Of a stretch of DNA of 64,000 nt, positions 1-64,000 are shown piece by piece (within the stretch, counting starts at the first letter, position 1; every line of letters starts with the position of its first letter). This DNA is from Nanobdellota archaeon (GTDB lineage Archaea > Nanobdellota > Nanobdellia > Parvarchaeales > Parvarchaeaceae): positions 83,377 to 147,376 of the forward strand of contig JAJYZA010000001.1 in NCBI GenBank assembly GCA_021800365.1, in the 5' to 3' direction. The notes under the pieces are model-generated. The model was not told the origin of the DNA. It was given only the letters and a program-made list of their open reading frames with translations, and searched no databases. A program made the position numbers and the translations under genes.

Positions 1-872
1 TTCTCATCGAGCTTAACACCGGTTTTCTCCAAGTTCAATTTTTCTGTGTTTGGCTTCCTGCCTGTTGCTAGCAAGATCTTTTCTGCGATTATCCTTTTTT
101 GTGTCCCTTTTTCTAAAAATACTACACCTACACCACCTCTACATTTTGAGATTTTGTCAATAGTCGTGCCAGTTATTATATTTATTCCGCTTTCTTTTAA
201 GTAGTTCTCCAAGTAATAACTTACTTCAGGTTCCCAATTCGACAATATCTTATCACTTCTCTGCAACAGCGTAATTTTTACACCGAAATGTGAAAACATC
301 TCTGCAAATTCCAATCCGAGTGCTCCACCGCCGATGATGATCATTGATTTGGGCAATTTTTTTAATGAGAGCGCGTCTTCATTTGTCAAATAATCTACAT
401 TTGACAAACCGTTTATGTTAGGTACATTTGTGCGTGCCCCCGTAGCTATCAATATCTTCTTGACTTTTATGTCCTTTTCATTTACACGCAGAGTATTTGC
501 ATTCTTAAGGCTAGCGAATTCGTTTAAATATCTAACATTCTTCAGCTTTTTCAGAACATTCAGGTATTTTGAGAACCTCATACTTCTGACTAACGATTCC
601 TTTTCTCTAATAATTTTATTGAAATTTTCTATTTTGGCGGAATATGAAATACCATAAAATCTTTTTAAATTTATCCTATCCATCATGTTGCCTATAGTTA
701 TCATTCGTTTGCTTGGTACGCATCCAACGTTAACGCATGTGCCTCCGAGAAGCGTTCCGTTAGTTTCATTTTTACCTATCATTATAGTTTTTATGCCTAA
801 TTCGTCTGCTTTTATAGCGGCTGCAAAGGCTGCAGCTCCCTGTCCTATTATTGCATATTCATACTCTTCCAT
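1..872 (-). CDS. merA: MerA/dihydrolipoamide dehydrogenase-family FAD oxidoreductase (mercuric reductase-like), C-terminus beyond window
   Basis: Manual reverse translation from ATG at 872: MEEYEYAIIGQGAAAFAAAIKADELGIK..GGTCVNVGCVPSKR..IIIGGGALGLEFAEMFSHFGVKITLL..LLATGRKPNT; redox CVNVGC and two Rossmann motifs; open to window edge. Confidence 0.75.
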   Translation of the reverse strand, partial: MEEYEYAIIGQGAAAFAAAIKADELGIKTIMIGKNETNGTLLGGTCVNVGCVPSKRMITIGNMMDRINLKRFYGISYSAKIENFNKIIREKESLVRSMRFSKYLNVLKKLKNVRYLNEFASLKNANTLRVNEKDIKVKKILIATGARTNVPNINGLSNVDYLTNEDALSLKKLPKSMIIIGGGALGLEFAEMFSHFGVKITLLQRSDKILSNWEPEVSYYLENYLKESGINIITGTTIDKISKCRGGVGVVFLEKGTQKRIIAEKILLATGRKPNTEKLNLEKTGVKLDE

Positions 873-1179
873 TTTTTTCCTTCTCGAGCACCCCGCATCT
901 CTCCAGATACTTCTCATATTTTTTTACGTGTTTAGAAACTTCGTCAACTAGCTCTTTAGTATCATTATTCGTGCTGTAAATCCTTTTTTTGCCATCTTTT
1001 CTAACGTTTATGAACTTACAGTTGAGAAGACAGCGCAGGTCGTGCGAAAGGTGCGTCTGCTCTATATTTAGCTTTTTTTGAAGCTCTCCAGCACATAAGC
1101 TTTTCTTGTTCAATTTGTTTAGTATCCTAAATCTATTTTTATTCGCAAAAGCACCGAAGAAGAGATCAGCAGCTTCCAT
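859..1179 (-). CDS. ArsR-family winged-helix transcriptional regulator
   Basis: ORF; ArsR-like pattern FGAFANKNRFRILNKLNKKSLCAGELQKKLNIEQTHLSHDLRCL; overlaps start of the MerA-like gene. Confidence 0.75.
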   Translation of the reverse strand: MEAADLFFGAFANKNRFRILNKLNKKSLCAGELQKKLNIEQTHLSHDLRCLLNCKFINVRKDGKKRIYSTNNDTKELVDEVSKHVKKYEKYLERCGVLEKEKNGRV

Positions 1180-1766
1180 TACAACCCATAGTTAGTTATG
1201 ACGTTCTCAAGCGCGGTTATCCCACCGGATAGTCCCTCCCCCGCGTACAAAATTTTTCCACTTGGACTTATTAAATAGTAAATATCTATTTGAAAAGTCG
1301 GAGGAGTGTTATAAGCGACTGTCATATTATAGCCTGCAACACCCCCTTGGACATATGTGTTGTTCTCACCATAATTTGATATGAATTCGGATATCGACGA
1401 CCCGGGAGAACCAAGATTATCATATTGTTCCAGCTCTACTATCTTAACCCCGTGCTGTTCAAAAAATCCAAGGTTGCTTGCAAGTACTTCATTACCTTGC
1501 GCACAGCTTGAGCACCAAGTAGCAACGAACCAGAGCAGAAGGGGTTTCCCATAATAGCTGTTGACGCTAGAATACGTTCCGTTCTCCAACTGGAAAGCGT
1601 AATTAGGGGCAGTATCCCCTACCGATAGATATTTTGAATTTGAAGAACCCGTATGGTTAAACAGAGTAAAGTTAATTACTAGTGCAATAGTAACCAAAGC
1701 TAAAACTGCATATAAAACACAATATTTTAATTTAATTTTCATTAGCCCTTTTATAGCATTCATCAT
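1179..1766 (-). CDS. Membrane-anchored TlpA-like thioredoxin-fold protein
   Basis: N-terminal TM; LLLWFVATWCSSCAQGNEVL (CxxC). Confidence 0.75.
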   Translation of the reverse strand: MMNAIKGLMKIKLKYCVLYAVLALVTIALVINFTLFNHTGSSNSKYLSVGDTAPNYAFQLENGTYSSVNSYYGKPLLLWFVATWCSSCAQGNEVLASNLGFFEQHGVKIVELEQYDNLGSPGSSISEFISNYGENNTYVQGGVAGYNMTVAYNTPPTFQIDIYYLISPSGKILYAGEGLSGGITALENVITNYGL

Positions 1767-2286
1767 TTTTTGGGGGGGATTTAACAGCGCAGGATGAATT
1801 TATATTCTTGTTTATTTGGATAAGCCCGACAAAAGCCGTAACTGCTCCTATGCCTATAAACGCCGGCCCATATACTGAGAATATTGACTGTATTTTACCA
1901 GTATTCCTAACTATGAATAAAGTCGAAAACCCAGCTACTGCCATAAGTGAAGGTATTATACTAGTACAGCAAAGACTGCTTGGAAGAACCGCGCTAAGTA
2001 TCGAGCCTATAGTCATTTTTTTACTAGTCTTTGATTTTAATTTGTATGCGTATATGTTCAAAGTTATTATCAGGCTAATCAGAAATGAAATCACGGCAGA
2101 AGAGATAACATCAAAATAGATATAATCTCCTCCAAAATCTAGTATTCCCATCGCCGAGTTTGTAAGAAGGTAGCTGTAGATAAAGAATATTGTGGCGAAA
2201 AGAACTGAAAATATCCCTGCGTAAATTCGTATTTTAAATACGTTTACCATATTTTCGAATGCATTATTATATGAAATTTTTTTCAT
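1732..2286 (-). CDS. Membrane protein with MerT-like C-terminal half
   Basis: Several TMs; LPSSLCCTSIIPSLMAVAGFST...GPAFIGIGAVTAFVGLIQI resembles MerT (vicinal CC in TM, then a 'FIG' helix). Confidence 0.5.
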   Translation of the reverse strand: MKKISYNNAFENMVNVFKIRIYAGIFSVLFATIFFIYSYLLTNSAMGILDFGGDYIYFDVISSAVISFLISLIITLNIYAYKLKSKTSKKMTIGSILSAVLPSSLCCTSIIPSLMAVAGFSTLFIVRNTGKIQSIFSVYGPAFIGIGAVTAFVGLIQINKNINSSCAVKSPPKNDECYKRANEN

Positions 2287-2799
2287 ATTTACTATGAAGG
2301 GTTTATAATATAAATGCTTTTCTTTAAGTTAAGTTATGCAGAAAGCCTTCGATAATAATATCATAGATCCAAACTCCGTACTCTCTACCGCGCTCAATAT
2401 TTTCACGTGGCGCTTATTTCTCTTTTTCAGCATTGTCTTCTCTTGCTTCCGCTTGAGCATCCAATCGTAGATGATAGATAATAAACAATACAGAACGCAA
2501 CAGACGTCGGTTATTTCCTATCCTGCACTTATAGAATGAAGAGAATGGTGCTTTATGCTTTCTTGTCTTCGCACTACTCCGCCTTTCTAATTAAAATTTT
2601 TTACCCGCTTGTAATATCTGGAAACTCTTTCTTTCTCTCTTAATTTTTCGGCTTTCTCCTATACATATATATTAGTATTAAAAACGCTGCTCCGGGAATA
2701 TCTTTTGGTTCCGTATTTTAGTGTTGATTTACTTATGTGAAGGATTATAATATAATTTTAGTCACATGTCTATTGGAAGCATTATCTCACAAATTAATT

Positions 2800-2873
2800 G
2801 GGCCCGAAGGGATTTGAACCCCCAACCCGCAGATTAGAAGTCTGCTGCTATATCCAAGTTAAGCTACGGGCCC
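2800..2873 (-). tRNA. tRNA-Arg (TCT)
   Basis: Reverse complement GGGCCCGTAGCTTAACTTGGATATAGCAGCAGACTTCTAATCTGCGGGTTGGGGGTTCAAATCCCTTCGGGCCC folds as cloverleaf; loop CTTCTAA. Confidence 0.95.
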
Positions 2874-2897
2874 GACTAAGGATTAATATTACTTCGT

Positions 2898-3050
2898 TTA
2901 TTTATTAACTTTGGTTCTTATTTCATCCTTATTACTCCTAAAACATGAGGCACACACAGTATAAACTTTACCATTTGTCTTCACATAATTCCCCTTTAGC
3001 TTACCTAAGAAGGTTATTTCTATCTCTTTTCCACAGAGTGTACACTTCAT
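2898..3050 (-). CDS. Small zinc-ribbon protein (50 aa)
   Basis: Manual translation MKCTLCGKEIEITFLGKLKGNYVKTNGKVYTVCASCFRSNKDEIRTKVNK*; CxxC...CxxC; start overlaps SRP54 stop; absent from ORF track. Confidence 0.75.
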   Translation of the reverse strand: MKCTLCGKEIEITFLGKLKGNYVKTNGKVYTVCASCFRSNKDEIRTKVNK

Positions 3051-4360
3051 AACTTTATTCCAAATCTTTTCATTAAACTAGATACTTGTTTATTATTTGA
3101 CATCTTCATTACAGTCTTTATCTTTTTATACTGGTCAATAAGCTCTCTAACGAGCTCTTCGCTATGCCCACTGCCGTTTGCGATCCTTTTCATTCTTGAA
3201 GCCGTAATGCTGTTTGGATTTTCTAGCTCTTCCTTTGTCATAGAATCCATAATATTCGTAAATTTACCAATATTTTCTCCTTGTTTCTCTATAAGTTCCT
3301 TTGTTGTTCCTGAACTCGGCATACCCGGAATTAACGAGGCCAACTTATTAATCGGGCCAAGTTTTTTTGTGCTCGTATACTGTTCATATAAGTCCATTAA
3401 ATTAAAGTCGCCTTTTATTACTTTCTTCACGCTTTCTTCGTTTACCTGTATATTTTCATCCTGTGCCTTTTTCAATACAGCTTCGAAGCCGTCTAAACCG
3501 AGTAATTTTGATACGAATTTCTTTGGATCAAATTCCTCAAGTTCGTTAAGCTTCTCTCCCGTTCCTATAAAAACTACTTTTGCTCCGCTTATATAAGCAG
3601 CTGTCAGCGCTCCTCCCCCATTAGCAGTACCGTCCGTTTTTGTAAGTATTATACTATTTATCCCAAGTAAATTATGGAATGCTTTCACTTGTATAGAAGC
3701 GTTTTGTCCTAAATCCGCGGGAAGTACAAGAGAAACGTTGGTTGGCTTAAACTCTAAGTTTATTGCCTTTATTTCTTTTACTAATTCATTATCTAGTGCG
3801 TCCCTACCAGCACTATCTGCTATTATTATATCATAGTTCTTAAATGTTGAAGCTGCAATCTTTATTATTTTAACTGGGTCTTTATCCCCTCCGACAACTT
3901 TTACATTTATTTGTTTGCTTAACTGAATCAACTGTTCATAAGCTGCAGGTCTAAAGGTATCTAATGCTAATAACAGCACGCGATAACCGCGCTTCTTATA
4001 GTAACCTGCAAGTTTCCCAGCGGTCGTTGTTTTTCCGGAACCGAACAACCCGACCAGTAGAATCTTGTAAGGTACCGTGTTTATCTCTATCCTACTTTCG
4101 TTGGAACCGAGAATATCGACTAAATTATTGTATATTACATCTATTACCCTCTCCCTGCTAAGAAGCCCCTTGCCTTTTTTTGATTTTATATCCTCTCTTA
4201 CTCTTTGTATAAAAGTATCAACGACTGCTGGATCGACATCGCCCTCCAATAATGCCTTGCGAATCTCGATAATTACTTCTTCTATTTTTTCATTTCCGGT
4301 AGAATTAAGCAGTTTTTTGATGCCTTCTTTTAGCTTATCGGCGAGACTATCAAATGCCAT
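3047..4360 (-). CDS. srp54: Signal recognition particle 54 kDa protein
   Basis: GLFGSGKTTTAGKLAGYYKKRG, DTFRPAAYEQL, DSAGRD, TKTDGTANGGGAL; M-domain. Confidence 0.95.
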   Translation of the reverse strand: MAFDSLADKLKEGIKKLLNSTGNEKIEEVIIEIRKALLEGDVDPAVVDTFIQRVREDIKSKKGKGLLSRERVIDVIYNNLVDILGSNESRIEINTVPYKILLVGLFGSGKTTTAGKLAGYYKKRGYRVLLLALDTFRPAAYEQLIQLSKQINVKVVGGDKDPVKIIKIAASTFKNYDIIIADSAGRDALDNELVKEIKAINLEFKPTNVSLVLPADLGQNASIQVKAFHNLLGINSIILTKTDGTANGGGALTAAYISGAKVVFIGTGEKLNELEEFDPKKFVSKLLGLDGFEAVLKKAQDENIQVNEESVKKVIKGDFNLMDLYEQYTSTKKLGPINKLASLIPGMPSSGTTKELIEKQGENIGKFTNIMDSMTKEELENPNSITASRMKRIANGSGHSEELVRELIDQYKKIKTVMKMSNNKQVSSLMKRFGIKL

Positions 4361-4375
4361 CTGATATTTTCTTCT

Positions 4376-4549
4376 CTAATCCCTTTTTACAGTTATCGGC
4401 AATACGCCTTTTTCTAGCTCGCGTTTTGCGATATCTAGATATTTATCGATTTTCTTGTCTACTTTTACTAGCGATGGTGCGCCCAATGCAAGCTGCAGGG
4501 CACGCGCCCCAATCAGTCTCGTCTTTTCAAATTTATTGTATTCTTCCAT
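4376..4549 (-). CDS. rpoK: DNA-directed RNA polymerase subunit K (Rpb6-like)
   Basis: Manual translation MEEYNKFEKTRLIGARALQLALGAPSLVKVDKKIDKYLDIAKRELEKGVLPITVKRD*; absent from ORF track. Confidence 0.92.
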   Translation of the reverse strand: MEEYNKFEKTRLIGARALQLALGAPSLVKVDKKIDKYLDIAKRELEKGVLPITVKRD

Positions 4550-4550
4550 T

Positions 4551-5306
4551 TTAACGTTTAACTGCCTTAGTTAATAAATTCTTAACCTCTTCCTTTTTTG
4601 CAAACGCTATTCCTGCACAGTAATCCACATCCTCTGCGGTAAAAAACCCGCTGCCGCCTTTCTGCATAGAATTTATTTTTTCGCCTACGGCTATGGACAG
4701 CCTTGTGTCTGCTGCATTTTCCTCAGATACCGATGGGTCAAGTAATATTGTGTCACTTATCTTAACAAATGTATGACTAATCGCTAATTTGTCAAGATTT
4801 AATGGAAGCGGAACCTTTTCCTCGCTACCTTCTATTTTGTAAACTGCATTAACAAGCGCGCTTAAGGCTGCTATATTCGCTACATCTAAAAGATTTCCAT
4901 CGTTGTTTATGGCAAAAATATCTATATAAACAAATAAAACTTTTTTGCCAGCCTCTATAACTAATTTCTTAAGATCAATTATATTAGATTCTCTTATCCC
5001 TCTATCTGTTACCCTTCCAACCTCTACGGAGTACATTATCCTGTCAGATTCATAATTATTGGCAAGTTCAGACGCTTCAAAATTCACTATTAATCCGCCC
5101 TCATCTGCCCTGTCGGGAAAAGGCTCGCCTGGAAGGACCTTTACTCCGGCTAGCGCCTTGGTGCCCCCCAGCTCAACTAGCGCTGAGCCATCGGAATGGT
5201 TTATCACTCCTGTTTTTATAGATAAATGTCTGCGTTCATCGGATTTGCGTCCGTCCAAACGCATTTTTTTCTTCGCGATTTCTCTTATATAGTCGTAGTT
5301 ATCCAT
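4551..5306 (-). CDS. rrp42: Exosome complex protein Rrp42
   Basis: RNase PH fold, RLDGRKSDERRHLSIKTGVINHSDGSALVELGGTKALAGVK; operon context. Confidence 0.93.
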   Translation of the reverse strand: MDNYDYIREIAKKKMRLDGRKSDERRHLSIKTGVINHSDGSALVELGGTKALAGVKVLPGEPFPDRADEGGLIVNFEASELANNYESDRIMYSVEVGRVTDRGIRESNIIDLKKLVIEAGKKVLFVYIDIFAINNDGNLLDVANIAALSALVNAVYKIEGSEEKVPLPLNLDKLAISHTFVKISDTILLDPSVSEENAADTRLSIAVGEKINSMQKGGSGFFTAEDVDYCAGIAFAKKEEVKNLLTKAVKR

Positions 5307-5308
5307 TT

Positions 5309-6625
5309 TTATGCCCTGCCAAGTTCCTTGATAGTATTAACTAATTCTTCCATATACTCTTTGCCTATCTCGCCGCGCTTAAACAGTTTTTCTATCCTGT
5401 CGCTGTTTGACACAGTAATATTACCTCCCTCGTTTTTTGAAACTACGTCGAATGTGGTTATCTTAGCGAATTTCGGGAATATCTCCGGTTTCATAGTCAA
5501 TACCCTATCTTCAGAATCTGTTCTTTTTACCGTGACGTAATTCTTGTTTGTATCTATATAGTAACTTCTTCCGCCCCAATCGCCTCGGTTAACTACCGTA
5601 AGTGATTTTACCTCGCCATTTTCTATAACGATGTCTTCCAGTATTCCTTCTACACGATAAGAAGTACCATTTAAACGTGTAAAGGCTAGCCTATAAAGTT
5701 TATTCTTTGATGGGCCGTAACGTAATAATGTCTCATTTACTTTCTTCAACATCTCTTCATCAGAGCTTTTATCCATTAACGCCTCGGCAAAATCAGTAAG
5801 AATCGTGTACCCTGCGGATTTAAGACTATGATGATTTGGTATGGTCGGCATAACTTTCTTTCTTATGATGTCCAATCGCATTTTATCATCCTTGCTAAAA
5901 ATCGTAAAGTATTTGTCTAACCCTTCATAAAGCACTGTCGGTTCTGAACAGGCGTTGAAGCGTTCGGTTATTTCGTTTTCCTTTTGTATTAGAGAGGTTA
6001 GTTCATTACGCAATACAGATTCTTCCTTACTCTCTGCACCCTGGACCCATAAAATACCCCAGTCCTTTAAATCCATGCTACTTGCTATCTCATGTAGCTT
6101 ATCCCTGCCCTCATCAGATCGTATCCCTCTACTAGTTTTTGTAAAGCCGTTTTTTATTATTATAACATCTTCACCGAATATCCTAAGCTGTGTGGAAAGC
6201 ATTATCCTACCATCGTAAGTACCTTTTGACTGGATTAAGAGCTTTGTCCCGGGTTTAACGTAACCCCAAAAGTTCTTCATGTCCAAAACCCCCTCTTCTT
6301 CATCGGGAAGAGAAATTATTATCGATTTGGATTTTTGGTCCACGTTTTTGATTATACCGCAGTATATTCGTCCCATTTCCTCTTTGTAAAAGACACTATT
6401 TTTTAGATGCTTTTTGAGTATATCTATAACGCTGACGGGATCCGTTCCATATACGTAAACTCCTTCTTTTGTATCGATATCTTCTATCGTTATAGTAGGC
6501 GCAGATTCTCCGCTTATGTTAAGTGCTGTTTTTATAGCATCCGCTGCCTGTGTTATCTCTACGCCAGAATCTAACAGAAGTTTTGATATGGCTGTAGAAT
6601 AAATCCCTCTAACTTTCACTTTCAT
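5309..6625 (-). CDS. FAU-1/RNase E-G-like RNA-binding protein (DUF402-type C-terminus)
   Basis: N-term KVKVRGIYSTAISKLLLDSG and C-terminal NRGDWGGRSYYIDTNKNYVTVKRTDSEDRV. Confidence 0.75.
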   Translation of the reverse strand: MKVKVRGIYSTAISKLLLDSGVEITQAADAIKTALNISGESAPTITIEDIDTKEGVYVYGTDPVSVIDILKKHLKNSVFYKEEMGRIYCGIIKNVDQKSKSIIISLPDEEEGVLDMKNFWGYVKPGTKLLIQSKGTYDGRIMLSTQLRIFGEDVIIIKNGFTKTSRGIRSDEGRDKLHEIASSMDLKDWGILWVQGAESKEESVLRNELTSLIQKENEITERFNACSEPTVLYEGLDKYFTIFSKDDKMRLDIIRKKVMPTIPNHHSLKSAGYTILTDFAEALMDKSSDEEMLKKVNETLLRYGPSKNKLYRLAFTRLNGTSYRVEGILEDIVIENGEVKSLTVVNRGDWGGRSYYIDTNKNYVTVKRTDSEDRVLTMKPEIFPKFAKITTFDVVSKNEGGNITVSNSDRIEKLFKRGEIGKEYMEELVNTIKELGRA

Positions 6626-7316
6626 TTAAAAACCTCCTTTTTAACGCCATCTTTTCTATTTCGTATATTTTAGAGGCGCCAACTTTTCCAATTTCAATTA
6701 TTTTTTTAAGATCCTCTCTACTTACCTTACCATCGAGCTGAAGAAGAACTATCTCATTCTTTGAAGGAAGGAACCCTATTGGTACATCTGTAGCACCACC
6801 TTCATGGAAATCCTCCTCCTCCTTTGTTAAGTCCAAACATATCGAGTCTCCTATTTTACCTGCGGCAACGGCAGCGACAAGATCCCTCATTGGCAAACCA
6901 GCATCTGCACATGCAATGGATGCTGCGCATAGACTGGCACACCTTGTTCCTGCATCCGCTTGGCTAACGTAAACACGTACGTCTATCATTGATCTTGGAA
7001 GCTCTTCTAATATGACTGCGCGATTTAAAGCATTAGTTATAACCTCACTTATCTCCATATCTCGCCTATCGAAACCAGGTTTTGCTCTGTCTGGTACTGA
7101 AAAAGGCATCATGTCGTATTTACACATTATTATACCCCTATCCACTTTTTCAAAGTGTTTGGGCTTAACATCCTGCGGACCGTATACTGCCGCTATCGCC
7201 TCTGTGTTACCTATTCTAAAGCGCGCACTGCCCTTGGCATTTGCAATTATTCCGCTCTCGGCTTCTATTGACCTTAACTCATCGAATTTTCTCTTATCAA
7301 ACCTTTCCTCGTACAT
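6609..7316 (-). CDS. rrp41: Exosome complex exonuclease Rrp41
   Basis: RNase PH fold; GSARFRIGNTEAIAAVYGP, SQADAGTRCASLCAASIACADAGLPMRDLVAAVAAGKIGD. Confidence 0.95.
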   Translation of the reverse strand: MYEERFDKRKFDELRSIEAESGIIANAKGSARFRIGNTEAIAAVYGPQDVKPKHFEKVDRGIIMCKYDMMPFSVPDRAKPGFDRRDMEISEVITNALNRAVILEELPRSMIDVRVYVSQADAGTRCASLCAASIACADAGLPMRDLVAAVAAGKIGDSICLDLTKEEEDFHEGGATDVPIGFLPSKNEIVLLQLDGKVSREDLKKIIEIGKVGASKIYEIEKMALKRRFLNESES

Positions 7317-7971
7317 TTTTCAACAACTCCTTTATCTTATCCATTAAATTTGGATTATAATACTCTTTTTCTACCAGATTTACTGCTGCGAGCGCTAGCG
7401 CTTTATTATAGTCCTCTCCATTTATCCATACTATGCCATTTTGGCCTACGAGCATGTCGCAATTCGTCTCGGTCTTTATAATATTTATCATTGTTCCTTC
7501 TTTTCCTATCAATCTTGGTAACTTCATTATATCTATCTTGGCCGTAGTCCTACCAGGAAGTTTTGCATACCTGGTTCCGCGCATCGAAACATCCGCTGAA
7601 TGATTTGGGTATATCTTAAAAACGCGTACATATACTAAATCTCCTATGTCTAAGTACTTGTCTAACTCATTAGTATCTATCCGGATATTCATGTCTCTTA
7701 CGTCCAGCCTGGTATAATAGGGAGCATTTATGTCGACAACCCAATACTTACCCCCCACTTCAGTTATCTGTCCAACAACTTCATCCCCTTCCATAGGTTC
7801 ATATACACTTGTAAGGGGCTGCACACCTACGCCTTTCGGCTCAATGCGTATTACTCCGAAATATTTAGAAAATACCTTTGTACCCTCTAAGTAAGTACCA
7901 TGGCTGCCATTCCCCTCATCTGAAAGCAGCTCCCCGGGTGTCACAATGTCATGATCTTTAACGTGTATCAT
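7297..7971 (-). CDS. rrp4: Exosome complex RNA-binding protein Rrp4
   Basis: S1/KH: VVGQITEVGGKYWVVDINAPY, LPRLIGKEGTMINIIKTETNCDMLVGQNGIVWING. Confidence 0.95.
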   Translation of the reverse strand: MIHVKDHDIVTPGELLSDEGNGSHGTYLEGTKVFSKYFGVIRIEPKGVGVQPLTSVYEPMEGDEVVGQITEVGGKYWVVDINAPYYTRLDVRDMNIRIDTNELDKYLDIGDLVYVRVFKIYPNHSADVSMRGTRYAKLPGRTTAKIDIMKLPRLIGKEGTMINIIKTETNCDMLVGQNGIVWINGEDYNKALALAAVNLVEKEYYNPNLMDKIKELLKNVRGKV

Positions 7972-7973
7972 AT

Positions 7974-8651
7974 CTATGTCTTTTTTAGCGTTATTGTTCC
8001 ATGTGTAACGCTTTTCAATTTGCTTAACAGCTCGCCTTCATGCCCGGCTTTGACCGAGAAACTGACGCTTATTCCGCTGTCATTTCTTATATTACTTTTA
8101 ATAGCAGCTAGCCTTTTTAAATATGACAGTGCGTCGTTTGCATAAGCGAGAGGTATCTCGGCCGAGTAAGAAAATTCTCCTAGTTTTATCGGTATGATTT
8201 TTTTTAGTTTTAACAGTATGTCTTCCATTTGTTCTTTCTCTGCCTTGTTAATATCAAAATTGTGATGGATCTCTTCCATAGCAAGCTCTATCCTCTTTCG
8301 CGGTATTGGTAGATTTGTAGTCGAATCTATCGCCATTGATGCTATGCTATCGAGTATCCTATTTCTCAGCATACTCGCCTGTTTTTCCCTATAAGAACTG
8401 CTTAATTGTATTTCTCCTTTCTTGATTATTTCAAGCGCGATTTTTTTCACGTCTTCTGTTCCGAATACCTTATCGAGATTTCCCGCAACTTCTCCTTTTT
8501 TTATATCCTTGAATATTCTGTCAACAAGGAGCGCAGAATCTATGTCTGTGCTATTACCATTCTTGATAAGCATCGCCTTTTCGCAGTCAACGAAAATCTC
8601 AAATTGCTTGTCTTTTATATATAATCTAGCTATAACTCGGTCTTCCATCAC
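7974..8651 (-). CDS. sdo1: SBDS/Sdo1 ribosome maturation protein
   Basis: Length, family pattern (RNRILDSIASMAIDSTTNLPIPRKRIELAMEE) and conserved position. Confidence 0.9.
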   Translation of the reverse strand: MMEDRVIARLYIKDKQFEIFVDCEKAMLIKNGNSTDIDSALLVDRIFKDIKKGEVAGNLDKVFGTEDVKKIALEIIKKGEIQLSSSYREKQASMLRNRILDSIASMAIDSTTNLPIPRKRIELAMEEIHHNFDINKAEKEQMEDILLKLKKIIPIKLGEFSYSAEIPLAYANDALSYLKRLAAIKSNIRNDSGISVSFSVKAGHEGELLSKLKSVTHGTITLKKT

Positions 8652-8662
8652 GTCTAGTGGAC

Positions 8663-9373
8663 TTATAAATATTCAGATATTTCTTCTCTATTTAATTTCT
8701 TAAATCCAGAAGCGTCCACTACAGCTATCTCAAATCTATCTGGGTGGAGCTTTAAACCACTCGTTTTAAGAGATTTTATACCTAATTTTATCAGTGCTGG
8801 CGCATCTAGATCGCTTTTATAGCCTTCTTCTAATCCTTTGTTTATGGCAGTAGAATTTTCGCCTATTGCTACAGCCCTGTACTGGAAAAATATCCCACTG
8901 GGTTCGAGCATGAAGAGGGCTGGCTTCCCATTACGTATACCGCCGAATAAGATGCTTACCCCATATGGTCTTGCACCGCCATACTGAGTAAACGCTTGCA
9001 TATCTGCGCTTATTCTTTTTATCATAAGCAGCATATCCGCCGGTTCATTGTATGTAACCCGATAATTTTGGGCTTCAACCTGTGCTTTTTCTATAAGCGC
9101 ATGACCATCCGCAATCATTCCTGATAATGCGGTGCCTACATATTCATCTATTTTAAATATCTTTTCTATGCTATCTGCTATTATTAGTTTTTCTACCTCT
9201 GGTAATCTTTTATCGGCGACAAAAACTACGGAATCCTTTCCTACTAAGCCTATGGCCGCAGAACCTTGAGATACCGTTTTTCTTGCATACTCTACTTGCA
9301 GAAGTCTACCGTCTGGGCTAAAAAGCGTTATTGCACGATCATATCCCATTAGATCAGCTGGCATTTGTTCCAT
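8663..9373 (-). CDS. psmA: Proteasome subunit alpha
   Basis: GYDRAITLFSPDGRLLQVEYARKTVSQGSAAIGLVGKDSVV. Confidence 0.97.
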   Translation of the reverse strand: MEQMPADLMGYDRAITLFSPDGRLLQVEYARKTVSQGSAAIGLVGKDSVVFVADKRLPEVEKLIIADSIEKIFKIDEYVGTALSGMIADGHALIEKAQVEAQNYRVTYNEPADMLLMIKRISADMQAFTQYGGARPYGVSILFGGIRNGKPALFMLEPSGIFFQYRAVAIGENSTAINKGLEEGYKSDLDAPALIKLGIKSLKTSGLKLHPDRFEIAVVDASGFKKLNREEISEYL

Positions 9374-9698
9374 ATCTTGATTCCTCCAATTTTAATTTTC
9401 TTAAATTTCCGCTACTCTTTAGAGTAAGCAGGTTTGATTTATAAAACTTACCAATCAATGATAAAAGGAATATCACCTCATTAACGTAAACATTATTTAT
9501 TTTTATTACTCCGACTACATCGGATTGAGTCTTTAAACACGTTTCTTTTATCACTTTAATATTCGACCTCGTTGCCAAAAAAGGCTCTAATTTATTTAGC
9601 GTAGAAAAAATCATCTTTTCAAAGGCATCAACGGAGTCTACCTTATTTATCTTTACTAATATGTATCTTTTCTTTATGCGCACATTATCCTCGATCAA
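9354..9698 (-). CDS. rnp2: Probable RNase P protein component 2 (Pop5-like)
   Basis: 114 aa, divergent Pop5-like pattern; adjacent to psmA as in other archaea. Confidence 0.6.
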   Translation of the reverse strand: MIEDNVRIKKRYILVKINKVDSVDAFEKMIFSTLNKLEPFLATRSNIKVIKETCLKTQSDVVGVIKINNVYVNEVIFLLSLIGKFYKSNLLTLKSSGNLRKLKLEESRYGTNAS

Positions 9699-9954
9699 AC
9701 CAAGTTATTGCATATACTATACCGAATGAAACCAATATCCCTACAGCAGTAAGTACGTAAACGTTTACATTTCCACCGAAGATGCTGTCTATCCAGCTGT
9801 ATAAGAGAGACACCATCCCTATGAATATAACTAAACCGATTACTGAAAGTTCGAATATTCTTTCCCATCTTTGTTTTTGCATACTTATAAAATCATGTAT
9901 TTTAGAGTATTTAATGATTGATGTATAGTCTGCTACCGCTTTAATAACCACCAT
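9685..9954 (-). CDS. Small membrane protein, unknown function
   Basis: ORF with two predicted TMs; overlaps next gene. Confidence 0.55.
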   Translation of the reverse strand: MVVIKAVADYTSIIKYSKIHDFISMQKQRWERIFELSVIGLVIFIGMVSLLYSWIDSIFGGNVNVYVLTAVGILVSFGIVYAITWFDRG

Positions 9955-10096
9955 ATTAAATAACGGGTATTAGTCATGTGCCAACTTAAAATTCTACATA
10001 AAGCCAACAGTTATCGTGCGCGGTATGCCGTTTGATTAGTTTATTTAAACTTATTTAAATATGCTACGCGTTGATTAATAAAAGGAATCTTGCAGG

Positions 10097-10741
10097 ATGG
10101 AAAAGGTTAAACACGAATCTGAAATCGAAAAGACGGTATATAAAGAAAGACCTTCGGTATTCACTAACCGCAAGCTCTCGTTTTCTATTGCATTTGTCTC
10201 TGGTGCAGTTGCAATAATAGCTGCGCTATTGGTTCTATATGCTGCATGGGGTGCAATAAACTTCGATGCAACGTCATTTTACAATAGTGCACAACAATAC
10301 CTTGCTCAAGTATATCCTGGCGTAAACAATAGTAATTATACGCAGGGAATACAAGCAGTTGCGTTCCTTGCCGATTTAACCGTGGGGATAAAGAATGCGG
10401 CATTGCTTTTTACACCGCTTGTGTTGATAAGCGGGATTATGATGCTATTAGGCGCGTTTTATCTAAGAAGTAAAAACCGCAAGGCCGTGCTGTATGGAGT
10501 TATCTTCTCTGCTATATTCAGCATGTCAGCTATAGTAGGTATAGCAACATTTGTTATAGTTTCACCGCAGACGGTTTCGGTTCTATTTGGTTACCTAGGT
10601 ACTTTTTCAGGTACAAATGGTTCTATAGTTGAAATCGCGTATACACTTTTCATATTTTATATACTTCTCGGAGTACTGTCGACAATATTTGGTGCTTATC
10701 GAGTTTATTCCCTACGTGAGGGACAGAAAAACAACCTATAA
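10097..10741 (+). CDS. Membrane protein, unknown function (about 4 TM)
   Basis: ORF with hydrophobic segments; TATA-like tract upstream. Confidence 0.65.
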   Translation: MEKVKHESEIEKTVYKERPSVFTNRKLSFSIAFVSGAVAIIAALLVLYAAWGAINFDATSFYNSAQQYLAQVYPGVNNSNYTQGIQAVAFLADLTVGIKNAALLFTPLVLISGIMMLLGAFYLRSKNRKAVLYGVIFSAIFSMSAIVGIATFVIVSPQTVSVLFGYLGTFSGTNGSIVEIAYTLFIFYILLGVLSTIFGAYRVYSLREGQKNNL

Positions 10742-10801
10742 ACGACAGATATTTATTCAGAAGATGCATCAAAATGAATGTGATTTGACTGGGAGAAGCT
10801 T

Positions 10802-11890
10802 ATGAATATTTCGAAGATAATGACGAGAAAGGTTGTCTCTATAGATAAAAATACGACACTCAGTTCTGCTATAAGCATAATGAGTATAAAAGGCATAAAG
10901 GAGTTGCCAGTATTGAGTAATAAGAAGTATGTTGGTTTGCTTTTGTATTATGATTTGATGTCAAAAGATGCCGCTAAGACAACAAAGATCGAAGGTTTTG
11001 TAAAGAAAGTGCCTACTTTGTCGCCGCGCGATTTAATCGACAAAGCCATAAAGACGATGCAGACGAATGGAGTTGGTGCAGTACCAATAACTGATGAGGA
11101 CAAAAAACTAGTTGGAATAATTTCTGATTATGATATAATAAAACTATTGATAAATAGTCGTGTTTTTGATTCATTAAAAGTCGAAGATGTTGTAATAAGA
11201 CGTTTCCCAATCTTAAGAACGGATGATAATATAGGAAAAGCACAGAAATTAGCTGCTTTAAATAAAATAGACGGTCTTCCGGTTATAGATAACTTTGGTC
11301 GCACTGTGGGACAGGTTCTTCTATCAGATATACTAAAATATACCGCAGCCGCATATTCGAATAGAAAATCGGGTAAAAAAGACCTTGATCCGAATAAGTT
11401 GTCGATGCTAGATAAAAATATCATGGAGATCTCGAGGAGAGAACTACCGCAGATATCCCTTACTCTAAACTTAAGAAGAGCCCTTGAAATAATGTTATCC
11501 GCAAAAATAAAAGGGGCCATAGTTATAGATAACGATATGCATCCAGTCGGAGTGCTGAGCAGACTAAAGATACTTGACATGCTTGGTGGGAAAAAGGTGG
11601 GAGACAACATAGACGTAGAGGTATCTGGAGACTGCGACTATGAATTTATGCTTATTGCTAGAAGTGAAATAAATAAACGGGAGCAGGTATTCTTCAGTGC
11701 GGGAGGAATCGACGAAATTAAGATCCATATCAAAAAAGTACATGATCCGACCGGAAAATACCAGTTTAATCTTAATGCCTTCGGAAAAAAGAGATATGAT
11801 ATAAAAGTCGAGGGAATGACAAGAGAAATGTTACTTATGGAAGCGGTTGATAAGCTGGAAAATGCTGTAGAACACCAGATACATCGTTAG
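10802..11890 (+). CDS. CBS-domain protein (multiple CBS repeats)
   Basis: ISKIMTRKVVSIDKNTTLSSAISIM, TNGVGAVPITDEDKKLVGIISDYDI, NKIDGLPVIDNFGRTVGQVLLSDIL. Confidence 0.85.
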   Translation: MNISKIMTRKVVSIDKNTTLSSAISIMSIKGIKELPVLSNKKYVGLLLYYDLMSKDAAKTTKIEGFVKKVPTLSPRDLIDKAIKTMQTNGVGAVPITDEDKKLVGIISDYDIIKLLINSRVFDSLKVEDVVIRRFPILRTDDNIGKAQKLAALNKIDGLPVIDNFGRTVGQVLLSDILKYTAAAYSNRKSGKKDLDPNKLSMLDKNIMEISRRELPQISLTLNLRRALEIMLSAKIKGAIVIDNDMHPVGVLSRLKILDMLGGKKVGDNIDVEVSGDCDYEFMLIARSEINKREQVFFSAGGIDEIKIHIKKVHDPTGKYQFNLNAFGKKRYDIKVEGMTREMLLMEAVDKLENAVEHQIHR

Positions 11891-11912
11891 CGTTTGCTGA
11901 GAGATTTATACA

Positions 11913-12227
11913 TTATATTTTGTTGAGTACGTATTCTCTTCTTATTTTCTCTCCATCAAATGCGATGCTATCGGCGATTAATTTCGCCCGTTTCCTTTCA
12001 ATTGAAAATTTATCATTAACGCCATTGATCGTATAACCTCCTAACTTACAATCCGATCGTATAACTTTATAGCAGGGATAACGTTTAGGGTCGCTATTCA
12101 TGCTTAGTATCTTTCCCACCTGTCTAGGATTTAGTCTAAGTTTTTTAGCTATTGCATTATAAGTAATCACTTTACCCTTTGGGATCCTTTGCAGCAGTGA
12201 ATAGACCGCATTATACTTATCTTTCAT
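11913..12227 (-). CDS. MGMT/alkyltransferase-like DNA repair protein
   Basis: IPKGKVITYNAIAKKLRLNPRQVGKILSMNSDPKRYPCYKVIRSD (PCxxV/I motif). Confidence 0.8.
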   Translation of the reverse strand: MKDKYNAVYSLLQRIPKGKVITYNAIAKKLRLNPRQVGKILSMNSDPKRYPCYKVIRSDCKLGGYTINGVNDKFSIERKRAKLIADSIAFDGEKIRREYVLNKI

Positions 12228-12919
12228 AAATTTTTATCTATTCTTGATATGATCTCTTCAGTATTTAGCAATTCTTTTTTGCCAAGTTTATTAAACCAGT
12301 TATTTATATTAAGTATGTCTCTCACCAAAAAGTCCTTCGTAAAGTTGGTTAATTTTAACGCTTGAGAAAAATCTATTAAGTACGGTTCCCCCTTGAAATT
12401 TAATATATTGTATGGGCTCAAATCTCCATGAAGAAAACCCTTTTGTCCTAATTTTACTATAAAGTCGATGATTTTTGTATACCAAGAATCTAAATTAAAA
12501 TTCGTATCCTTTACTGCTGTGTTTGCAGGGGTATCATCTTCACCTATGAACTGCATTACGATAATGTTTCTAAAAAGCCTATATGGCTCTGGCGAATTTA
12601 CTCCAACTGAAAATGCTTTTGACATGAATGTAAATTCATACCTGCTCCAATCATCTATGGTTTTTAGAAAACCACCGGTTTTACTGCCCCTAAATCGTAA
12701 GTAAGAAGGTATTTCCTTGAATGATTCGATGTTGTGGCGGTGTATCTTCACCGCGACCTTTCGCTTTTGAAGATCCGTACTTAAGAATACATAGGATTCT
12801 TTTCCGCTGCCTATGGGCCCACTAAGCTGTCCAATATATCCGTCGCTTTCTAATTTATTTACATTGTATATCGTGCTCTCATCAAAAACATGAAGATATG
12901 TCTTTTTAAGCTCCGACAT
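12224..12919 (-). CDS. RIO-type serine/threonine kinase
   Basis: [42 protein letters not shown]. Confidence 0.88.
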
Positions 12920-14828
12920 AATGTTTCTTAAATGCGCCGCTTATCGCGTGAAGAAGCCGTTTCTTGCTAGCACTATCAACCATGGCATATTTTATCACTT
13001 CCATTATGTTCTTAACCGGGATAATCCTTATTTTCTCACCGTCTTCCGGGACTATGTCTTCTTTATTCGCCATTGGGATTATTACTTCCTTTGCGCCAGC
13101 GTTTACGGCTGCGCCTATCTTAGCGTTTACTCCGCCTATTGGTAGAACTTCGCCGAGAATAGACAGAGAACCCGTCATTGCTACTGATTGTTTTATCGGG
13201 ATGCCGGTCAAAGCAGATAGTATACTAGTAGCTACACTTATGCTAGCACTGTCCCCTTCTACGCCGGAATATGCCTGTAAAAACTGCAGGTGTATATCAT
13301 AATTTGTGAGCGGCTCTTTAGCGTAAAGCTTTATTATAGCGGAGACATTTTTTACCGCTTCCTGCGCAATTTCACCAAGTTTACCGGTTGCTATTATCTC
13401 TCCTGCACCCTTTCGCATGCTTTTAGTAACGACAGATTCTATTGGCAATAGAAGTCCTGAATCAGAATTTTCTATAACTGCCAAGCCGTTAACTCTACCT
13501 ATACGAGAACCGCTCACTTGTATCACATCATAATCCTTCTTTTCCTTTATGTATCTAGAGGCAATCTGCTGCTCAAATGACTTGGCATAATCTTTAGCCT
13601 TTATAACGTCCATAGCAGTTACTACTGAATGTTTATTTTCTTTTGAAACATCACCTGCTACCCTGACTATTCCTCCCAATTCTCTTAACTTAAGTGTAAG
13701 TGCGTCTTTTCTATCAGATTTTCGCTTTGCTTCTTTTATGATTTCGGCTACAGCCTCTCTGGAAAACGCCGGTATTTTCTTGTCTTTTGATACCTCCTGT
13801 GCAACGAATCGCGCTATCTTATTCCTATTTTCTATAGTATCTTGCATCGTGTCATTCATATAAACTTCGTATCCGTAACCTCTTATCCTAGATCTCAGTG
13901 CCGGACTCATTGCAGAAATAGAAGAAGGGTTACCTGCGCCTACGAGTATGAAATCACAAGGTGCCGCGGTCGTCTTCACCATCGCTCCCGCACTGCGTTC
14001 GCTTCTGCCTGTTATAGCGGCTTTTCTCTCCTGCATAGCAGTAAGCAGTTGTATTTGCATCTCGGGAGAAAGATTTGCTATCTCATCTATAAATAACACA
14101 CCACCATTCGCTTTATGGATATCGCCTAAAACTACCCGTTCATGGGCAGGCGTACCTAATCCACCGGACTGAAATGGATCGTGCTGAACGTCTCCAAGAA
14201 GTGCTCCTTCATGCGCACCAGTAGCATCTATAAACGGCGCGTGCTTAAGCCCGGAATTATCCAACAATAGTTTTGGTCCAATAACGGCTATTCTCTGTTT
14301 ACCTAATCGATACATGAGTATCACTATAAGAAAACCAATTAGCATTGTTATTATGAAAAGTGTACCCGATATCTGATTTGCGGCTGCCAGTATGGGATTT
14401 GGCTGTCCGCTGACAAATGCGTCTACGATATAGGTTGCAACGAAAAATGCAACGAGTATCCCTATAAAAATCAAAGAGCTGTTTCCCCCATTTAGAGCGG
14501 CTAGATTTTTAGCCTTTGCCTGTGCAACTATGCGCTTCCCTTCTCCTGTGGGTAACGCTTTTATTATTGGCTCGTTTTCATCTTTCGGATTCGGGAGTGA
14601 CAATATATCGACAAGTTTCTCTGCTGGCAGAAGTTCTGATAACGCCAATCCGAGCATGCTCTTTCCAGTTCCCGGCGTACCAATCAACAATACGTTTCTC
14701 CTTTGGGTGGCAGCCTTTTTTATTATCTCTACGGCCTCATCCTGACCGATTACCTGCTCAATCATCTTCGTAGGGGTCTTTATGTCATCGGTCGTCTTGA
14801 AGGGGATGCTAAATATATTTTCTGACAT
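12906..14828 (-). CDS. lonB: Archaeal membrane-bound Lon protease (LonB)
   Basis: [19 protein letters not shown]; TMs; [24 protein letters not shown] catalytic Ser; K in [10 protein letters not shown]. Confidence 0.95.
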
Positions 14829-14883
14829 AACTTAACGTATCAATACTTGTTTTTATGGCTTTATTAATTTTATTTCGCTCGAA

Positions 14884-15168
14884 TCAAATCTGTTGCGACT
14901 CTTGCTGCTCCTCTTCAGAAGGGGAAGCTACTATATTCGAAATTATCATAACATCATCTATCGCTCTTACTAAGTTGTGCTGTATTATCGCACCTCTTGC
15001 GCCCTTTATTATTTTAGAAAGATTTGAGGACTGGCCTGCTTTTACTCTCCATCCCACTACTCTATTATCCTGCACTATGGCCTCATCTACATCGCCAAAA
15101 TAAGAACCGCTGTCTGTATACACTTTCAAGCCATAGGTTTTGGAAACATTCTTTAATTTTAGTGCCAT
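14884..15168 (-). CDS. PRC-barrel domain protein
   Basis: GLKVYTDSGSYFGDVDEAIVQDNRVVGWRVK. Confidence 0.7.
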   Translation of the reverse strand: MALKLKNVSKTYGLKVYTDSGSYFGDVDEAIVQDNRVVGWRVKAGQSSNLSKIIKGARGAIIQHNLVRAIDDVMIISNIVASPSEEEQQESQQI

Positions 15169-15242
15169 ATAATAATCTGTCTTTTTGTGTTTAAATACCT
15201 TTTTCTAAAGTTCGGCGATGTTCCGAAAAACTCGTGTATTTG

Positions 15243-15407
15243 TCAATACGTATTAGCTTTGATTCCCGTCCTCTTTAATCTGTTCTTGTCTTTATCAGTA
15301 AAACGCAAAACGTAATTATCAGGGATGTCATTTTTACAAGCGCTTCGGCGATGAATTGTGTATCCAAATCTAATAATGTTTTTATCGGGCTCTTTTCGGT
15401 GATTCAT
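15243..15407 (-). CDS. Small basic protein, unknown (54 aa)
   Basis: Manual translation MNHRKEPDKNIIRFGYTIHRRSACKNDIPDNYVLRFTDKDKNRLKRTGIKANTY*; absent from ORF track. Confidence 0.4.
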   Translation of the reverse strand: MNHRKEPDKNIIRFGYTIHRRSACKNDIPDNYVLRFTDKDKNRLKRTGIKANTY

Positions 15408-15583
15408 AATCCCTCATGGAAAACTCTGTTTCTTTTCCTAGGGGTGCTCTAGTTTTGACAGCGATTCCTCATTCGTGTACTGCTTAGAAGCCAATTTGTA
15501 TTTAAATGTTTAAACATGCAAACCGGGTCGCGTTTTATCAAGTATCCGGCTGAAAAACGCCTCGGAACGTTAAAAATGGCCGG

Positions 15584-16015
15584 CTATATTGTTATCTCTT
15601 CCCAGGTTACCCTTTTATCCTCAACCGCATTTTTTATCCTCTCTTCCGTACTGCTCAATCTGGCATTTCCCGTTTTTACCTCTATGAATTTTATATCTAC
15701 TTTATCGTTGGAAGCGTCTCCATCAGATAATCCCTCAAAAACTATATAATCTATCGGGCTTCCAATAAACCTGAAATCGGAAAGGTTCCCGGCCTTCTCG
15801 TATAACAGAGGAAACAACTGTTCACTTATCTTTCCCTTTATAACGTGCCTTTGGGCTTCTAATGATTTGTTAAGCTCCCAAGAAAGTTTTTTTTCTGCCC
15901 ATTTGCCGAATAAACTCCTTGCGATGCGTTTTACCAATAACCACATTATAAAAATCAGAAGTAATGAGAACGACACGGCTCCGATTATAAGACCTACCCA
16001 AAAATCACTTATCAT
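15584..16015 (-). CDS. Membrane-anchored Holliday junction resolvase-like endonuclease
   Basis: N-term TM; DFRFIGSPIDYIVFEGLSDGD...VDIKFIEVKTGNARLSSTEERIKNAVEDKRVTWEEI. Confidence 0.75.
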   Translation of the reverse strand: MISDFWVGLIIGAVSFSLLLIFIMWLLVKRIARSLFGKWAEKKLSWELNKSLEAQRHVIKGKISEQLFPLLYEKAGNLSDFRFIGSPIDYIVFEGLSDGDASNDKVDIKFIEVKTGNARLSSTEERIKNAVEDKRVTWEEITI

Positions 16016-16069
16016 ATTGATTCACCGCAAGTTTAAGGCGGTGGTTTTTCACCCCAAAGCAATAATTTT

Positions 16070-16140
16070 GTCGGGGATGGGATTCGGACCCATGACCTCT
16101 GCCTCATGAGGGCAGCGTACTACCGCTGTACTACCCCGAC
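16070..16140 (-). tRNA. tRNA-Met-type (CAT anticodon; elongator Met or Ile2)
   Basis: Reverse complement GTCGGGGTAGTACAGCGGTAGTACGCTGCCCTCATGAGGCAGAGGTCATGGGTCCGAATCCCATCCCCGAC folds as cloverleaf; loop CTCATGA. Confidence 0.93.
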
Positions 16141-16284
16141 GTTTATTCTATAATAAGTCTCGAAACAATTTATGCTTTTTATACCCTAATAGAGCTTAGC
16201 GGTGAGATATTAAATCTTATCGCTACTTTCTGCAGAAAATAAAGCATTTATACTACTTCCCTTCATTGAATCTGATATAGGTAT

Positions 16285-16887
16285 ATGGAGAACCCAACAA
16301 CGTCGCTTGAAAGAATACTTGCCGAGGATATCAGCAGTGCAATGAAAATAGCGATAGCCGCGTTTTCAACAAAAGTAAATGCCAGATCTGACAGAACTTT
16401 TTATGAAACTTTTGGCGAGGCTTTTTACGGGATTATAAAGAACAGAGGAGTATACAAGAAAATCGACAGCGAAGGCCTGAATAGTATTATCCAAAATACA
16501 CAAAAACTCTTCAAATCTGCCGAATCCGTTGTTCTTGCAGACCCGCGCAGTCATTCCACATTAGAAGCGATGACTTTAAATAAGTCCCACACATATGATG
16601 GCATATTAAACGACTTACCTGCGTTCCCTCCTTCTTGTGAAAAGGATTATACTTCACTGCCCTATCTGTCTCTACGCGATTATACATTGGGTGCGCTTAT
16701 GGCTGCTTCTGATGAAACTAAGTTTGAGCTTGAAGGAATAAATTACGTGTTAGAATTGTATAACACTATCCCCTTTATCGAGACTTACGTAGGTAAAAGA
16801 ATTGATTTAACGGTGCATAAAAATGATGGGACGACAGAATATTTCAGTGACAATAGATTAAGCTACAAAAAGGACCTATCGCTGTGA
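16285..16887 (+). CDS. Hypothetical protein (200 aa)
   Basis: ORF; no family recognised. Confidence 0.5.
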   Translation: MENPTTSLERILAEDISSAMKIAIAAFSTKVNARSDRTFYETFGEAFYGIIKNRGVYKKIDSEGLNSIIQNTQKLFKSAESVVLADPRSHSTLEAMTLNKSHTYDGILNDLPAFPPSCEKDYTSLPYLSLRDYTLGALMAASDETKFELEGINYVLELYNTIPFIETYVGKRIDLTVHKNDGTTEYFSDNRLSYKKDLSL

Positions 16888-16894
16888 GAGCTTT

Positions 16895-17971
16895 TTATAA
16901 CCTGACCTTATTTCTTGTTTGCTTTTGAAGTGCCGTAGTCCTTGATTTAAAAAAATCAAATGCGTAATGTAAACATAGAAATTCCGATGAAATCAATAAA
17001 ATCGTAAATGCCAATGAAACTCCAAATGAAGAATAAGCTGCGAATCCAAAGCCAAAAAGATATGGCCAGCTAGCATTTACAGTTGAGCTATAAAAATAGG
17101 AGAATGGAAGATTACCAAAGAGATCTATGAGAAGCCCAACTAAAAACAGCGAAGGGACTATAAATGTTATAAACCTAAGCGCTTCAATCCGCCTATTATC
17201 AAACACTAAATAAGCGAAAAACACGTTCGTAGCAATGTATACAACAAGCAAATCATAATGTAGCGTCCCATACGTCATTAAATTAGGATCAAAGATAAGC
17301 AAGTATAAACCCGCCAGGATAACTAGGACAAATGCAATTTTAGGGATGTATCTCCTAATCAGGCCATAAAAATGCGCGGTAAACGCAGCTAGAAAGGCGA
17401 CTATAATGATTATAATCCCGAGAATGCCATATTTCTCATTAGGGCCAGATGGGAAGGCATTACCTAAAAATGCGGGTGATTCGCCTGTCGGTGTAGGGGG
17501 AGGATAATAACCACTGCCATTACTTTTGCCGGTCAAAGCAGTTGTTATTGTCTTATTTGTAACGTTCAGCACTAGAGTAGCGACATTTGTCGATGGGTCG
17601 GCGCCGACCGCCCTAAAATCAATTAGGTATATGCCGAGCGCAGTGCTATTAGAGACCAATATAGAAAAATTCCCGGAAAACGTAGGGTTTTCTAAAAGAG
17701 ATGGCAGTCCGCCAAAAGATATCCCGGATACGCTACTGTTGCTTCTGATATCAGTTACTTCTAATTGTGTACCGGCTGCATTACCAGAAGACAATGTAAT
17801 GGCATACTTAATAACAGTACTGCTTGCAGGATTTATAGCCACGTTATAGGCAGACAGCGTCAATGCAGAGTCACCATAACTATTTTGTGCCCTTACTATC
17901 CCAACAAAAAACGTGAAGAAAAGGAACAGACATGCAACTAATAGTAATAGTCTTTTATATAAAATTAACAT
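16895..17971 (-). CDS. Secreted/membrane protein: signal peptide, extracytoplasmic domain, multi-TM C-terminus
   Basis: LLLLVACLFLFFTFFVGIVRA signal; Asn/Ser-rich ectodomain; several C-terminal TMs. Confidence 0.7.
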   Translation of the reverse strand: MLILYKRLLLLVACLFLFFTFFVGIVRAQNSYGDSALTLSAYNVAINPASSTVIKYAITLSSGNAAGTQLEVTDIRSNSSVSGISFGGLPSLLENPTFSGNFSILVSNSTALGIYLIDFRAVGADPSTNVATLVLNVTNKTITTALTGKSNGSGYYPPPTPTGESPAFLGNAFPSGPNEKYGILGIIIIIVAFLAAFTAHFYGLIRRYIPKIAFVLVILAGLYLLIFDPNLMTYGTLHYDLLVVYIATNVFFAYLVFDNRRIEALRFITFIVPSLFLVGLLIDLFGNLPFSYFYSSTVNASWPYLFGFGFAAYSSFGVSLAFTILLISSEFLCLHYAFDFFKSRTTALQKQTRNKVRL

Positions 17972-18056
17972 AAAGATATGATTAAGTTGACGTTATTTAT
18001 AAGTTTATTTATTTTACGCATAAAACCCAATAGCACCATAAATTTTTATCTAATCC

Positions 18057-21000
18057 TCAGGGAGGAGTTGTTGTGCAACTATACGGCAGATTAATCGTAC
18101 CGCCTGCGGTTAGATAAATATTGACGTAATTAGACGGTGTTGTACAATCTCCAGCTTGATCATTAGCTGCACTAAATAGGTAACTTCCTGGTCCATTGTC
18201 CTCTCCAGATATTATAGAAGATTGTGCCACCTCTCCACAGTTAAAACTTTGGCCATAAAATGAGTCGACCTGCACTTCTGATGTATATGGTGAATATACT
18301 ACACATTTTTGACCATCACCATACCATTCAAAACCCCATGTATCGCCACTAATGGCAAAGGGGTATTGATTGCCACCGTTAACACTATACGTCGCAGTAA
18401 TCGTAGTGTTGCAACCCCAATGTCCAAATGTAACGGTAGTACCGGCTATGACACTATTCCCATTAGAACCAGGAAGAGAATCGCAAGCATAATTCTCAAT
18501 ATGGGCAACCGCTGAGAAGACTCCTGCATGAGTTACTTCTGTTATAGAATTACTTCCGCGAGGTGGAGCGACTGTTGGGGCACTGTTATTTGCTGATGAA
18601 TAAGTAACGTACCACTTTGTATATTGGCCCGGACCTGTCCCGGCGTTATTTGTTATGCCACTATCAGAGAAGCTGAACTGAGTCGTGCACGACCAGTCAC
18701 CATTATTAAACGTATATGTGCTACCTGCTTGTACACTTGAAACATATGCAGAACATGAAAGCCCATCGATGGTAGCTGTTGCAGAATAGTCGCCAGGAGG
18801 ACTCGGTATCTGTATATTGCCGCCTGCCTTAGATGAAGACACGGTATTACCGTCATATGTCACCGTCCAATTGTAACCACCTGGAAGACCAGATTCTTCA
18901 AATTCTGTATAGCAAGAGCCAGCAGTATAACTTATAGTTTCGCTGCCTTCTCCAATGGTTATCTTTCCAGAATTTGGAGTCGGGTTATATGCGCATGCAC
19001 CATTAACATATGTGGTTGGTACTGAAAAGGTATAAACCGTTCCGAGAGGGGCATCAAAGTTCCCAGCCTGAGCATTTGTATGTAAGTGTATAGTCATTTG
19101 GGCAACATCTAGAGGAGCTGTTACATATACGTAATTATTATTTTGTGCGGCAGCGGCTATATCGCTGAGGTCTGCATTATTTATTAAAGTGTATACGACG
19201 GAATCTGAAGATGTGTTTATCGCATAAAGCAGCTGACCATTTGCGTATAACAGTTTACCATCCGAAGACGGCGCGAGGCTGTACACACTATACAAAGGCA
19301 GAGTTTTAATCTGGTAAGTACTTAAGTCTATTATTGAAAAATTATCGCTACCACCTACATAAAGTTTATTTCCGGTGGGAGATTCGGCGATACTTGTCGT
19401 ATATCCCGATTGTCCAAGTGGCAAAGTAATGTCCGTTATATATGAGCTTTTTCCTGAAAGGTAAGCGGTTACATTTACTATGCTTAGCTGGTTTCCAGTG
19501 CCAATAACGGACACGTATTGACTTGTCTGATCGCTAAGTTTAGGTGAAACTGCCAAGTCTTCAACGGAATAAGTATTAGAAATGGTACCGAGATTTATGG
19601 GGTACTGAGACTCTGGAGCTCTATTGCATAAAGTTTCCAGTCCCAAATAGGAAACGGAGGACGACACAATAGCATCGAAAAGCGCATATACACAAGCATC
19701 ACTATATGTATCTGCTGATGTTGCAACAAGCCGTGTTTGGTAACTATTTCCGTTCGAGAACTCTACCAATGGTGGAAAAGTTATATTCACGACCTCGGAT
19801 TCGGTGGTTAAGTTTATCTCTGTGATGATATTTGTCAGTGGAGCGGACACATATGCGTATTTGCCATCGGGAGTTATTGTTACTCCATTTGGATTTGATG
19901 GTAATGCATATGTCCGTACTACCTTACCAGTAGCTGTGTATGCCTGAATGAGTGTCGATGAAGAACTGTTTATCGTATATGTGAAGAGACCATCGGGAGA
20001 GACTGCTATTCCATGCCGTGGAAGTTCCCCGGATTCAGTTGCGCCCCATAGATAGCCTGTAGTGTTTAACGTCAGCTTATGTGTGGATATGCCTGTACTC
20101 ATACTGTATATACCTGGAACAGCCGTCAAATAAACATCCCAGTAAGCTCCGGACGGCAACCCGGATTCATAGAAAGTAAACTGGCAGTTGCCTGAAAATG
20201 CATAAGTTATAGACAGTGAGCTTCCTGGATATATCTTGCCTGAAGAATTAGACGGATTGTACAGACATGGTAGATAATCTGTGCTTGCTGAGGTGGCTAA
20301 AGCGTAACCTATTGAAAATTGTTGCGATGACGGAGACGCAGGAGTGCTGAAGGATATTGCATTGTAGTTAATGAGGGTAGAATTTGTTCCCTCATAATTA
20401 GTCCACCATGTGCCGAGTGGGAAATTCTGGCCTGTATCAATGGGCAACTCGGTAAATGTGGTTATACAGGACCAGCTATTGATAGCCACATCATTATAAT
20501 TATATGAACCTGTGCTTACGGTTTTCTTAGCAGTACACGTAAGACCATCTACTGAAGCGCTCGCTACAAAGGTGCCATTTTGTGTTACTAATGTTATAGG
20601 TGAGTTTGTACTATTGGAACCGGTTATGCCATCGAAAGTTACGCTCCACTTAAATCCCGGCGGCAGAGAGGATTCTGTAAATGTCGTAGCACAGTTCACT
20701 ACTGAATAATTAACTTGTAAAGTGTTGCCTGTAGGCAAATATCCCGCAGCCGGTATTACTGTGTACTTGCAGCCGTTTATTGTAATAGAACTTAGTGGGA
20801 GCGACAAAGCTACAGCGGACGCTTGTGCGCCAGTAGTCAGATTCGCTATAGATTGGTAAGACGTTGCATTTAGGATTTGTAGAGAACCGCCGTTATACCT
20901 TGTGACATACAATAAATTCCCATCAGCAGAAACTGCGATACCGAAAGGATTTCCTTGTCCGATTATATTTATCAATTTATAGGAAGATGCATTTACTATT

Positions 21001-24000
21001 GCTATTCCGTCACCATCAAGTGTAGTATACACGAGTTTCCCATTTGGCGAGGCCGCTACGCCATAGCTTGGAGGGGCGAAAAGGCTTCCCGAAGCAAGGT
21101 TTACGGTCTTTAGATATGTATCGGAAGTTGCATTTATTATCGATAGTTGCGATTCCGGCGTAAGGCTTGAATAAGTAACATAGACATATCTACCGTCAGG
21201 AGAAACGGCTATCGAATATGGATTAGCGTCGGGTAAATCTATAGTTTTAATGACCGCATCGGAAGAGATGTTTATAACTTCTAGTCCGTATCCGCTCGTA
21301 TTTGCAACATACAGGCTATTACCATTAGGAGATAACGCAATCCCTGCGGGTATACTGTTGGCAGGCAAGGAAATCGTACTCACCAACGTTATTGGATTTG
21401 TTGTACCGATTGAGAATACAAAAATGCCCTTCGGAGTCGCTGCGTATAAGAAATTACCATTATTAGAGATTGCTACTCCCCCATATGGATAAGCCCCGGT
21501 TTCTGGCGTGAGTGTAGTGACCATGTTCGTCGAGGTATTTATAACTGATATCCCTGTGCGCCCACTTACAAAGACCTGCTTGTCATTCGGTGCTACTGCT
21601 ATCCACGCAGGCGAATGTGCTACGTTAATGCTGGTCTCAACGTTATTAGTGCCATTCACAATAGACGTCGTATTTGAGAGGAAATTCGTAACATATGCAT
21701 TCGACGAAGGATAACCGATAGTGTAAGGCCATGTTCCCCCTCCTTCCGTGGAAAAGGCGATCTTATTCGAACCTTTGGAATTCTCCGAGGTACCATTATA
21801 TGTAGCTGTCCATGCAGTATTTAGCGGTAGACCCGACTCAATAAAAGTAGTTTCACAAATGGCCGGATAAGAGATGTATTCTGTAGATCCAGCAATTAAC
21901 CCGGTACCTCCATTTGGCGAAGGCCCGTAACTGCATCCACCTATGTTTATAGAAGAAACTTCGAAAGCGTAGTTTCCTGGAGGGGTTACTATAGTTATAG
22001 CACCTGAAGTAGACCAACCGGTATACACAACCGTTGGCTTATTCGGTCCAGTTTTATATACCATATCTACGCTCCAATTCGTGCCGGTCGGCAATCCGGT
22101 TTCTGCGAAAGTCGTGGTACAGTAAGTTTCAGTATATACGATTTCCTGCAGGCCCCCCGAGAATAAGTTGCCACTCGATGGCGCCGGTGTATATGTACAA
22201 CCGGCATATGTTACTGGATATGCCGTGAATGCATGGGAAGTTCCAGCTGGTAATATAAAGGAGATGGAAGAAGAAACGGACGATTTCGTAATGCCGTCAT
22301 ACGTAACTGTCCATGATACACCAGATGGTAATCCGGATTCCTGGAAGGTCGCCGCTGGATTGAAAGATAGGTATTTTCCAAAAGGTGCGTTGATTGTATA
22401 AACCGGCACGGGCACCATATTATAAGTCTTAGGAGAAACAAGCAGCGTATAACTGACATTCCATAGAGTCGGAAGATTGTAAGCAAGGTAATAACTTGAT
22501 GCCGTAGTAAATGTAGTGTTCCCCGGTGTCTGGAACATACAGTTCACTATATATCCATACAATTTGTTATTTATCGGATTGCACTCCTCGTCAGAACTTA
22601 TGTTGAGCTCAAACTGGCCGCTTCCCGCATATTTAGAAGTAAATACCCTCTGATTGCCATTTGAACATGTCGAGTCCAGGTTAAGAGCCGGCCCCGCAGT
22701 GTCATACAAGTTAACTGTAGGTGAGGACGTATTCCCTGTCTCGCTTACGCTATAGAATTGTATTGCGTGCAAACCCTGATTTAATGCGCCAAGAGATAGG
22801 AATATTCCATCTGAATAGCCTGTTGGGAGCTGCTGCCCTGAGCACAGTCCGCCTTCTCCGAGTGCAAATGCGTCGAAACTATTGTTTTCAAACACACCGC
22901 CAGGACAGTTCGCCGACGTGCCTCCCGTAAAGAAGCTCATCGCATAATCCAATATACTGCCATTCACGAAACCTGGGATGCCGTATACCTTGAAAAACGG
23001 GTTTTGCAGTAACAACATATTCAACATGTCATAAGGATACACCGAAGACTTGAACAAAGCTTCTGAAGGCAGATTAGATAATAAAAGGTTGGTCGGATAA
23101 AGTACGGTATTTAGCGTGTTAAACTCGTATTGGGACATCGATAACCCACTCATATACTGGTCTTTTACTATTGTCTGTTCGCCGCTTGGAGGGATGGAGA
23201 TGTTAGTTATCAACGTATTGTTTAATACACCAAGTCCTATTCCGATTCCGCTGTCATTAGCGTATTGTAGTGCATATGACGCATTTGAGGAGGTTGCTAC
23301 GCCGCTATGCTGTGCGATGCAGCCGTTGGCGACGGTCGGCGCTGTGTAACCTGGCTGTGAAAATGCATTACATCCAGTCGGAAGCGAACCCACTCCAGGA
23401 CCTGACGCCGATTTATATTGGGTATAAGAAGAGTATCCTGAATAACCAACTGTAGTACAAGCCGGCGTCGCAGACACGCTTCCGCTGAAACCAACTGGTT
23501 GAGGGTTTGGATTAGAACATGATTCTATTGTCCCTGAATATCCCGCAGGACAACTATAAGTCGAATAAAAGGTAGAGCCACTCGTTACACTAGAAAAAGT
23601 CGGCTGGGTCTGATTAAAAATATCCCTACCGGCTTCACAGCCGCCTACTTCGGGGAGATTCTTATGTGCGCTATCTAGGTAAGGTGTCCAAGTATCTCCA
23701 GATACAACATTTGAATGTATCGGATCTGAAACGTTTCCACAGAGAAAATTCGCTGTCGGCGCTGTCGGCTCCGCCTGGCTTCCAGACAACGTATTCCAAT
23801 TAAACGTAAGTGTCATTGTCTGTGATCGTATCGGTCCATTATAAGTGTCGCTGCATGAAGCGACTAAATCTGCTGAAAGTCCTGAGCCTAAATAATTCGA
23901 ACGTATGCTGGAGCTACAGTATCCAGCCGAGCTTCCACTGCCGCATGATAGCGTAAAGGTATGTCCTGTAGTGTTAGTCACACTACCACTACACATGAAT

Positions 24001-27000
24001 GAGGAGCTGCTTATCAAGATCGGATAATTTTGCGCCTCGTAAACTGGCATACTTGAAGTAGCTGTGCCGCTTGTGCTTGTTACATCTTTCTGCCCAGTCC
24101 AAGTGATATTTATTGCGCCATTTGTCTGCTCGCATGAGTAGGCGGAATTTATAATGCAACCTCCTTCGAGGTTTCCGTTGTTGTCACTTACAAGCGATTC
24201 TATTTTATCATAGCTGCCACCGGAGGGTGGAATCTGCTTATAGACTGCTGTACAGGTTGTATAATTGACTATTGAAGAATTGCCAGGGCAACTGCCTATC
24301 ATGGATCCCGCACTACTTGGATTGAAAATGGCGGCCACGTCCTGCGGCGTCCTATTTATTAGATTACTCTCTCCGGCATTATTTGGATTATAATTTTGCC
24401 AGGTCCCGTTTACCTGCAATTGTGGCCATGACAATACATAGTCATTGCCTTGCTTGATTGACGATGACGTTATTGCTGAAGTCAGCGCGCAATCACCGTA
24501 TATTGTGGAATTCAGTCCACCGGAACTAATGTTATAAACGCCAGGTCGGTACAACAAACCTATAGTTTCTCCACTCTGAGTAGTGTAGAGGTTATCGACA
24601 CCATTCAAAGATGATTCTGAAGTATACATCGGCTGGGGGCCGAGCATGCAATAAAATCCGGAGTTTATGTATGAAGATGGGACTGAAACTGTATTCGCTC
24701 CGCCTAGCGTGCCTGAGGAGTAGCCGTTGTTAGTGATACAACTATTTGATAAGCCATAAGGATCGTTTAGCGGTGTGGTGGTGGGGAGTGCCTGGCCTAC
24801 CTTTACCGTAGAATATCCACTGTAGCCTATAAATTTCGGTGGCGGAACGTAGGTAATCTGACCACTGTTTGTTTGCGCATATGAAAAATTAGATATGAGA
24901 TTGTTCTGTATGTTAAACGAAAGCGGTTCGCCTTGTGAAAATATGTAATCCGTTATTACAGGTGCGCCATTATAGAAGCAGAAAGCGCTGTCGACTGCCT
25001 GGGATGGGTTTGTTATCTGGTACAGTTTATTCGAATTGTAGCTGACTCCGCCAAATCCCGACTCTGGCCATATAACTTGCTGCGAAGCCGAGTACGAAAC
25101 ATCGAAACATTTGACTATTGGACCATCGACCGTCTGCGTTATCGTGCTTTGTTGTTCCGTTGACAGATTATTCACTAGCAACGTACCTACACCGGCTCCA
25201 GCGATAGAAAATGAATCGAGGCATGGTCCAGTAGAAGGCTTGCAATTTGCGAGTAAATTTGTAGAGTAGTTTTTAGCGCTTATGAAAACCGAATATTGCG
25301 TCGAAGATGTGTTAAGCCAAGAGTCTGAATAAGTTGCTGGAGAAGGCAGTTCTCCAGTGAATAGCGTATAATTTACCGAATTTCCGCCGTTTATATTGTT
25401 GAGTATAAATTCATAAGTACATTGGCCCGCGGAAGGCATTACTTGATATGGTACCTCCGCATAAGGATATGGCGACTGGCCTAAAAGTCTCAAGTCATAA
25501 CAAGATGAGCCGGGAGAAGCAATGGAGAAACTTACTGGTATCGATGATGGTAAAGCCGAGGTCGTATTTATCGATAGCGCATAAGCAGCAGAAGGATTAT
25601 CCGGAATAGCAGATGGTAATAAGACAAAGAAGCCGCCTGCGGGAGTGCTTATCGATACATTCCGCAATAAAGCCCCATTTAAGATTGCCTGCCCGTTGCT
25701 TTGTTCGATAAAAGACAAGCTATAATTACCTAAATTTTCTAACTTGCATCCCGAAAGCCCGAAACCCGGGTTACTGTAATTAAATTCGCCATTATCGACT
25801 ATAGCGTTTACAATATTACATCCGTTTGTAGAAGGTATGCTAGTAAGATTAACTTTCTGCGAATTCAATGGCACTCCATTGTCTGTTATGTATAATGTCC
25901 CCTTACTAAAGTTCTGCACGGCTACTCCTAAATTTATATCACCGCTACCTAGGTAGGCTGTCCCGATGCCTTGAGAAGTGAAAACGGCCCTGATCCCTGG
26001 GAACGTATTGCTTACTCTGCAGAATATGCTGCCATTCGGTGCACTGTATTCACCCGCCCCTTCCGAAGCAACGGCATTGTTTTTTATGCCGAATATATTA
26101 TTTACTACATCACAATTGAACGGGGTGTCATTTAAATAGTAAAGGTATATATTTGAGTTATCAAGTATCGTCGTTTTTGGCGCTGCACCGAAAACCAGAG
26201 TAAATCCCTTACTTATCTGCAAAGTTACATTTAAGTCCATAGTGTATGCAAGAGCCGTATTGAGTGGACAAATCTTGGTGTGGCAAGGCGGTCGAATGCG
26301 GATTTCCGTAGAATTTGATATATTGGAGGAGACCATAACGGCACCGTTGCTGCTTAGATCCCCGAGATTTAGCGTGGAGGTATTATACATCTGCGCATAG
26401 AAAGGCCCGTCGTGCGAATCAACAACTATGTATGAATTGTTAACATAGTCACTAGGCAGTGTTGCGGTTAGATTACTTAGACACGGCGCGTTTGAACTGT
26501 TAACTGTAACTATCTGCGAACCATTTGTTTGGAAAGGATAAGCACAGTTGCCATAAGCCGCTCCCTTGTAGTATAAGTAAAGATAAACTGTATCGTTAAT
26601 CAGTCTCGTGAAGTTATTAAGTGTATCTACACCTACAATCCTCATAATCGAACTATTGCCTATCATGTTATTAGCTATTAAAGTAAAACCGTAGGCCGAA
26701 GGCGATATAGCGACGGGAGTTATCGTCGGCGTAACTGAAAGCAGATTGTACACGCTAGATAAATTAGCAAATCCGGCAGGTTCGGTTCCTTTTCCAAAAT
26801 AAACGAAAGCCTCTTTTTGATACTGGCCAGAGGTCGCATTTATTACTGGGGTTTCTAGGCGCATAGAAACGGCAGCAGTAGGATATATGGCACCATTATC
26901 GTAATTAAGCGTCGTCTGGTCTGCGTAAGGAGAGAAAAGTAGCCCTCTCCATCTATTTATTATTACATTTGTTACTTGGTTATTCTGCGTGAATGAATTC

Positions 27001-30000
27001 TGTACTGCATAATTGAGGTTCGGGGCAGATACTGCTTGAGTACTCCAGAAAACACTGAAATCCTGTATATTCTCCTGTGAAGCAAAGCAGGAAATTGTTG
27101 AGCCATTCAACTGTGCCGGACTCGACAAATCGTAGTTTCCTGTGCCATTTTGCATCGATACTTTCGCTGAGATGTTGGAAATCAATACCGACTGATTTGC
27201 ACTTGCTGCACCTACGAAAACATTAAGAGAATCTGAGTATATCGATATTCCGCTGAAGGGTTTCTTACTAAAATTAGCGGTATAGGAAACGAGATACTGC
27301 CAAGGCGGAGAAGTATAACTAGATGATGGGTCTATAAACTCGTTATTATGTGATAGAATATCCGCTTGGTTTTTAAGCTCATATCCCTGTGGAGGCCATT
27401 GAGGCGTCAACGGGCTTATTGAACTTACCAATCCGGAGGAAACTAGAGGATCTACTGTCATACCACCGGAGAGGTACGCTGATGGACTACTACCTGGTGA
27501 TTCCCATGATACGTTTAAGGCATTACCGAAATACACGCTTACGTTGACTTTACCGGCAAGCAGCGTCTTAAATACGGCCATCGGTATCTCTACAGTGAAG
27601 GTAGCGGTGCCATTCGGGACTATGAGTGGCATACTAGAACTGCCTGAACTAGTATGGACTAAGAATGTATTTGACGCCCTTATGACGTTTGGATATTGCA
27701 ATGAATTCGGCATATACATCCAAAATCCAAGTAAAGAATTATTAAAAGGCCCTGCTTCATAAGATTGTGACTGAGCAAATAACGCTTGAATTGGTACTGG
27801 GTTCAGAGGGTAGCCATTTTTATAAACGAACATATCTGTCTGTAGCTGACTATTATATCTTATCTCGATTATACCTGTAGTTTCCTGCTGCATTTGCGTA
27901 AGGAAATTTTCATACAGTCCATAGTTATTTGTTTGCAAATTTCCATTAGAAGAATGAAACATTTGACTGACGTTGGTATCATTAAATAATATGACTAAGT
28001 AAGGCCTAGTCATATTTGTGTTGCCAACATTCTTTACTGTTACAACTAACGGTACTGAAGAGTCATTTGAATTAAAAACTGGGCAGGAGCTAGACAAATT
28101 CTGTAAAAACTCAGTAGAACCTGCATATGGGGCTGAAAGGTTCTTCTGTCCCGAGAAGTCTCCACAAAAATTACCTGCATTATTTGCTAAATACAAAGAC
28201 GTTATCCAAGCGTCTGTAACGTTTTTAGGCGCTATCCCGTTTGCGGTGCATACTGGCTGAGAGAATATTCCGTCTTGGAAGTTCATATAAGAATTATACT
28301 GCAGACTATTAAAATTGGCTGAGGTCCTGAAACAGTTTGTATTATTGAAGAAGGCGTTGCATTCACCTATGGCAGTAAGATAATTCTCTGCAGCGATTGG
28401 AGGTATTATTCTTGTATAGCTCGGGGAAGTATAAACTCCAGTTGAAGTATCAAAGTTTTCGCCATAGAAGCAAAAACTATTTAGTTCTCCCTGGGTAAAG
28501 TTATTCAGTGGATCCTGAGTATTATATCCTGGTGCATATGGCTGATCATCTAACACATTTTGAAACGCTGAGCTCCAGTACCGCTCATATGATACTGGGT
28601 CTATTGAGGATCTGTTTTCAAACGTACAAAATGGTAATACATTACCAGGTGAATTTGCAGTCTGTCCTGTCCAATTACAGAAAGGAAATACCGCGGCTGT
28701 TCTGAAGAAAGCCTGTATCTGTACGTTACTGGTTAAACCCGTGGTCAACGTAGGATAATAGGCGGATTGGAGATTGGGCAGAGTGTAGGTATTTATATGC
28801 GTAGATGTCAATCCAGGTTGACTAAGGAATGACTCCCAACTAGATTGGGATGCTAAATTACTTATACTAGAAAGAGATAGATTACTCTCATATAAATTTA
28901 CAATTGTATTAGAGCCGGCGTCAAAATAATTTTCACTAAGCGGTGTGTTGAAGAAACCTGAGACGTTAATGTAAGCCGTATCTCCCGGATTGCCTGATGG
29001 AAATTGCGCATAATTCAAAGTAGGGGAGTTATAATTAAATGTTGAAAAAATATTATCCAACCAGAATAGGAGCAAAGGATTATTATTTCCTCCCGGCCAA
29101 AATGCCTGACCAAAATCATAGTAAACGCTAAAGCCAATTCCACCCTGTGCTGCTAAACCGACGGATGGAACGAAGCCGCTTACTGACAATATGGCTGGAA
29201 TCGGCGCAAGAGAAGTTACAACACCCAGATAAGGATAGCCTGAAAGATAATTATTTGGAAAAGTCGACCCACACGAAATCGCAGGAACTATCATCGTAGA
29301 ATGGGATGGAACCGCAGGCCCGGCACCTCCAGTGCCTTGTACGGAAAAAGAACTGTTTACAGCGTAGTAATATCCAGAAGAACCGTATTGGTATATGTCA
29401 CTTTTACTCCAATTAATAAAATTTGGATAATAAGGGCTATTTGAATTTGGATATGGGTTATTTGCTACACCTATCCCAGGTATGCTTATTGGACCGCTGG
29501 TCGTCGGAAGACAATAATTAGGGTCATTTACACTTGTAGGATAAGGGATCCATGCAGAAGCTAAATTTGGGTACTCGGGATGCAGTGAGCCAATACCGCT
29601 ATTGCCCTCTCCTGTGCAGGTTAAAGCACCCGAAAGACCATCGTATTGTCCGGCATTATTCTGAGGAAAACCAAAGTAGCCATAGAAACTGTTGTAGGAA
29701 TAAGTAGCACTGTTGAGATTTACTGTTACCCAGTATGGAAAGCATATGCTGCCGACGCAGATCTGCTTGCTTGCTGTCACCGAATAAGAGGTCGGCGCAT
29801 TACAAGTATAGCCACCTTGGCTACTTGTAACTGAACCTGGCAAAAATTTCTCGTTGAACCAATAATTGCTTTGGAATCCGTTTGGATTAAAGGCTTCTGA
29901 AGAGGTTATGGCGCTGCTGACAGACGGAGCTAGTACATCGGCAGAGCTATTGCCAGTGCCTATGTTATTCTTAGCAAACGCATGGGAAGTACCAACTGCA

Positions 30001-30107
30001 TGATATGATACAAGCGAATTTCCACCGATTATATAATTTAGCCTTATGCCTGCGACAATAAATAAAATCACTATAGATAATGCTAAAATCGCATTGAGTT
30101 TATTCAT
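18057..30107 (-). CDS. Giant secreted surface protein (4016 aa) with ESGLP-type repeats and beta-propeller-like blocks
   Basis: Uninterrupted 12-kb ORF; N-terminal hydrophobic signal/anchor; Ser/Asn/Thr-rich; repeated ESGLPxGxxWxVTYxG and AVSPDGxxVYV motifs. Confidence 0.92.
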   Translation of the reverse strand: MNKLNAILALSIVILFIVAGIRLNYIIGGNSLVSYHAVGTSHAFAKNNIGTGNSSADVLAPSVSSAITSSEAFNPNGFQSNYWFNEKFLPGSVTSSQGGYTCNAPTSYSVTASKQICVGSICFPYWVTVNLNSATYSYNSFYGYFGFPQNNAGQYDGLSGALTCTGEGNSGIGSLHPEYPNLASAWIPYPTSVNDPNYCLPTTSGPISIPGIGVANNPYPNSNSPYYPNFINWSKSDIYQYGSSGYYYAVNSSFSVQGTGGAGPAVPSHSTMIVPAISCGSTFPNNYLSGYPYLGVVTSLAPIPAILSVSGFVPSVGLAAQGGIGFSVYYDFGQAFWPGGNNNPLLLFWLDNIFSTFNYNSPTLNYAQFPSGNPGDTAYINVSGFFNTPLSENYFDAGSNTIVNLYESNLSLSSISNLASQSSWESFLSQPGLTSTHINTYTLPNLQSAYYPTLTTGLTSNVQIQAFFRTAAVFPFCNWTGQTANSPGNVLPFCTFENRSSIDPVSYERYWSSAFQNVLDDQPYAPGYNTQDPLNNFTQGELNSFCFYGENFDTSTGVYTSPSYTRIIPPIAAENYLTAIGECNAFFNNTNCFRTSANFNSLQYNSYMNFQDGIFSQPVCTANGIAPKNVTDAWITSLYLANNAGNFCGDFSGQKNLSAPYAGSTEFLQNLSSSCPVFNSNDSSVPLVVTVKNVGNTNMTRPYLVILFNDTNVSQMFHSSNGNLQTNNYGLYENFLTQMQQETTGIIEIRYNSQLQTDMFVYKNGYPLNPVPIQALFAQSQSYEAGPFNNSLLGFWMYMPNSLQYPNVIRASNTFLVHTSSGSSSMPLIVPNGTATFTVEIPMAVFKTLLAGKVNVSVYFGNALNVSWESPGSSPSAYLSGGMTVDPLVSSGLVSSISPLTPQWPPQGYELKNQADILSHNNEFIDPSSSYTSPPWQYLVSYTANFSKKPFSGISIYSDSLNVFVGAASANQSVLISNISAKVSMQNGTGNYDLSSPAQLNGSTISCFASQENIQDFSVFWSTQAVSAPNLNYAVQNSFTQNNQVTNVIINRWRGLLFSPYADQTTLNYDNGAIYPTAAVSMRLETPVINATSGQYQKEAFVYFGKGTEPAGFANLSSVYNLLSVTPTITPVAISPSAYGFTLIANNMIGNSSIMRIVGVDTLNNFTRLINDTVYLYLYYKGAAYGNCAYPFQTNGSQIVTVNSSNAPCLSNLTATLPSDYVNNSYIVVDSHDGPFYAQMYNTSTLNLGDLSSNGAVMVSSNISNSTEIRIRPPCHTKICPLNTALAYTMDLNVTLQISKGFTLVFGAAPKTTILDNSNIYLYYLNDTPFNCDVVNNIFGIKNNAVASEGAGEYSAPNGSIFCRVSNTFPGIRAVFTSQGIGTAYLGSGDINLGVAVQNFSKGTLYITDNGVPLNSQKVNLTSIPSTNGCNIVNAIVDNGEFNYSNPGFGLSGCKLENLGNYSLSFIEQSNGQAILNGALLRNVSISTPAGGFFVLLPSAIPDNPSAAYALSINTTSALPSSIPVSFSIASPGSSCYDLRLLGQSPYPYAEVPYQVMPSAGQCTYEFILNNINGGNSVNYTLFTGELPSPATYSDSWLNTSSTQYSVFISAKNYSTNLLANCKPSTGPCLDSFSIAGAGVGTLLVNNLSTEQQSTITQTVDGPIVKCFDVSYSASQQVIWPESGFGGVSYNSNKLYQITNPSQAVDSAFCFYNGAPVITDYIFSQGEPLSFNIQNNLISNFSYAQTNSGQITYVPPPKFIGYSGYSTVKVGQALPTTTPLNDPYGLSNSCITNNGYSSGTLGGANTVSVPSSYINSGFYCMLGPQPMYTSESSLNGVDNLYTTQSGETIGLLYRPGVYNISSGGLNSTIYGDCALTSAITSSSIKQGNDYVLSWPQLQVNGTWQNYNPNNAGESNLINRTPQDVAAIFNPSSAGSMIGSCPGNSSIVNYTTCTAVYKQIPPSGGSYDKIESLVSDNNGNLEGGCIINSAYSCEQTNGAINITWTGQKDVTSTSGTATSSMPVYEAQNYPILISSSSFMCSGSVTNTTGHTFTLSCGSGSSAGYCSSSIRSNYLGSGLSADLVASCSDTYNGPIRSQTMTLTFNWNTLSGSQAEPTAPTANFLCGNVSDPIHSNVVSGDTWTPYLDSAHKNLPEVGGCEAGRDIFNQTQPTFSSVTSGSTFYSTYSCPAGYSGTIESCSNPNPQPVGFSGSVSATPACTTVGYSGYSSYTQYKSASGPGVGSLPTGCNAFSQPGYTAPTVANGCIAQHSGVATSSNASYALQYANDSGIGIGLGVLNNTLITNISIPPSGEQTIVKDQYMSGLSMSQYEFNTLNTVLYPTNLLLSNLPSEALFKSSVYPYDMLNMLLLQNPFFKVYGIPGFVNGSILDYAMSFFTGGTSANCPGGVFENNSFDAFALGEGGLCSGQQLPTGYSDGIFLSLGALNQGLHAIQFYSVSETGNTSSPTVNLYDTAGPALNLDSTCSNGNQRVFTSKYAGSGQFELNISSDEECNPINNKLYGYIVNCMFQTPGNTTFTTASSYYLAYNLPTLWNVSYTLLVSPKTYNMVPVPVYTINAPFGKYLSFNPAATFQESGLPSGVSWTVTYDGITKSSVSSSISFILPAGTSHAFTAYPVTYAGCTYTPAPSSGNLFSGGLQEIVYTETYCTTTFAETGLPTGTNWSVDMVYKTGPNKPTVVYTGWSTSGAITIVTPPGNYAFEVSSINIGGCSYGPSPNGGTGLIAGSTEYISYPAICETTFIESGLPLNTAWTATYNGTSENSKGSNKIAFSTEGGGTWPYTIGYPSSNAYVTNFLSNTTSIVNGTNNVETSINVAHSPAWIAVAPNDKQVFVSGRTGISVINTSTNMVTTLTPETGAYPYGGVAISNNGNFLYAATPKGIFVFSIGTTNPITLVSTISLPANSIPAGIALSPNGNSLYVANTSGYGLEVINISSDAVIKTIDLPDANPYSIAVSPDGRYVYVTYSSLTPESQLSIINATSDTYLKTVNLASGSLFAPPSYGVAASPNGKLVYTTLDGDGIAIVNASSYKLINIIGQGNPFGIAVSADGNLLYVTRYNGGSLQILNATSYQSIANLTTGAQASAVALSLPLSSITINGCKYTVIPAAGYLPTGNTLQVNYSVVNCATTFTESSLPPGFKWSVTFDGITGSNSTNSPITLVTQNGTFVASASVDGLTCTAKKTVSTGSYNYNDVAINSWSCITTFTELPIDTGQNFPLGTWWTNYEGTNSTLINYNAISFSTPASPSSQQFSIGYALATSASTDYLPCLYNPSNSSGKIYPGSSLSITYAFSGNCQFTFYESGLPSGAYWDVYLTAVPGIYSMSTGISTHKLTLNTTGYLWGATESGELPRHGIAVSPDGLFTYTINSSSSTLIQAYTATGKVVRTYALPSNPNGVTITPDGKYAYVSAPLTNIITEINLTTESEVVNITFPPLVEFSNGNSYQTRLVATSADTYSDACVYALFDAIVSSSVSYLGLETLCNRAPESQYPINLGTISNTYSVEDLAVSPKLSDQTSQYVSVIGTGNQLSIVNVTAYLSGKSSYITDITLPLGQSGYTTSIAESPTGNKLYVGGSDNFSIIDLSTYQIKTLPLYSVYSLAPSSDGKLLYANGQLLYAINTSSDSVVYTLINNADLSDIAAAAQNNNYVYVTAPLDVAQMTIHLHTNAQAGNFDAPLGTVYTFSVPTTYVNGACAYNPTPNSGKITIGEGSETISYTAGSCYTEFEESGLPGGYNWTVTYDGNTVSSSKAGGNIQIPSPPGDYSATATIDGLSCSAYVSSVQAGSTYTFNNGDWSCTTQFSFSDSGITNNAGTGPGQYTKWYVTYSSANNSAPTVAPPRGSNSITEVTHAGVFSAVAHIENYACDSLPGSNGNSVIAGTTVTFGHWGCNTTITATYSVNGGNQYPFAISGDTWGFEWYGDGQKCVVYSPYTSEVQVDSFYGQSFNCGEVAQSSIISGEDNGPGSYLFSAANDQAGDCTTPSNYVNIYLTAGGTINLPYSCTTTPP
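19100..20020 (-). repeat. YVTN-like beta-propeller blades, block 2
   Basis: IAVSPDGLFTYTIN, VTITPDGKYAYVSA, IAESPTGNKLYVGG, LAPSSDGKLLYANG. Confidence 0.75.
20800..21620 (-). repeat. YVTN-like beta-propeller blades, block 1
   Basis: Repeated AxSPxGxxxYVxxxxxxxLxIIN: IAVAPNDKQVFVSG, VAISNNGNFLYAAT, IALSPNGNSLYVAN, IAVSPDGRYVYVTY, VAASPNGKLVYTTL, IAVSADGNLLYVTR. Confidence 0.8.
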
Positions 30108-30178
30108 GTCTTCCCCCGAACGCTATCTGTGCAAGCAGCGATAGCGGCTTACTTGTAAAGCTATGCGTATTTTCCATA

Positions 30179-33100
30179 TTAAGTGCCAACTGCAGACCAG
30201 CTAGTATAGCTGTCAATTTTACTTATTATATTAAGATTCGGGTATAATTGGTTATAAGCTGTACCATAAAGATCGCCAATATTAAATGCAGTGGCCTGCG
30301 AAGAGTACGTCGCATTAAACACCTGTATATTCAATGAAGGTTTTATAGTTATACAGGCAAAGCTACTGTAAAATTTAGTTTGTGAAGCGTTATAAATAAA
30401 TGGTGCGGCTACGCCGTCTTTGATAAGTTCAAGCGAACCGTTTACCAATGTAACGTTTGGAGATGGCTTTTCGGAATAATTATAAGACAGTTCATTTACC
30501 GTTGATCCATTATAAAAGAATATTGGAAAAACCGTCGCTCCAATATCATCATCCGGACTACTGAAATTATACGCTCCGCTTCCATAAAGTATATAAACTG
30601 CTGATGGCGTTGCGGACTTTCCTAGGTCTATCCACATATTTCCTCCCGACTGTAAAGATGGACTCCACCACGGAAGTTGCTCTATTTTACCAGAAGGATA
30701 AACGCCAAACACCTTCACATAATCCGCTGAAAGATAACTGTAATTAAACTCTAAATTTAATGGCAGCTGTAACTGATAATCGTAGCTGAAACTATTTTGA
30801 TTTAACGCGATAAGGTTATAGAATGTATTACTTTCGGTAGAAAGACCGAATGCTGAGATTAAAGTTGGATTTAAATTTTCTACCGGTTGGTCACTGTATG
30901 ATGCCTGTATCGGAGCATAACCTGCTGCGTATTGATGTGCAAAAAGATAGCTTACTATGTCTTTTGAAGGACTGGTACCTGTCGACAGCCCTATTACCCC
31001 TAATTGACGTCCAAATATCGACAAGGTATTAGGACTATCCGATGAGAAGGTAACATTGTTTCCTGACCCAGTAGTAAGCGTTAGCTTATAACCGGAAGAC
31101 TGCGACCAGTAATTGTTTAGCTCAAAATTGACAATTGCTGGGCCAATAGCTGATGACTCTGTAGAAGATGAGAGCACCGTTAGTCCATTTTGATTTGAAT
31201 AATTGTACAGGAGATTTATATTTTGATTTCCATTGAGTTGTGCAACGACAAAATTGCTTCCTAGATTATCTGAAGTGCTTAGCAGCAGATTAAACTCCGG
31301 CGTCGACCCGTCAAGTACTACTCCCCCATCTATAGATATGTTTACGGGTAAGGCAGCCATCCGATTTGAATTGTTAAAAAGCGCAAATGACCAATTTGTA
31401 TAATTTTCTTTAGGAGATATCGCGCCACCTCCAACCATTGCAAGTAGTTTATTGTTAAATTGAGGATTAGAATAAGTAAAATTAGCGCCGTTTATTTCCG
31501 CATAGTCTGGGCAGGCATTGCTGTCAGTAAACCATCTTTTATATGAATACGGCATACTTGACTGTTCGAATGTGTAGCTGCAATAGTATCCACCGGACTC
31601 GGATTGACACTTAGCGCCACTTACACTGCTTGAAGACTCTATATAAGCCGTACACGTATTATTTAAAAATTCTCTTGCGATTATTGGGGCACAGTTCAAT
31701 AACGTTGCACCGGAAGCATTGATCAATGTCTGCGTGAATCCCGGGTATCCATATGCGTAAGGATTATTTTGTATCCCGCACTGTTCAGTTGGGATCAATT
31801 TCAATCCGTTTTGATAGGCGAAATTTAGTGAAATTGGCACGGCAAGGGTCTCTGAAAAATTGCTGGCCCCGCTGGCTATCTGAGAACTCACAGAAAATAC
31901 ATAGTCCGCTGACGCATTATAATCGGCTGGGACATAAGCACTGTATTTACAATTACCTGCTTCTGAAGCGTTAATGGATAGATTTAATACATTTATGTTG
32001 AATGGTATCCCAGAAAGGAAGCTAACTTCAAGAGGCACCTGATACTCAAGTAAGTTTTTGATATTCGAAAGCGCGGTCTGTGAAAGAAGATTTTTACAGA
32101 AAGCCATGTCTGCTGGAGTTTGACTGCAATTATAAATCGTTGTGCCGTAATAATTCTGTTGCTGGACTTTCTGGAGTTGATTTATAAGATAATAGGTGCC
32201 ATACTGCGGCGACCCCATAGCCAATATAAGTGCGCTGTACCAGTCGTATTTCGGCACGCCGGCTACAGAAACTGTCTTTAGATTGACGCCATGTATAGTG
32301 TTCTCAAGATAATTAAATAGGGCGTATTGAGCGAAGCCGGTAATGTTTGCGTTGCCAACCGGAAAACTTTCATTCACGAATGCGACGCCTAACTGCATCA
32401 TCTGACTTATGTAATCCGTGTCGGTTATATAACCTGCCGCACTTATACAGTTTTGTAGATTAAACTGTATTTCATTGTAGGATACGCACACCTGCGGATT
32501 ATAGAGCGGATACAATGATAATGATACACGAAGAGGTTGATAATTTGGGAACAGAAGATTCTCACTGCTTTGTGTCTGAAATTCATTTATCAAATACTTG
32601 TAATAAATGAAATCTGGCTGTAGCGGCACGACGGCATAATTTTCAGGGAATATATAGAAGACTCCATTCGGATAATTCGAGACAGTGAAATTATACCAAG
32701 TCCCCCCGAATTGAAATTTTGAGTTATTCACGAGCGGCTCCTGTGCTTCTGAAGCGGACAAACCGGCTGCGATGTCTTCTGATATCGCGGCATTTAGACT
32801 TCCCGCATTTGGGTTCAGAAGTGGGGTAAGCGTATATGTATGAATGCCACTTGAGGTGCTGTTGTCGTATATAACTGCCATAATTCCTGATGGGAATGTT
32901 ATTACAGAGAACTGTGCGCTTGGGGCGATTTTTATATAATTAAAGAATGACGACCGTAAAACTGAATCACTCAATACCCCAAACAGCATATCTGATTCGG
33001 GCAGAATGGAAAACTGATTTTGCCCTAAACTAAAGGTATCCCCGACGCTACCATTAAACACTAATGTGTTTCTTGTCTTATCATATACGGAGATGATTGC

Positions 33101-33682
33101 AGTACTATAGTTTGGCCTATCGTAATAAATAGTATAATTATCGGATAGATATGGCGCAGAGAAATTTGCGGAGAAGACTCCAGCTAGCTTTGTCTTGGTA
33201 AAATTGATATCCAAAAAGGTTTTTATCCCCATTCCAGTGGCATTTACAGTGGAAAAACTGCTTTGATTAAGTAGTGCCTTAAGCCCGTAAAGTATCTCCT
33301 GATTGTTTGGTAGACAGGTTTCTCCTTGAAGGTTATGCCAATAGTATATTTTGTCTGTAGGTATGAATGGCAGATTAGTCGTGGCATTTATGTAACCACA
33401 AGAAAGCTGCGAATCTCCATTTGGAAAACCAGAGAAATAAGATGAGGGCTGCAACAAAAAGGCATCAAAAAGCTGTGCCTTATCAAACAAGTAGTTCGCC
33501 TGCTGTATAAGATAATCTTTCTGTGCAAGGCTCTGGTAAATACTATTCTGTGCAGTTATTTGTATCTGCGAACTCAAACCTACTGAGTTCATGTAGTTAA
33601 ATCCCTGTGAGACAACAAAGATAGTTGCAACTACCATTCCAATTATTGCGATTATATTTGCTTGTCCTCTGCTGTTAAACAT
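30179..33682 (-). CDS. Large extracytoplasmic protein (1167 aa) with pilin-like N-terminus
   Basis: MFNSRGQANIIAIIGMVVATIFVVSQ; Asn/Ser/Tyr-rich body. Confidence 0.8.
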   Translation of the reverse strand: MFNSRGQANIIAIIGMVVATIFVVSQGFNYMNSVGLSSQIQITAQNSIYQSLAQKDYLIQQANYLFDKAQLFDAFLLQPSSYFSGFPNGDSQLSCGYINATTNLPFIPTDKIYYWHNLQGETCLPNNQEILYGLKALLNQSSFSTVNATGMGIKTFLDINFTKTKLAGVFSANFSAPYLSDNYTIYYDRPNYSTAIISVYDKTRNTLVFNGSVGDTFSLGQNQFSILPESDMLFGVLSDSVLRSSFFNYIKIAPSAQFSVITFPSGIMAVIYDNSTSSGIHTYTLTPLLNPNAGSLNAAISEDIAAGLSASEAQEPLVNNSKFQFGGTWYNFTVSNYPNGVFYIFPENYAVVPLQPDFIYYKYLINEFQTQSSENLLFPNYQPLRVSLSLYPLYNPQVCVSYNEIQFNLQNCISAAGYITDTDYISQMMQLGVAFVNESFPVGNANITGFAQYALFNYLENTIHGVNLKTVSVAGVPKYDWYSALILAMGSPQYGTYYLINQLQKVQQQNYYGTTIYNCSQTPADMAFCKNLLSQTALSNIKNLLEYQVPLEVSFLSGIPFNINVLNLSINASEAGNCKYSAYVPADYNASADYVFSVSSQIASGASNFSETLAVPISLNFAYQNGLKLIPTEQCGIQNNPYAYGYPGFTQTLINASGATLLNCAPIIAREFLNNTCTAYIESSSSVSGAKCQSESGGYYCSYTFEQSSMPYSYKRWFTDSNACPDYAEINGANFTYSNPQFNNKLLAMVGGGAISPKENYTNWSFALFNNSNRMAALPVNISIDGGVVLDGSTPEFNLLLSTSDNLGSNFVVAQLNGNQNINLLYNYSNQNGLTVLSSSTESSAIGPAIVNFELNNYWSQSSGYKLTLTTGSGNNVTFSSDSPNTLSIFGRQLGVIGLSTGTSPSKDIVSYLFAHQYAAGYAPIQASYSDQPVENLNPTLISAFGLSTESNTFYNLIALNQNSFSYDYQLQLPLNLEFNYSYLSADYVKVFGVYPSGKIEQLPWWSPSLQSGGNMWIDLGKSATPSAVYILYGSGAYNFSSPDDDIGATVFPIFFYNGSTVNELSYNYSEKPSPNVTLVNGSLELIKDGVAAPFIYNASQTKFYSSFACITIKPSLNIQVFNATYSSQATAFNIGDLYGTAYNQLYPNLNIISKIDSYTSWSAVGT

Positions 33683-33683
33683 A

Positions 33684-34277
33684 TTAACTCATCACTCCAT
33701 AAATTGTGTACGGTTTTGACGGATCTTCTGGGTTGTATACCTGTAATTGACATAATGTAGAAGCGCTGATGGATGAGGGAATCTGATTAAGGTACACACT
33801 CATCCCTGCATTATTCAAGGTGATTATGTTCGCGTTCTTTATGCCATTAAAAGTGCTAAAAGAGAACGAAGAGAAATAATTTATAAAATCGGAATATAGA
33901 GAAGAAAAGTTCGTCAATGAGCTAGATAAAACAGAATATCCGAGATTACAGGAAGTGCCACAGTTAGCATACAACTGGGATTCCTGATTCGATTGCGCTG
34001 TCTGATATTGGTCTGGGTAATAAAGCGATATTAAATTGAGCGCCGCTGCTGTATGAACATAATAGCTCCCATACAACGAATTCAAAGCAAAATTACAAGC
34101 TATTGCCGATGGTTCTTGATTTACTGCAGTAATTAGATTCGCTGTAGAAGTCTGTAAGAAGGAAGCGGCTATTATCGCAAGCACTATCGCCGCTATCGGG
34201 GCCAAAACCATATCAACAATTGTGATTTGCCCTCTTCTTGAAAGTCTTAGATTTATCATATTACGATGAAAGTCCAT
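33684..34277 (-). CDS. Pilin-like protein (197 aa)
   Basis: LSRRGQITIVDMVLAPIAAIVLAIIAASFLQTS: basic residues-GQ-hydrophobic helix. Confidence 0.75.
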   Translation of the reverse strand: MDFHRNMINLRLSRRGQITIVDMVLAPIAAIVLAIIAASFLQTSTANLITAVNQEPSAIACNFALNSLYGSYYVHTAAALNLISLYYPDQYQTAQSNQESQLYANCGTSCNLGYSVLSSSLTNFSSLYSDFINYFSSFSFSTFNGIKNANIITLNNAGMSVYLNQIPSSISASTLCQLQVYNPEDPSKPYTIYGVMS

Positions 34278-35061
34278 AATTTATTGTTACATATAGCACG
34301 CCACTATCTTGATATAGAGGTTGGCCAACCGAATTAGTAAATTGAATAGTTACTGGGAACTGCTCCGTATAAGAATTTTCACTAAGAAGAGTAGCGATTG
34401 AGGTATATTGTGGTAATATATCGTTATGAGAGTTCGAGCCTACTGCTGCCACTATATTGAGACCAACGCTACCGCCAGTAAGCGTCCCAAGAGCAACGCT
34501 GACGCCGATACTGGCGACCAACGCGGCATATTCTGCATATTGAGCGTATTGCGCTACTTGCGCTTCTACGGCGTAGAATTTATCTCCGTAATTGAGTTGA
34601 TTATAATTTGAAAGAGTCACAGAACCGGCTGCTCCCAAATCAGACGGATTCTGAGTATCTTTGAGAGTGACACTAATCCCGGTAAATGCAGCAAGCTGAG
34701 ACGGCAGTCCAGGAACATCTGTGGTTCCACCAAAGTAAACATACTGTACACAGGATATAAAGCCATTCGCAGAAAATTTGCTTGCATCAATCACCCCCGG
34801 TTCGGTGTCGGAGACAGAATAGAGTGGTCCACCCTCTATTGCGCTATTATTGTTGTAGTAATTCATATTTAGGCGATAGGCAAAGCAGTTCGGAGAAGTT
34901 ATCAGTCTTGTACCTAGTGCAGTTGCAACTGATTTTGCATTTGCAAAGACAGCTACGCTATCTATATTTGATACGTTATATGACAGCACTATGAGCAATA
35001 GCGCGAATGAAACAATCAATATCCCGCCATTGATAAAAGCCATCAGTTGAGTTAGCGCCAT
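34261..35061 (-). CDS. Membrane-anchored extracytoplasmic protein (266 aa)
   Basis: MALTQLMAFINGGILIVSFALLLIVLSYN; overlaps neighbouring gene. Confidence 0.7.
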   Translation of the reverse strand: MALTQLMAFINGGILIVSFALLLIVLSYNVSNIDSVAVFANAKSVATALGTRLITSPNCFAYRLNMNYYNNNSAIEGGPLYSVSDTEPGVIDASKFSANGFISCVQYVYFGGTTDVPGLPSQLAAFTGISVTLKDTQNPSDLGAAGSVTLSNYNQLNYGDKFYAVEAQVAQYAQYAEYAALVASIGVSVALGTLTGGSVGLNIVAAVGSNSHNDILPQYTSIATLLSENSYTEQFPVTIQFTNSVGQPLYQDSGVLYVTINYGLSS

Positions 35062-35067
35062 TTTATT

Positions 35068-37530
35068 TTATCCACCTCCGAGAAAAAGGTTCAGCCATTG
35101 CCACGGGAATTGCTCTTGTGAAAAGTATGTTCCCCCGGTTACATTTGGACTATTTGGGTATACTCCAAATAATACATTATCTCCTACTGGAACAAGCGAT
35201 ATGTTAACCCCTCCTCGCATACTAGTCTTTAAAACCTTAAATGTAAGATTTACATATTCTGTAGGATAAAATGCTTGATTTGGTGTTTGTCCGGAAAACA
35301 GTGGCGGGATTGTTGCTTCGCCCTGTAGACCGTTAGCTATTTGCTGAAACCAGCTCGCTTTTATATACGGCTGTGCCAATCTAAGTGCGGGTATTTCTAA
35401 CCCGACCATTACCTTGTCTGTGATAGTATTGCTTGCTATGTAATTCGAACCGGTTGAAAGAGGTGCTGAAAACATTACAGTACTGTTGCTGTTTAAAAAA
35501 GTCGCGCCTGCGCCGGTCCTCCCTAAAAACGCTAGGTTATACGTACCGTTAGTCGTGTTATATAGGTTTATACATTCTCCAGGTATACCAACTGCGACAT
35601 TATTTAAAATTTGTACGGGATTACCATAACCATTGAGGACTAAATTAAATACACAGATAGTACTATCTGCGGAGTTTGTCATGCCGATAGCATATTGTGG
35701 CGACACATAGATACTAACGTTATCACCATTTTGCGCAGTCAAAATCTGATTCACAAAAGTCGAAAGGCTCTTTGGGTATATTTTACTGTCCGGAGAGCAA
35801 ATCGTATTATAAAGACCTTGACTGATAGAAAAAGACAGGCTACCATTCCCGGCTGGAGCTACTATGGTGTTTAAGTTAAATCCAGGCTGCACGGATGACT
35901 GTACAATGCCGCACATATCTGCCATATCCGCTATTATCGGCGCAGAGGCAGTAGTAGGCCTGCCATTAGATTGTCCATTTATGTAAGCTTCTCCTCCATA
36001 GCCGACGAAATAAGTACCTATCTGATCTATCTCATTTAATTTACCATATACATCTAGTGGAGAAGTGACCGCACCGTAAATTTCTGCTGCATCTGACAGT
36101 GCACTATTTGCATTGAGTCCTTGTGGCATAGTACCCAAACAACTTGCAGTCTCTCCATAGACGAGAAAGCCTTTTTGTGCAAGAAAAGCTGTAGCTGCAA
36201 GTATCGGATCTCCGCTACCTACAAATTTCGCAGGCCCCACGAATTGATAACCTGAACTGCTTAACTGTTGCGGGGCGGATACGCCCTGGGAAGGCGTTGA
36301 ATATAGATTATAATTTGAATTGGCATTTTGATTCGAAAACGCCGCAAGCTGATTAGATTCTGACTGTAAGACATTCGCTTCGCCAACGGCATCTTGGATC
36401 GCATTTGACGAAGCTACACTCGCGGCCGGTAGATTATTTATGTCAGACATAGAAGAGATAAAACCCGCATACTGGACTAATTGCAAATTCGCAGCGTTTA
36501 GGTTCGGGGATACCACTTGTGCTGTTTCATAAGAAGCGACTAAAGTGTTATAGACATTAACGGCGTTGTTTGATAAGCCACCTATCGCGTTGCTTGCGGC
36601 AGAGTAACCGGAAGTTAAATAATTCGAAATAGTCGGTGCATCATATCCGATCCAAAACTGAAGCGCCGGCATTCCAAGATTCGTCAGTAATGAAGTTATC
36701 TGAGGATGGGCTTTTGTAAACGCGCGTGCTGATTTTATGCCAGACACAAGTCTCCCTAAAAACGATTTTTGAACCTGAGCTTCGCTGGAAGGGGCAAGTA
36801 ATGCTAAGGGTTTTTCAGTAGATGCTTCATCCTCAACGATACTATTTACAGCTTCCTGAGAGATACCCTCATTAGTAGCTAGTATCTGAAGATCCTCCGC
36901 AGCTGCGGTGCGCGCCGATGCTGTTCCTACCCCGCCATCTAAAGCCACTACAACGACTTTGCCCTGTTCAAAACCAGCAGCAAGGCCAGGATCTGCTTTT
37001 ATTTCATCTATTATGCCTTGTATATCAGACAAAGTTGTCTCCTGCTCGGCCGCCGTTCCTATCGCACTTGCTCCTTCGCTTAGCGCACTTTCACTCCTTA
37101 AAGCTAGGGAGGTTGATTCACTCGAAGCTTCTCCACCACTCCCAAAGACCCCCTTCCCACCCTTTGGTCCAACCGTGAGGAAAAAGCACAATGCTACGCT
37201 AAACGTGCTTTGACCGGTATCGAGTGTGGGGCCAGTAGTATAAGACACATTATATATCTTCGCTCCACCTGCACAGTTATAGGCGTCTATTGCACTATCC
37301 CAAGTACACAAAGAATTATTTCCCGACAATGTAATCTGCATTGATGAAGGGGCCAAGTAAAGCGCATTTTTAGCAGCGGCGATATTATTAGCAAAAAGCT
37401 GCAGAGAGTTCGCACCATTCTGAAATAGTATGCCCTGTAATTCAGCAAAATATATACCGACGAGAAGAAACGCCGCAGATATTATAAGGACAGCCACGCC
37501 TATTACTACCTGCGTTCTCTTATTTAACAT
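35068..37530 (-). CDS. Large membrane-anchored extracytoplasmic protein (820 aa)
   Basis: MLNKRTQVVIGVAVLIISAAFLLVGIYFAELQ; Ser/Asn-rich body. Confidence 0.78.
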   Translation of the reverse strand: MLNKRTQVVIGVAVLIISAAFLLVGIYFAELQGILFQNGANSLQLFANNIAAAKNALYLAPSSMQITLSGNNSLCTWDSAIDAYNCAGGAKIYNVSYTTGPTLDTGQSTFSVALCFFLTVGPKGGKGVFGSGGEASSESTSLALRSESALSEGASAIGTAAEQETTLSDIQGIIDEIKADPGLAAGFEQGKVVVVALDGGVGTASARTAAAEDLQILATNEGISQEAVNSIVEDEASTEKPLALLAPSSEAQVQKSFLGRLVSGIKSARAFTKAHPQITSLLTNLGMPALQFWIGYDAPTISNYLTSGYSAASNAIGGLSNNAVNVYNTLVASYETAQVVSPNLNAANLQLVQYAGFISSMSDINNLPAASVASSNAIQDAVGEANVLQSESNQLAAFSNQNANSNYNLYSTPSQGVSAPQQLSSSGYQFVGPAKFVGSGDPILAATAFLAQKGFLVYGETASCLGTMPQGLNANSALSDAAEIYGAVTSPLDVYGKLNEIDQIGTYFVGYGGEAYINGQSNGRPTTASAPIIADMADMCGIVQSSVQPGFNLNTIVAPAGNGSLSFSISQGLYNTICSPDSKIYPKSLSTFVNQILTAQNGDNVSIYVSPQYAIGMTNSADSTICVFNLVLNGYGNPVQILNNVAVGIPGECINLYNTTNGTYNLAFLGRTGAGATFLNSNSTVMFSAPLSTGSNYIASNTITDKVMVGLEIPALRLAQPYIKASWFQQIANGLQGEATIPPLFSGQTPNQAFYPTEYVNLTFKVLKTSMRGGVNISLVPVGDNVLFGVYPNSPNVTGGTYFSQEQFPWQWLNLFLGGG

Positions 37531-37586
37531 ATCCCAAGAAGTAGTACGTTTTATGTTTATTTATGCATTTTTGCGCGGGTTTTTAA

Positions 37587-37769
37587 CTAAAGCTCTAAAA
37601 GCGGCCGTTTTTTGATTTTAGAGTTCATCCGGTTGAACGACGAGGCCTGGCCCTGCTTAAAGTCTGGGAATCCCGGGAGCACTTTTTTGTTCACATCCAT
37701 TATCTTCGGACTACTTTTTATGGCTTTGATTTCGTTCTTAAAGACTCTCTTTCTGTTCTTGTCTTCCAG
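37587..37769 (-). CDS. Candidate 60-aa basic small ORF with possible CTG start
   Basis: Manual translation LEDKNRKRVFKNEIKAIKSSPKIMDVNKKVLPGFPDFKQGQASSFNRMNSKIKKRPLLEL*; GAGGTG 5 nt upstream of CTG; no ATG/GTG/TTG at that end. Confidence 0.3.
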   Translation of the reverse strand: MEDKNRKRVFKNEIKAIKSSPKIMDVNKKVLPGFPDFKQGQASSFNRMNSKIKKRPLLEL

Positions 37770-37830
37770 GTTTACACCTCAAATTTTACTTAATTTAAAG
37801 ACGACAAGAAACCTTAACTAGATAAGAACC

Positions 37831-37915
37831 GCCCGGGGCAGGATTCGAACCTGCAACTTAGTGGTTTCAATTTTATAATTAACAGCCACTCACTCTGCCG
37901 TTGAGTTACTCGGGC
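37831..37915 (-). tRNA. tRNA-Asn (GTT) with probable 14-nt intron
   Basis: Reverse complement GCCCGAGTAACTCAACGGCAGAGTGAGTGGCTGTTAATTATAAAATTGAAACCACTAAGTTGCAGGTTCGAATCCTGCCCCGGGC; anticodon stem AGTGG/CCACT encloses a 21-nt loop. Confidence 0.9.
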
Positions 37916-39151
37916 TCAATTTTTAATTATAGCTTTTGTGGATATAAATTCTTTAAACTTATCACGTATAAAACCATTGAAATTTCCGACTTTATATTCT
38001 TTGTCGTACACGACGAATTCTCCGACGACATAGGCATCTTTATGTGCTTTTAAGAATGCTTTAAAATGCTTGAAGTCAAGCCAAACATTTGGTCCAAATA
38101 CTTTCCTTGTTTTTGTCTTAGGCACATTTTCTATTTGCAGGAATAATTGGACGCTGTTCTCACGATAAAGTGGCTTGTAATCATAAATTGAAATGCCTGT
38201 TTCGTCGAGCGTCCTCAGTAATTTTAACAAATTCTTATTGTATTTTGATAAAAACCTATCTTTTGGACCGGCTATCTCGGTCTTATATCTAAAGAGTCTC
38301 GTGCCTCTACTTTTAGATAGGTTAATTAGGGCCGTCTCCTCATCTTTCTTAATAAAAAATTCTCTCGATGGAGAAATCAAAAATTTCTTTACTGAAAAGA
38401 CAAACCCAGAAAAGTTTTGCACATTTAAAGAGCCGCACACGTTTCTTTTAGGGTTGGTTGGATCAACCAGTAGTATTGGACTTTCATGTGCTCCAAATAC
38501 TTCCAATGCCGCAGCTTCATCCTTATATGCATTTTCGATATCAATATAGACTCCTGGCATCCAGGTCGTAACTGAATTAAAAAGCGACCTTAATCCTCCG
38601 TATTTTATAATGAGCAATTCCAGTGAGTAGCCTGAAAATCCGTGTCTATATGTCTCTGATCCATAACAGCCGTTTACCTTACAGAACTGTTTCAACATTA
38701 TCACATCCGTTCTAAGGTTTTTATTTAATTTAGTCTTTATATAATCTGCGTGTAGAATCGATAAATCTATCGAATTCTCTGTGTTCCTAAGATCCTTCAA
38801 TTTCACAAGTGGTACTATTTCAATCTCTATACCCCCAACTTTACCCCTAAAGTAAGTACGTGTTCCACGCTCTGGTGAGAATCCTTTTGGCACAAGTTTA
38901 CTTAACGCCAATGTAGCTTTCTCTGAATTAAAAGAAACGAAAATGTCCACATCGCTTTCATTTTTAATCCAAGTATTCTTGGCATAAGATCCTGCAAAAT
39001 CCACACTAACTTGTATATTTGATTCTTTCGCCTTTCGTAAAATAAATGTTTTTATTCCCTCCGCTGTTTTAGCTACCCTTTTATGGTCTTTCTCATTAGG
39101 CACAAAAGATTTATAAACGGTCTTTATTACTCTATTAATTTTATCAGACAT
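37916..39151 (-). CDS. cca: CCA-adding enzyme (archaeal class I tRNA nucleotidyltransferase)
   Basis: FAGSYAKNTWIKNESDVDIFVSF nucleotidyltransferase motif; length. Confidence 0.93.
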   Translation of the reverse strand: MSDKINRVIKTVYKSFVPNEKDHKRVAKTAEGIKTFILRKAKESNIQVSVDFAGSYAKNTWIKNESDVDIFVSFNSEKATLALSKLVPKGFSPERGTRTYFRGKVGGIEIEIVPLVKLKDLRNTENSIDLSILHADYIKTKLNKNLRTDVIMLKQFCKVNGCYGSETYRHGFSGYSLELLIIKYGGLRSLFNSVTTWMPGVYIDIENAYKDEAAALEVFGAHESPILLVDPTNPKRNVCGSLNVQNFSGFVFSVKKFLISPSREFFIKKDEETALINLSKSRGTRLFRYKTEIAGPKDRFLSKYNKNLLKLLRTLDETGISIYDYKPLYRENSVQLFLQIENVPKTKTRKVFGPNVWLDFKHFKAFLKAHKDAYVVGEFVVYDKEYKVGNFNGFIRDKFKEFISTKAIIKN

Positions 39152-39178
39152 ATGTATGTTTAATGCATTATTATTTAT

Positions 39179-41878
39179 ATGGATATATTGAGTGAAAAAC
39201 TAGAAAAAATACTTGCGGAGCTCGGATTTAAGGAGCTTACAGAAATTCAAAAACTATCGATCCCAGAGATAAACGCCGGTAAAAACGTCATAATCGGCGC
39301 CCCAACCGGTTATGGAAAGACCCTGGCGGCTTTTCTTCCTTTCTTAGACAAAATAGACATTAGAAGCCCAAAACTACAATTACTATATATAACGCCATTA
39401 AAATCACTTAACCGTGACATCTTTAAGAATATTATTTCAATAGGCAACAAAGCGGGAGTTGAGATAGATATAAGACATGGAGATACGCCGGCTAACGAAA
39501 GGTCAAATCAAGTCAGGGTCCCTCCACATTGTCTTATAACTACGCCGGAGACTTTGCAATCAATGTTTCTAAGCAAACGCATGGTAGAGAACCTAAGAGA
39601 TGTAAAATACGTCATTGTAGACGAAATCCAGGGGCTTATGGAATCAAAAAGAGGTACTCAATTTAGCATCGGTCTTGAAAGGCTTAGAGAGATTGCGACT
39701 TTCCAGATTATTGGCTTAAGCGCCACAATATCCGACTTTGAAGCAACAAAAAGATTCTTGGGCTGCGATAAGATAATAGAATTTGCCGGCAATAAAAATT
39801 ATAATATTGAGATAATTTACCCAAAAATAGACGATCAAGATGAAGAGACGGCGACAAATGAAAACGTCAGTGAAGTTGTCGCTAATTCAATGCGTCGTAT
39901 AAAGAATGAGATAAGTACGGCAAAATCTGTGCTTATCTTTACAAATACCCGCGAAGCTGCTGAACTTCTCGGTTCGAGATTATCAAAATTCCTTAAAAAT
40001 AAGGCGCTTGAAGTCCATCATAGTTCCTTATCAAAGGAAATAAGAATGGAAATTGAGAACCGATTCAAAATAGGGGAAATAGATATAATGATAGCAACAA
40101 GTTCTTTAGAGCTCGGTATTGACATAGGCAATGTGGACCTAGTCGTGCAATACATGTCACCAAGGCAGGTAATAAAATTAATACAAAGAGTTGGGAGATC
40201 GAATCACAGTCGAAGCGGCATAGCTGAAGGAAGAGTTCTTACGATAAATATAGACGACTATTTAGAGAGCTTATCAATAGAGCTGTGCCGCTTAGAAAAT
40301 AGACTAGAAAACATAGCAGTACCAGAAGGCAGCCTAGATATATTAGCGCACCAGATAGTCGGTATAGTCATAGACGGAATGGACAAATCAGACAGAATAT
40401 TCGAAATAATAAAAAGGTCATATAGTTATCAAAAAACAACTAGAAAGGAATTTGATGAAGTTCTTGATTTTCTTATAAAACATTATCTTTTGCGCTATTA
40501 TGGTGATAAACTAATCAGAACTAGGCGAGGATTATTATTTTATATAGCAAATATATCCTCGATCCCCGATCGAAAGACTTTCCTTGTTGTAGACAGTCAG
40601 TTAAACAAAAAAATAGGTGTCCTTAATGAAGGTTTCGTCGCAGAAAACGGTAAAGAGGGTAATCATTTCATAATGCGTGGCGAGACGTGGAAAGTGATAA
40701 AGATAGAAGGACCAAAGATAAGTGTAGTTAGGAGTAATAGTTCACTCGCGGCGGTGCCTGCATGGGAAGGTGAACTTATGCCAGTGCATAGATTTGTAGC
40801 AGAGCGCGCTGCAAGATTGAGACATGAAAAAACGGGAATGTTTGCAACGCTTAAAGAGCAACAGGCAAACTTTATCATACCTGACCCAGAGAATCTCCTC
40901 TTAGAAAGAGTCGAAGACTATCTGATTCTTCATGCGCCTTTTGGGAACCGGATCAATGAAGGACTTTCAAAGGCAATCTCCTCCGAGATTTCAGCAGTGA
41001 CTGGCGAAAGCGTACTTAGCAAGATAGATCCGTATCGCATCATGATAAAAACACCCCTGCCGCTTCATCAGATAAATAAATTAATTCTCAATATGGACAA
41101 TGCGGAGGCGCTTATTAGAGATAACATAAAACGCACGTCTCTATATGAGTATCGTTTCCTTAATGTAGCAAAGCGCTTCGGGGTGGTAAATAAATATGCC
41201 GATCCAAGCAAAATGCATCTTAGGACACTCGTGGATCTCTACAGAGGTAGCATAATAGAAAAAGAGGCGTACAATGAAATTTTCAGAGATAAGATCGATA
41301 TCGCTGGTGTACTGGACGTGCTAACAAAACTAAAAAATGGTAAAATCATAATTAAGATAAATGACGGCGACCCATCGCCTCTTGCTTACGAAGGCATAGA
41401 AAGCAGTTATGGCGGTTCATTAGTAAAACCAGAAGAGGCTAAGAAGTTGCTTAGAAATCTAGTAGCACAGCGATTAAATGAAACGCGACTGATTTTGTAT
41501 TGCCTTAACTGCGGTACAAATATCGGTGAATTCTACGCAAAGGACACCGAAGGTCTTAAATGTAGAAAATGTGGCGCAAAATATCTTGGCTTTTATAAAG
41601 CCAGATATGACGCTCAATATGCACCTATAATGCGGAAATTTATGAAACACAAGAAAATGACAAAAGATGAAAATAAAATATTTAATGGTATAAAGCAAAG
41701 CGGCGCATTATATCTTGCATATGAGAAAAGAGCATGTTTTGTCGGCGCCTCATATGGTGTTGGTCCAACAATGACTAGTCGTATTTTATCTGCTTACAGC
41801 AGGACAGAAGAACAGCTTATAGACAAAATAATAGAGGCTGAAAAGAACTATATTGAAACGAGAGAATACTGGAATTAA
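39179..41878 (+). CDS. lhr: Lhr-type DEAD/DEAH-box helicase
   Basis: GAPTGYGKTLAAFLP, VIVDEIQGL, LSATISD, SSLELGIDIGNVDLVVQYMSPRQVIKLIQRVGRSNH; C-terminal CxxC pairs. Confidence 0.92.
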   Translation: MDILSEKLEKILAELGFKELTEIQKLSIPEINAGKNVIIGAPTGYGKTLAAFLPFLDKIDIRSPKLQLLYITPLKSLNRDIFKNIISIGNKAGVEIDIRHGDTPANERSNQVRVPPHCLITTPETLQSMFLSKRMVENLRDVKYVIVDEIQGLMESKRGTQFSIGLERLREIATFQIIGLSATISDFEATKRFLGCDKIIEFAGNKNYNIEIIYPKIDDQDEETATNENVSEVVANSMRRIKNEISTAKSVLIFTNTREAAELLGSRLSKFLKNKALEVHHSSLSKEIRMEIENRFKIGEIDIMIATSSLELGIDIGNVDLVVQYMSPRQVIKLIQRVGRSNHSRSGIAEGRVLTINIDDYLESLSIELCRLENRLENIAVPEGSLDILAHQIVGIVIDGMDKSDRIFEIIKRSYSYQKTTRKEFDEVLDFLIKHYLLRYYGDKLIRTRRGLLFYIANISSIPDRKTFLVVDSQLNKKIGVLNEGFVAENGKEGNHFIMRGETWKVIKIEGPKISVVRSNSSLAAVPAWEGELMPVHRFVAERAARLRHEKTGMFATLKEQQANFIIPDPENLLLERVEDYLILHAPFGNRINEGLSKAISSEISAVTGESVLSKIDPYRIMIKTPLPLHQINKLILNMDNAEALIRDNIKRTSLYEYRFLNVAKRFGVVNKYADPSKMHLRTLVDLYRGSIIEKEAYNEIFRDKIDIAGVLDVLTKLKNGKIIIKINDGDPSPLAYEGIESSYGGSLVKPEEAKKLLRNLVAQRLNETRLILYCLNCGTNIGEFYAKDTEGLKCRKCGAKYLGFYKARYDAQYAPIMRKFMKHKKMTKDENKIFNGIKQSGALYLAYEKRACFVGASYGVGPTMTSRILSAYSRTEEQLIDKIIEAEKNYIETREYWN

Positions 41879-42057
41879 TATTTTCTAATACCATTTATAT
41901 TTTTACTAAGCCAAGAATAGGCCCTTATCTTTGCTGTCCTGCCATAACCACAATGAGAACAATAACGTTTTCTCTTTAGATAAGAATCTTTACCGCACCT
42001 TCTGCATCGTACGTGCGGCTGTTTCCTATTATGTAAACCCATTGATCTTGTGCTCAT
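41875..42057 (-). CDS. rpl37e: Ribosomal protein L37e
   Basis: RSMGLHNRKQPHVRCRRCGKDSYLKRKRYCSHCGYG. Confidence 0.95.
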   Translation of the reverse strand: MSTRSMGLHNRKQPHVRCRRCGKDSYLKRKRYCSHCGYGRTAKIRAYSWLSKNINGIRKY

Positions 42058-42284
42058 ACCGTCGGAGATATCAAAATTATAGTGTCGCCTCTAATAAAAA
42101 CGCTTCCTAATTTTCTTAGCACATCGCCATTCTTTCTTTCTTCCGCTCCATCTAAAGTGATATTTATATGAACGTCGAAAGCGATTAGCTTCCCAGTTAT
42201 CGAATTGCCATTTTTTAACTCAACAAGGATCATCTTTCCCCTAGCATTATTCAAAAGGTCTAGCGGCCTCGCATTCTCACTCAT
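42054..42284 (-). CDS. Sm-like (LSM) archaeal protein
   Basis: RPLDLLNNARGKMILVELKNGNSITGKLIAFDVHINITLDGAEE...FIRGDTIILISP; internal Met preferred over the longer track ORF, which would overlap the thermosome gene. Confidence 0.92.
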   Translation of the reverse strand: MSENARPLDLLNNARGKMILVELKNGNSITGKLIAFDVHINITLDGAEERKNGDVLRKLGSVFIRGDTIILISPTV

Positions 42285-42288
42285 AGGT

Positions 42289-43935
42289 TTATTCGTATCC
42301 GCCCATTCCGCCTGGGCCTCCGGGTGGCATGCGTGGGCCCTGATTTGCTGATTTACCTGCTGCAATTATGTCATCGATTCTCAATATCATTACAGCAACT
42401 TCGCTAGCACTCTTTATAGCTTGTTTTTTTGTTCTGAGAGGTTCTATTACACCCTCTTTAAACATGTCCGAAACTGTGGGTTTGTAAACGTCTGAGAGAT
42501 TTACGCCTGCCCAAGTCTTTCCCTTCTGATGCTCCGCCCTAAGATCAACTTGTATATCTATTGGGTCCATACCAGCATTCTCAGCCAGCGTCTTAACCAC
42601 TATTTCCAAAGAATCGGCGAATGAACTTACGGCGAGTTGCTCGCGACCTTCTAGTTTCTTAGCAAATTCCTTCAACTGTTTTGAGACTTCCATTTCGCAA
42701 GCGCCTCCGCCTGCAACTATTGCACCACTATCCTCTATCACAGCTCTAAGATCACCTAAGCTGTCCTCAATTGCTCTTTGTACTTCATCTATAACGTGCT
42801 CGGTTCCACCGCGTATTAGTATTGTAACTGCCTTTGGATTTTTGCACTCCTCTATGAATGCTAACGTTTCACCGGCTAGTTTTTCCACACGGACAACGCC
42901 GGCCTGACCTAGGCTACTGGCATCTGCTTCATCTAAAGTGGAGATTATCTTAGCACCAGTGGCCTTTCCGATTTTTTTGATATCATTCTCCGATACACGT
43001 CTAAAGGCAAGTATTCCCGCTTTCGCTAAAAAGTGCTGGGCGGTATCGTCTATTCCTTTCTGGCATACTACGACGTTGGCACCGGATTGCGATACCTTCT
43101 TAACCATTTCACGCAACATGCGCTCTTCTTCATCTAAGAATGCACTGATTTGTTCTGGTTTTTCTATTTTTATCTGTGCATCAATATTTGTCTTTTCTGT
43201 CTCTAAGGCGAGGTTAAGAAGTGCTATCTTTGCATTCTTAACGGTATCTGGCATGTCTGGATGTACCTTTTCCTTATCTATTATCACTCCCCTCACAAGC
43301 CTAGAATCTGCAAGCCCTCCGCCGACTTTCTTTTCTATCTTTATATCGTCAAGATCCACACCTTCAGTCTTTCCAACTAGAGATTTAACATGTCTTACGG
43401 CGTCTACCACAAGTGAAATTATGTGCTCATCTGCACCAGTGCTTTTACCTATCGTGGCTGTTTTAACTATTCTTGCTAGATCCTCCTTACTCCCAATATC
43501 CAATTTAAGCGCGATCTTGTCTAATATCTCTTGTGCTTCATTAGCTGCCAGTTTGTATCCTCTAGAGATTAATGTAGGATGTATCCCTTGGTCAAGTAAT
43601 GTTTCTGCGTTCTTGAGAAGCTCTCCTGCGATTATGACTGCAGTAGTAGTTCCATCACCAACTTCCTCTTCTTGAGTCTTTGCCACCTCAACTATCATCT
43701 TTGCGGCGGGGTTTTCAACTTCCATGTTTTTAAGGACGGTGACCCCATCGTTCGTTATAGTTATGTCCCCAATATTATCTACGAGCATTTTGTCCATGCC
43801 GCGTGGTCCGAGCGTTGATTTTACTGTATTGGCGATCGCCTTCGCTGCTGCGATGTTATTTCTTTGTGCATCTTTACCACTCGTCCTGGTATATCCCTCA
43901 GGTAAAATAAAAATTGGTTGTATGTTGTCTGCCAT
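42289..43935 (-). CDS. thsA: Thermosome subunit (group II chaperonin)
   Basis: [42 protein letters not shown]-terminal [10 protein letters not shown]; start at MADNIQ preceded by GGAGGT. Confidence 0.97.
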
Positions 43936-44197
43936 ATTATACCTCCTATCGTCTTTGTCCTCGCACACTTGTGCTCACTGGGCTTTTATATGATTATCTA
44001 TAGAGATTAAATTACTATTTAAAGTTTTCTTGGCAGCTTTTAGCGACTCGTTTAGTTCATGAATCCATATCTGTTTAAAAATCCACCAAAGATAGCAACA
44101 TTTTCAAAGAAGCGTAAAGCCCCGTTCAAAAGCTTAGAATAGTTAACTGACTAACTGAAAAAGCTTTTTAGTAAGAAAATACAAGTTTAATAATTAC

Positions 44198-45187
44198 ATG
44201 GAAGACCTAGCCTTATCCGGAAGTGAAATAAGAAAAGATTATAGAACCGATTCGTATTCTATAATCGCGCCTAAACGCGGAAGCCGCCCTAAAGAACTTG
44301 GGGAGGAAGATATCAACAAATTAGACATATCAAAATGCCCATTTGAGAGATCTAACGATTCGCTGACGAAAGAACTCGCCAAATATGGGGAACCATGGGA
44401 AATAAAAGTTATTGAGAATGTCTTTCCTGAATTATCCGGAAACACGCCCTTCGGAGAATTTTCAGCTGCGAATGGGCTTTTCTCGTCGATTGGAGGGTAC
44501 GGCTATAACGAAGTTTTGATAGATAGCCAAAATCACTTGGATCTTTTTGAGGATTTTTCTATAGATAAATTGATTGAATGGCTCGGAGTATTGATAGACA
44601 GAGAAGAAGTACTTTATGATCGAAAATATATAAAATACGTACAGGTCTTCAAAAATTACGGAGGGCTTGGAGGCGCAAGCTTAGCGCACCCACATACTCA
44701 AATAATGGCATGGCCGATACTTATAGGCACGATGGATGCCGAAAGTAAGATTATTAAGAAACGCTTGAAAGAAACTACAAAGTGCCTATATGAAGAACTT
44801 CGCGATGCAGAAGCCGGCCGACTCCTTGTCGACAATGGAAATTTTTTTGCGATAGCCCCATTCGGGTCACGTATCTCTGCAGAGTCCATGATAATACCAA
44901 AAAGACACGTAAGCTATATCGGTGACTTATCTAACGATGAAAAAAGGGATCTTGTGTCCGCCCTAAAATCTATACTTATCACCAACATAAAACTTTATGG
45001 AAAGCACGCGTATAATTTCACTATCCATGAACTTAAAGACGATCCCGATTTTCACATGCATCTTGAAATTTACCCTAGGCTTTCAACTTTCGCCGGCATT
45101 GAGCTGGGAGAAAATGTTTTCGTAAATACTATCGCACCGGAAGAATATGCAGAAATGTTCAGGAATACTCTTGCGGTAACAAAATAA
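44198..45187 (+). CDS. galT: Galactose-1-phosphate uridylyltransferase
   Basis: HPHTQIMAWP active site; C-terminal FHMHLEIYPR. Confidence 0.88.
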   Translation: MEDLALSGSEIRKDYRTDSYSIIAPKRGSRPKELGEEDINKLDISKCPFERSNDSLTKELAKYGEPWEIKVIENVFPELSGNTPFGEFSAANGLFSSIGGYGYNEVLIDSQNHLDLFEDFSIDKLIEWLGVLIDREEVLYDRKYIKYVQVFKNYGGLGGASLAHPHTQIMAWPILIGTMDAESKIIKKRLKETTKCLYEELRDAEAGRLLVDNGNFFAIAPFGSRISAESMIIPKRHVSYIGDLSNDEKRDLVSALKSILITNIKLYGKHAYNFTIHELKDDPDFHMHLEIYPRLSTFAGIELGENVFVNTIAPEEYAEMFRNTLAVTK

Positions 45188-45204
45188 ATCAATTGATCGG
45201 ATTT

Positions 45205-46125
45205 TTAAATTTTTGTAGTAAGAAATTCTCTGCAGTCTATAGCAGCCATCGATCCCCAGCCAGCGGCTATCACTGCCTGCTTATAATGTCGATCCTGTAC
45301 GTCACCCGCGGCAAATACGCCTAGCTTACTAGTCTTTGTAAAATCGTGGGTTTTTATGTACCCCATTTCATCTAAGTCTAGCTGTTCTTTGAATAGAAAC
45401 GTATTTGGGGAATGCCCTATCGCGATAAATAATCCGTCAATTTTCAGGTCTATCGTTTCATCGGTCTTATTATTTTTTGTCCTTATCCCAGATAGTTTAT
45501 TGTTACCTAAAACATCTATTACTTCTGTATCCCACATTATTTTTATTTTTGGATTCGATAATACACGTTCCTGCATTATTTTACTAGCCTTAAATTCGCT
45601 TCGTCTGTGGATTAGTAGCACGCTTTTGGCTAAACTAGAAAGATAAGACGCATCTTCCATTGCACTATCTCCGCCCCCGATTACAGCAACATCTTTTCCC
45701 TTAAAGAAAAAGCCGTCACATATCGCGCAGCCAGATACTCCCTTTCCAACAAGCTTCTGCTCGTTTTTTAGCCCAAGCCATTTGGCACTTGCGCCAGTTG
45801 CAATTATTATGGATTTTGTTTCATATTCGACTTCGCTGATCCATACTTTATATGGATATATATTAAGGTCCACTTTTGTGACATCATCATCTATAACTCT
45901 ACAGTTAAGCCCCTTAACGTGTTTATACATATCTTCCATTAGATCCTGTCCTAAAATGGACGGGAAACCGGGGTAGTTCTCGACATTAGACGTCAGCATT
46001 AACTGCCCACCTGGCTGAAATCCGCGTATTAGAAGCGGGTCGAGATTGTCTCTTACTGCATATATCGCAGCAGTGTACCCTGCTGGTCCCGAACCGATTA
46101 TAATAACTTTTTCCACCATTAACAA
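45205..46125 (-). CDS. trxB: Thioredoxin reductase
   Basis: IIGSGPAGYTAAIYAVRDNL, CAICDG, IGGGDSAMEDASYLS, FAAGDVQD. Confidence 0.95.
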   Translation of the reverse strand: MLMVEKVIIIGSGPAGYTAAIYAVRDNLDPLLIRGFQPGGQLMLTSNVENYPGFPSILGQDLMEDMYKHVKGLNCRVIDDDVTKVDLNIYPYKVWISEVEYETKSIIIATGASAKWLGLKNEQKLVGKGVSGCAICDGFFFKGKDVAVIGGGDSAMEDASYLSSLAKSVLLIHRRSEFKASKIMQERVLSNPKIKIMWDTEVIDVLGNNKLSGIRTKNNKTDETIDLKIDGLFIAIGHSPNTFLFKEQLDLDEMGYIKTHDFTKTSKLGVFAAGDVQDRHYKQAVIAAGWGSMAAIDCREFLTTKI

Positions 46126-46193
46126 ATAATGTAAACAAAATATATAAACAATTCCATTCGCGCAATATTCGCTAACCTTATATTTTTATATAC

Positions 46194-47987
46194 GTGCTGT
46201 TTAGACATAAAATGGAGGGCAATTATTTTCTGATTGAAGTTTCTTTCGAAGCTGGCAACAAAGTTGGAGGTATATGGACCGTCTTAACCTCTAAGTCTAC
46301 ATATATTAAAACGGCATTCGGAAGCAATTACCTAGCAATTGGTTTCTATAATCCAACACAAGCTGCCGTGGAATTCATCGAAACTCCTGCACCACAGTAT
46401 GTGAAAGACGCCCTCGCAGATTTCAAATTAGATGGCGTAAAGGTTTATTTTGGACAGTGGGTGCCGGGCAGTAATAATAATATAATCTTGCTAGATACAA
46501 AAGATTTCGAGAAGAACCACGTTAATGACATAAAAAGAGAATTCTGGGATGCGTTCAAAATAGATTCTCTTAATTCTCCCGAAGATTATAATGAACCGTT
46601 GGCTTGGTCATACGCTGCTGGGGCTCTTGCAGAAGCGCTTAACAAACATATAGGGATCCGCACCGTTATCCAGGCACATGAGTGGTTGTCTGGAGGCACA
46701 GTGCTTTATCTAAAAGCAAAGCAGGCAAAGATACCGACGGTCTTTACTGCGCATGCAACAGTATTGGGCAGGGCTTATTCTTATGGGGGTAACGACGTAA
46801 TGTCATTCATAAACGAAAATTTGAGCGTAAGCAACTCGATGCCGTATCAATATGGGGTAGCTGCAAAGCATTTTACGGAGAAGGCTGCTGCATCAAACGC
46901 AACTGTCTTTACCGTAGTCAGCGAGATTGTTAAAAAGGAAGCAATAGTAATGCTAGGCAAAAAAGCGGATTTTGTCACGACTAATGGGATAGATTTGATA
47001 AACCTTCCAAATGAAGAAGAGCTGTCTACAATGCGTGTAAATGCAAAAGAGAAGTTTGCGAGTTTTATTAATTCGTACTTCTTGCCTTATTATGATTTTA
47101 ACGGAAAAGAAGCTAAGGTGTTCATAACCAGCGGAAGATACGAATTCTATGACAAAGGGTTCGATTTGTTTATAGATGCACTTGGAAAACTGGATAAAAT
47201 GTTAACCGATGATAACTATATCATCGCGCTCATCGCTGTCCCTACCGGTACATACGGCCTTAAAAATGAAGTTGTAGCAAACTACTTAACGTATCTTAGT
47301 ATAAAGTCCTCTCTAGACGAAGACGTAAGAAATTTCGATGAGCTCGTCGCCTCTGAACCATCCGTAACAACGACAAACTTGGATAAAGCCTACAGCAAAA
47401 TCTTAAATGATGCAAGAAGATTGACTTTGCAGCTACGAAGACCTAAACCTACAAATCCGCCAATCTGTCCGTTTATATTGTCTTATCCGGAGCAAACCGA
47501 TGCGATACTAAATAAACTAAAGGATAACGGGCTTGAAAATGACGTTAAAAACAAAATCAAGGTAATATTCTATCCGAAATATCTCACGGTTGGTGATGAA
47601 CTTCTTAACATGACCTACAATGAGGTAATTACGCTTGCTACCGCTGGATTCTTCCTCTCAAAGTATGAACCATTCGGTTATACACCAATAGAGGCCGCAT
47701 CACACATGTCGATAGCGTTTACCACGGACCACTCTGGACTTGCCGAATGTTGCCTAACTATGCAAAAACGTGAGATAAATGGGATTATAATCGAAAAACT
47801 CACGGGAAAAAAACACGATGACATAGTGCTGCAAACGGCAGAGGACATGCTAAAGATAGCTATGATGAGCGATGACGATGTATTTAGGCTTAAGCTTGCT
47901 GCAAAAAAAACCGCAGAAAACTTTGGATGGGATAAGTTTATCCAGAATTACTTTGATGCGTACGGCTCTGCTCTAAAAAAGATTTAA
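46194..47987 (+). CDS. Glycogen synthase, GT3-like (eukaryote/animal-fungal type)
   Basis: IEVSFEAGNKVGGIWTVLTSKS, VFTAHATVLGRAYSYGG, YEPFGYTPIEAASHM; resembles GYS VGGIYTVLQTKA/FTTHATLLGR. Confidence 0.8.
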   Translation: MLFRHKMEGNYFLIEVSFEAGNKVGGIWTVLTSKSTYIKTAFGSNYLAIGFYNPTQAAVEFIETPAPQYVKDALADFKLDGVKVYFGQWVPGSNNNIILLDTKDFEKNHVNDIKREFWDAFKIDSLNSPEDYNEPLAWSYAAGALAEALNKHIGIRTVIQAHEWLSGGTVLYLKAKQAKIPTVFTAHATVLGRAYSYGGNDVMSFINENLSVSNSMPYQYGVAAKHFTEKAAASNATVFTVVSEIVKKEAIVMLGKKADFVTTNGIDLINLPNEEELSTMRVNAKEKFASFINSYFLPYYDFNGKEAKVFITSGRYEFYDKGFDLFIDALGKLDKMLTDDNYIIALIAVPTGTYGLKNEVVANYLTYLSIKSSLDEDVRNFDELVASEPSVTTTNLDKAYSKILNDARRLTLQLRRPKPTNPPICPFILSYPEQTDAILNKLKDNGLENDVKNKIKVIFYPKYLTVGDELLNMTYNEVITLATAGFFLSKYEPFGYTPIEAASHMSIAFTTDHSGLAECCLTMQKREINGIIIEKLTGKKHDDIVLQTAEDMLKIAMMSDDDVFRLKLAAKKTAENFGWDKFIQNYFDAYGSALKKI

Positions 47988-49134
47988 TCCGTTTGTCCAT
48001 TGCAGACAGGATATTGCAATAATTTATATAAGCAAGGTACGGTGAAGCGTAAGCGTTGAAATATTTATGTATATCACCGTCAGCGAACCATTTCGTACAC
48101 ATGTAATAGAAGTTATCTGAGGTCTGCAATAGCCTCCAATCCCTAAGGACATCCAAATTATTCGTAGTTAAAACCGACTCTCTCATTGAATAAAGTTTTT
48201 TAAATGCCGCATCCTGCATTTTATTGCCAAGCCATGCAGAAAGGTCTCTGTCGAGATCGGCCCAAGACATTATATCGGGTACATCTATCACTCCTGCAGA
48301 CTTTAATGCAGCTGATTCACTAATCGTATTGAAGCCTACGCGCCTCTTTATCAGCTCTGTGGGCAGGGCTTTAAGAAAGTCGAATATACCGGTATCTTTC
48401 CATTGGTGCTCTCCGAACGTTTCGTAATCCATGAATAAATTAACTGTGTCGCCTTCGCTCCTAGACACCCATTCGGCATATTTGTCGGCAGTTAAAGGCC
48501 AATCCTTCCATTCTCTCGATGAAAACCTAAATGATACATCATCGCTAAGTCTATAATTCCTAAGCAGCACCGGGATACTCTTTGAGGGGGGATTATATAC
48601 ATAATTCGGTGACCTACCGCCGAGGTACTTGTCCCAACCTTCTGCGATTATTCCTTTATAACCGAGCTTTGCGGCTAAGTCAGCAATTTCGTTCGAATAC
48701 ATCGCTTCTGTGTTCCGAAATATTGTTGGTTTTTTACCAAAATATTTCTTAACCATGTCAGAATGTTCTTTAACCTGATCTATGAATTCTTCTCTGTTCA
48801 TCAGAAAAGCAAGTGAGTGATAGTATGTCTCATCTAGTAGCTCCGTGCTGCCGATATCGACAAGTTCCTGAAAAGCTGAGATTACATCTGGTCTGAAGGC
48901 TTCGGCCTGTTCAAAAAATGTTCCGGTAAAAGAAAAGTTTGTTTTAAACTCTGGATGTTCTTTAGACAGCTGGATCAGTATCTTTGTAGTAGGTATATAA
49001 CATTTATCGCTAACTCTGTCGAAAATTTCGCGGTTCTTGTTGGTATCTATAAACTCAGCCGTATGCTCAAAGGAGAGCACTCTTTTTAATCTAAATGGCT
49101 GATGCACTTCGAAGTAAAAAGTTACGTTTGGCAT
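47938..49134 (-). CDS. GH57-family alpha-amylase/glucanotransferase
   Basis: MPNVTFYFEVHQPFRLKR; NTEAMYSNEIADLAAKLGYKGIIAEG; MDYETFGEH. Confidence 0.9.
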   Translation of the reverse strand: MPNVTFYFEVHQPFRLKRVLSFEHTAEFIDTNKNREIFDRVSDKCYIPTTKILIQLSKEHPEFKTNFSFTGTFFEQAEAFRPDVISAFQELVDIGSTELLDETYYHSLAFLMNREEFIDQVKEHSDMVKKYFGKKPTIFRNTEAMYSNEIADLAAKLGYKGIIAEGWDKYLGGRSPNYVYNPPSKSIPVLLRNYRLSDDVSFRFSSREWKDWPLTADKYAEWVSRSEGDTVNLFMDYETFGEHQWKDTGIFDFLKALPTELIKRRVGFNTISESAALKSAGVIDVPDIMSWADLDRDLSAWLGNKMQDAAFKKLYSMRESVLTTNNLDVLRDWRLLQTSDNFYYMCTKWFADGDIHKYFNAYASPYLAYINYCNILSAMDKRIKSFLEQSRTHQSNSG

Positions 49135-49223
49135 ATATAAGATATGCGCTTTAAAAATTAAAAGGCATCAAAACCTACCAGCTCACGCTATATAATCAAA
49201 GTGCTTTAATGCAGTCACCGTAC

Positions 49224-49349
49224 TCAGCTACTAGGATATTCGCCGGGAGATATTATTTTTATCTTACCACTGCCGTGACACCTAGGACACATCTTACCGC
49301 CTACGCTGCGCATCCCATGACATACCGGGCAAACTCGTGTTTCTGACAT
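49224..49349 (-). CDS. 41-aa DnaJ-type CxxCxG mini-zinc-finger protein
   Basis: Manual translation MSETRVCPVCHGMRSVGGKMCPRCHGSGKIKIISPGEYPSS*; two CPxCHG knuckles; absent from ORF track. Confidence 0.65.
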   Translation of the reverse strand: MSETRVCPVCHGMRSVGGKMCPRCHGSGKIKIISPGEYPSS

Positions 49350-49429
49350 ACATTAAGCTATATGCAGTGCATCTTTTAATAGTTTATTCACAATTTGAAG
49401 CGGCAGCTCTTTACCTCTAAATATTCAAA

Positions 49430-49807
49430 CTATACAAAAATATAAATTAACAGCGTTAATATCGCAGCAGTGTCCAGAGAATATAGATTAATTTTAAGCG
49501 CCTGTTGCAGGTCAAGTTTATGTGCCTTCTCGCCAGCTACTTTTCCTCTTCTGCCACCGGAACCGGAAAAATCAAAGGCCCTAAGCGTTGCAAATCCCGC
49601 GCAGAACCTGAAATATCCCTGGTACATGCCCTCTGAGCCCAAAAATAATGGTATTATGCACGCCACTAAAGACAATCTTGGCGCTGAAAACTCGACGAGG
49701 AAATATACTAATATTAGCGTGGCTACAAACCCAACAACGCCAAGTGCGTACCTCTTTCTTATTTCATTCTTGCCTATATTACAAACACCTGGCTTATACG
49801 TTGCCAT
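49430..49807 (-). CDS. Small membrane protein, unknown
   Basis: ORF with several TMs. Confidence 0.5.
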   Translation of the reverse strand: MATYKPGVCNIGKNEIRKRYALGVVGFVATLILVYFLVEFSAPRLSLVACIIPLFLGSEGMYQGYFRFCAGFATLRAFDFSGSGGRRGKVAGEKAHKLDLQQALKINLYSLDTAAILTLLIYIFV

Positions 49808-49855
49808 ATTTCGGTTACTGATAGATTATAATAGCACTACACCAAATATAAACAA

Positions 49856-51013
49856 ATGAAGTACGGTGAATTCGCGCTTATAGTCGTTGTCCTGCTTGTA
49901 AACGTGGCGATATTCGCCCTTTGGTACACCATCCCGCTTATTTTTTCCAATCTTCTGGATTATAATTATGCACTTGTTAGCGTTCTTTTGGCAGTTATAC
50001 CTGCGGTTGAAATAATCGGTTCTATCCCGATAGGCTTTTACGTGGACCACGGACGTGCCAAAGGCATCGGGGCCGTCGGCACCCTTTTCCTTATCCTTAC
50101 GCCAATAACTTTCGTGATATTCTCCGGAATCAGCCTCATCGCAATGATCTTTTTAGGTATCGGGTCTATCACCACTGAAATCTCTTTAGAAGCGTATATT
50201 TTTAATGTAATCAAGAAGGTGAAAATAAAGTATATCGGCATTGTCTACGGCCTAGCGGGACTGGGCGGGCTGATTGGCGCCACTGCCGGTGGCTTCCTGT
50301 TCCAGTATTATGACATATGGTACCTGCTCGCTTTCATCTCGACCCTATTATTGCTGGCCCTCGCGCTCTTCATTAAGTACCTGCAACCGTTAAACACTTC
50401 GTCAATAAAGAAGCGCAGGTATGCTTATAAAATTCTGAAGGAAGAACGCAGCTTATATAAAAAATTCAGGCATTTCTTGACCGGGCTTTCGATATTTTCA
50501 TTCGTATTCGGCTTTTTCGAATGGGGGGTGTGGCTACTGGTGCCACTGATAATCACCATAAGGTCAGCCGACATATTTTACGGAGGGATAATATACGGTG
50601 TTATCTGCCTGCCATTCGGTTTTGGGAGCCTTTTGGCTAGCCGGGTATACAAGCGAAACAACAAGAGAAGAATAATAATGTCCTCCGTGGGGCTATCAGT
50701 GATAGTTATGCTGTCTACCTCCCTCCTCTTAGGTTTCAGCGCTTACATACTGATTTTATTGCTTTTCGCAAGCCTTTCGATATCTATAGCTTACCTCGCA
50801 CTGTCGGGATACATCCTGGAGAAAGACAGGAAAGACATCGCGGAATTTTACGTTTTTGAAACGATAAGCTATGACGCGGGAGGATTTGTTGGAATACTTA
50901 TTGCGGGCTTTACCGTGATAGCGACAAGCATAACCGCGGTGTCTATAATCTTCTCTGTAATTGCAATAGCCTTCCTGGCATATTTTTCAATAATAAGCAA
51001 GGATGTCAGGTGA
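49856..51013 (+). CDS. MFS transporter
   Basis: About 11-12 hydrophobic segments; GFYVDHGRAKGIGAVGTLF, GGLIGATAGGFLFQYY. Confidence 0.85.
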   Translation: MKYGEFALIVVVLLVNVAIFALWYTIPLIFSNLLDYNYALVSVLLAVIPAVEIIGSIPIGFYVDHGRAKGIGAVGTLFLILTPITFVIFSGISLIAMIFLGIGSITTEISLEAYIFNVIKKVKIKYIGIVYGLAGLGGLIGATAGGFLFQYYDIWYLLAFISTLLLLALALFIKYLQPLNTSSIKKRRYAYKILKEERSLYKKFRHFLTGLSIFSFVFGFFEWGVWLLVPLIITIRSADIFYGGIIYGVICLPFGFGSLLASRVYKRNNKRRIIMSSVGLSVIVMLSTSLLLGFSAYILILLLFASLSISIAYLALSGYILEKDRKDIAEFYVFETISYDAGGFVGILIAGFTVIATSITAVSIIFSVIAIAFLAYFSIISKDVR

Positions 51014-51068
51014 TTGCTCTTTCTAGGACATAAAATACTATTAACAATTTAAGGATTATGACAAAACA

Positions 51069-51830
51069 CTACCAAAACCTTTGATGCTTCGCTAACGAAG
51101 ACGCTGCATTTTTATGGTCTATGACTTCCTTAGTAAGAAAAGACAGCGCTAAAACCACGACAAAACCAATCGTCGCAAAATAGAAGGGATACTGAAAAGC
51201 CGCCCTTGCTGGCAGGGAAATCGAGAGCCCATGAATTAAGTAAGTAGCCGTGAAAGTCGATAACATCGAACCGCTAATCGGGGCCCCTATGCTTGCGCCA
51301 AGATTCCTAAAAACACCATTCAGGGACGTCGCAAGGCCCATCTCGTGAGGATTGACTGACAACACCAGCAGATTCTGCGTCGCTACTTGAAGCACGCCGA
51401 GTCCAGCCGCGGCTACGACTAGATATTCTGCTATCTGCACAGCAGTAGTCGCTGTCGATAAGAACAGAAAACCCATTATACCTAGTATAGAACCTATAAC
51501 AAGAAAACTTTTGACCCCATATTTGGATATCAGTATCCCTATCGGATAAGCAACGACTAATATGGCTATCGCTAATGGCAAAACATAAAGACCCGTCGTT
51601 AAAATGTCAAAACCGAAACCACTCGGCGAGGGACTCTCCACCTCGTATGATATCGCCAAGAACGCAACCATCGCCAGCGCTATCCCTAACCAAACGGCAC
51701 CAATATAATCTAATTTCGCCTTCACGTCCTTGAAGGGAGATTCACGTGCAATAAAAAATAGCAATATCGTCAGTGCAGCTATGAAAGGTATGACAAACCT
51801 TAGATAAGAAGAAGGCCGTCTTAAAATCAT
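51069..51830 (-). pseudogene. Truncated DHA2-like MFS transporter fragment (253 aa)
   Basis: Only the C-terminal portion of a 14-TM MFS; starts 2 nt from tRNA-Glu 3' end; central helices also seem missing. Confidence 0.6.
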
Positions 51831-51832
51831 AC

Positions 51833-51905
51833 TGCCCCGACCGGGATTTGAACCCGGGTCATCGCCTCGAAAGGGCGATGTCCTTGGCCGCTAGACTATC
51901 GGGGC
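51833..51905 (-). tRNA. tRNA-Glu (TTC)
   Basis: Reverse complement GCCCCGATAGTCTAGCGGCCAAGGACATCGCCCTTTCGAGGCGATGACCCGGGTTCAAATCCCGGTCGGGGCA folds as cloverleaf; loop CTTTCGA. Confidence 0.96.
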
Positions 51906-52009
51906 ACATGTGAATAATGGAAAGCCAGTTCTTAAAGTTTACGATAAAATGACCCAACGTACTTAATAGCTGCTAATTCTCAGAATGTGCGCTGCTTGCT
52001 ACCTCCGAA

Positions 52010-53332
52010 TTACCGGATAACCGATTTATTAAGGATCTCAATGCATCCATCAACATCCTCTTTAGTACATATCAATGGCGGCCTGAACCTTATCCCTTTA
52101 GACCCGCACTTTAATGCAAGCAGTCCGTTCTTAAACAGTTCCTTGTGGTAATTGTCGCGAGTTGCTGTGTCTTTGATATCTATAGCGCACATAAGTCCTT
52201 TTCCGCGCGCCTGAGAGAAAAAATCCGGCTTATCCGCTTCCAGTTCCTTAAGTCTCTTTAGAAGATATTCTCCTACCTTTTTACTGTTGTCGACCAACTT
52301 GTCCTCCCACATTATCTGTATGATCTTTGTTGCTCTTACCATGTCGGCTATGTTACCTCCCCAGGTAGAGTTTATCCTGCTCTCCATATGAAACACGTTG
52401 TCTTTTTCCTCGTCTATTTTGGCGCTGACCATTATGCCCCCCGCCTGCATTTTCTTGCTGAACGCGATGATGTCTGGCTCGATACCAAAGTGCTGGTAAG
52501 CCCACCATTTTCCGGTTATCCCCATCCCGCTTTGCACTTCATCTAATATGAACAGGATATCGTTCTTTTCAGTCAGCTCGCGCACCGCCTTGAAGAATTC
52601 CGGTCTAAAGTAATTGTCGCCGCCCTCCGCCTGAATCGGCTCCATTATGAAAGCCGCTATATCATCGCCGTGTCTGTTTATTGCTCCCCGTATCTCTGAT
52701 AGGCTCTGCTTTTCGCTCTCCTCGACAGTTTTTATATTTTCTTCCAGAGGGAAAATTATCTTTGGGTTTGTGACCCGAGGCCAATCAAATTTTGGGTAAT
52801 ATTCTGTCTTTCTAGGATCAAACGTATTGGTCAACGAAAGCGTGTATCCGCTCCTTCCGTGGAACGATTCCTTAAGATGTATTATTTTGCTTCCGACCTC
52901 GTCTTTGTGTCCCTTAGCAAAATTCTTCCTGACTTTATAATCAAATGCGACCTTTAACGCATTCTCGACGGCTAGCGCGCCCCCGTCTATGAAAAACAAG
53001 TGTTCAGTCCATTCCGGCGCTATCTTTAACGTCTCGTCTATGAACTCGGCCATCTCAATAGTATATATATCGCTGTTCGTCACTTTATTTAGCGAGGCAT
53101 ACTTAAGCTTCTCCAAGAATTCTTTATCAAACAACTTGGGATGGTTCATTCCAAGCGGAGAACTAGCAAAGAACCCGAAGAAATCTAGAAACATTCTATC
53201 TTTTTTAAGGTCATGCAGCTTAAGGCCTTTGCTTTTTTTTATGTCTAATATAAGATCGTAACCACCCGGCACGAGATATCTATTTATCATGTCCCATGCT
53301 TTCTGTGGAGAAACCATAGTAATATCATGCAA
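52010..53332 (-). CDS. lat: L-lysine 6-aminotransferase-like class III aminotransferase
   Basis: RYLVPGGYDLILDIKKSKGLKLHD..FLDFFGFFASSPLGMNHP; ILDEVQSGMGITGKWWAYQHFGIEPDIIAFSKKMQ (PLP Lys). Confidence 0.85.
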   Translation of the reverse strand: MHDITMVSPQKAWDMINRYLVPGGYDLILDIKKSKGLKLHDLKKDRMFLDFFGFFASSPLGMNHPKLFDKEFLEKLKYASLNKVTNSDIYTIEMAEFIDETLKIAPEWTEHLFFIDGGALAVENALKVAFDYKVRKNFAKGHKDEVGSKIIHLKESFHGRSGYTLSLTNTFDPRKTEYYPKFDWPRVTNPKIIFPLEENIKTVEESEKQSLSEIRGAINRHGDDIAAFIMEPIQAEGGDNYFRPEFFKAVRELTEKNDILFILDEVQSGMGITGKWWAYQHFGIEPDIIAFSKKMQAGGIMVSAKIDEEKDNVFHMESRINSTWGGNIADMVRATKIIQIMWEDKLVDNSKKVGEYLLKRLKELEADKPDFFSQARGKGLMCAIDIKDTATRDNYHKELFKNGLLALKCGSKGIRFRPPLICTKEDVDGCIEILNKSVIR

Positions 53333-53449
53333 CTCATAACATTTATCTGTTTGTGATTGACCAATAGTTTATTATAATGGCATGTATATGGAAATTCCTT
53401 TCGTATTCGATGTACTTAAAGTTTAATTCTACGACGATTTATAATTATA

Positions 53450-55072
53450 ATGGAATCCTTTGAAAATGAAGCTACTTACAGAAAATTTCTAACAGAAAAC
53501 CGCGAAGATGAGTTTGACCGACTTTTCAATGACGCTGTTAAAACCACTGAGGCAAGCATTCTTGGCAAAGAGTTCCCGATTTACATAAACGGGGAACCTA
53601 GAACCTCCAAAGATAAATTAGTGGAACGTTCTCCTATAAACGGAATAATCATAGGCACTTTCCAAAAAGGCGACAGAACTCTAGCAAAGGAAGCAATAGA
53701 CGCTGCAGACAATGCTTTTGAATCATGGAGTTCTCTTGATTACAAAAAGCGTGTAAGCATATTTGAAAAAGCCGCGGATATTCTATCCAAGGAAAAGTTT
53801 TTAGTATCTGCAATAATGAGTATAGAAAACGGTAAAACTAGGTACGAATCAGTAGGGGAGGTCGATGAAGGGATCGATTTCCTGCGCTACTACTCTTATT
53901 TAATGCTAAAGAATCGAGGCTACGTAACTAAAAACAGTTTTAAAGCCGCGGATAAGCAGACTAAGAACCCTGGATTTCAGGGTGCTCCAGGAAGAACAGA
54001 AAAGGTAAAGATAGAGATGAAACCATATGGGGCATTCGGCGTGATAGCCCCGTTCAATTTTCCGATCTCGATATCTATCGGCATGAGTACCGGCGCCCTA
54101 ATAACAGGAAATACCGTCGTATTCAAACCGTCATCATCGTCTAATATGACTATGCTTACTGGTCTAAAAATATTCGAGATTTTAAGAGATGCCGGTCTTC
54201 CAGCAGGAGCATTCAATTACATTACCGGTCCGGGATCTGAAATAGGACAGGAGTTTGTTAACAATCCAAAGATAAAAGGCATAGCGTTTACCGGCTCAAG
54301 AGCCGTCGGAATGAGTATGATAAAAGCCAGTTATGAAGCGGGCAGCCAAAAAGTGTTTGTTGTTGAAATGGGCGGAAAAAATCCGGTGATAGTCTCGAAG
54401 CATGCCGATTTAGATATAGCTACCAAAGGCATTATAAGCTCTGCTTTCGGGTATTGTGGCCAAAAGTGCAGTGCAGCATCGCGATTGCTGATTGATGAAA
54501 CCATAAAGGATGCCTTGCTAGCAAAACTTACAGCCTATGCTAAAAAATTACGCATCGGCAATCCCCTGTTGAAGGAAGTGTATCTCGGTCCACTCATCAG
54601 CGCCGACGCCGTCAATAAATATGATTATGCGTTAGATGAGATAAAAAGAATGGGAAAAGTTTTATGCGGGGGGCATAGGGTTAAAAACGGACTTAGCGAC
54701 TTGTACGTTGAACCTACGATAGCACAAATCGAAAAAGGAAACAAGCTTTTGAAAGAGGAACTTTTCGTGCCGATCCTTTTGATTTCTACTTACAAACGCT
54801 TTGATGACGCCATTAAAATGGCTAACGATGTCGATTATGGACTGACTGCTGGCGTCTATAGCCAGGAACATAGTGAAATCAAAAGATTCTTTGAAAAAGT
54901 TGAATCCGGCGTTATGTACTCCAATAGAGAGATAGGCGCTACTACCGGTGCAATCGTCGGCGTGCACAGCTTCGTCGGCTGGAAAGGAAGCGGGCTAACG
55001 GGTAAAGGCACTGGCAGTAAATATTATCTAGAGCAATTCATGCACGAAAAAAGCGAATCGATGACCATTTAG
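53450..55072 (+). CDS. Aldehyde dehydrogenase (P5C/aminoadipate-semialdehyde dehydrogenase-like)
   Basis: GVIAPFNFPISISIG, GIAFTGSRAVG, VVEMGGKNPVIV, FGYCGQKCSAASRLL. Confidence 0.9.
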   Translation: MESFENEATYRKFLTENREDEFDRLFNDAVKTTEASILGKEFPIYINGEPRTSKDKLVERSPINGIIIGTFQKGDRTLAKEAIDAADNAFESWSSLDYKKRVSIFEKAADILSKEKFLVSAIMSIENGKTRYESVGEVDEGIDFLRYYSYLMLKNRGYVTKNSFKAADKQTKNPGFQGAPGRTEKVKIEMKPYGAFGVIAPFNFPISISIGMSTGALITGNTVVFKPSSSSNMTMLTGLKIFEILRDAGLPAGAFNYITGPGSEIGQEFVNNPKIKGIAFTGSRAVGMSMIKASYEAGSQKVFVVEMGGKNPVIVSKHADLDIATKGIISSAFGYCGQKCSAASRLLIDETIKDALLAKLTAYAKKLRIGNPLLKEVYLGPLISADAVNKYDYALDEIKRMGKVLCGGHRVKNGLSDLYVEPTIAQIEKGNKLLKEELFVPILLISTYKRFDDAIKMANDVDYGLTAGVYSQEHSEIKRFFEKVESGVMYSNREIGATTGAIVGVHSFVGWKGSGLTGKGTGSKYYLEQFMHEKSESMTI

Positions 55073-55212
55073 AATCAGCGGGAAAATTTTAAAGTACTTT
55101 AAATTAATTTGCCACTTAGAACACTATTAAGATAATTTAAAATTATTAAATTATATAACCAAAGGAAACAAATGCCTTCAAAAATAAAAGGCTAAAAACA
55201 AAAAAATCGTGT

Positions 55213-55695
55213 TTATGTACCTGTTCCTGATACCGTACCCCTAGCAGTTCCTTGAGTACTCCCTAAGCCACCGTTAGTGTATGTATAGTTTATAACTATA
55301 CTTGCACTGTAATGACTATTTAGAGTACAATCTGCACCCTGAAACCAACCAACGCCGGCAGCGGCGGTCGCTACAACAGTATTTGCCGTAAATATACCCT
55401 TCGCTGTACCTGCAGCGGAAATACCTGTATTGGGCGTTAACACTGCTTGGGTTATCGTAGCAGTGGTTGCACCGCTCGGTAATCCACCCAGTACCACACT
55501 AAGGAAAAGACCGCTACTATTACAGGTCTGCCCACTTACCGTAAAAGGTGTGAAACCCGTCACCGTAGGTCCAGTACTGCTAGATGGCGAGAAAATGCCC
55601 ATTGAGTACAGAACGGCAGCTACAATCACGATGATCAATATGGCCCAGCCATATGTCATCATGTATTCCAATGCTGACTGTGCTTTTCTTTTCAT
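55213..55695 (-). CDS. Type IV pilin-like protein (class III signal peptide)
   Basis: MKRKAQSALEYMMTYGWAILIIVIVAAVLYSMGIF. Confidence 0.85.
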   Translation of the reverse strand: MKRKAQSALEYMMTYGWAILIIVIVAAVLYSMGIFSPSSSTGPTVTGFTPFTVSGQTCNSSGLFLSVVLGGLPSGATTATITQAVLTPNTGISAAGTAKGIFTANTVVATAAAGVGWFQGADCTLNSHYSASIVINYTYTNGGLGSTQGTARGTVSGTGT

Positions 55696-55805
55696 GAGGT
55701 TAAGTTGTTTTTTTAGTATTTAAAGCTATTCTTTTATGCGCGTGCATAACTCATCGGAGTTGGGAATTTTCGGAACTAAAGGCGCACCTCAATGCTGCTT
55801 GCGAA

Positions 55806-56489
55806 TTATGTCTTGGAAAAAGGCAATGAGACTGCTACGGCCGAATTAGATAATTCGCTGGCGTAAAATTGGTAATTCCCTGTGGGCAAGCCCTCTATAA
55901 GAATGGCGCTATTGTAAGAAAAAGGCGATGTCTCGTAAGCTAACAGCCTTCGCGCCTGGTTAGGATATACTAAATAAAGACTCGTATTACCGCTGAAACC
56001 GCCGCCATGAACATTTAATGGGTAAGCACTGTTTGTGTAATTTCCATAGAGATATGCTAATTCCACTGCACTATTATTCTGGTATATCGCCAGATTTGAA
56101 AGACCAAACGATTCATTTGCTGTTGCTAACGTGTTTGCTCCGCACGACACGACATTTGTGTTTGATATTAGTGCTGCTGGTACCCCATTGGAGCTTAAAA
56201 GATAGATAACTATAACGCCATCAGATACACTTATGTTGTAATTCTGAAATGCGGTGTTGTTGAGCAAAGGTATGTAAGATACAACCTGTAAACCGCCGGA
56301 TGCAACGACGGTGTTTATTCCATTAGCTATCTGGACGCATATGTTACTCATTGATGAAGCACTAGAATGTGTATTGGAAAACGACACAAAAAAAACTATC
56401 AAAAAAGCGATTATAACAAGTATAAAGCTAACATCTATTACGAATTCAATAGAAAACTGGCTTCGCATAGGAAATAGTAATTTATACAT
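55806..56489 (-). CDS. Type IV pilin-like protein (class III signal peptide)
   Basis: MRSQFSIEFVIDVSFILVIIAFLIVFFVSFS; QxSxEF junction. Confidence 0.7.
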   Translation of the reverse strand: MYKLLFPMRSQFSIEFVIDVSFILVIIAFLIVFFVSFSNTHSSASSMSNICVQIANGINTVVASGGLQVVSYIPLLNNTAFQNYNISVSDGVIVIYLLSSNGVPAALISNTNVVSCGANTLATANESFGLSNLAIYQNNSAVELAYLYGNYTNSAYPLNVHGGGFSGNTSLYLVYPNQARRLLAYETSPFSYNSAILIEGLPTGNYQFYASELSNSAVAVSLPFSKT

Positions 56490-56527
56490 ATTAATATAGT
56501 ATCTATTCTATACTAAGTATAAACAGT

Positions 56528-57295
56528 ATGTCCCCATCCCCAAAAGATAAGAATTTGGATGCGCTTCTCGTTGATGCTCTAGTACCTAGGGGCGGCGGTC
56601 CATCGATAAAACATAAACTTATGCAACTTTCATTGTTTGCTTACTTAAATGATACAAAAAATCTAGAGGATGTTGAAATGGAATACGAATTAAGGTTCAT
56701 ATGTCAAAAGAAATGCAAAAAGACTAGCCGATACTCGAATAACAAGAAAAAAGAAAAATATTATGCCGGTTGGTCTGTGGATCTTGCACTAGTGTATCTA
56801 GAAAATAATAAAAGAGTATGCGAACTCGTCGAGGTCGAGTCTATAAATGCTGCCAAGTTTTGGGATAGGTTAAAAAATATTTACAGAAAAAGCAAGACGA
56901 TAAATAGAATAGCGGAGAATAAATTTTTAAATGATATCATAAAAGAAGCCGATGAAATAAGAGTCTCCATAGCGCTGGATTCGCGGGGACTGGAAGGAGA
57001 CGATCTTGCGTGCGTTATTGACGAGTTTAAGTCTGTTTATGGGCCTATAGCAAAGAAACTCGCATACTCTGGGACGATAAATGCACATAATCTTTACCTT
57101 CTGAGGGATGATCTTTATGCTTATCTGCCAAAAAGTCTAAACCCTTTGATGCTTGATGGATTGATTAAGGGACCGGGTATAAATGATGAACGGCGGAATA
57201 AAATGAAAAGCGCAATAATTGCTGCATACAACAACATAAAGAGCCTTTACCCCGATAAACTACGTCGACTTTACAATACCGTAAGCTTAGCTTAG
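56528..57295 (+). CDS. Hypothetical protein (255 aa), possible nuclease-like fold
   Basis: ORF; WSVDLALVYLENNKRVCELVEVES is vaguely PD-(D/E)xK-like; no confident family. Confidence 0.5.
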   Translation: MSPSPKDKNLDALLVDALVPRGGGPSIKHKLMQLSLFAYLNDTKNLEDVEMEYELRFICQKKCKKTSRYSNNKKKEKYYAGWSVDLALVYLENNKRVCELVEVESINAAKFWDRLKNIYRKSKTINRIAENKFLNDIIKEADEIRVSIALDSRGLEGDDLACVIDEFKSVYGPIAKKLAYSGTINAHNLYLLRDDLYAYLPKSLNPLMLDGLIKGPGINDERRNKMKSAIIAAYNNIKSLYPDKLRRLYNTVSLA

Positions 57296-57365
57296 ATATT
57301 TGGGGATTTACAATGTCGGCATAAAACTTTTAATAGTATTAAAACTTTCGCTTCTATAGATATCA

Positions 57366-58313
57366 ATGCAAAACGTGAGAAAATATTTGAATAGGTCGAT
57401 TGAGCGGTTAGTGGATTATTACCTTAAAAACTACCGAAAAATGATCTTCATCCCAATAGCCTTCATAATCTTCTTTGCTGCGTCTATAGGCTACCATTAT
57501 TATACACATGGTGAAGTCGTAAACGAGGATCTGTCGCTTGCGGGGGGAATATCGCTGACATTAAATACTAATCACAGCGTTTCGGCTTCACTTATAACCA
57601 GTAATCTTTCAACTGCACTTAACAGTCCCGTATCTGTGTCTGTGCTTCATGCACAGTTCTCCAACGCTATCACAGGATATGCGATAACTGCGGGTATAAA
57701 TGTAAATACAACCCAGTTTACGAATGCGGTATCAAAACTTTTCGCCATGCCAGTAACTTCCGCGAATTCTAACATAGATTATGTCAGTGCTACGATTGCG
57801 CAGGGGGCGCTTTATGACTCGCTGATTCTCTTAGGGGCCGCATTTATCTTGGTCGCAATCGTATCGCTATTTTATTTTAGGAATTTATCCCAAGCGTTCT
57901 CGAATGTAATAAGTATAATAAGTGATGTGATAAACGTTGTCGGGCTGTTAGACTTGCTGGGTATAAGCTTTTCTACGGCATCCATAGCAGGAATACTGAT
58001 GATAATGGGCTATTCCGCTGACAGAAACATAATACTAGCTACCAATATCCTTAAAAGAGAGGAAGCTAACATGAAATATCGCTTGCTGCACACGATAAAG
58101 ACCTCGCTAACCATGGATGCTGCGGCGTTTGTGACGTTTATTGTCCTATTTTTCGGGACAACCAATTCTCTTATACAGAATATCGCGATAATACTCGTAT
58201 TTGGTGTCCTGTTTGACGATTTTTCGGTGTGGATACTGAACGGATCCATTCAACTTGCCGGAATAGGGTACCACGAAGAGATTAGTAAGCCAACTCAGAA
58301 CAAAAACATATGA
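57366..58313 (+). CDS. secF: Protein-export membrane protein SecF
   Basis: EDLSLAGGISLTLNTN..GILMIMGYSADRNIILATNILKRE..TMDAAAFVTF. Confidence 0.9.
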   Translation: MQNVRKYLNRSIERLVDYYLKNYRKMIFIPIAFIIFFAASIGYHYYTHGEVVNEDLSLAGGISLTLNTNHSVSASLITSNLSTALNSPVSVSVLHAQFSNAITGYAITAGINVNTTQFTNAVSKLFAMPVTSANSNIDYVSATIAQGALYDSLILLGAAFILVAIVSLFYFRNLSQAFSNVISIISDVINVVGLLDLLGISFSTASIAGILMIMGYSADRNIILATNILKREEANMKYRLLHTIKTSLTMDAAAFVTFIVLFFGTTNSLIQNIAIILVFGVLFDDFSVWILNGSIQLAGIGYHEEISKPTQNKNI

Positions 58314-59893
58314 GCGAAACTAAAAGTTTACTGAAGAATTGGAGAGTTTTAGTGATGATTGCGGCTATTGCAATAGCCGTTCTAGCTATCCAGCCAAATG
58401 TAACTGGAGTTAATGGCGCTAAAGTAATATACCTCGCTTCGAATTCTTATCTGGGTAATCTAAGCGCGCTTGGCTCTACGAGTCTCGGGATAAATTCGAT
58501 AATAACGTCCATTGATGGCGTGCAAATCACAAATACGCAACAATTTTATTCCGTACTAAATTCAACTGCACGTATCAACAGTACCGTGACTATTGGTTAT
58601 GAAAATGAACTTTTCCCTTATGTATACGATCATTCTACGGTTACTTTACTGATAACTAAAACCACCCCGTTGAATGCTACCCTTATACAAGTACAGGATG
58701 TGTCATTTACAAACCTAGACTATGGCTTGGATATAATCGGAGGAACACAAATACTGGTTGCGCCGAATACGACTAAAACAAATTCATCTACAATAAATAA
58801 TTTGCAAACCGTATTATCTACCCGCTTGAACACCTTCGGCCTTAGTGGTATTTCTGTAAGTGTGATACAGACACTTTCACAAAACTCATATATAATGATA
58901 AGCATGCCAAACGTAGGCGAAAGTCAGGCGCTTTCACTGATCCAAAACCAGGGATTATTCTATGCTAAAATCGGAAACAACACTGTATTTAATAGCACCA
59001 ATAAGAGTGAAGGCATATTAACTGTTTGTCTTACATCTAGCTGCCCATACGGCGGTGCAATACTGCCCGCTTCTCAAAACGGAGTTTACCAGTTCAGCTT
59101 TGGCATCGAACTTAGCAGACAGGCGGCACTCAATTTTGCCAGCGCAACGAAGAACTTATCTATAGGTGCAGGCGGTTATCTTAATGAGCCGATAGTCCTT
59201 TACTTGAATGGCAAGCAGATGTCTTCATTATCTATATCCTCTGATTTAAGAGGTCAGGCGCAGCAGGATATACAGATAACCGGTTCTGCCCAAACTTATC
59301 AACAGTCACTCAACCAAATGAAAACGCTTCAATCGGTTTTCGAGAGTGGAAGCCTGCCTACTCCGATAAAGATAATATCCATCCAGTCAGTTTCTCCTAC
59401 TGCAGGGTCGCAGTTCATAAATCAAATATACCTATTGTTACTGGTTGCTTTCTTGGCAGTAGCGGTTGTGATGTTTTTAAGATACAGAGATTACAGGATT
59501 TCTTCGATTATACTCATAACCAGCGTGGCAGAAATTATCATAGTAATAGGCGTTGCTGCGCTTATTAACTGGACCCTTGATATCCCAAGCATAGCCGGTA
59601 TAATAGCTAGTATAGGGATATCTGTAGATGACCAGATAATAATAACCGATGAGATAATCCGCGGTTCTTCGCAACTCGAGTATGCAACTATAAAGAGAAG
59701 AGTAAAGAGGGCATTCTTCATAATATTCGCTTCTTTCTTCTCATTTTCAGCGATAATGTTCCCATTGCTATTCTCTACAGCAAGCCTCTTCACTGGTTTT
59801 GCCCTTACAACCATACTGGCTTCGCTGATTGGATTACTTATAACAAGACCAGCATATGCACAAATCATAAGCACAATAAAGGGGACTGTATGA
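58310..59893 (+). CDS. secD: Protein-export membrane protein SecD
   Basis: FTNLDYGLDIIGGTQILV, IAGIIASIGISVDDQIIITDEI; overlaps secF stop. Confidence 0.93.
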   Translation: MSETKSLLKNWRVLVMIAAIAIAVLAIQPNVTGVNGAKVIYLASNSYLGNLSALGSTSLGINSIITSIDGVQITNTQQFYSVLNSTARINSTVTIGYENELFPYVYDHSTVTLLITKTTPLNATLIQVQDVSFTNLDYGLDIIGGTQILVAPNTTKTNSSTINNLQTVLSTRLNTFGLSGISVSVIQTLSQNSYIMISMPNVGESQALSLIQNQGLFYAKIGNNTVFNSTNKSEGILTVCLTSSCPYGGAILPASQNGVYQFSFGIELSRQAALNFASATKNLSIGAGGYLNEPIVLYLNGKQMSSLSISSDLRGQAQQDIQITGSAQTYQQSLNQMKTLQSVFESGSLPTPIKIISIQSVSPTAGSQFINQIYLLLLVAFLAVAVVMFLRYRDYRISSIILITSVAEIIIVIGVAALINWTLDIPSIAGIIASIGISVDDQIIITDEIIRGSSQLEYATIKRRVKRAFFIIFASFFSFSAIMFPLLFSTASLFTGFALTTILASLIGLLITRPAYAQIISTIKGTV

Positions 59894-60681
59894 ATGAATT
59901 CAGATTAGATCCAGAATCATTGTCATTCACTCTTGTAACTAAGGAAGATCCCGCGTGTAAAGCGTGCATAGAAAAGGAAAAAGCACGCGAATCTGTGCCT
60001 TTTAAACACGGTTTTGCAAGAATATACGAGATAAAAGACGACGTGCAAACGTCAAAATTCGAGCTTTCTGGAGAGATATTCAAATCTTCAAATGCACACG
60101 GCTATGAAGAAATAATCGTAGACGACGAAAACCATAAAGACGCATTCAAAACCTACATCCAAGATGATATAGAAAAATTGTTGATGATACTTGTAGAACA
60201 GACGATATACATAGAAAAATATGATCTCGGGCAAAACTTAGTAATAAAACGCGAAATGAACGCGCATGGGTATTTCGATCTGCTTGTGTTGCCTGTCCCT
60301 AAAAAAGAGAGTAAAACGTGCTTTGAGTGCGAATCAATCAAAAATACTGGCAACCGTGAAGTTTACAAGACTGAGCATTTTATTATATACGTACCATTTG
60401 CACCAAAATATAATTTTGAGTTGATAATTGCTCCAAAAAAGCACATCCCCTTTTCTGCCGCAGACCCAGTAATACTATTCGACATGGCAGGAATAATAAA
60501 ACGCGTTGTTAACTCATATAATAATATAAACAGTTGGGCCATAGTACAGGATGCTAACAACCATTTCAAAATAAAATTATTCGGAAAAGACGTTGATCCA
60601 TATGAAATTGCAGGCGTAAGAAAGATAACAACTAATCCCGATGTATTGGCAAAAACAATAAGAGATGATAAGAAGATATGA
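59890..60681 (+). CDS. Degenerate GalT/HIT-fold paralogue
   Basis: GYEEIIVDDENHKDAF and IYVPFAPKYNFELIIAPKKH mirror GalT at 44198 (GYNEVLIDSQNHLDLF, AIAPFGSRISAESMIIPKRH); HPHTQ replaced by NAHGYFD. Confidence 0.65.
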   Translation: MNEFRLDPESLSFTLVTKEDPACKACIEKEKARESVPFKHGFARIYEIKDDVQTSKFELSGEIFKSSNAHGYEEIIVDDENHKDAFKTYIQDDIEKLLMILVEQTIYIEKYDLGQNLVIKREMNAHGYFDLLVLPVPKKESKTCFECESIKNTGNREVYKTEHFIIYVPFAPKYNFELIIAPKKHIPFSAADPVILFDMAGIIKRVVNSYNNINSWAIVQDANNHFKIKLFGKDVDPYEIAGVRKITTNPDVLAKTIRDDKKI

Positions 60682-61607
60682 GTTCTAGATACACGATATT
60701 ACTTTTAACTGTCCTAATTTTAGTTGCTATTTTCACGGCGATGCTCTATACCTACCAAGTTCCCGTGACAAATATCGGCTTGACACAAAACAACCAGACT
60801 ATGTACGCTTTGAATGCATTGAATGCCGCGAGACTAGAAAATTTTCTTAATGAGTACAATTTCAGCAATGAAACACTGCTGGCTCAATATTACCAAGTAT
60901 CTAATTCAAATGAAATGATTGTAGATTGCAGCTATGGTATTATTCCTGTAGCTGGAAACGTGCCACCCGTCCTAATAACACAAAATGAAACGGCTTATAC
61001 GGATTATAAAACATTCGTTTCTTATGTGGGGGCTTATACATTATGTAATATAGATGGGAAACCATCCGGCTGTTCTTCGATAAAGTCTGAGCTGTTCGAT
61101 TTTATTATGAAGTACGCAAATTATACTCTTGTATACGGAATCTATAATGAAACAAAAACATTAATGGATACATCATACTTAGCGCTTAATAAAAGCAATG
61201 CATCGACAGATTCCTTTTATGCACCGCTTTCTTATGATTTCAACGACTTAAACGCAGTCAATTACTCGCAAGCTGCATTAGCAAATGCCCTTATTGACCT
61301 AAAGCCGATACCACAGTATATTTTTGACCTACAAAATGGCAGCGTATTAACGAGCCAATTTTATATCGACGTGCCTTTTCAGTATCATACATTTGCGTAC
61401 CCGTTTAAATCTGCCTGCAGCAACGGCTTGCAAATATTTAATCTGATTGCAAGTGTTCAGAATTTTAAATCCCAAAATTATTCTTTTTTATATAGCGGGC
61501 TAAATGCCAATGTAAAAAACATTTGTATAAACGATAGTTCAAACTCGTGTGCAGAAAACAATACAAAGGGGCTTAATATCTCATTCTATGTACAAGGAAC
61601 GTCTTAA
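60678..61607 (+). CDS. Membrane-anchored extracytoplasmic protein, unknown
   Basis: N-terminal TM ILLLTVLILVAIFTAMLY; Cys-containing ectodomain; ATGA overlap with previous gene. Confidence 0.65.
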   Translation: MSSRYTILLLTVLILVAIFTAMLYTYQVPVTNIGLTQNNQTMYALNALNAARLENFLNEYNFSNETLLAQYYQVSNSNEMIVDCSYGIIPVAGNVPPVLITQNETAYTDYKTFVSYVGAYTLCNIDGKPSGCSSIKSELFDFIMKYANYTLVYGIYNETKTLMDTSYLALNKSNASTDSFYAPLSYDFNDLNAVNYSQAALANALIDLKPIPQYIFDLQNGSVLTSQFYIDVPFQYHTFAYPFKSACSNGLQIFNLIASVQNFKSQNYSFLYSGLNANVKNICINDSSNSCAENNTKGLNISFYVQGTS

Positions 61608-62118
61608 AAAATACGCGTATATTTATCTGATAATAATCGTGATACTTGCGGTATTTAGTTTCCTATTGTTTGAAGAAATAAGTTCTCTAAATGGCGTTTA
61701 TTCGTTTAAACAAACCTATGTAAATGTTTCCGGTCTTTGTTCGCAAAATAAATCAACTATGATATTCTTTTATGGCAATAACTGCCCAAGTTGTTCTCTT
61801 GAATACGCGGCTTTCAGAAATGCTACATCAGAATTTATAGGAGTGTGGAATGGTGATTCTTTCCTCAGCCCTTACTTTTGCGCTTATGACTTCAATATAA
61901 CGGCGTATAACCAGAACCAATCATCTATTTTTGCACCTGTCGGTGCAGCCAATATATTTGAATCTCTTTCGAGTGGGCGTATACCCTTTTTATTCCTCGG
62001 TGGTCTTTATACACAATATTATAAAATAGGTGGGTTTCAAGATTATACAACCGCATATCAACAAATAATGAATTATATCTGCCTATCAATAAAAAACGTT
62101 GCACCGGTGTGCAGGTGA
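61588..62118 (+). CDS. Membrane-anchored thioredoxin-like protein (CPSC)
   Basis: Start at MYKERLKK preferred; TM; TMIFFYGNNCPSCSLEYAAF; GRIPFLFLGG cis-Pro-like segment. Confidence 0.7.
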   Translation: MYKERLKKYAYIYLIIIVILAVFSFLLFEEISSLNGVYSFKQTYVNVSGLCSQNKSTMIFFYGNNCPSCSLEYAAFRNATSEFIGVWNGDSFLSPYFCAYDFNITAYNQNQSSIFAPVGAANIFESLSSGRIPFLFLGGLYTQYYKIGGFQDYTTAYQQIMNYICLSIKNVAPVCR

Positions 62119-62373
62119 TTGAATATGGTAAAGAAAATAAATGAAGAACTTTTTTCCGATATAATAAATTCGCTTACGGGAAATAGACTAACCGGATACC
62201 AGATATACAATCTTTTAAGGGAGAAGTATCCACATTTGTCAAAACGCCTTGTTTATCATTACTTATACATCGCCCTTAAAAGAGGCGAAGTAGCAGTTGA
62301 TAAGGTGATGGAGGAGGGTAAATTCAGCTGGGGGCATACTACAGAAAAGAAGTATTATACACGCGCGGTCTAA
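62119..62373 (+). CDS. Winged-helix DNA-binding protein (PadR-like)
   Basis: RLTGYQIYNLLREKYPHLSKRLVYHYLYIALKRGEV. Confidence 0.55.
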   Translation: MNMVKKINEELFSDIINSLTGNRLTGYQIYNLLREKYPHLSKRLVYHYLYIALKRGEVAVDKVMEEGKFSWGHTTEKKYYTRAV

Positions 62374-62380
62374 AGCAAGT

Positions 62381-62917
62381 TTAGATTATCCTTATCTTCT
62401 CACCAATCCGCACCGCTGACAGCATCGAGCCCGGTCGTCTTTTTTCTATGTCCCTCATGAACTGTAATAAGTACTTCTCCCTGTCGGTTCTTGGCTTTAG
62501 ATCCGCTTTTTCATTTTTGGATTTCAAAAAGGCGATTATTTCATCTTCTGAGGTTGTATAAAGAGGGTTGAAAAACTTAGTTGATCCTATCTTCAGCTTC
62601 GGCTTGTTTTTGGAAATGAAATATTCAAGTACTGCTAGAGCAAAATCCTCAAGAGTATTGTTTCTCAAGGAGATTATACTTTTTTTATCGGCTTTAAATA
62701 AAAATGCATTTAGTTTGTAAGCACTAGAGCCATCGTTAATTAGCTTAAAGGCGCGTCGTTTGTATCCTTTAGAGATTACAGCGCCCCTGGTTCTTTTTAT
62801 TAACATTCGCTCTAGATGTTTCTTACACAGATAATATTTAAGATAAGTAGAATAAAAGTAAGCGCTCCTCCCACAAATATGACACTTTTGCAGCTGTTCC
62901 TCCATAACCCTTACCAT
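62381..62917 (-). CDS. Degenerate TtuA/Ncs6-like protein lacking the PP-loop
   Basis: CHICGRSAYFYSTYLKYYLCKKHLERMLIKRTRGAV N-terminal Zn finger; NNTLEDFALAVLEYF vs GHNLDDEAxxVLxNxL; RRPGSMLSAVRIGEKI C-terminus; SGGKDS absent. Confidence 0.55.
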   Translation of the reverse strand: MVRVMEEQLQKCHICGRSAYFYSTYLKYYLCKKHLERMLIKRTRGAVISKGYKRRAFKLINDGSSAYKLNAFLFKADKKSIISLRNNTLEDFALAVLEYFISKNKPKLKIGSTKFFNPLYTTSEDEIIAFLKSKNEKADLKPRTDREKYLLQFMRDIEKRRPGSMLSAVRIGEKIRII

Positions 62918-62968
62918 GAGTATATTTATTAGAGCAATACCATACTTTTATCTGTATTATCCTGTACC

Positions 62969-63694
62969 ATGGCAGCAAAGACAATCGTAATTATGAGCCA
63001 GAAAGGCGGCGTTGGAAAAACAACAGTATCTGCTAATTTAGCCGCAGCCATAGCAGACATGGGAAAAAGAGTCCTGCTAATTGATGCGAATGTAGATACC
63101 CCACACATCGCAGTGTATTATGGTATTGTCGGATACAAGTATTCTTTAGAGGACGTATTAAGTAATTTAGTACATGTAAATGAAGCTATATACAAAACTA
63201 GCAGCCCTAATTTGCACATACTCCCCTCCAGGGTGTTTAAAAAACGCGGCGATGCAAACGCGAAGTATAAAGTAATAAATCTATTCCATCAGATAAACAA
63301 ACTGTCCGACGCCTATGACTTTATAATAATCGACTCAAAACCAGCGGAAAGCGTCAACTTTGTTAAACTTATCGGAGCAGCAGAGATAATTATAGTTTCT
63401 ACTCCAGACATAACTTCTGCTATAGAAGCAAAAAAACTCACCGAGGAAAGCGCTTTAGCCGGCGTGAACGTGCGTGGTCTGATAATAAACCGTATAAATA
63501 AAAGATCGGATGCACATATGAACAAAATAGAGTTCGATAACGTCGTAGGAGCCGGGTGGTTGTGGGAAATCCCCGAAGATCTTGCCGTATTTGAAGCACT
63601 TAGGGCAGGTATACCGATAGTGTGGTATAAAAAGAAAAATCCCGCAGCAAAGGCGTTCATAAGTGTGGCAGACTCGCTTATTGGAGGCGATTAA
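62969..63694 (+). CDS. MinD/ParA-family ATPase
   Basis: MSQKGGVGKTTVSANLAAAIADMGKRVLLIDANVDTP (deviant Walker A). Confidence 0.92.
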   Translation: MAAKTIVIMSQKGGVGKTTVSANLAAAIADMGKRVLLIDANVDTPHIAVYYGIVGYKYSLEDVLSNLVHVNEAIYKTSSPNLHILPSRVFKKRGDANAKYKVINLFHQINKLSDAYDFIIIDSKPAESVNFVKLIGAAEIIIVSTPDITSAIEAKKLTEESALAGVNVRGLIINRINKRSDAHMNKIEFDNVVGAGWLWEIPEDLAVFEALRAGIPIVWYKKKNPAAKAFISVADSLIGGD

Positions 63695-63863
63695 TACGTA
63701 CGATTGCATAGTCAAATGTCCACATTGCGGAAAATATCGTCGCACTAGCTCTACAAATAGAGTCGTGTGTTTCTTTTGCGGCAAAAGTTTCGCCGTACGC
63801 GGGCATACAGTAAGCCAAAACGCTTACAACAAAAAAATGGATAAAAACGTCTACTTTGAGTAG
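63681..63863 (+). CDS. Small zinc-ribbon protein (DUF1922-like)
   Basis: YDCIVKCPHCGKYRRTSSTNRVVCFFCGKSFAV; TTG start after GGAG inferred, track uses upstream ATG at 63663. Confidence 0.6.
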   Translation: MEAINTYDCIVKCPHCGKYRRTSSTNRVVCFFCGKSFAVRGHTVSQNAYNKKMDKNVYFE

Positions 63864-63947
63864 TTTTGTCGAGCTTATAAATAATTAAAAAGGAATAGTT
63901 TAAATTTTACAAAAAGAATACCCTATTGCGAATTTGAAATATACGCA

Positions 63948-64000
63948 GCCCCTATAGCTCAGCGGTAGAGTGCCTGATTCGTAATCATGCGACGAGGGTT
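63948..64000 (+). tRNA. tRNA-Thr (CGT), truncated by window end
   Basis: GCCCCTATAGCTCAGCGGTAGAGTGCCTGATTCGTAATCATGCGACGAGGGTT; anticodon loop TTCGTAA. Confidence 0.85.

What the first reader, a model, noticed from the sequence alone, without database searches (positions are those of the whole stretch)
16895..37530. 20-kb operon of surface/pilin-like proteins ending in a 4016-aa giant: candidate novel archaeal cell-surface apparatus
Seen: six co-oriented genes (820, 266, 197, 1167, 4016, 358 aa) with overlaps or short gaps. All have an N-terminal hydrophobic segment; at least two carry pilin-like 'RRGQ/SRGQ + hydrophobic helix' N-termini. Bodies are Ser/Asn/Thr-rich. No assembly ATPase or TadC/PilC-like gene is in the window. 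Knowledge: archaeal pilins have a short basic segment, a Q/G-type cleavage site and a hydrophobic helix. Inference: four pilin-like minor components present or export the giant adhesin or S-layer-like protein, plausibly for host contact in an episymbiont.
Basis: partly seen in the sequence, partly recalled or inferred. Interest (0 to 1): 0.85.

Follow-up and report, generated by a model that had tools for sequence, protein, structure and literature searches.

The report
Giant-tipped pilus gene module in nanoarchaea
A tiny parasitic-type archaeon carries four pilin-like genes followed by a gene for a giant secreted protein; the same set recurs in distant relatives next to a type IV pilus motor, so it is probably the tip of a pilus that grips host cells, a part that earlier surveys of these archaea could not find.

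Summary
The six ORFs are real, on the minus strand. Five (820-266-197-1167-giant) form a tight cluster that is syntenic in every relative examined (11 loci). The sixth (358 aa) is not part of it. The genome belongs to Parvarchaeota (ARMAN-4/5 type), not Micrarchaeota. Genes 197 and 1167 carry class III signal peptides in 12/12 genomes, 820 mostly near-canonical ones; 266 has lost its leader in this family.

Decisive context: in other families of the class, the same set sits 6-27 kb downstream, same strand, of a divergent pilus ATPase/TadC pair (15 of 16 genomes with both on one contig). The window's genome encodes orthologues of that ATPase and TadC, plus a prepilin peptidase, on other contigs. 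The cluster is therefore a pilin module of a DPANN type IV pilus.

The giant has a ~2580-aa cysteine-rich conserved core and a hypervariable C-terminus with beta-propellers. Best reading (inference): a minor-pilin priming/tip complex carrying a giant adhesin, working like bacterial PilY1 plus four minor pilins but not detectably homologous. DPANN pilus loci are known; this tip module was not described in the papers read. Fold predictions were uninformative; tip position and adhesion are untested.

The parts
35068..37530 (-). First pilin-like gene, 820 aa; N-terminus MLNKRT|QVVIGVAVLIISAAFLLVG, large cysteine-bearing ectodomain
   Evidence: HMM hits the equivalent gene in G056 (2.3e-21), G043 (1e-14), G036 (1.9e-4)
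34261..35061 (-). Second pilin-like gene, 266 aa; most conserved member; motif SPNCFAY...PGVID..K; no leader cleavage site in this family
   Evidence: 48 of 141 class genomes; AF2 model low confidence, helix 3-55 then beta strands
33684..34277 (-). Third pilin, 197 aa; class III leader SRRG|QITIVDMVLAPIAAIVLAI
   Evidence: 12/12 with motif
30179..33682 (-). Fourth, large pilin, 1167 aa; class III leader NSRG|QANIIAIIGMVVATIFVV; DUF2341-like region near the C-terminus
   Evidence: DUF2341 (PF10102) matches 5 of 12 family members, best 3.3e-4, not the window member itself
30473..30805 (-). Approximate DUF2341-like region of the 1167-aa protein (residues about 960-1070, placed by eye from the family alignment)
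18057..30107 (-). Giant secreted protein, 4016 aa, N-terminal hydrophobic segment, no C-terminal membrane anchor
   Evidence: homologues 2552-3860 aa
22368..30107 (-). Conserved core of the giant (residues 1 to about 2580), with more than 40 invariant cysteines across 9 giants
18057..22367 (-). Hypervariable C-terminal part of the giant (Ig-like ESGLP.G..W repeats and beta-propellers)
   Evidence: sister giants G002 versus G009 30-44% identical here against 56-90% in the core
20802..21698 (-). YVTN/YncE-type beta-propeller repeats in the giant (residues about 2804-3102)
   Evidence: PDB 1l0q archaeal surface layer protein, 1.9e-24
19242..20039 (-). Second beta-propeller-like stretch of the giant (residues about 3357-3622)
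37557..37564 (-). TATA-like box ATAAATAA at -34 to -27 from the 820 start codon (probable operon promoter, by eye)

Best explanation
The five genes 820-266-197-1167-giant are the minor-pilin and tip module of a DPANN-type type IV pilus. Proposed working: 197, 1167 and 820 are cleaved by the genome's prepilin peptidase. The four pilin helices pack into a priming complex on the TadC platform, and the giant, exported through Sec, docks on it. The divergent ATPase of contig C26 then adds major pilins beneath, so the complex leaves the cell as the pilus tip. The giant's cysteine-rich core is the stalk, and its fast-changing propeller/Ig-like C-terminus binds the host or another surface. SHOWN: conserved five-gene order, class III leaders on two of the four pilin-like proteins, co-location with ATPase/TadC in other families, presence of motor and peptidase in this genome, core/hypervariable split of the giant. 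INFERRED: co-transcription, complex formation, tip position, binding and host role.
For: Synteny of five genes in 11 family loci. In relatives that seemed to lack the set, the contig ends at or near it or both flanking housekeeping genes are missing. All five HMMs hit consecutive genes in two other families, giant included (1.3e-14, 4.9e-10). The 266 family is found in 48/141 class genomes, and in 15 of 16 genomes outside the family with both genes on one contig it lies 6-27 kb from the ATP2-type ATPase on the same strand (chance 1e-9 or less), with TadC after the ATPase. Own genome: ATP2 ATPase plus 698-aa TadC on C26, a second ATPase with two TadC-type genes on C21, prepilin peptidase on C4. 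Class III leaders on 197 and 1167, 12/12 each. DUF2341 in the large pilin family, a domain placed in PilY-like tip adhesins of archaeal pili by Makarova 2016 (PMC4858521). Propellers in the giants here and in other families: YVTN, PQQ, FG-GAP, besides PKD. C-terminal hypervariability. Bacterial parallel: PilY1 with exactly four minor pilins primes and tips the pilus (PMC7541494); a propeller pilin of the episymbiont TM7x contributes to host binding (PMC12206443).
Against: 266 has no leader in Parvarchaeota and 820 is non-canonical in 5 of 11. In the most distant families only 266 is recovered with significant scores; the other genes are matched by position. Some families have four short pilins and no giant (G040, G074, G134, G067), so the giant is not essential to the system. 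In Parvarchaeota the module is not next to the motor. The fold models were poor and matched nothing. No expression, filament or binding data.
Confidence: 0.6

Rival explanations
1. Type II-secretion-like pseudopilus: the four pilins form a short pseudopilus and the giant is a secreted substrate released to the medium rather than a tip.
For: Four pilins in a row with a large fourth member recall the GspH-I-J-K tip (own knowledge); the giant has a signal-peptide-like N-terminus and no C-terminal anchor.
Against: The giant, where present, is encoded directly after the pilins and its core is about as conserved as they are; stand-alone class III pilins that could build a long shaft occur in the genome.
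Confidence: 0.15
2. Cell-surface coat: the giant is an S-layer-like or cell-wall protein and the pilin-like proteins are its membrane anchors; no filament is involved.
For: Best solved relative of the propeller is an archaeal surface layer protein (1l0q); the N-terminal hydrophobic segment of the giant could be an uncleaved anchor.
Against: Class III prepilin leaders on 197 and 1167; linkage to pilus ATPase/TadC in other families; the propeller lies only in the variable C-terminus; no C-terminal anchor.
Confidence: 0.12
3. The pilins build the base or shaft of the filament (as proposed for minor archaellins) and the giant is a separate adhesin that merely shares the operon.
For: Makarova 2016 places archaeal minor pilins near the pilus base by analogy with the archaellum (PMC4858521); the four-pilin set exists without a giant in several families.
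Against: Where a giant exists it follows the pilins directly; the giant core is about as conserved as the pilins.
Confidence: 0.13

Closest known systems
Type IV pilus loci of cluster 2 DPANN (Hamm et al. 2024, PMC11291902)
   Same: ATPase (CpaF) + TadC loci across Woesearchaeota, Pacearchaeota, Nanoarchaeota and others; small coiled-coil-like genes near the ATPase also appear in the loci fetched here
   Different: The text names CpaF, TadC, FlaF, PilA and coiled-coil proteins; it does not describe a four-pilin plus giant tip module, nor Parvarchaeota. The figure could not be seen.
Archaeal T4P census (Makarova, Koonin, Albers 2016, PMC4858521)
   Same: Class III pilins, minor pilins, large DUF2341 adhesins compared with PilY
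   Different: That census states that cognate pilins of a nanoarchaeal ATPase clade could not be identified; whether ATP2 belongs to that clade was not tested here
PilY1 with FimU-PilV-PilW-PilX (bacterial T4aP tip and priming complex, PMC7541494)
   Same: Four minor pilins plus one large secreted protein in one cluster, beta-propeller in the large protein, variable recognition part
   Different: No PilY1 or bacterial minor-pilin family match; class III archaeal leaders; giant several times longer (PilY1 size from own knowledge)
Kil (Tad) pilus tips of Myxococcus (PMC12075869)
   Same: Minor-pilin sets that expose variable domains at the pilus end for prey recognition
   Different: Bacterial Tad pilins, no separate giant of this kind
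SPEARE giants of nanohaloarchaea (PMC10266531)
   Same: Giant extracellular DPANN proteins with Ig-like and propeller domains
   Different: Those carry a VirB4/TraG-like ATPase domain and sit beside a VirB4 gene; no such domain found here

Membership tests
Archaeal type IV pilus (T4P) system | Class III prepilin leader followed by a hydrophobic helix | tested here: met
   197 and 1167: 12/12; 820: 6/11 strict, rest near-canonical; 266: 0/12 in Parvarchaeota, present in a remote homologue
Archaeal type IV pilus (T4P) system | Assembly ATPase and TadC platform linked to the pilins | tested here: met
   Beside the module in other families; in the same genome but on another contig here
Archaeal type IV pilus (T4P) system | Prepilin peptidase in the genome | tested here: met
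   PF01478 on C4
Archaeal type IV pilus (T4P) system | Pilin fold (long N-terminal helix, beta-rich head) | tested here: inconclusive
   266 model pLDDT 61.7 has helix 3-55 then beta strands, but no significant PDB match
Archaeal type IV pilus (T4P) system | Filament on the cell | not testable with these tools
   needs microscopy
PilY1/minor-pilin tip complex (bacterial T4aP) | Minor pilins and a large secreted protein in one cluster | tested here: met
PilY1/minor-pilin tip complex (bacterial T4aP) | Sequence membership of the PilY1 family and bacterial minor-pilin families | tested here: not met
   no such Pfam match at E up to 1 or NCBIfam match; a works-like claim only
PilY1/minor-pilin tip complex (bacterial T4aP) | Tip location and priming role | not testable with these tools
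   inference
S-layer protein with C-terminal anchor | C-terminal membrane anchor | tested here: not met
   hydropathy scan finds no C-terminal segment in the giant
SPEARE-type DPANN giant | VirB4/TraG-like ATPase domain | tested here: not met
   no ATPase domain found in the giant

The most novel reading that the evidence does not exclude
Class Nanobdellia shares a previously undescribed pilus tip system: an ancestral set of four minor pilins which in several lineages carries a disulfide-rich giant whose hypervariable C-terminus sets host specificity, making it the recognition device by which these ultra-small archaea select and grip their hosts.
Probability: 0.4. Interest if true: 0.82.

Novelty: new variant of a known kind. 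Interest (0 to 1): 0.62.

Why it matters
How DPANN archaea recognise hosts is an open question. The 2016 census could not name the pilins that go with a nanoarchaeal pilus ATPase clade (PMC4858521). This module gives alignable candidates, a signature (SPNCFAY...PGVID..K in the second gene, and the gene order) to find them in other genomes, and a specific part, the giant's C-terminus, whose change between sister species can be compared with host range.

Tried and rejected
Pfam and NCBIfam on the six proteins: only propellers in the giant. PDB sequence search with 266 and 1167 profiles: nothing. AlphaFold of 266 (pLDDT 61.7) and of giant residues 470-1110 (pLDDT 43): too weak; Foldseek for 266 had no significant match; the giant fragment was not searched because its model is too poor. 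Idea that some sister species lack the module: rejected for the six checked, contigs end at or near it or both flanking genes are missing. Idea that the 358-aa gene is the sixth member: rejected. Idea that TadC is split in two genes on C26: the break is a run of N in the assembly. Tandem DNA repeats: none found.

Full report
OBSERVATION. Gaps are 6, -17, 1, 71 and 85 bases. The window is an interior part of a 215-kb contig of an 898-kb, 98% complete genome. Records matching the 266 gene are titled Candidatus Parvarchaeota, Nanoarchaeota or Ca. Rehaiarchaeum, so the lineage is Parvarchaeales (ARMAN-4/5 type), not Micrarchaeota.

THE UNIT IS FIVE GENES. In all 11 family loci examined the order 820-266-197-1167-giant is kept, and where the flanks are assembled it lies between a tRNA nucleotidyltransferase/Lhr-like helicase (in most) and a Holliday-junction-endonuclease-like/LonB block. 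Some loci end within the giant or the 820 gene at a contig end. The 1167 family was found in most same-genus and same-family relatives searched (26 of 55 genomes in all, nearly all of them in the window's family). In six relatives that seemed to lack the module or held only a fragment, the contig ends at or close to this spot (G006, G010, G011, G014) or both flanking housekeeping genes are missing from the bin (G015, G024). The 358-aa gene is different: its homologues in two dozen relatives lie at other places, and a TATA-like box sits at -31 to -23 before it.

PILIN CHARACTER. A strict class III test ([KR][GA] then a hydrophobic helix free of charge) is met by 197 and 1167 in 12/12 genomes and by 820 in 6/11 (others read KRT|Q, KKT|Q or NA|Q); 266 never meets it in this family, but a homologue in another family starts MKAQ. 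Background in the window: 4 of 48 ORFs, two of them these genes and one a stand-alone pilin at 55213-55695.

LINK TO A TYPE IV PILUS. Profiles of the five genes hit five consecutive genes in G056 and G043, two other families of the class, including their giants at 1.3e-14 and 4.9e-10. A wider 266 profile matches 48 of 141 class genomes in 16 family labels, some weakly. A divergent pilus ATPase (ATP2, C26 of the window's genome) occurs in 135 of 141. Outside the window's family, 16 genomes have both on one contig; in 15 they lie 6-27 kb apart on the same strand, in one (G132) 134 kb apart. A chance pattern has probability 1e-9 or less even if the contigs are taken as only 150 kb long. In the loci read, a 675-705-aa TadC follows the ATPase, then archaellin-like small pilins and large membrane proteins, then the module. 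The window's genome encodes ATP2 with a 698-aa TadC on C26 (the apparent split is a run of N), another ATPase with two TadC-type genes on C21, and one prepilin peptidase on C4. In Parvarchaeota the module has thus been parted from its motor; in G022 both are on one contig about 26 kb apart.

THE GIANT. Nine giants share a core of about 2580 residues with more than 40 invariant cysteines, the best blocks at residues 541-860 and 2340-2570. After it comes a part that changes in length and sequence: two sister species keep 56-90% identity in the core and 30-44% after it. Here that part holds Ig-like repeats (ESGLP.G..W, by eye) and YVTN propellers related to a solved archaeal surface layer protein. 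Giants at the same place in other families carry PQQ, FG-GAP and PKD modules. The 1167 family has a DUF2341 region (5 of 12 members, best 3.3e-4).

VARIATION. In G040, G067, G074 and G134 the quartet is made of short pilins with no giant seen after it (G134 is read only to near its contig end). In G044 and G054 a large pilin-like gene lies upstream and the giant follows three genes. The quartet seems ancestral and the giant an elaboration; equivalence of the third and fourth genes in these distant loci rests on position, not on significant scores.

MECHANISM. Best reading: a priming and tip complex of four minor pilins that carries the giant out on the pilus, with the variable end as the binding part. 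This works like bacterial PilY1 with four minor pilins (PMC7541494), Kil tips (PMC12075869) and the propeller pilin of TM7x (PMC12206443), but no PilY1 or bacterial minor-pilin match was found, so it is not filed as a member. ARMAN cells are seen linked to Thermoplasmatales by pili-like fibres, some of them extending from the other cell (PMC4110969), so a host role is plausible but unproven.

NOVELTY. DPANN pilus loci with CpaF, TadC and coiled-coil proteins are known (Hamm 2024) and DPANN pilins were noted as too divergent to recognise by similarity (Makarova 2019). The conserved quartet and its giant were not described in the texts read; figures and supplements could not be seen. New variant of a known kind.

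LIMITS. MAG data; ORF starts by rule; fold models weak; no expression data; phylum range outside the class not searched.

Noticed in passing
window 55213-55695 (-): Stand-alone class III pilin of 160 aa (MKRKAQSALEYMMTYGWAILIIVIVAAVLYSMGIF...), a candidate major pilin in the same window.
   Followed up: partly
L131:14819-15919 (+), contig C26 of the same genome: 366-aa class III pilin (SALEYMMTYGWAIL) with a Laminin_G_3 / concanavalin-like domain, about 2.3 kb after the ATP2-TadC genes.
   Followed up: partly
L132:2999-7456 (-), contig C4: Prepilin peptidase next to three pilin-like genes (300, 308, 327 aa) with basic leader and hydrophobic helix.
   Followed up: no
L135:10123-13028, L142:464-3145, L144:10020-13093, L138:1912-4421: In other families two or three small multi-membrane-span proteins and one or two small proteins on the opposite strand (possibly the coiled-coil proteins of Hamm 2024) precede the ATP2 gene.
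   Followed up: no
L030:2745-6605 (G022): Its 820-type pilin is 1286 aa with an insert of about 400 aa that looks like a BNR/propeller domain, as if display domains move between members of the module.
   Followed up: no
L051:11380-16092 and L052:11380-16092: 1167-type pilin enlarged to 1570 aa.
   Followed up: no
window 16895-17971 (-): 358-aa protein (Ig-like ectodomain by eye plus five further membrane spans by hydropathy); a genus-wide family found at varying loci, with a second copy on C30.
   Followed up: partly
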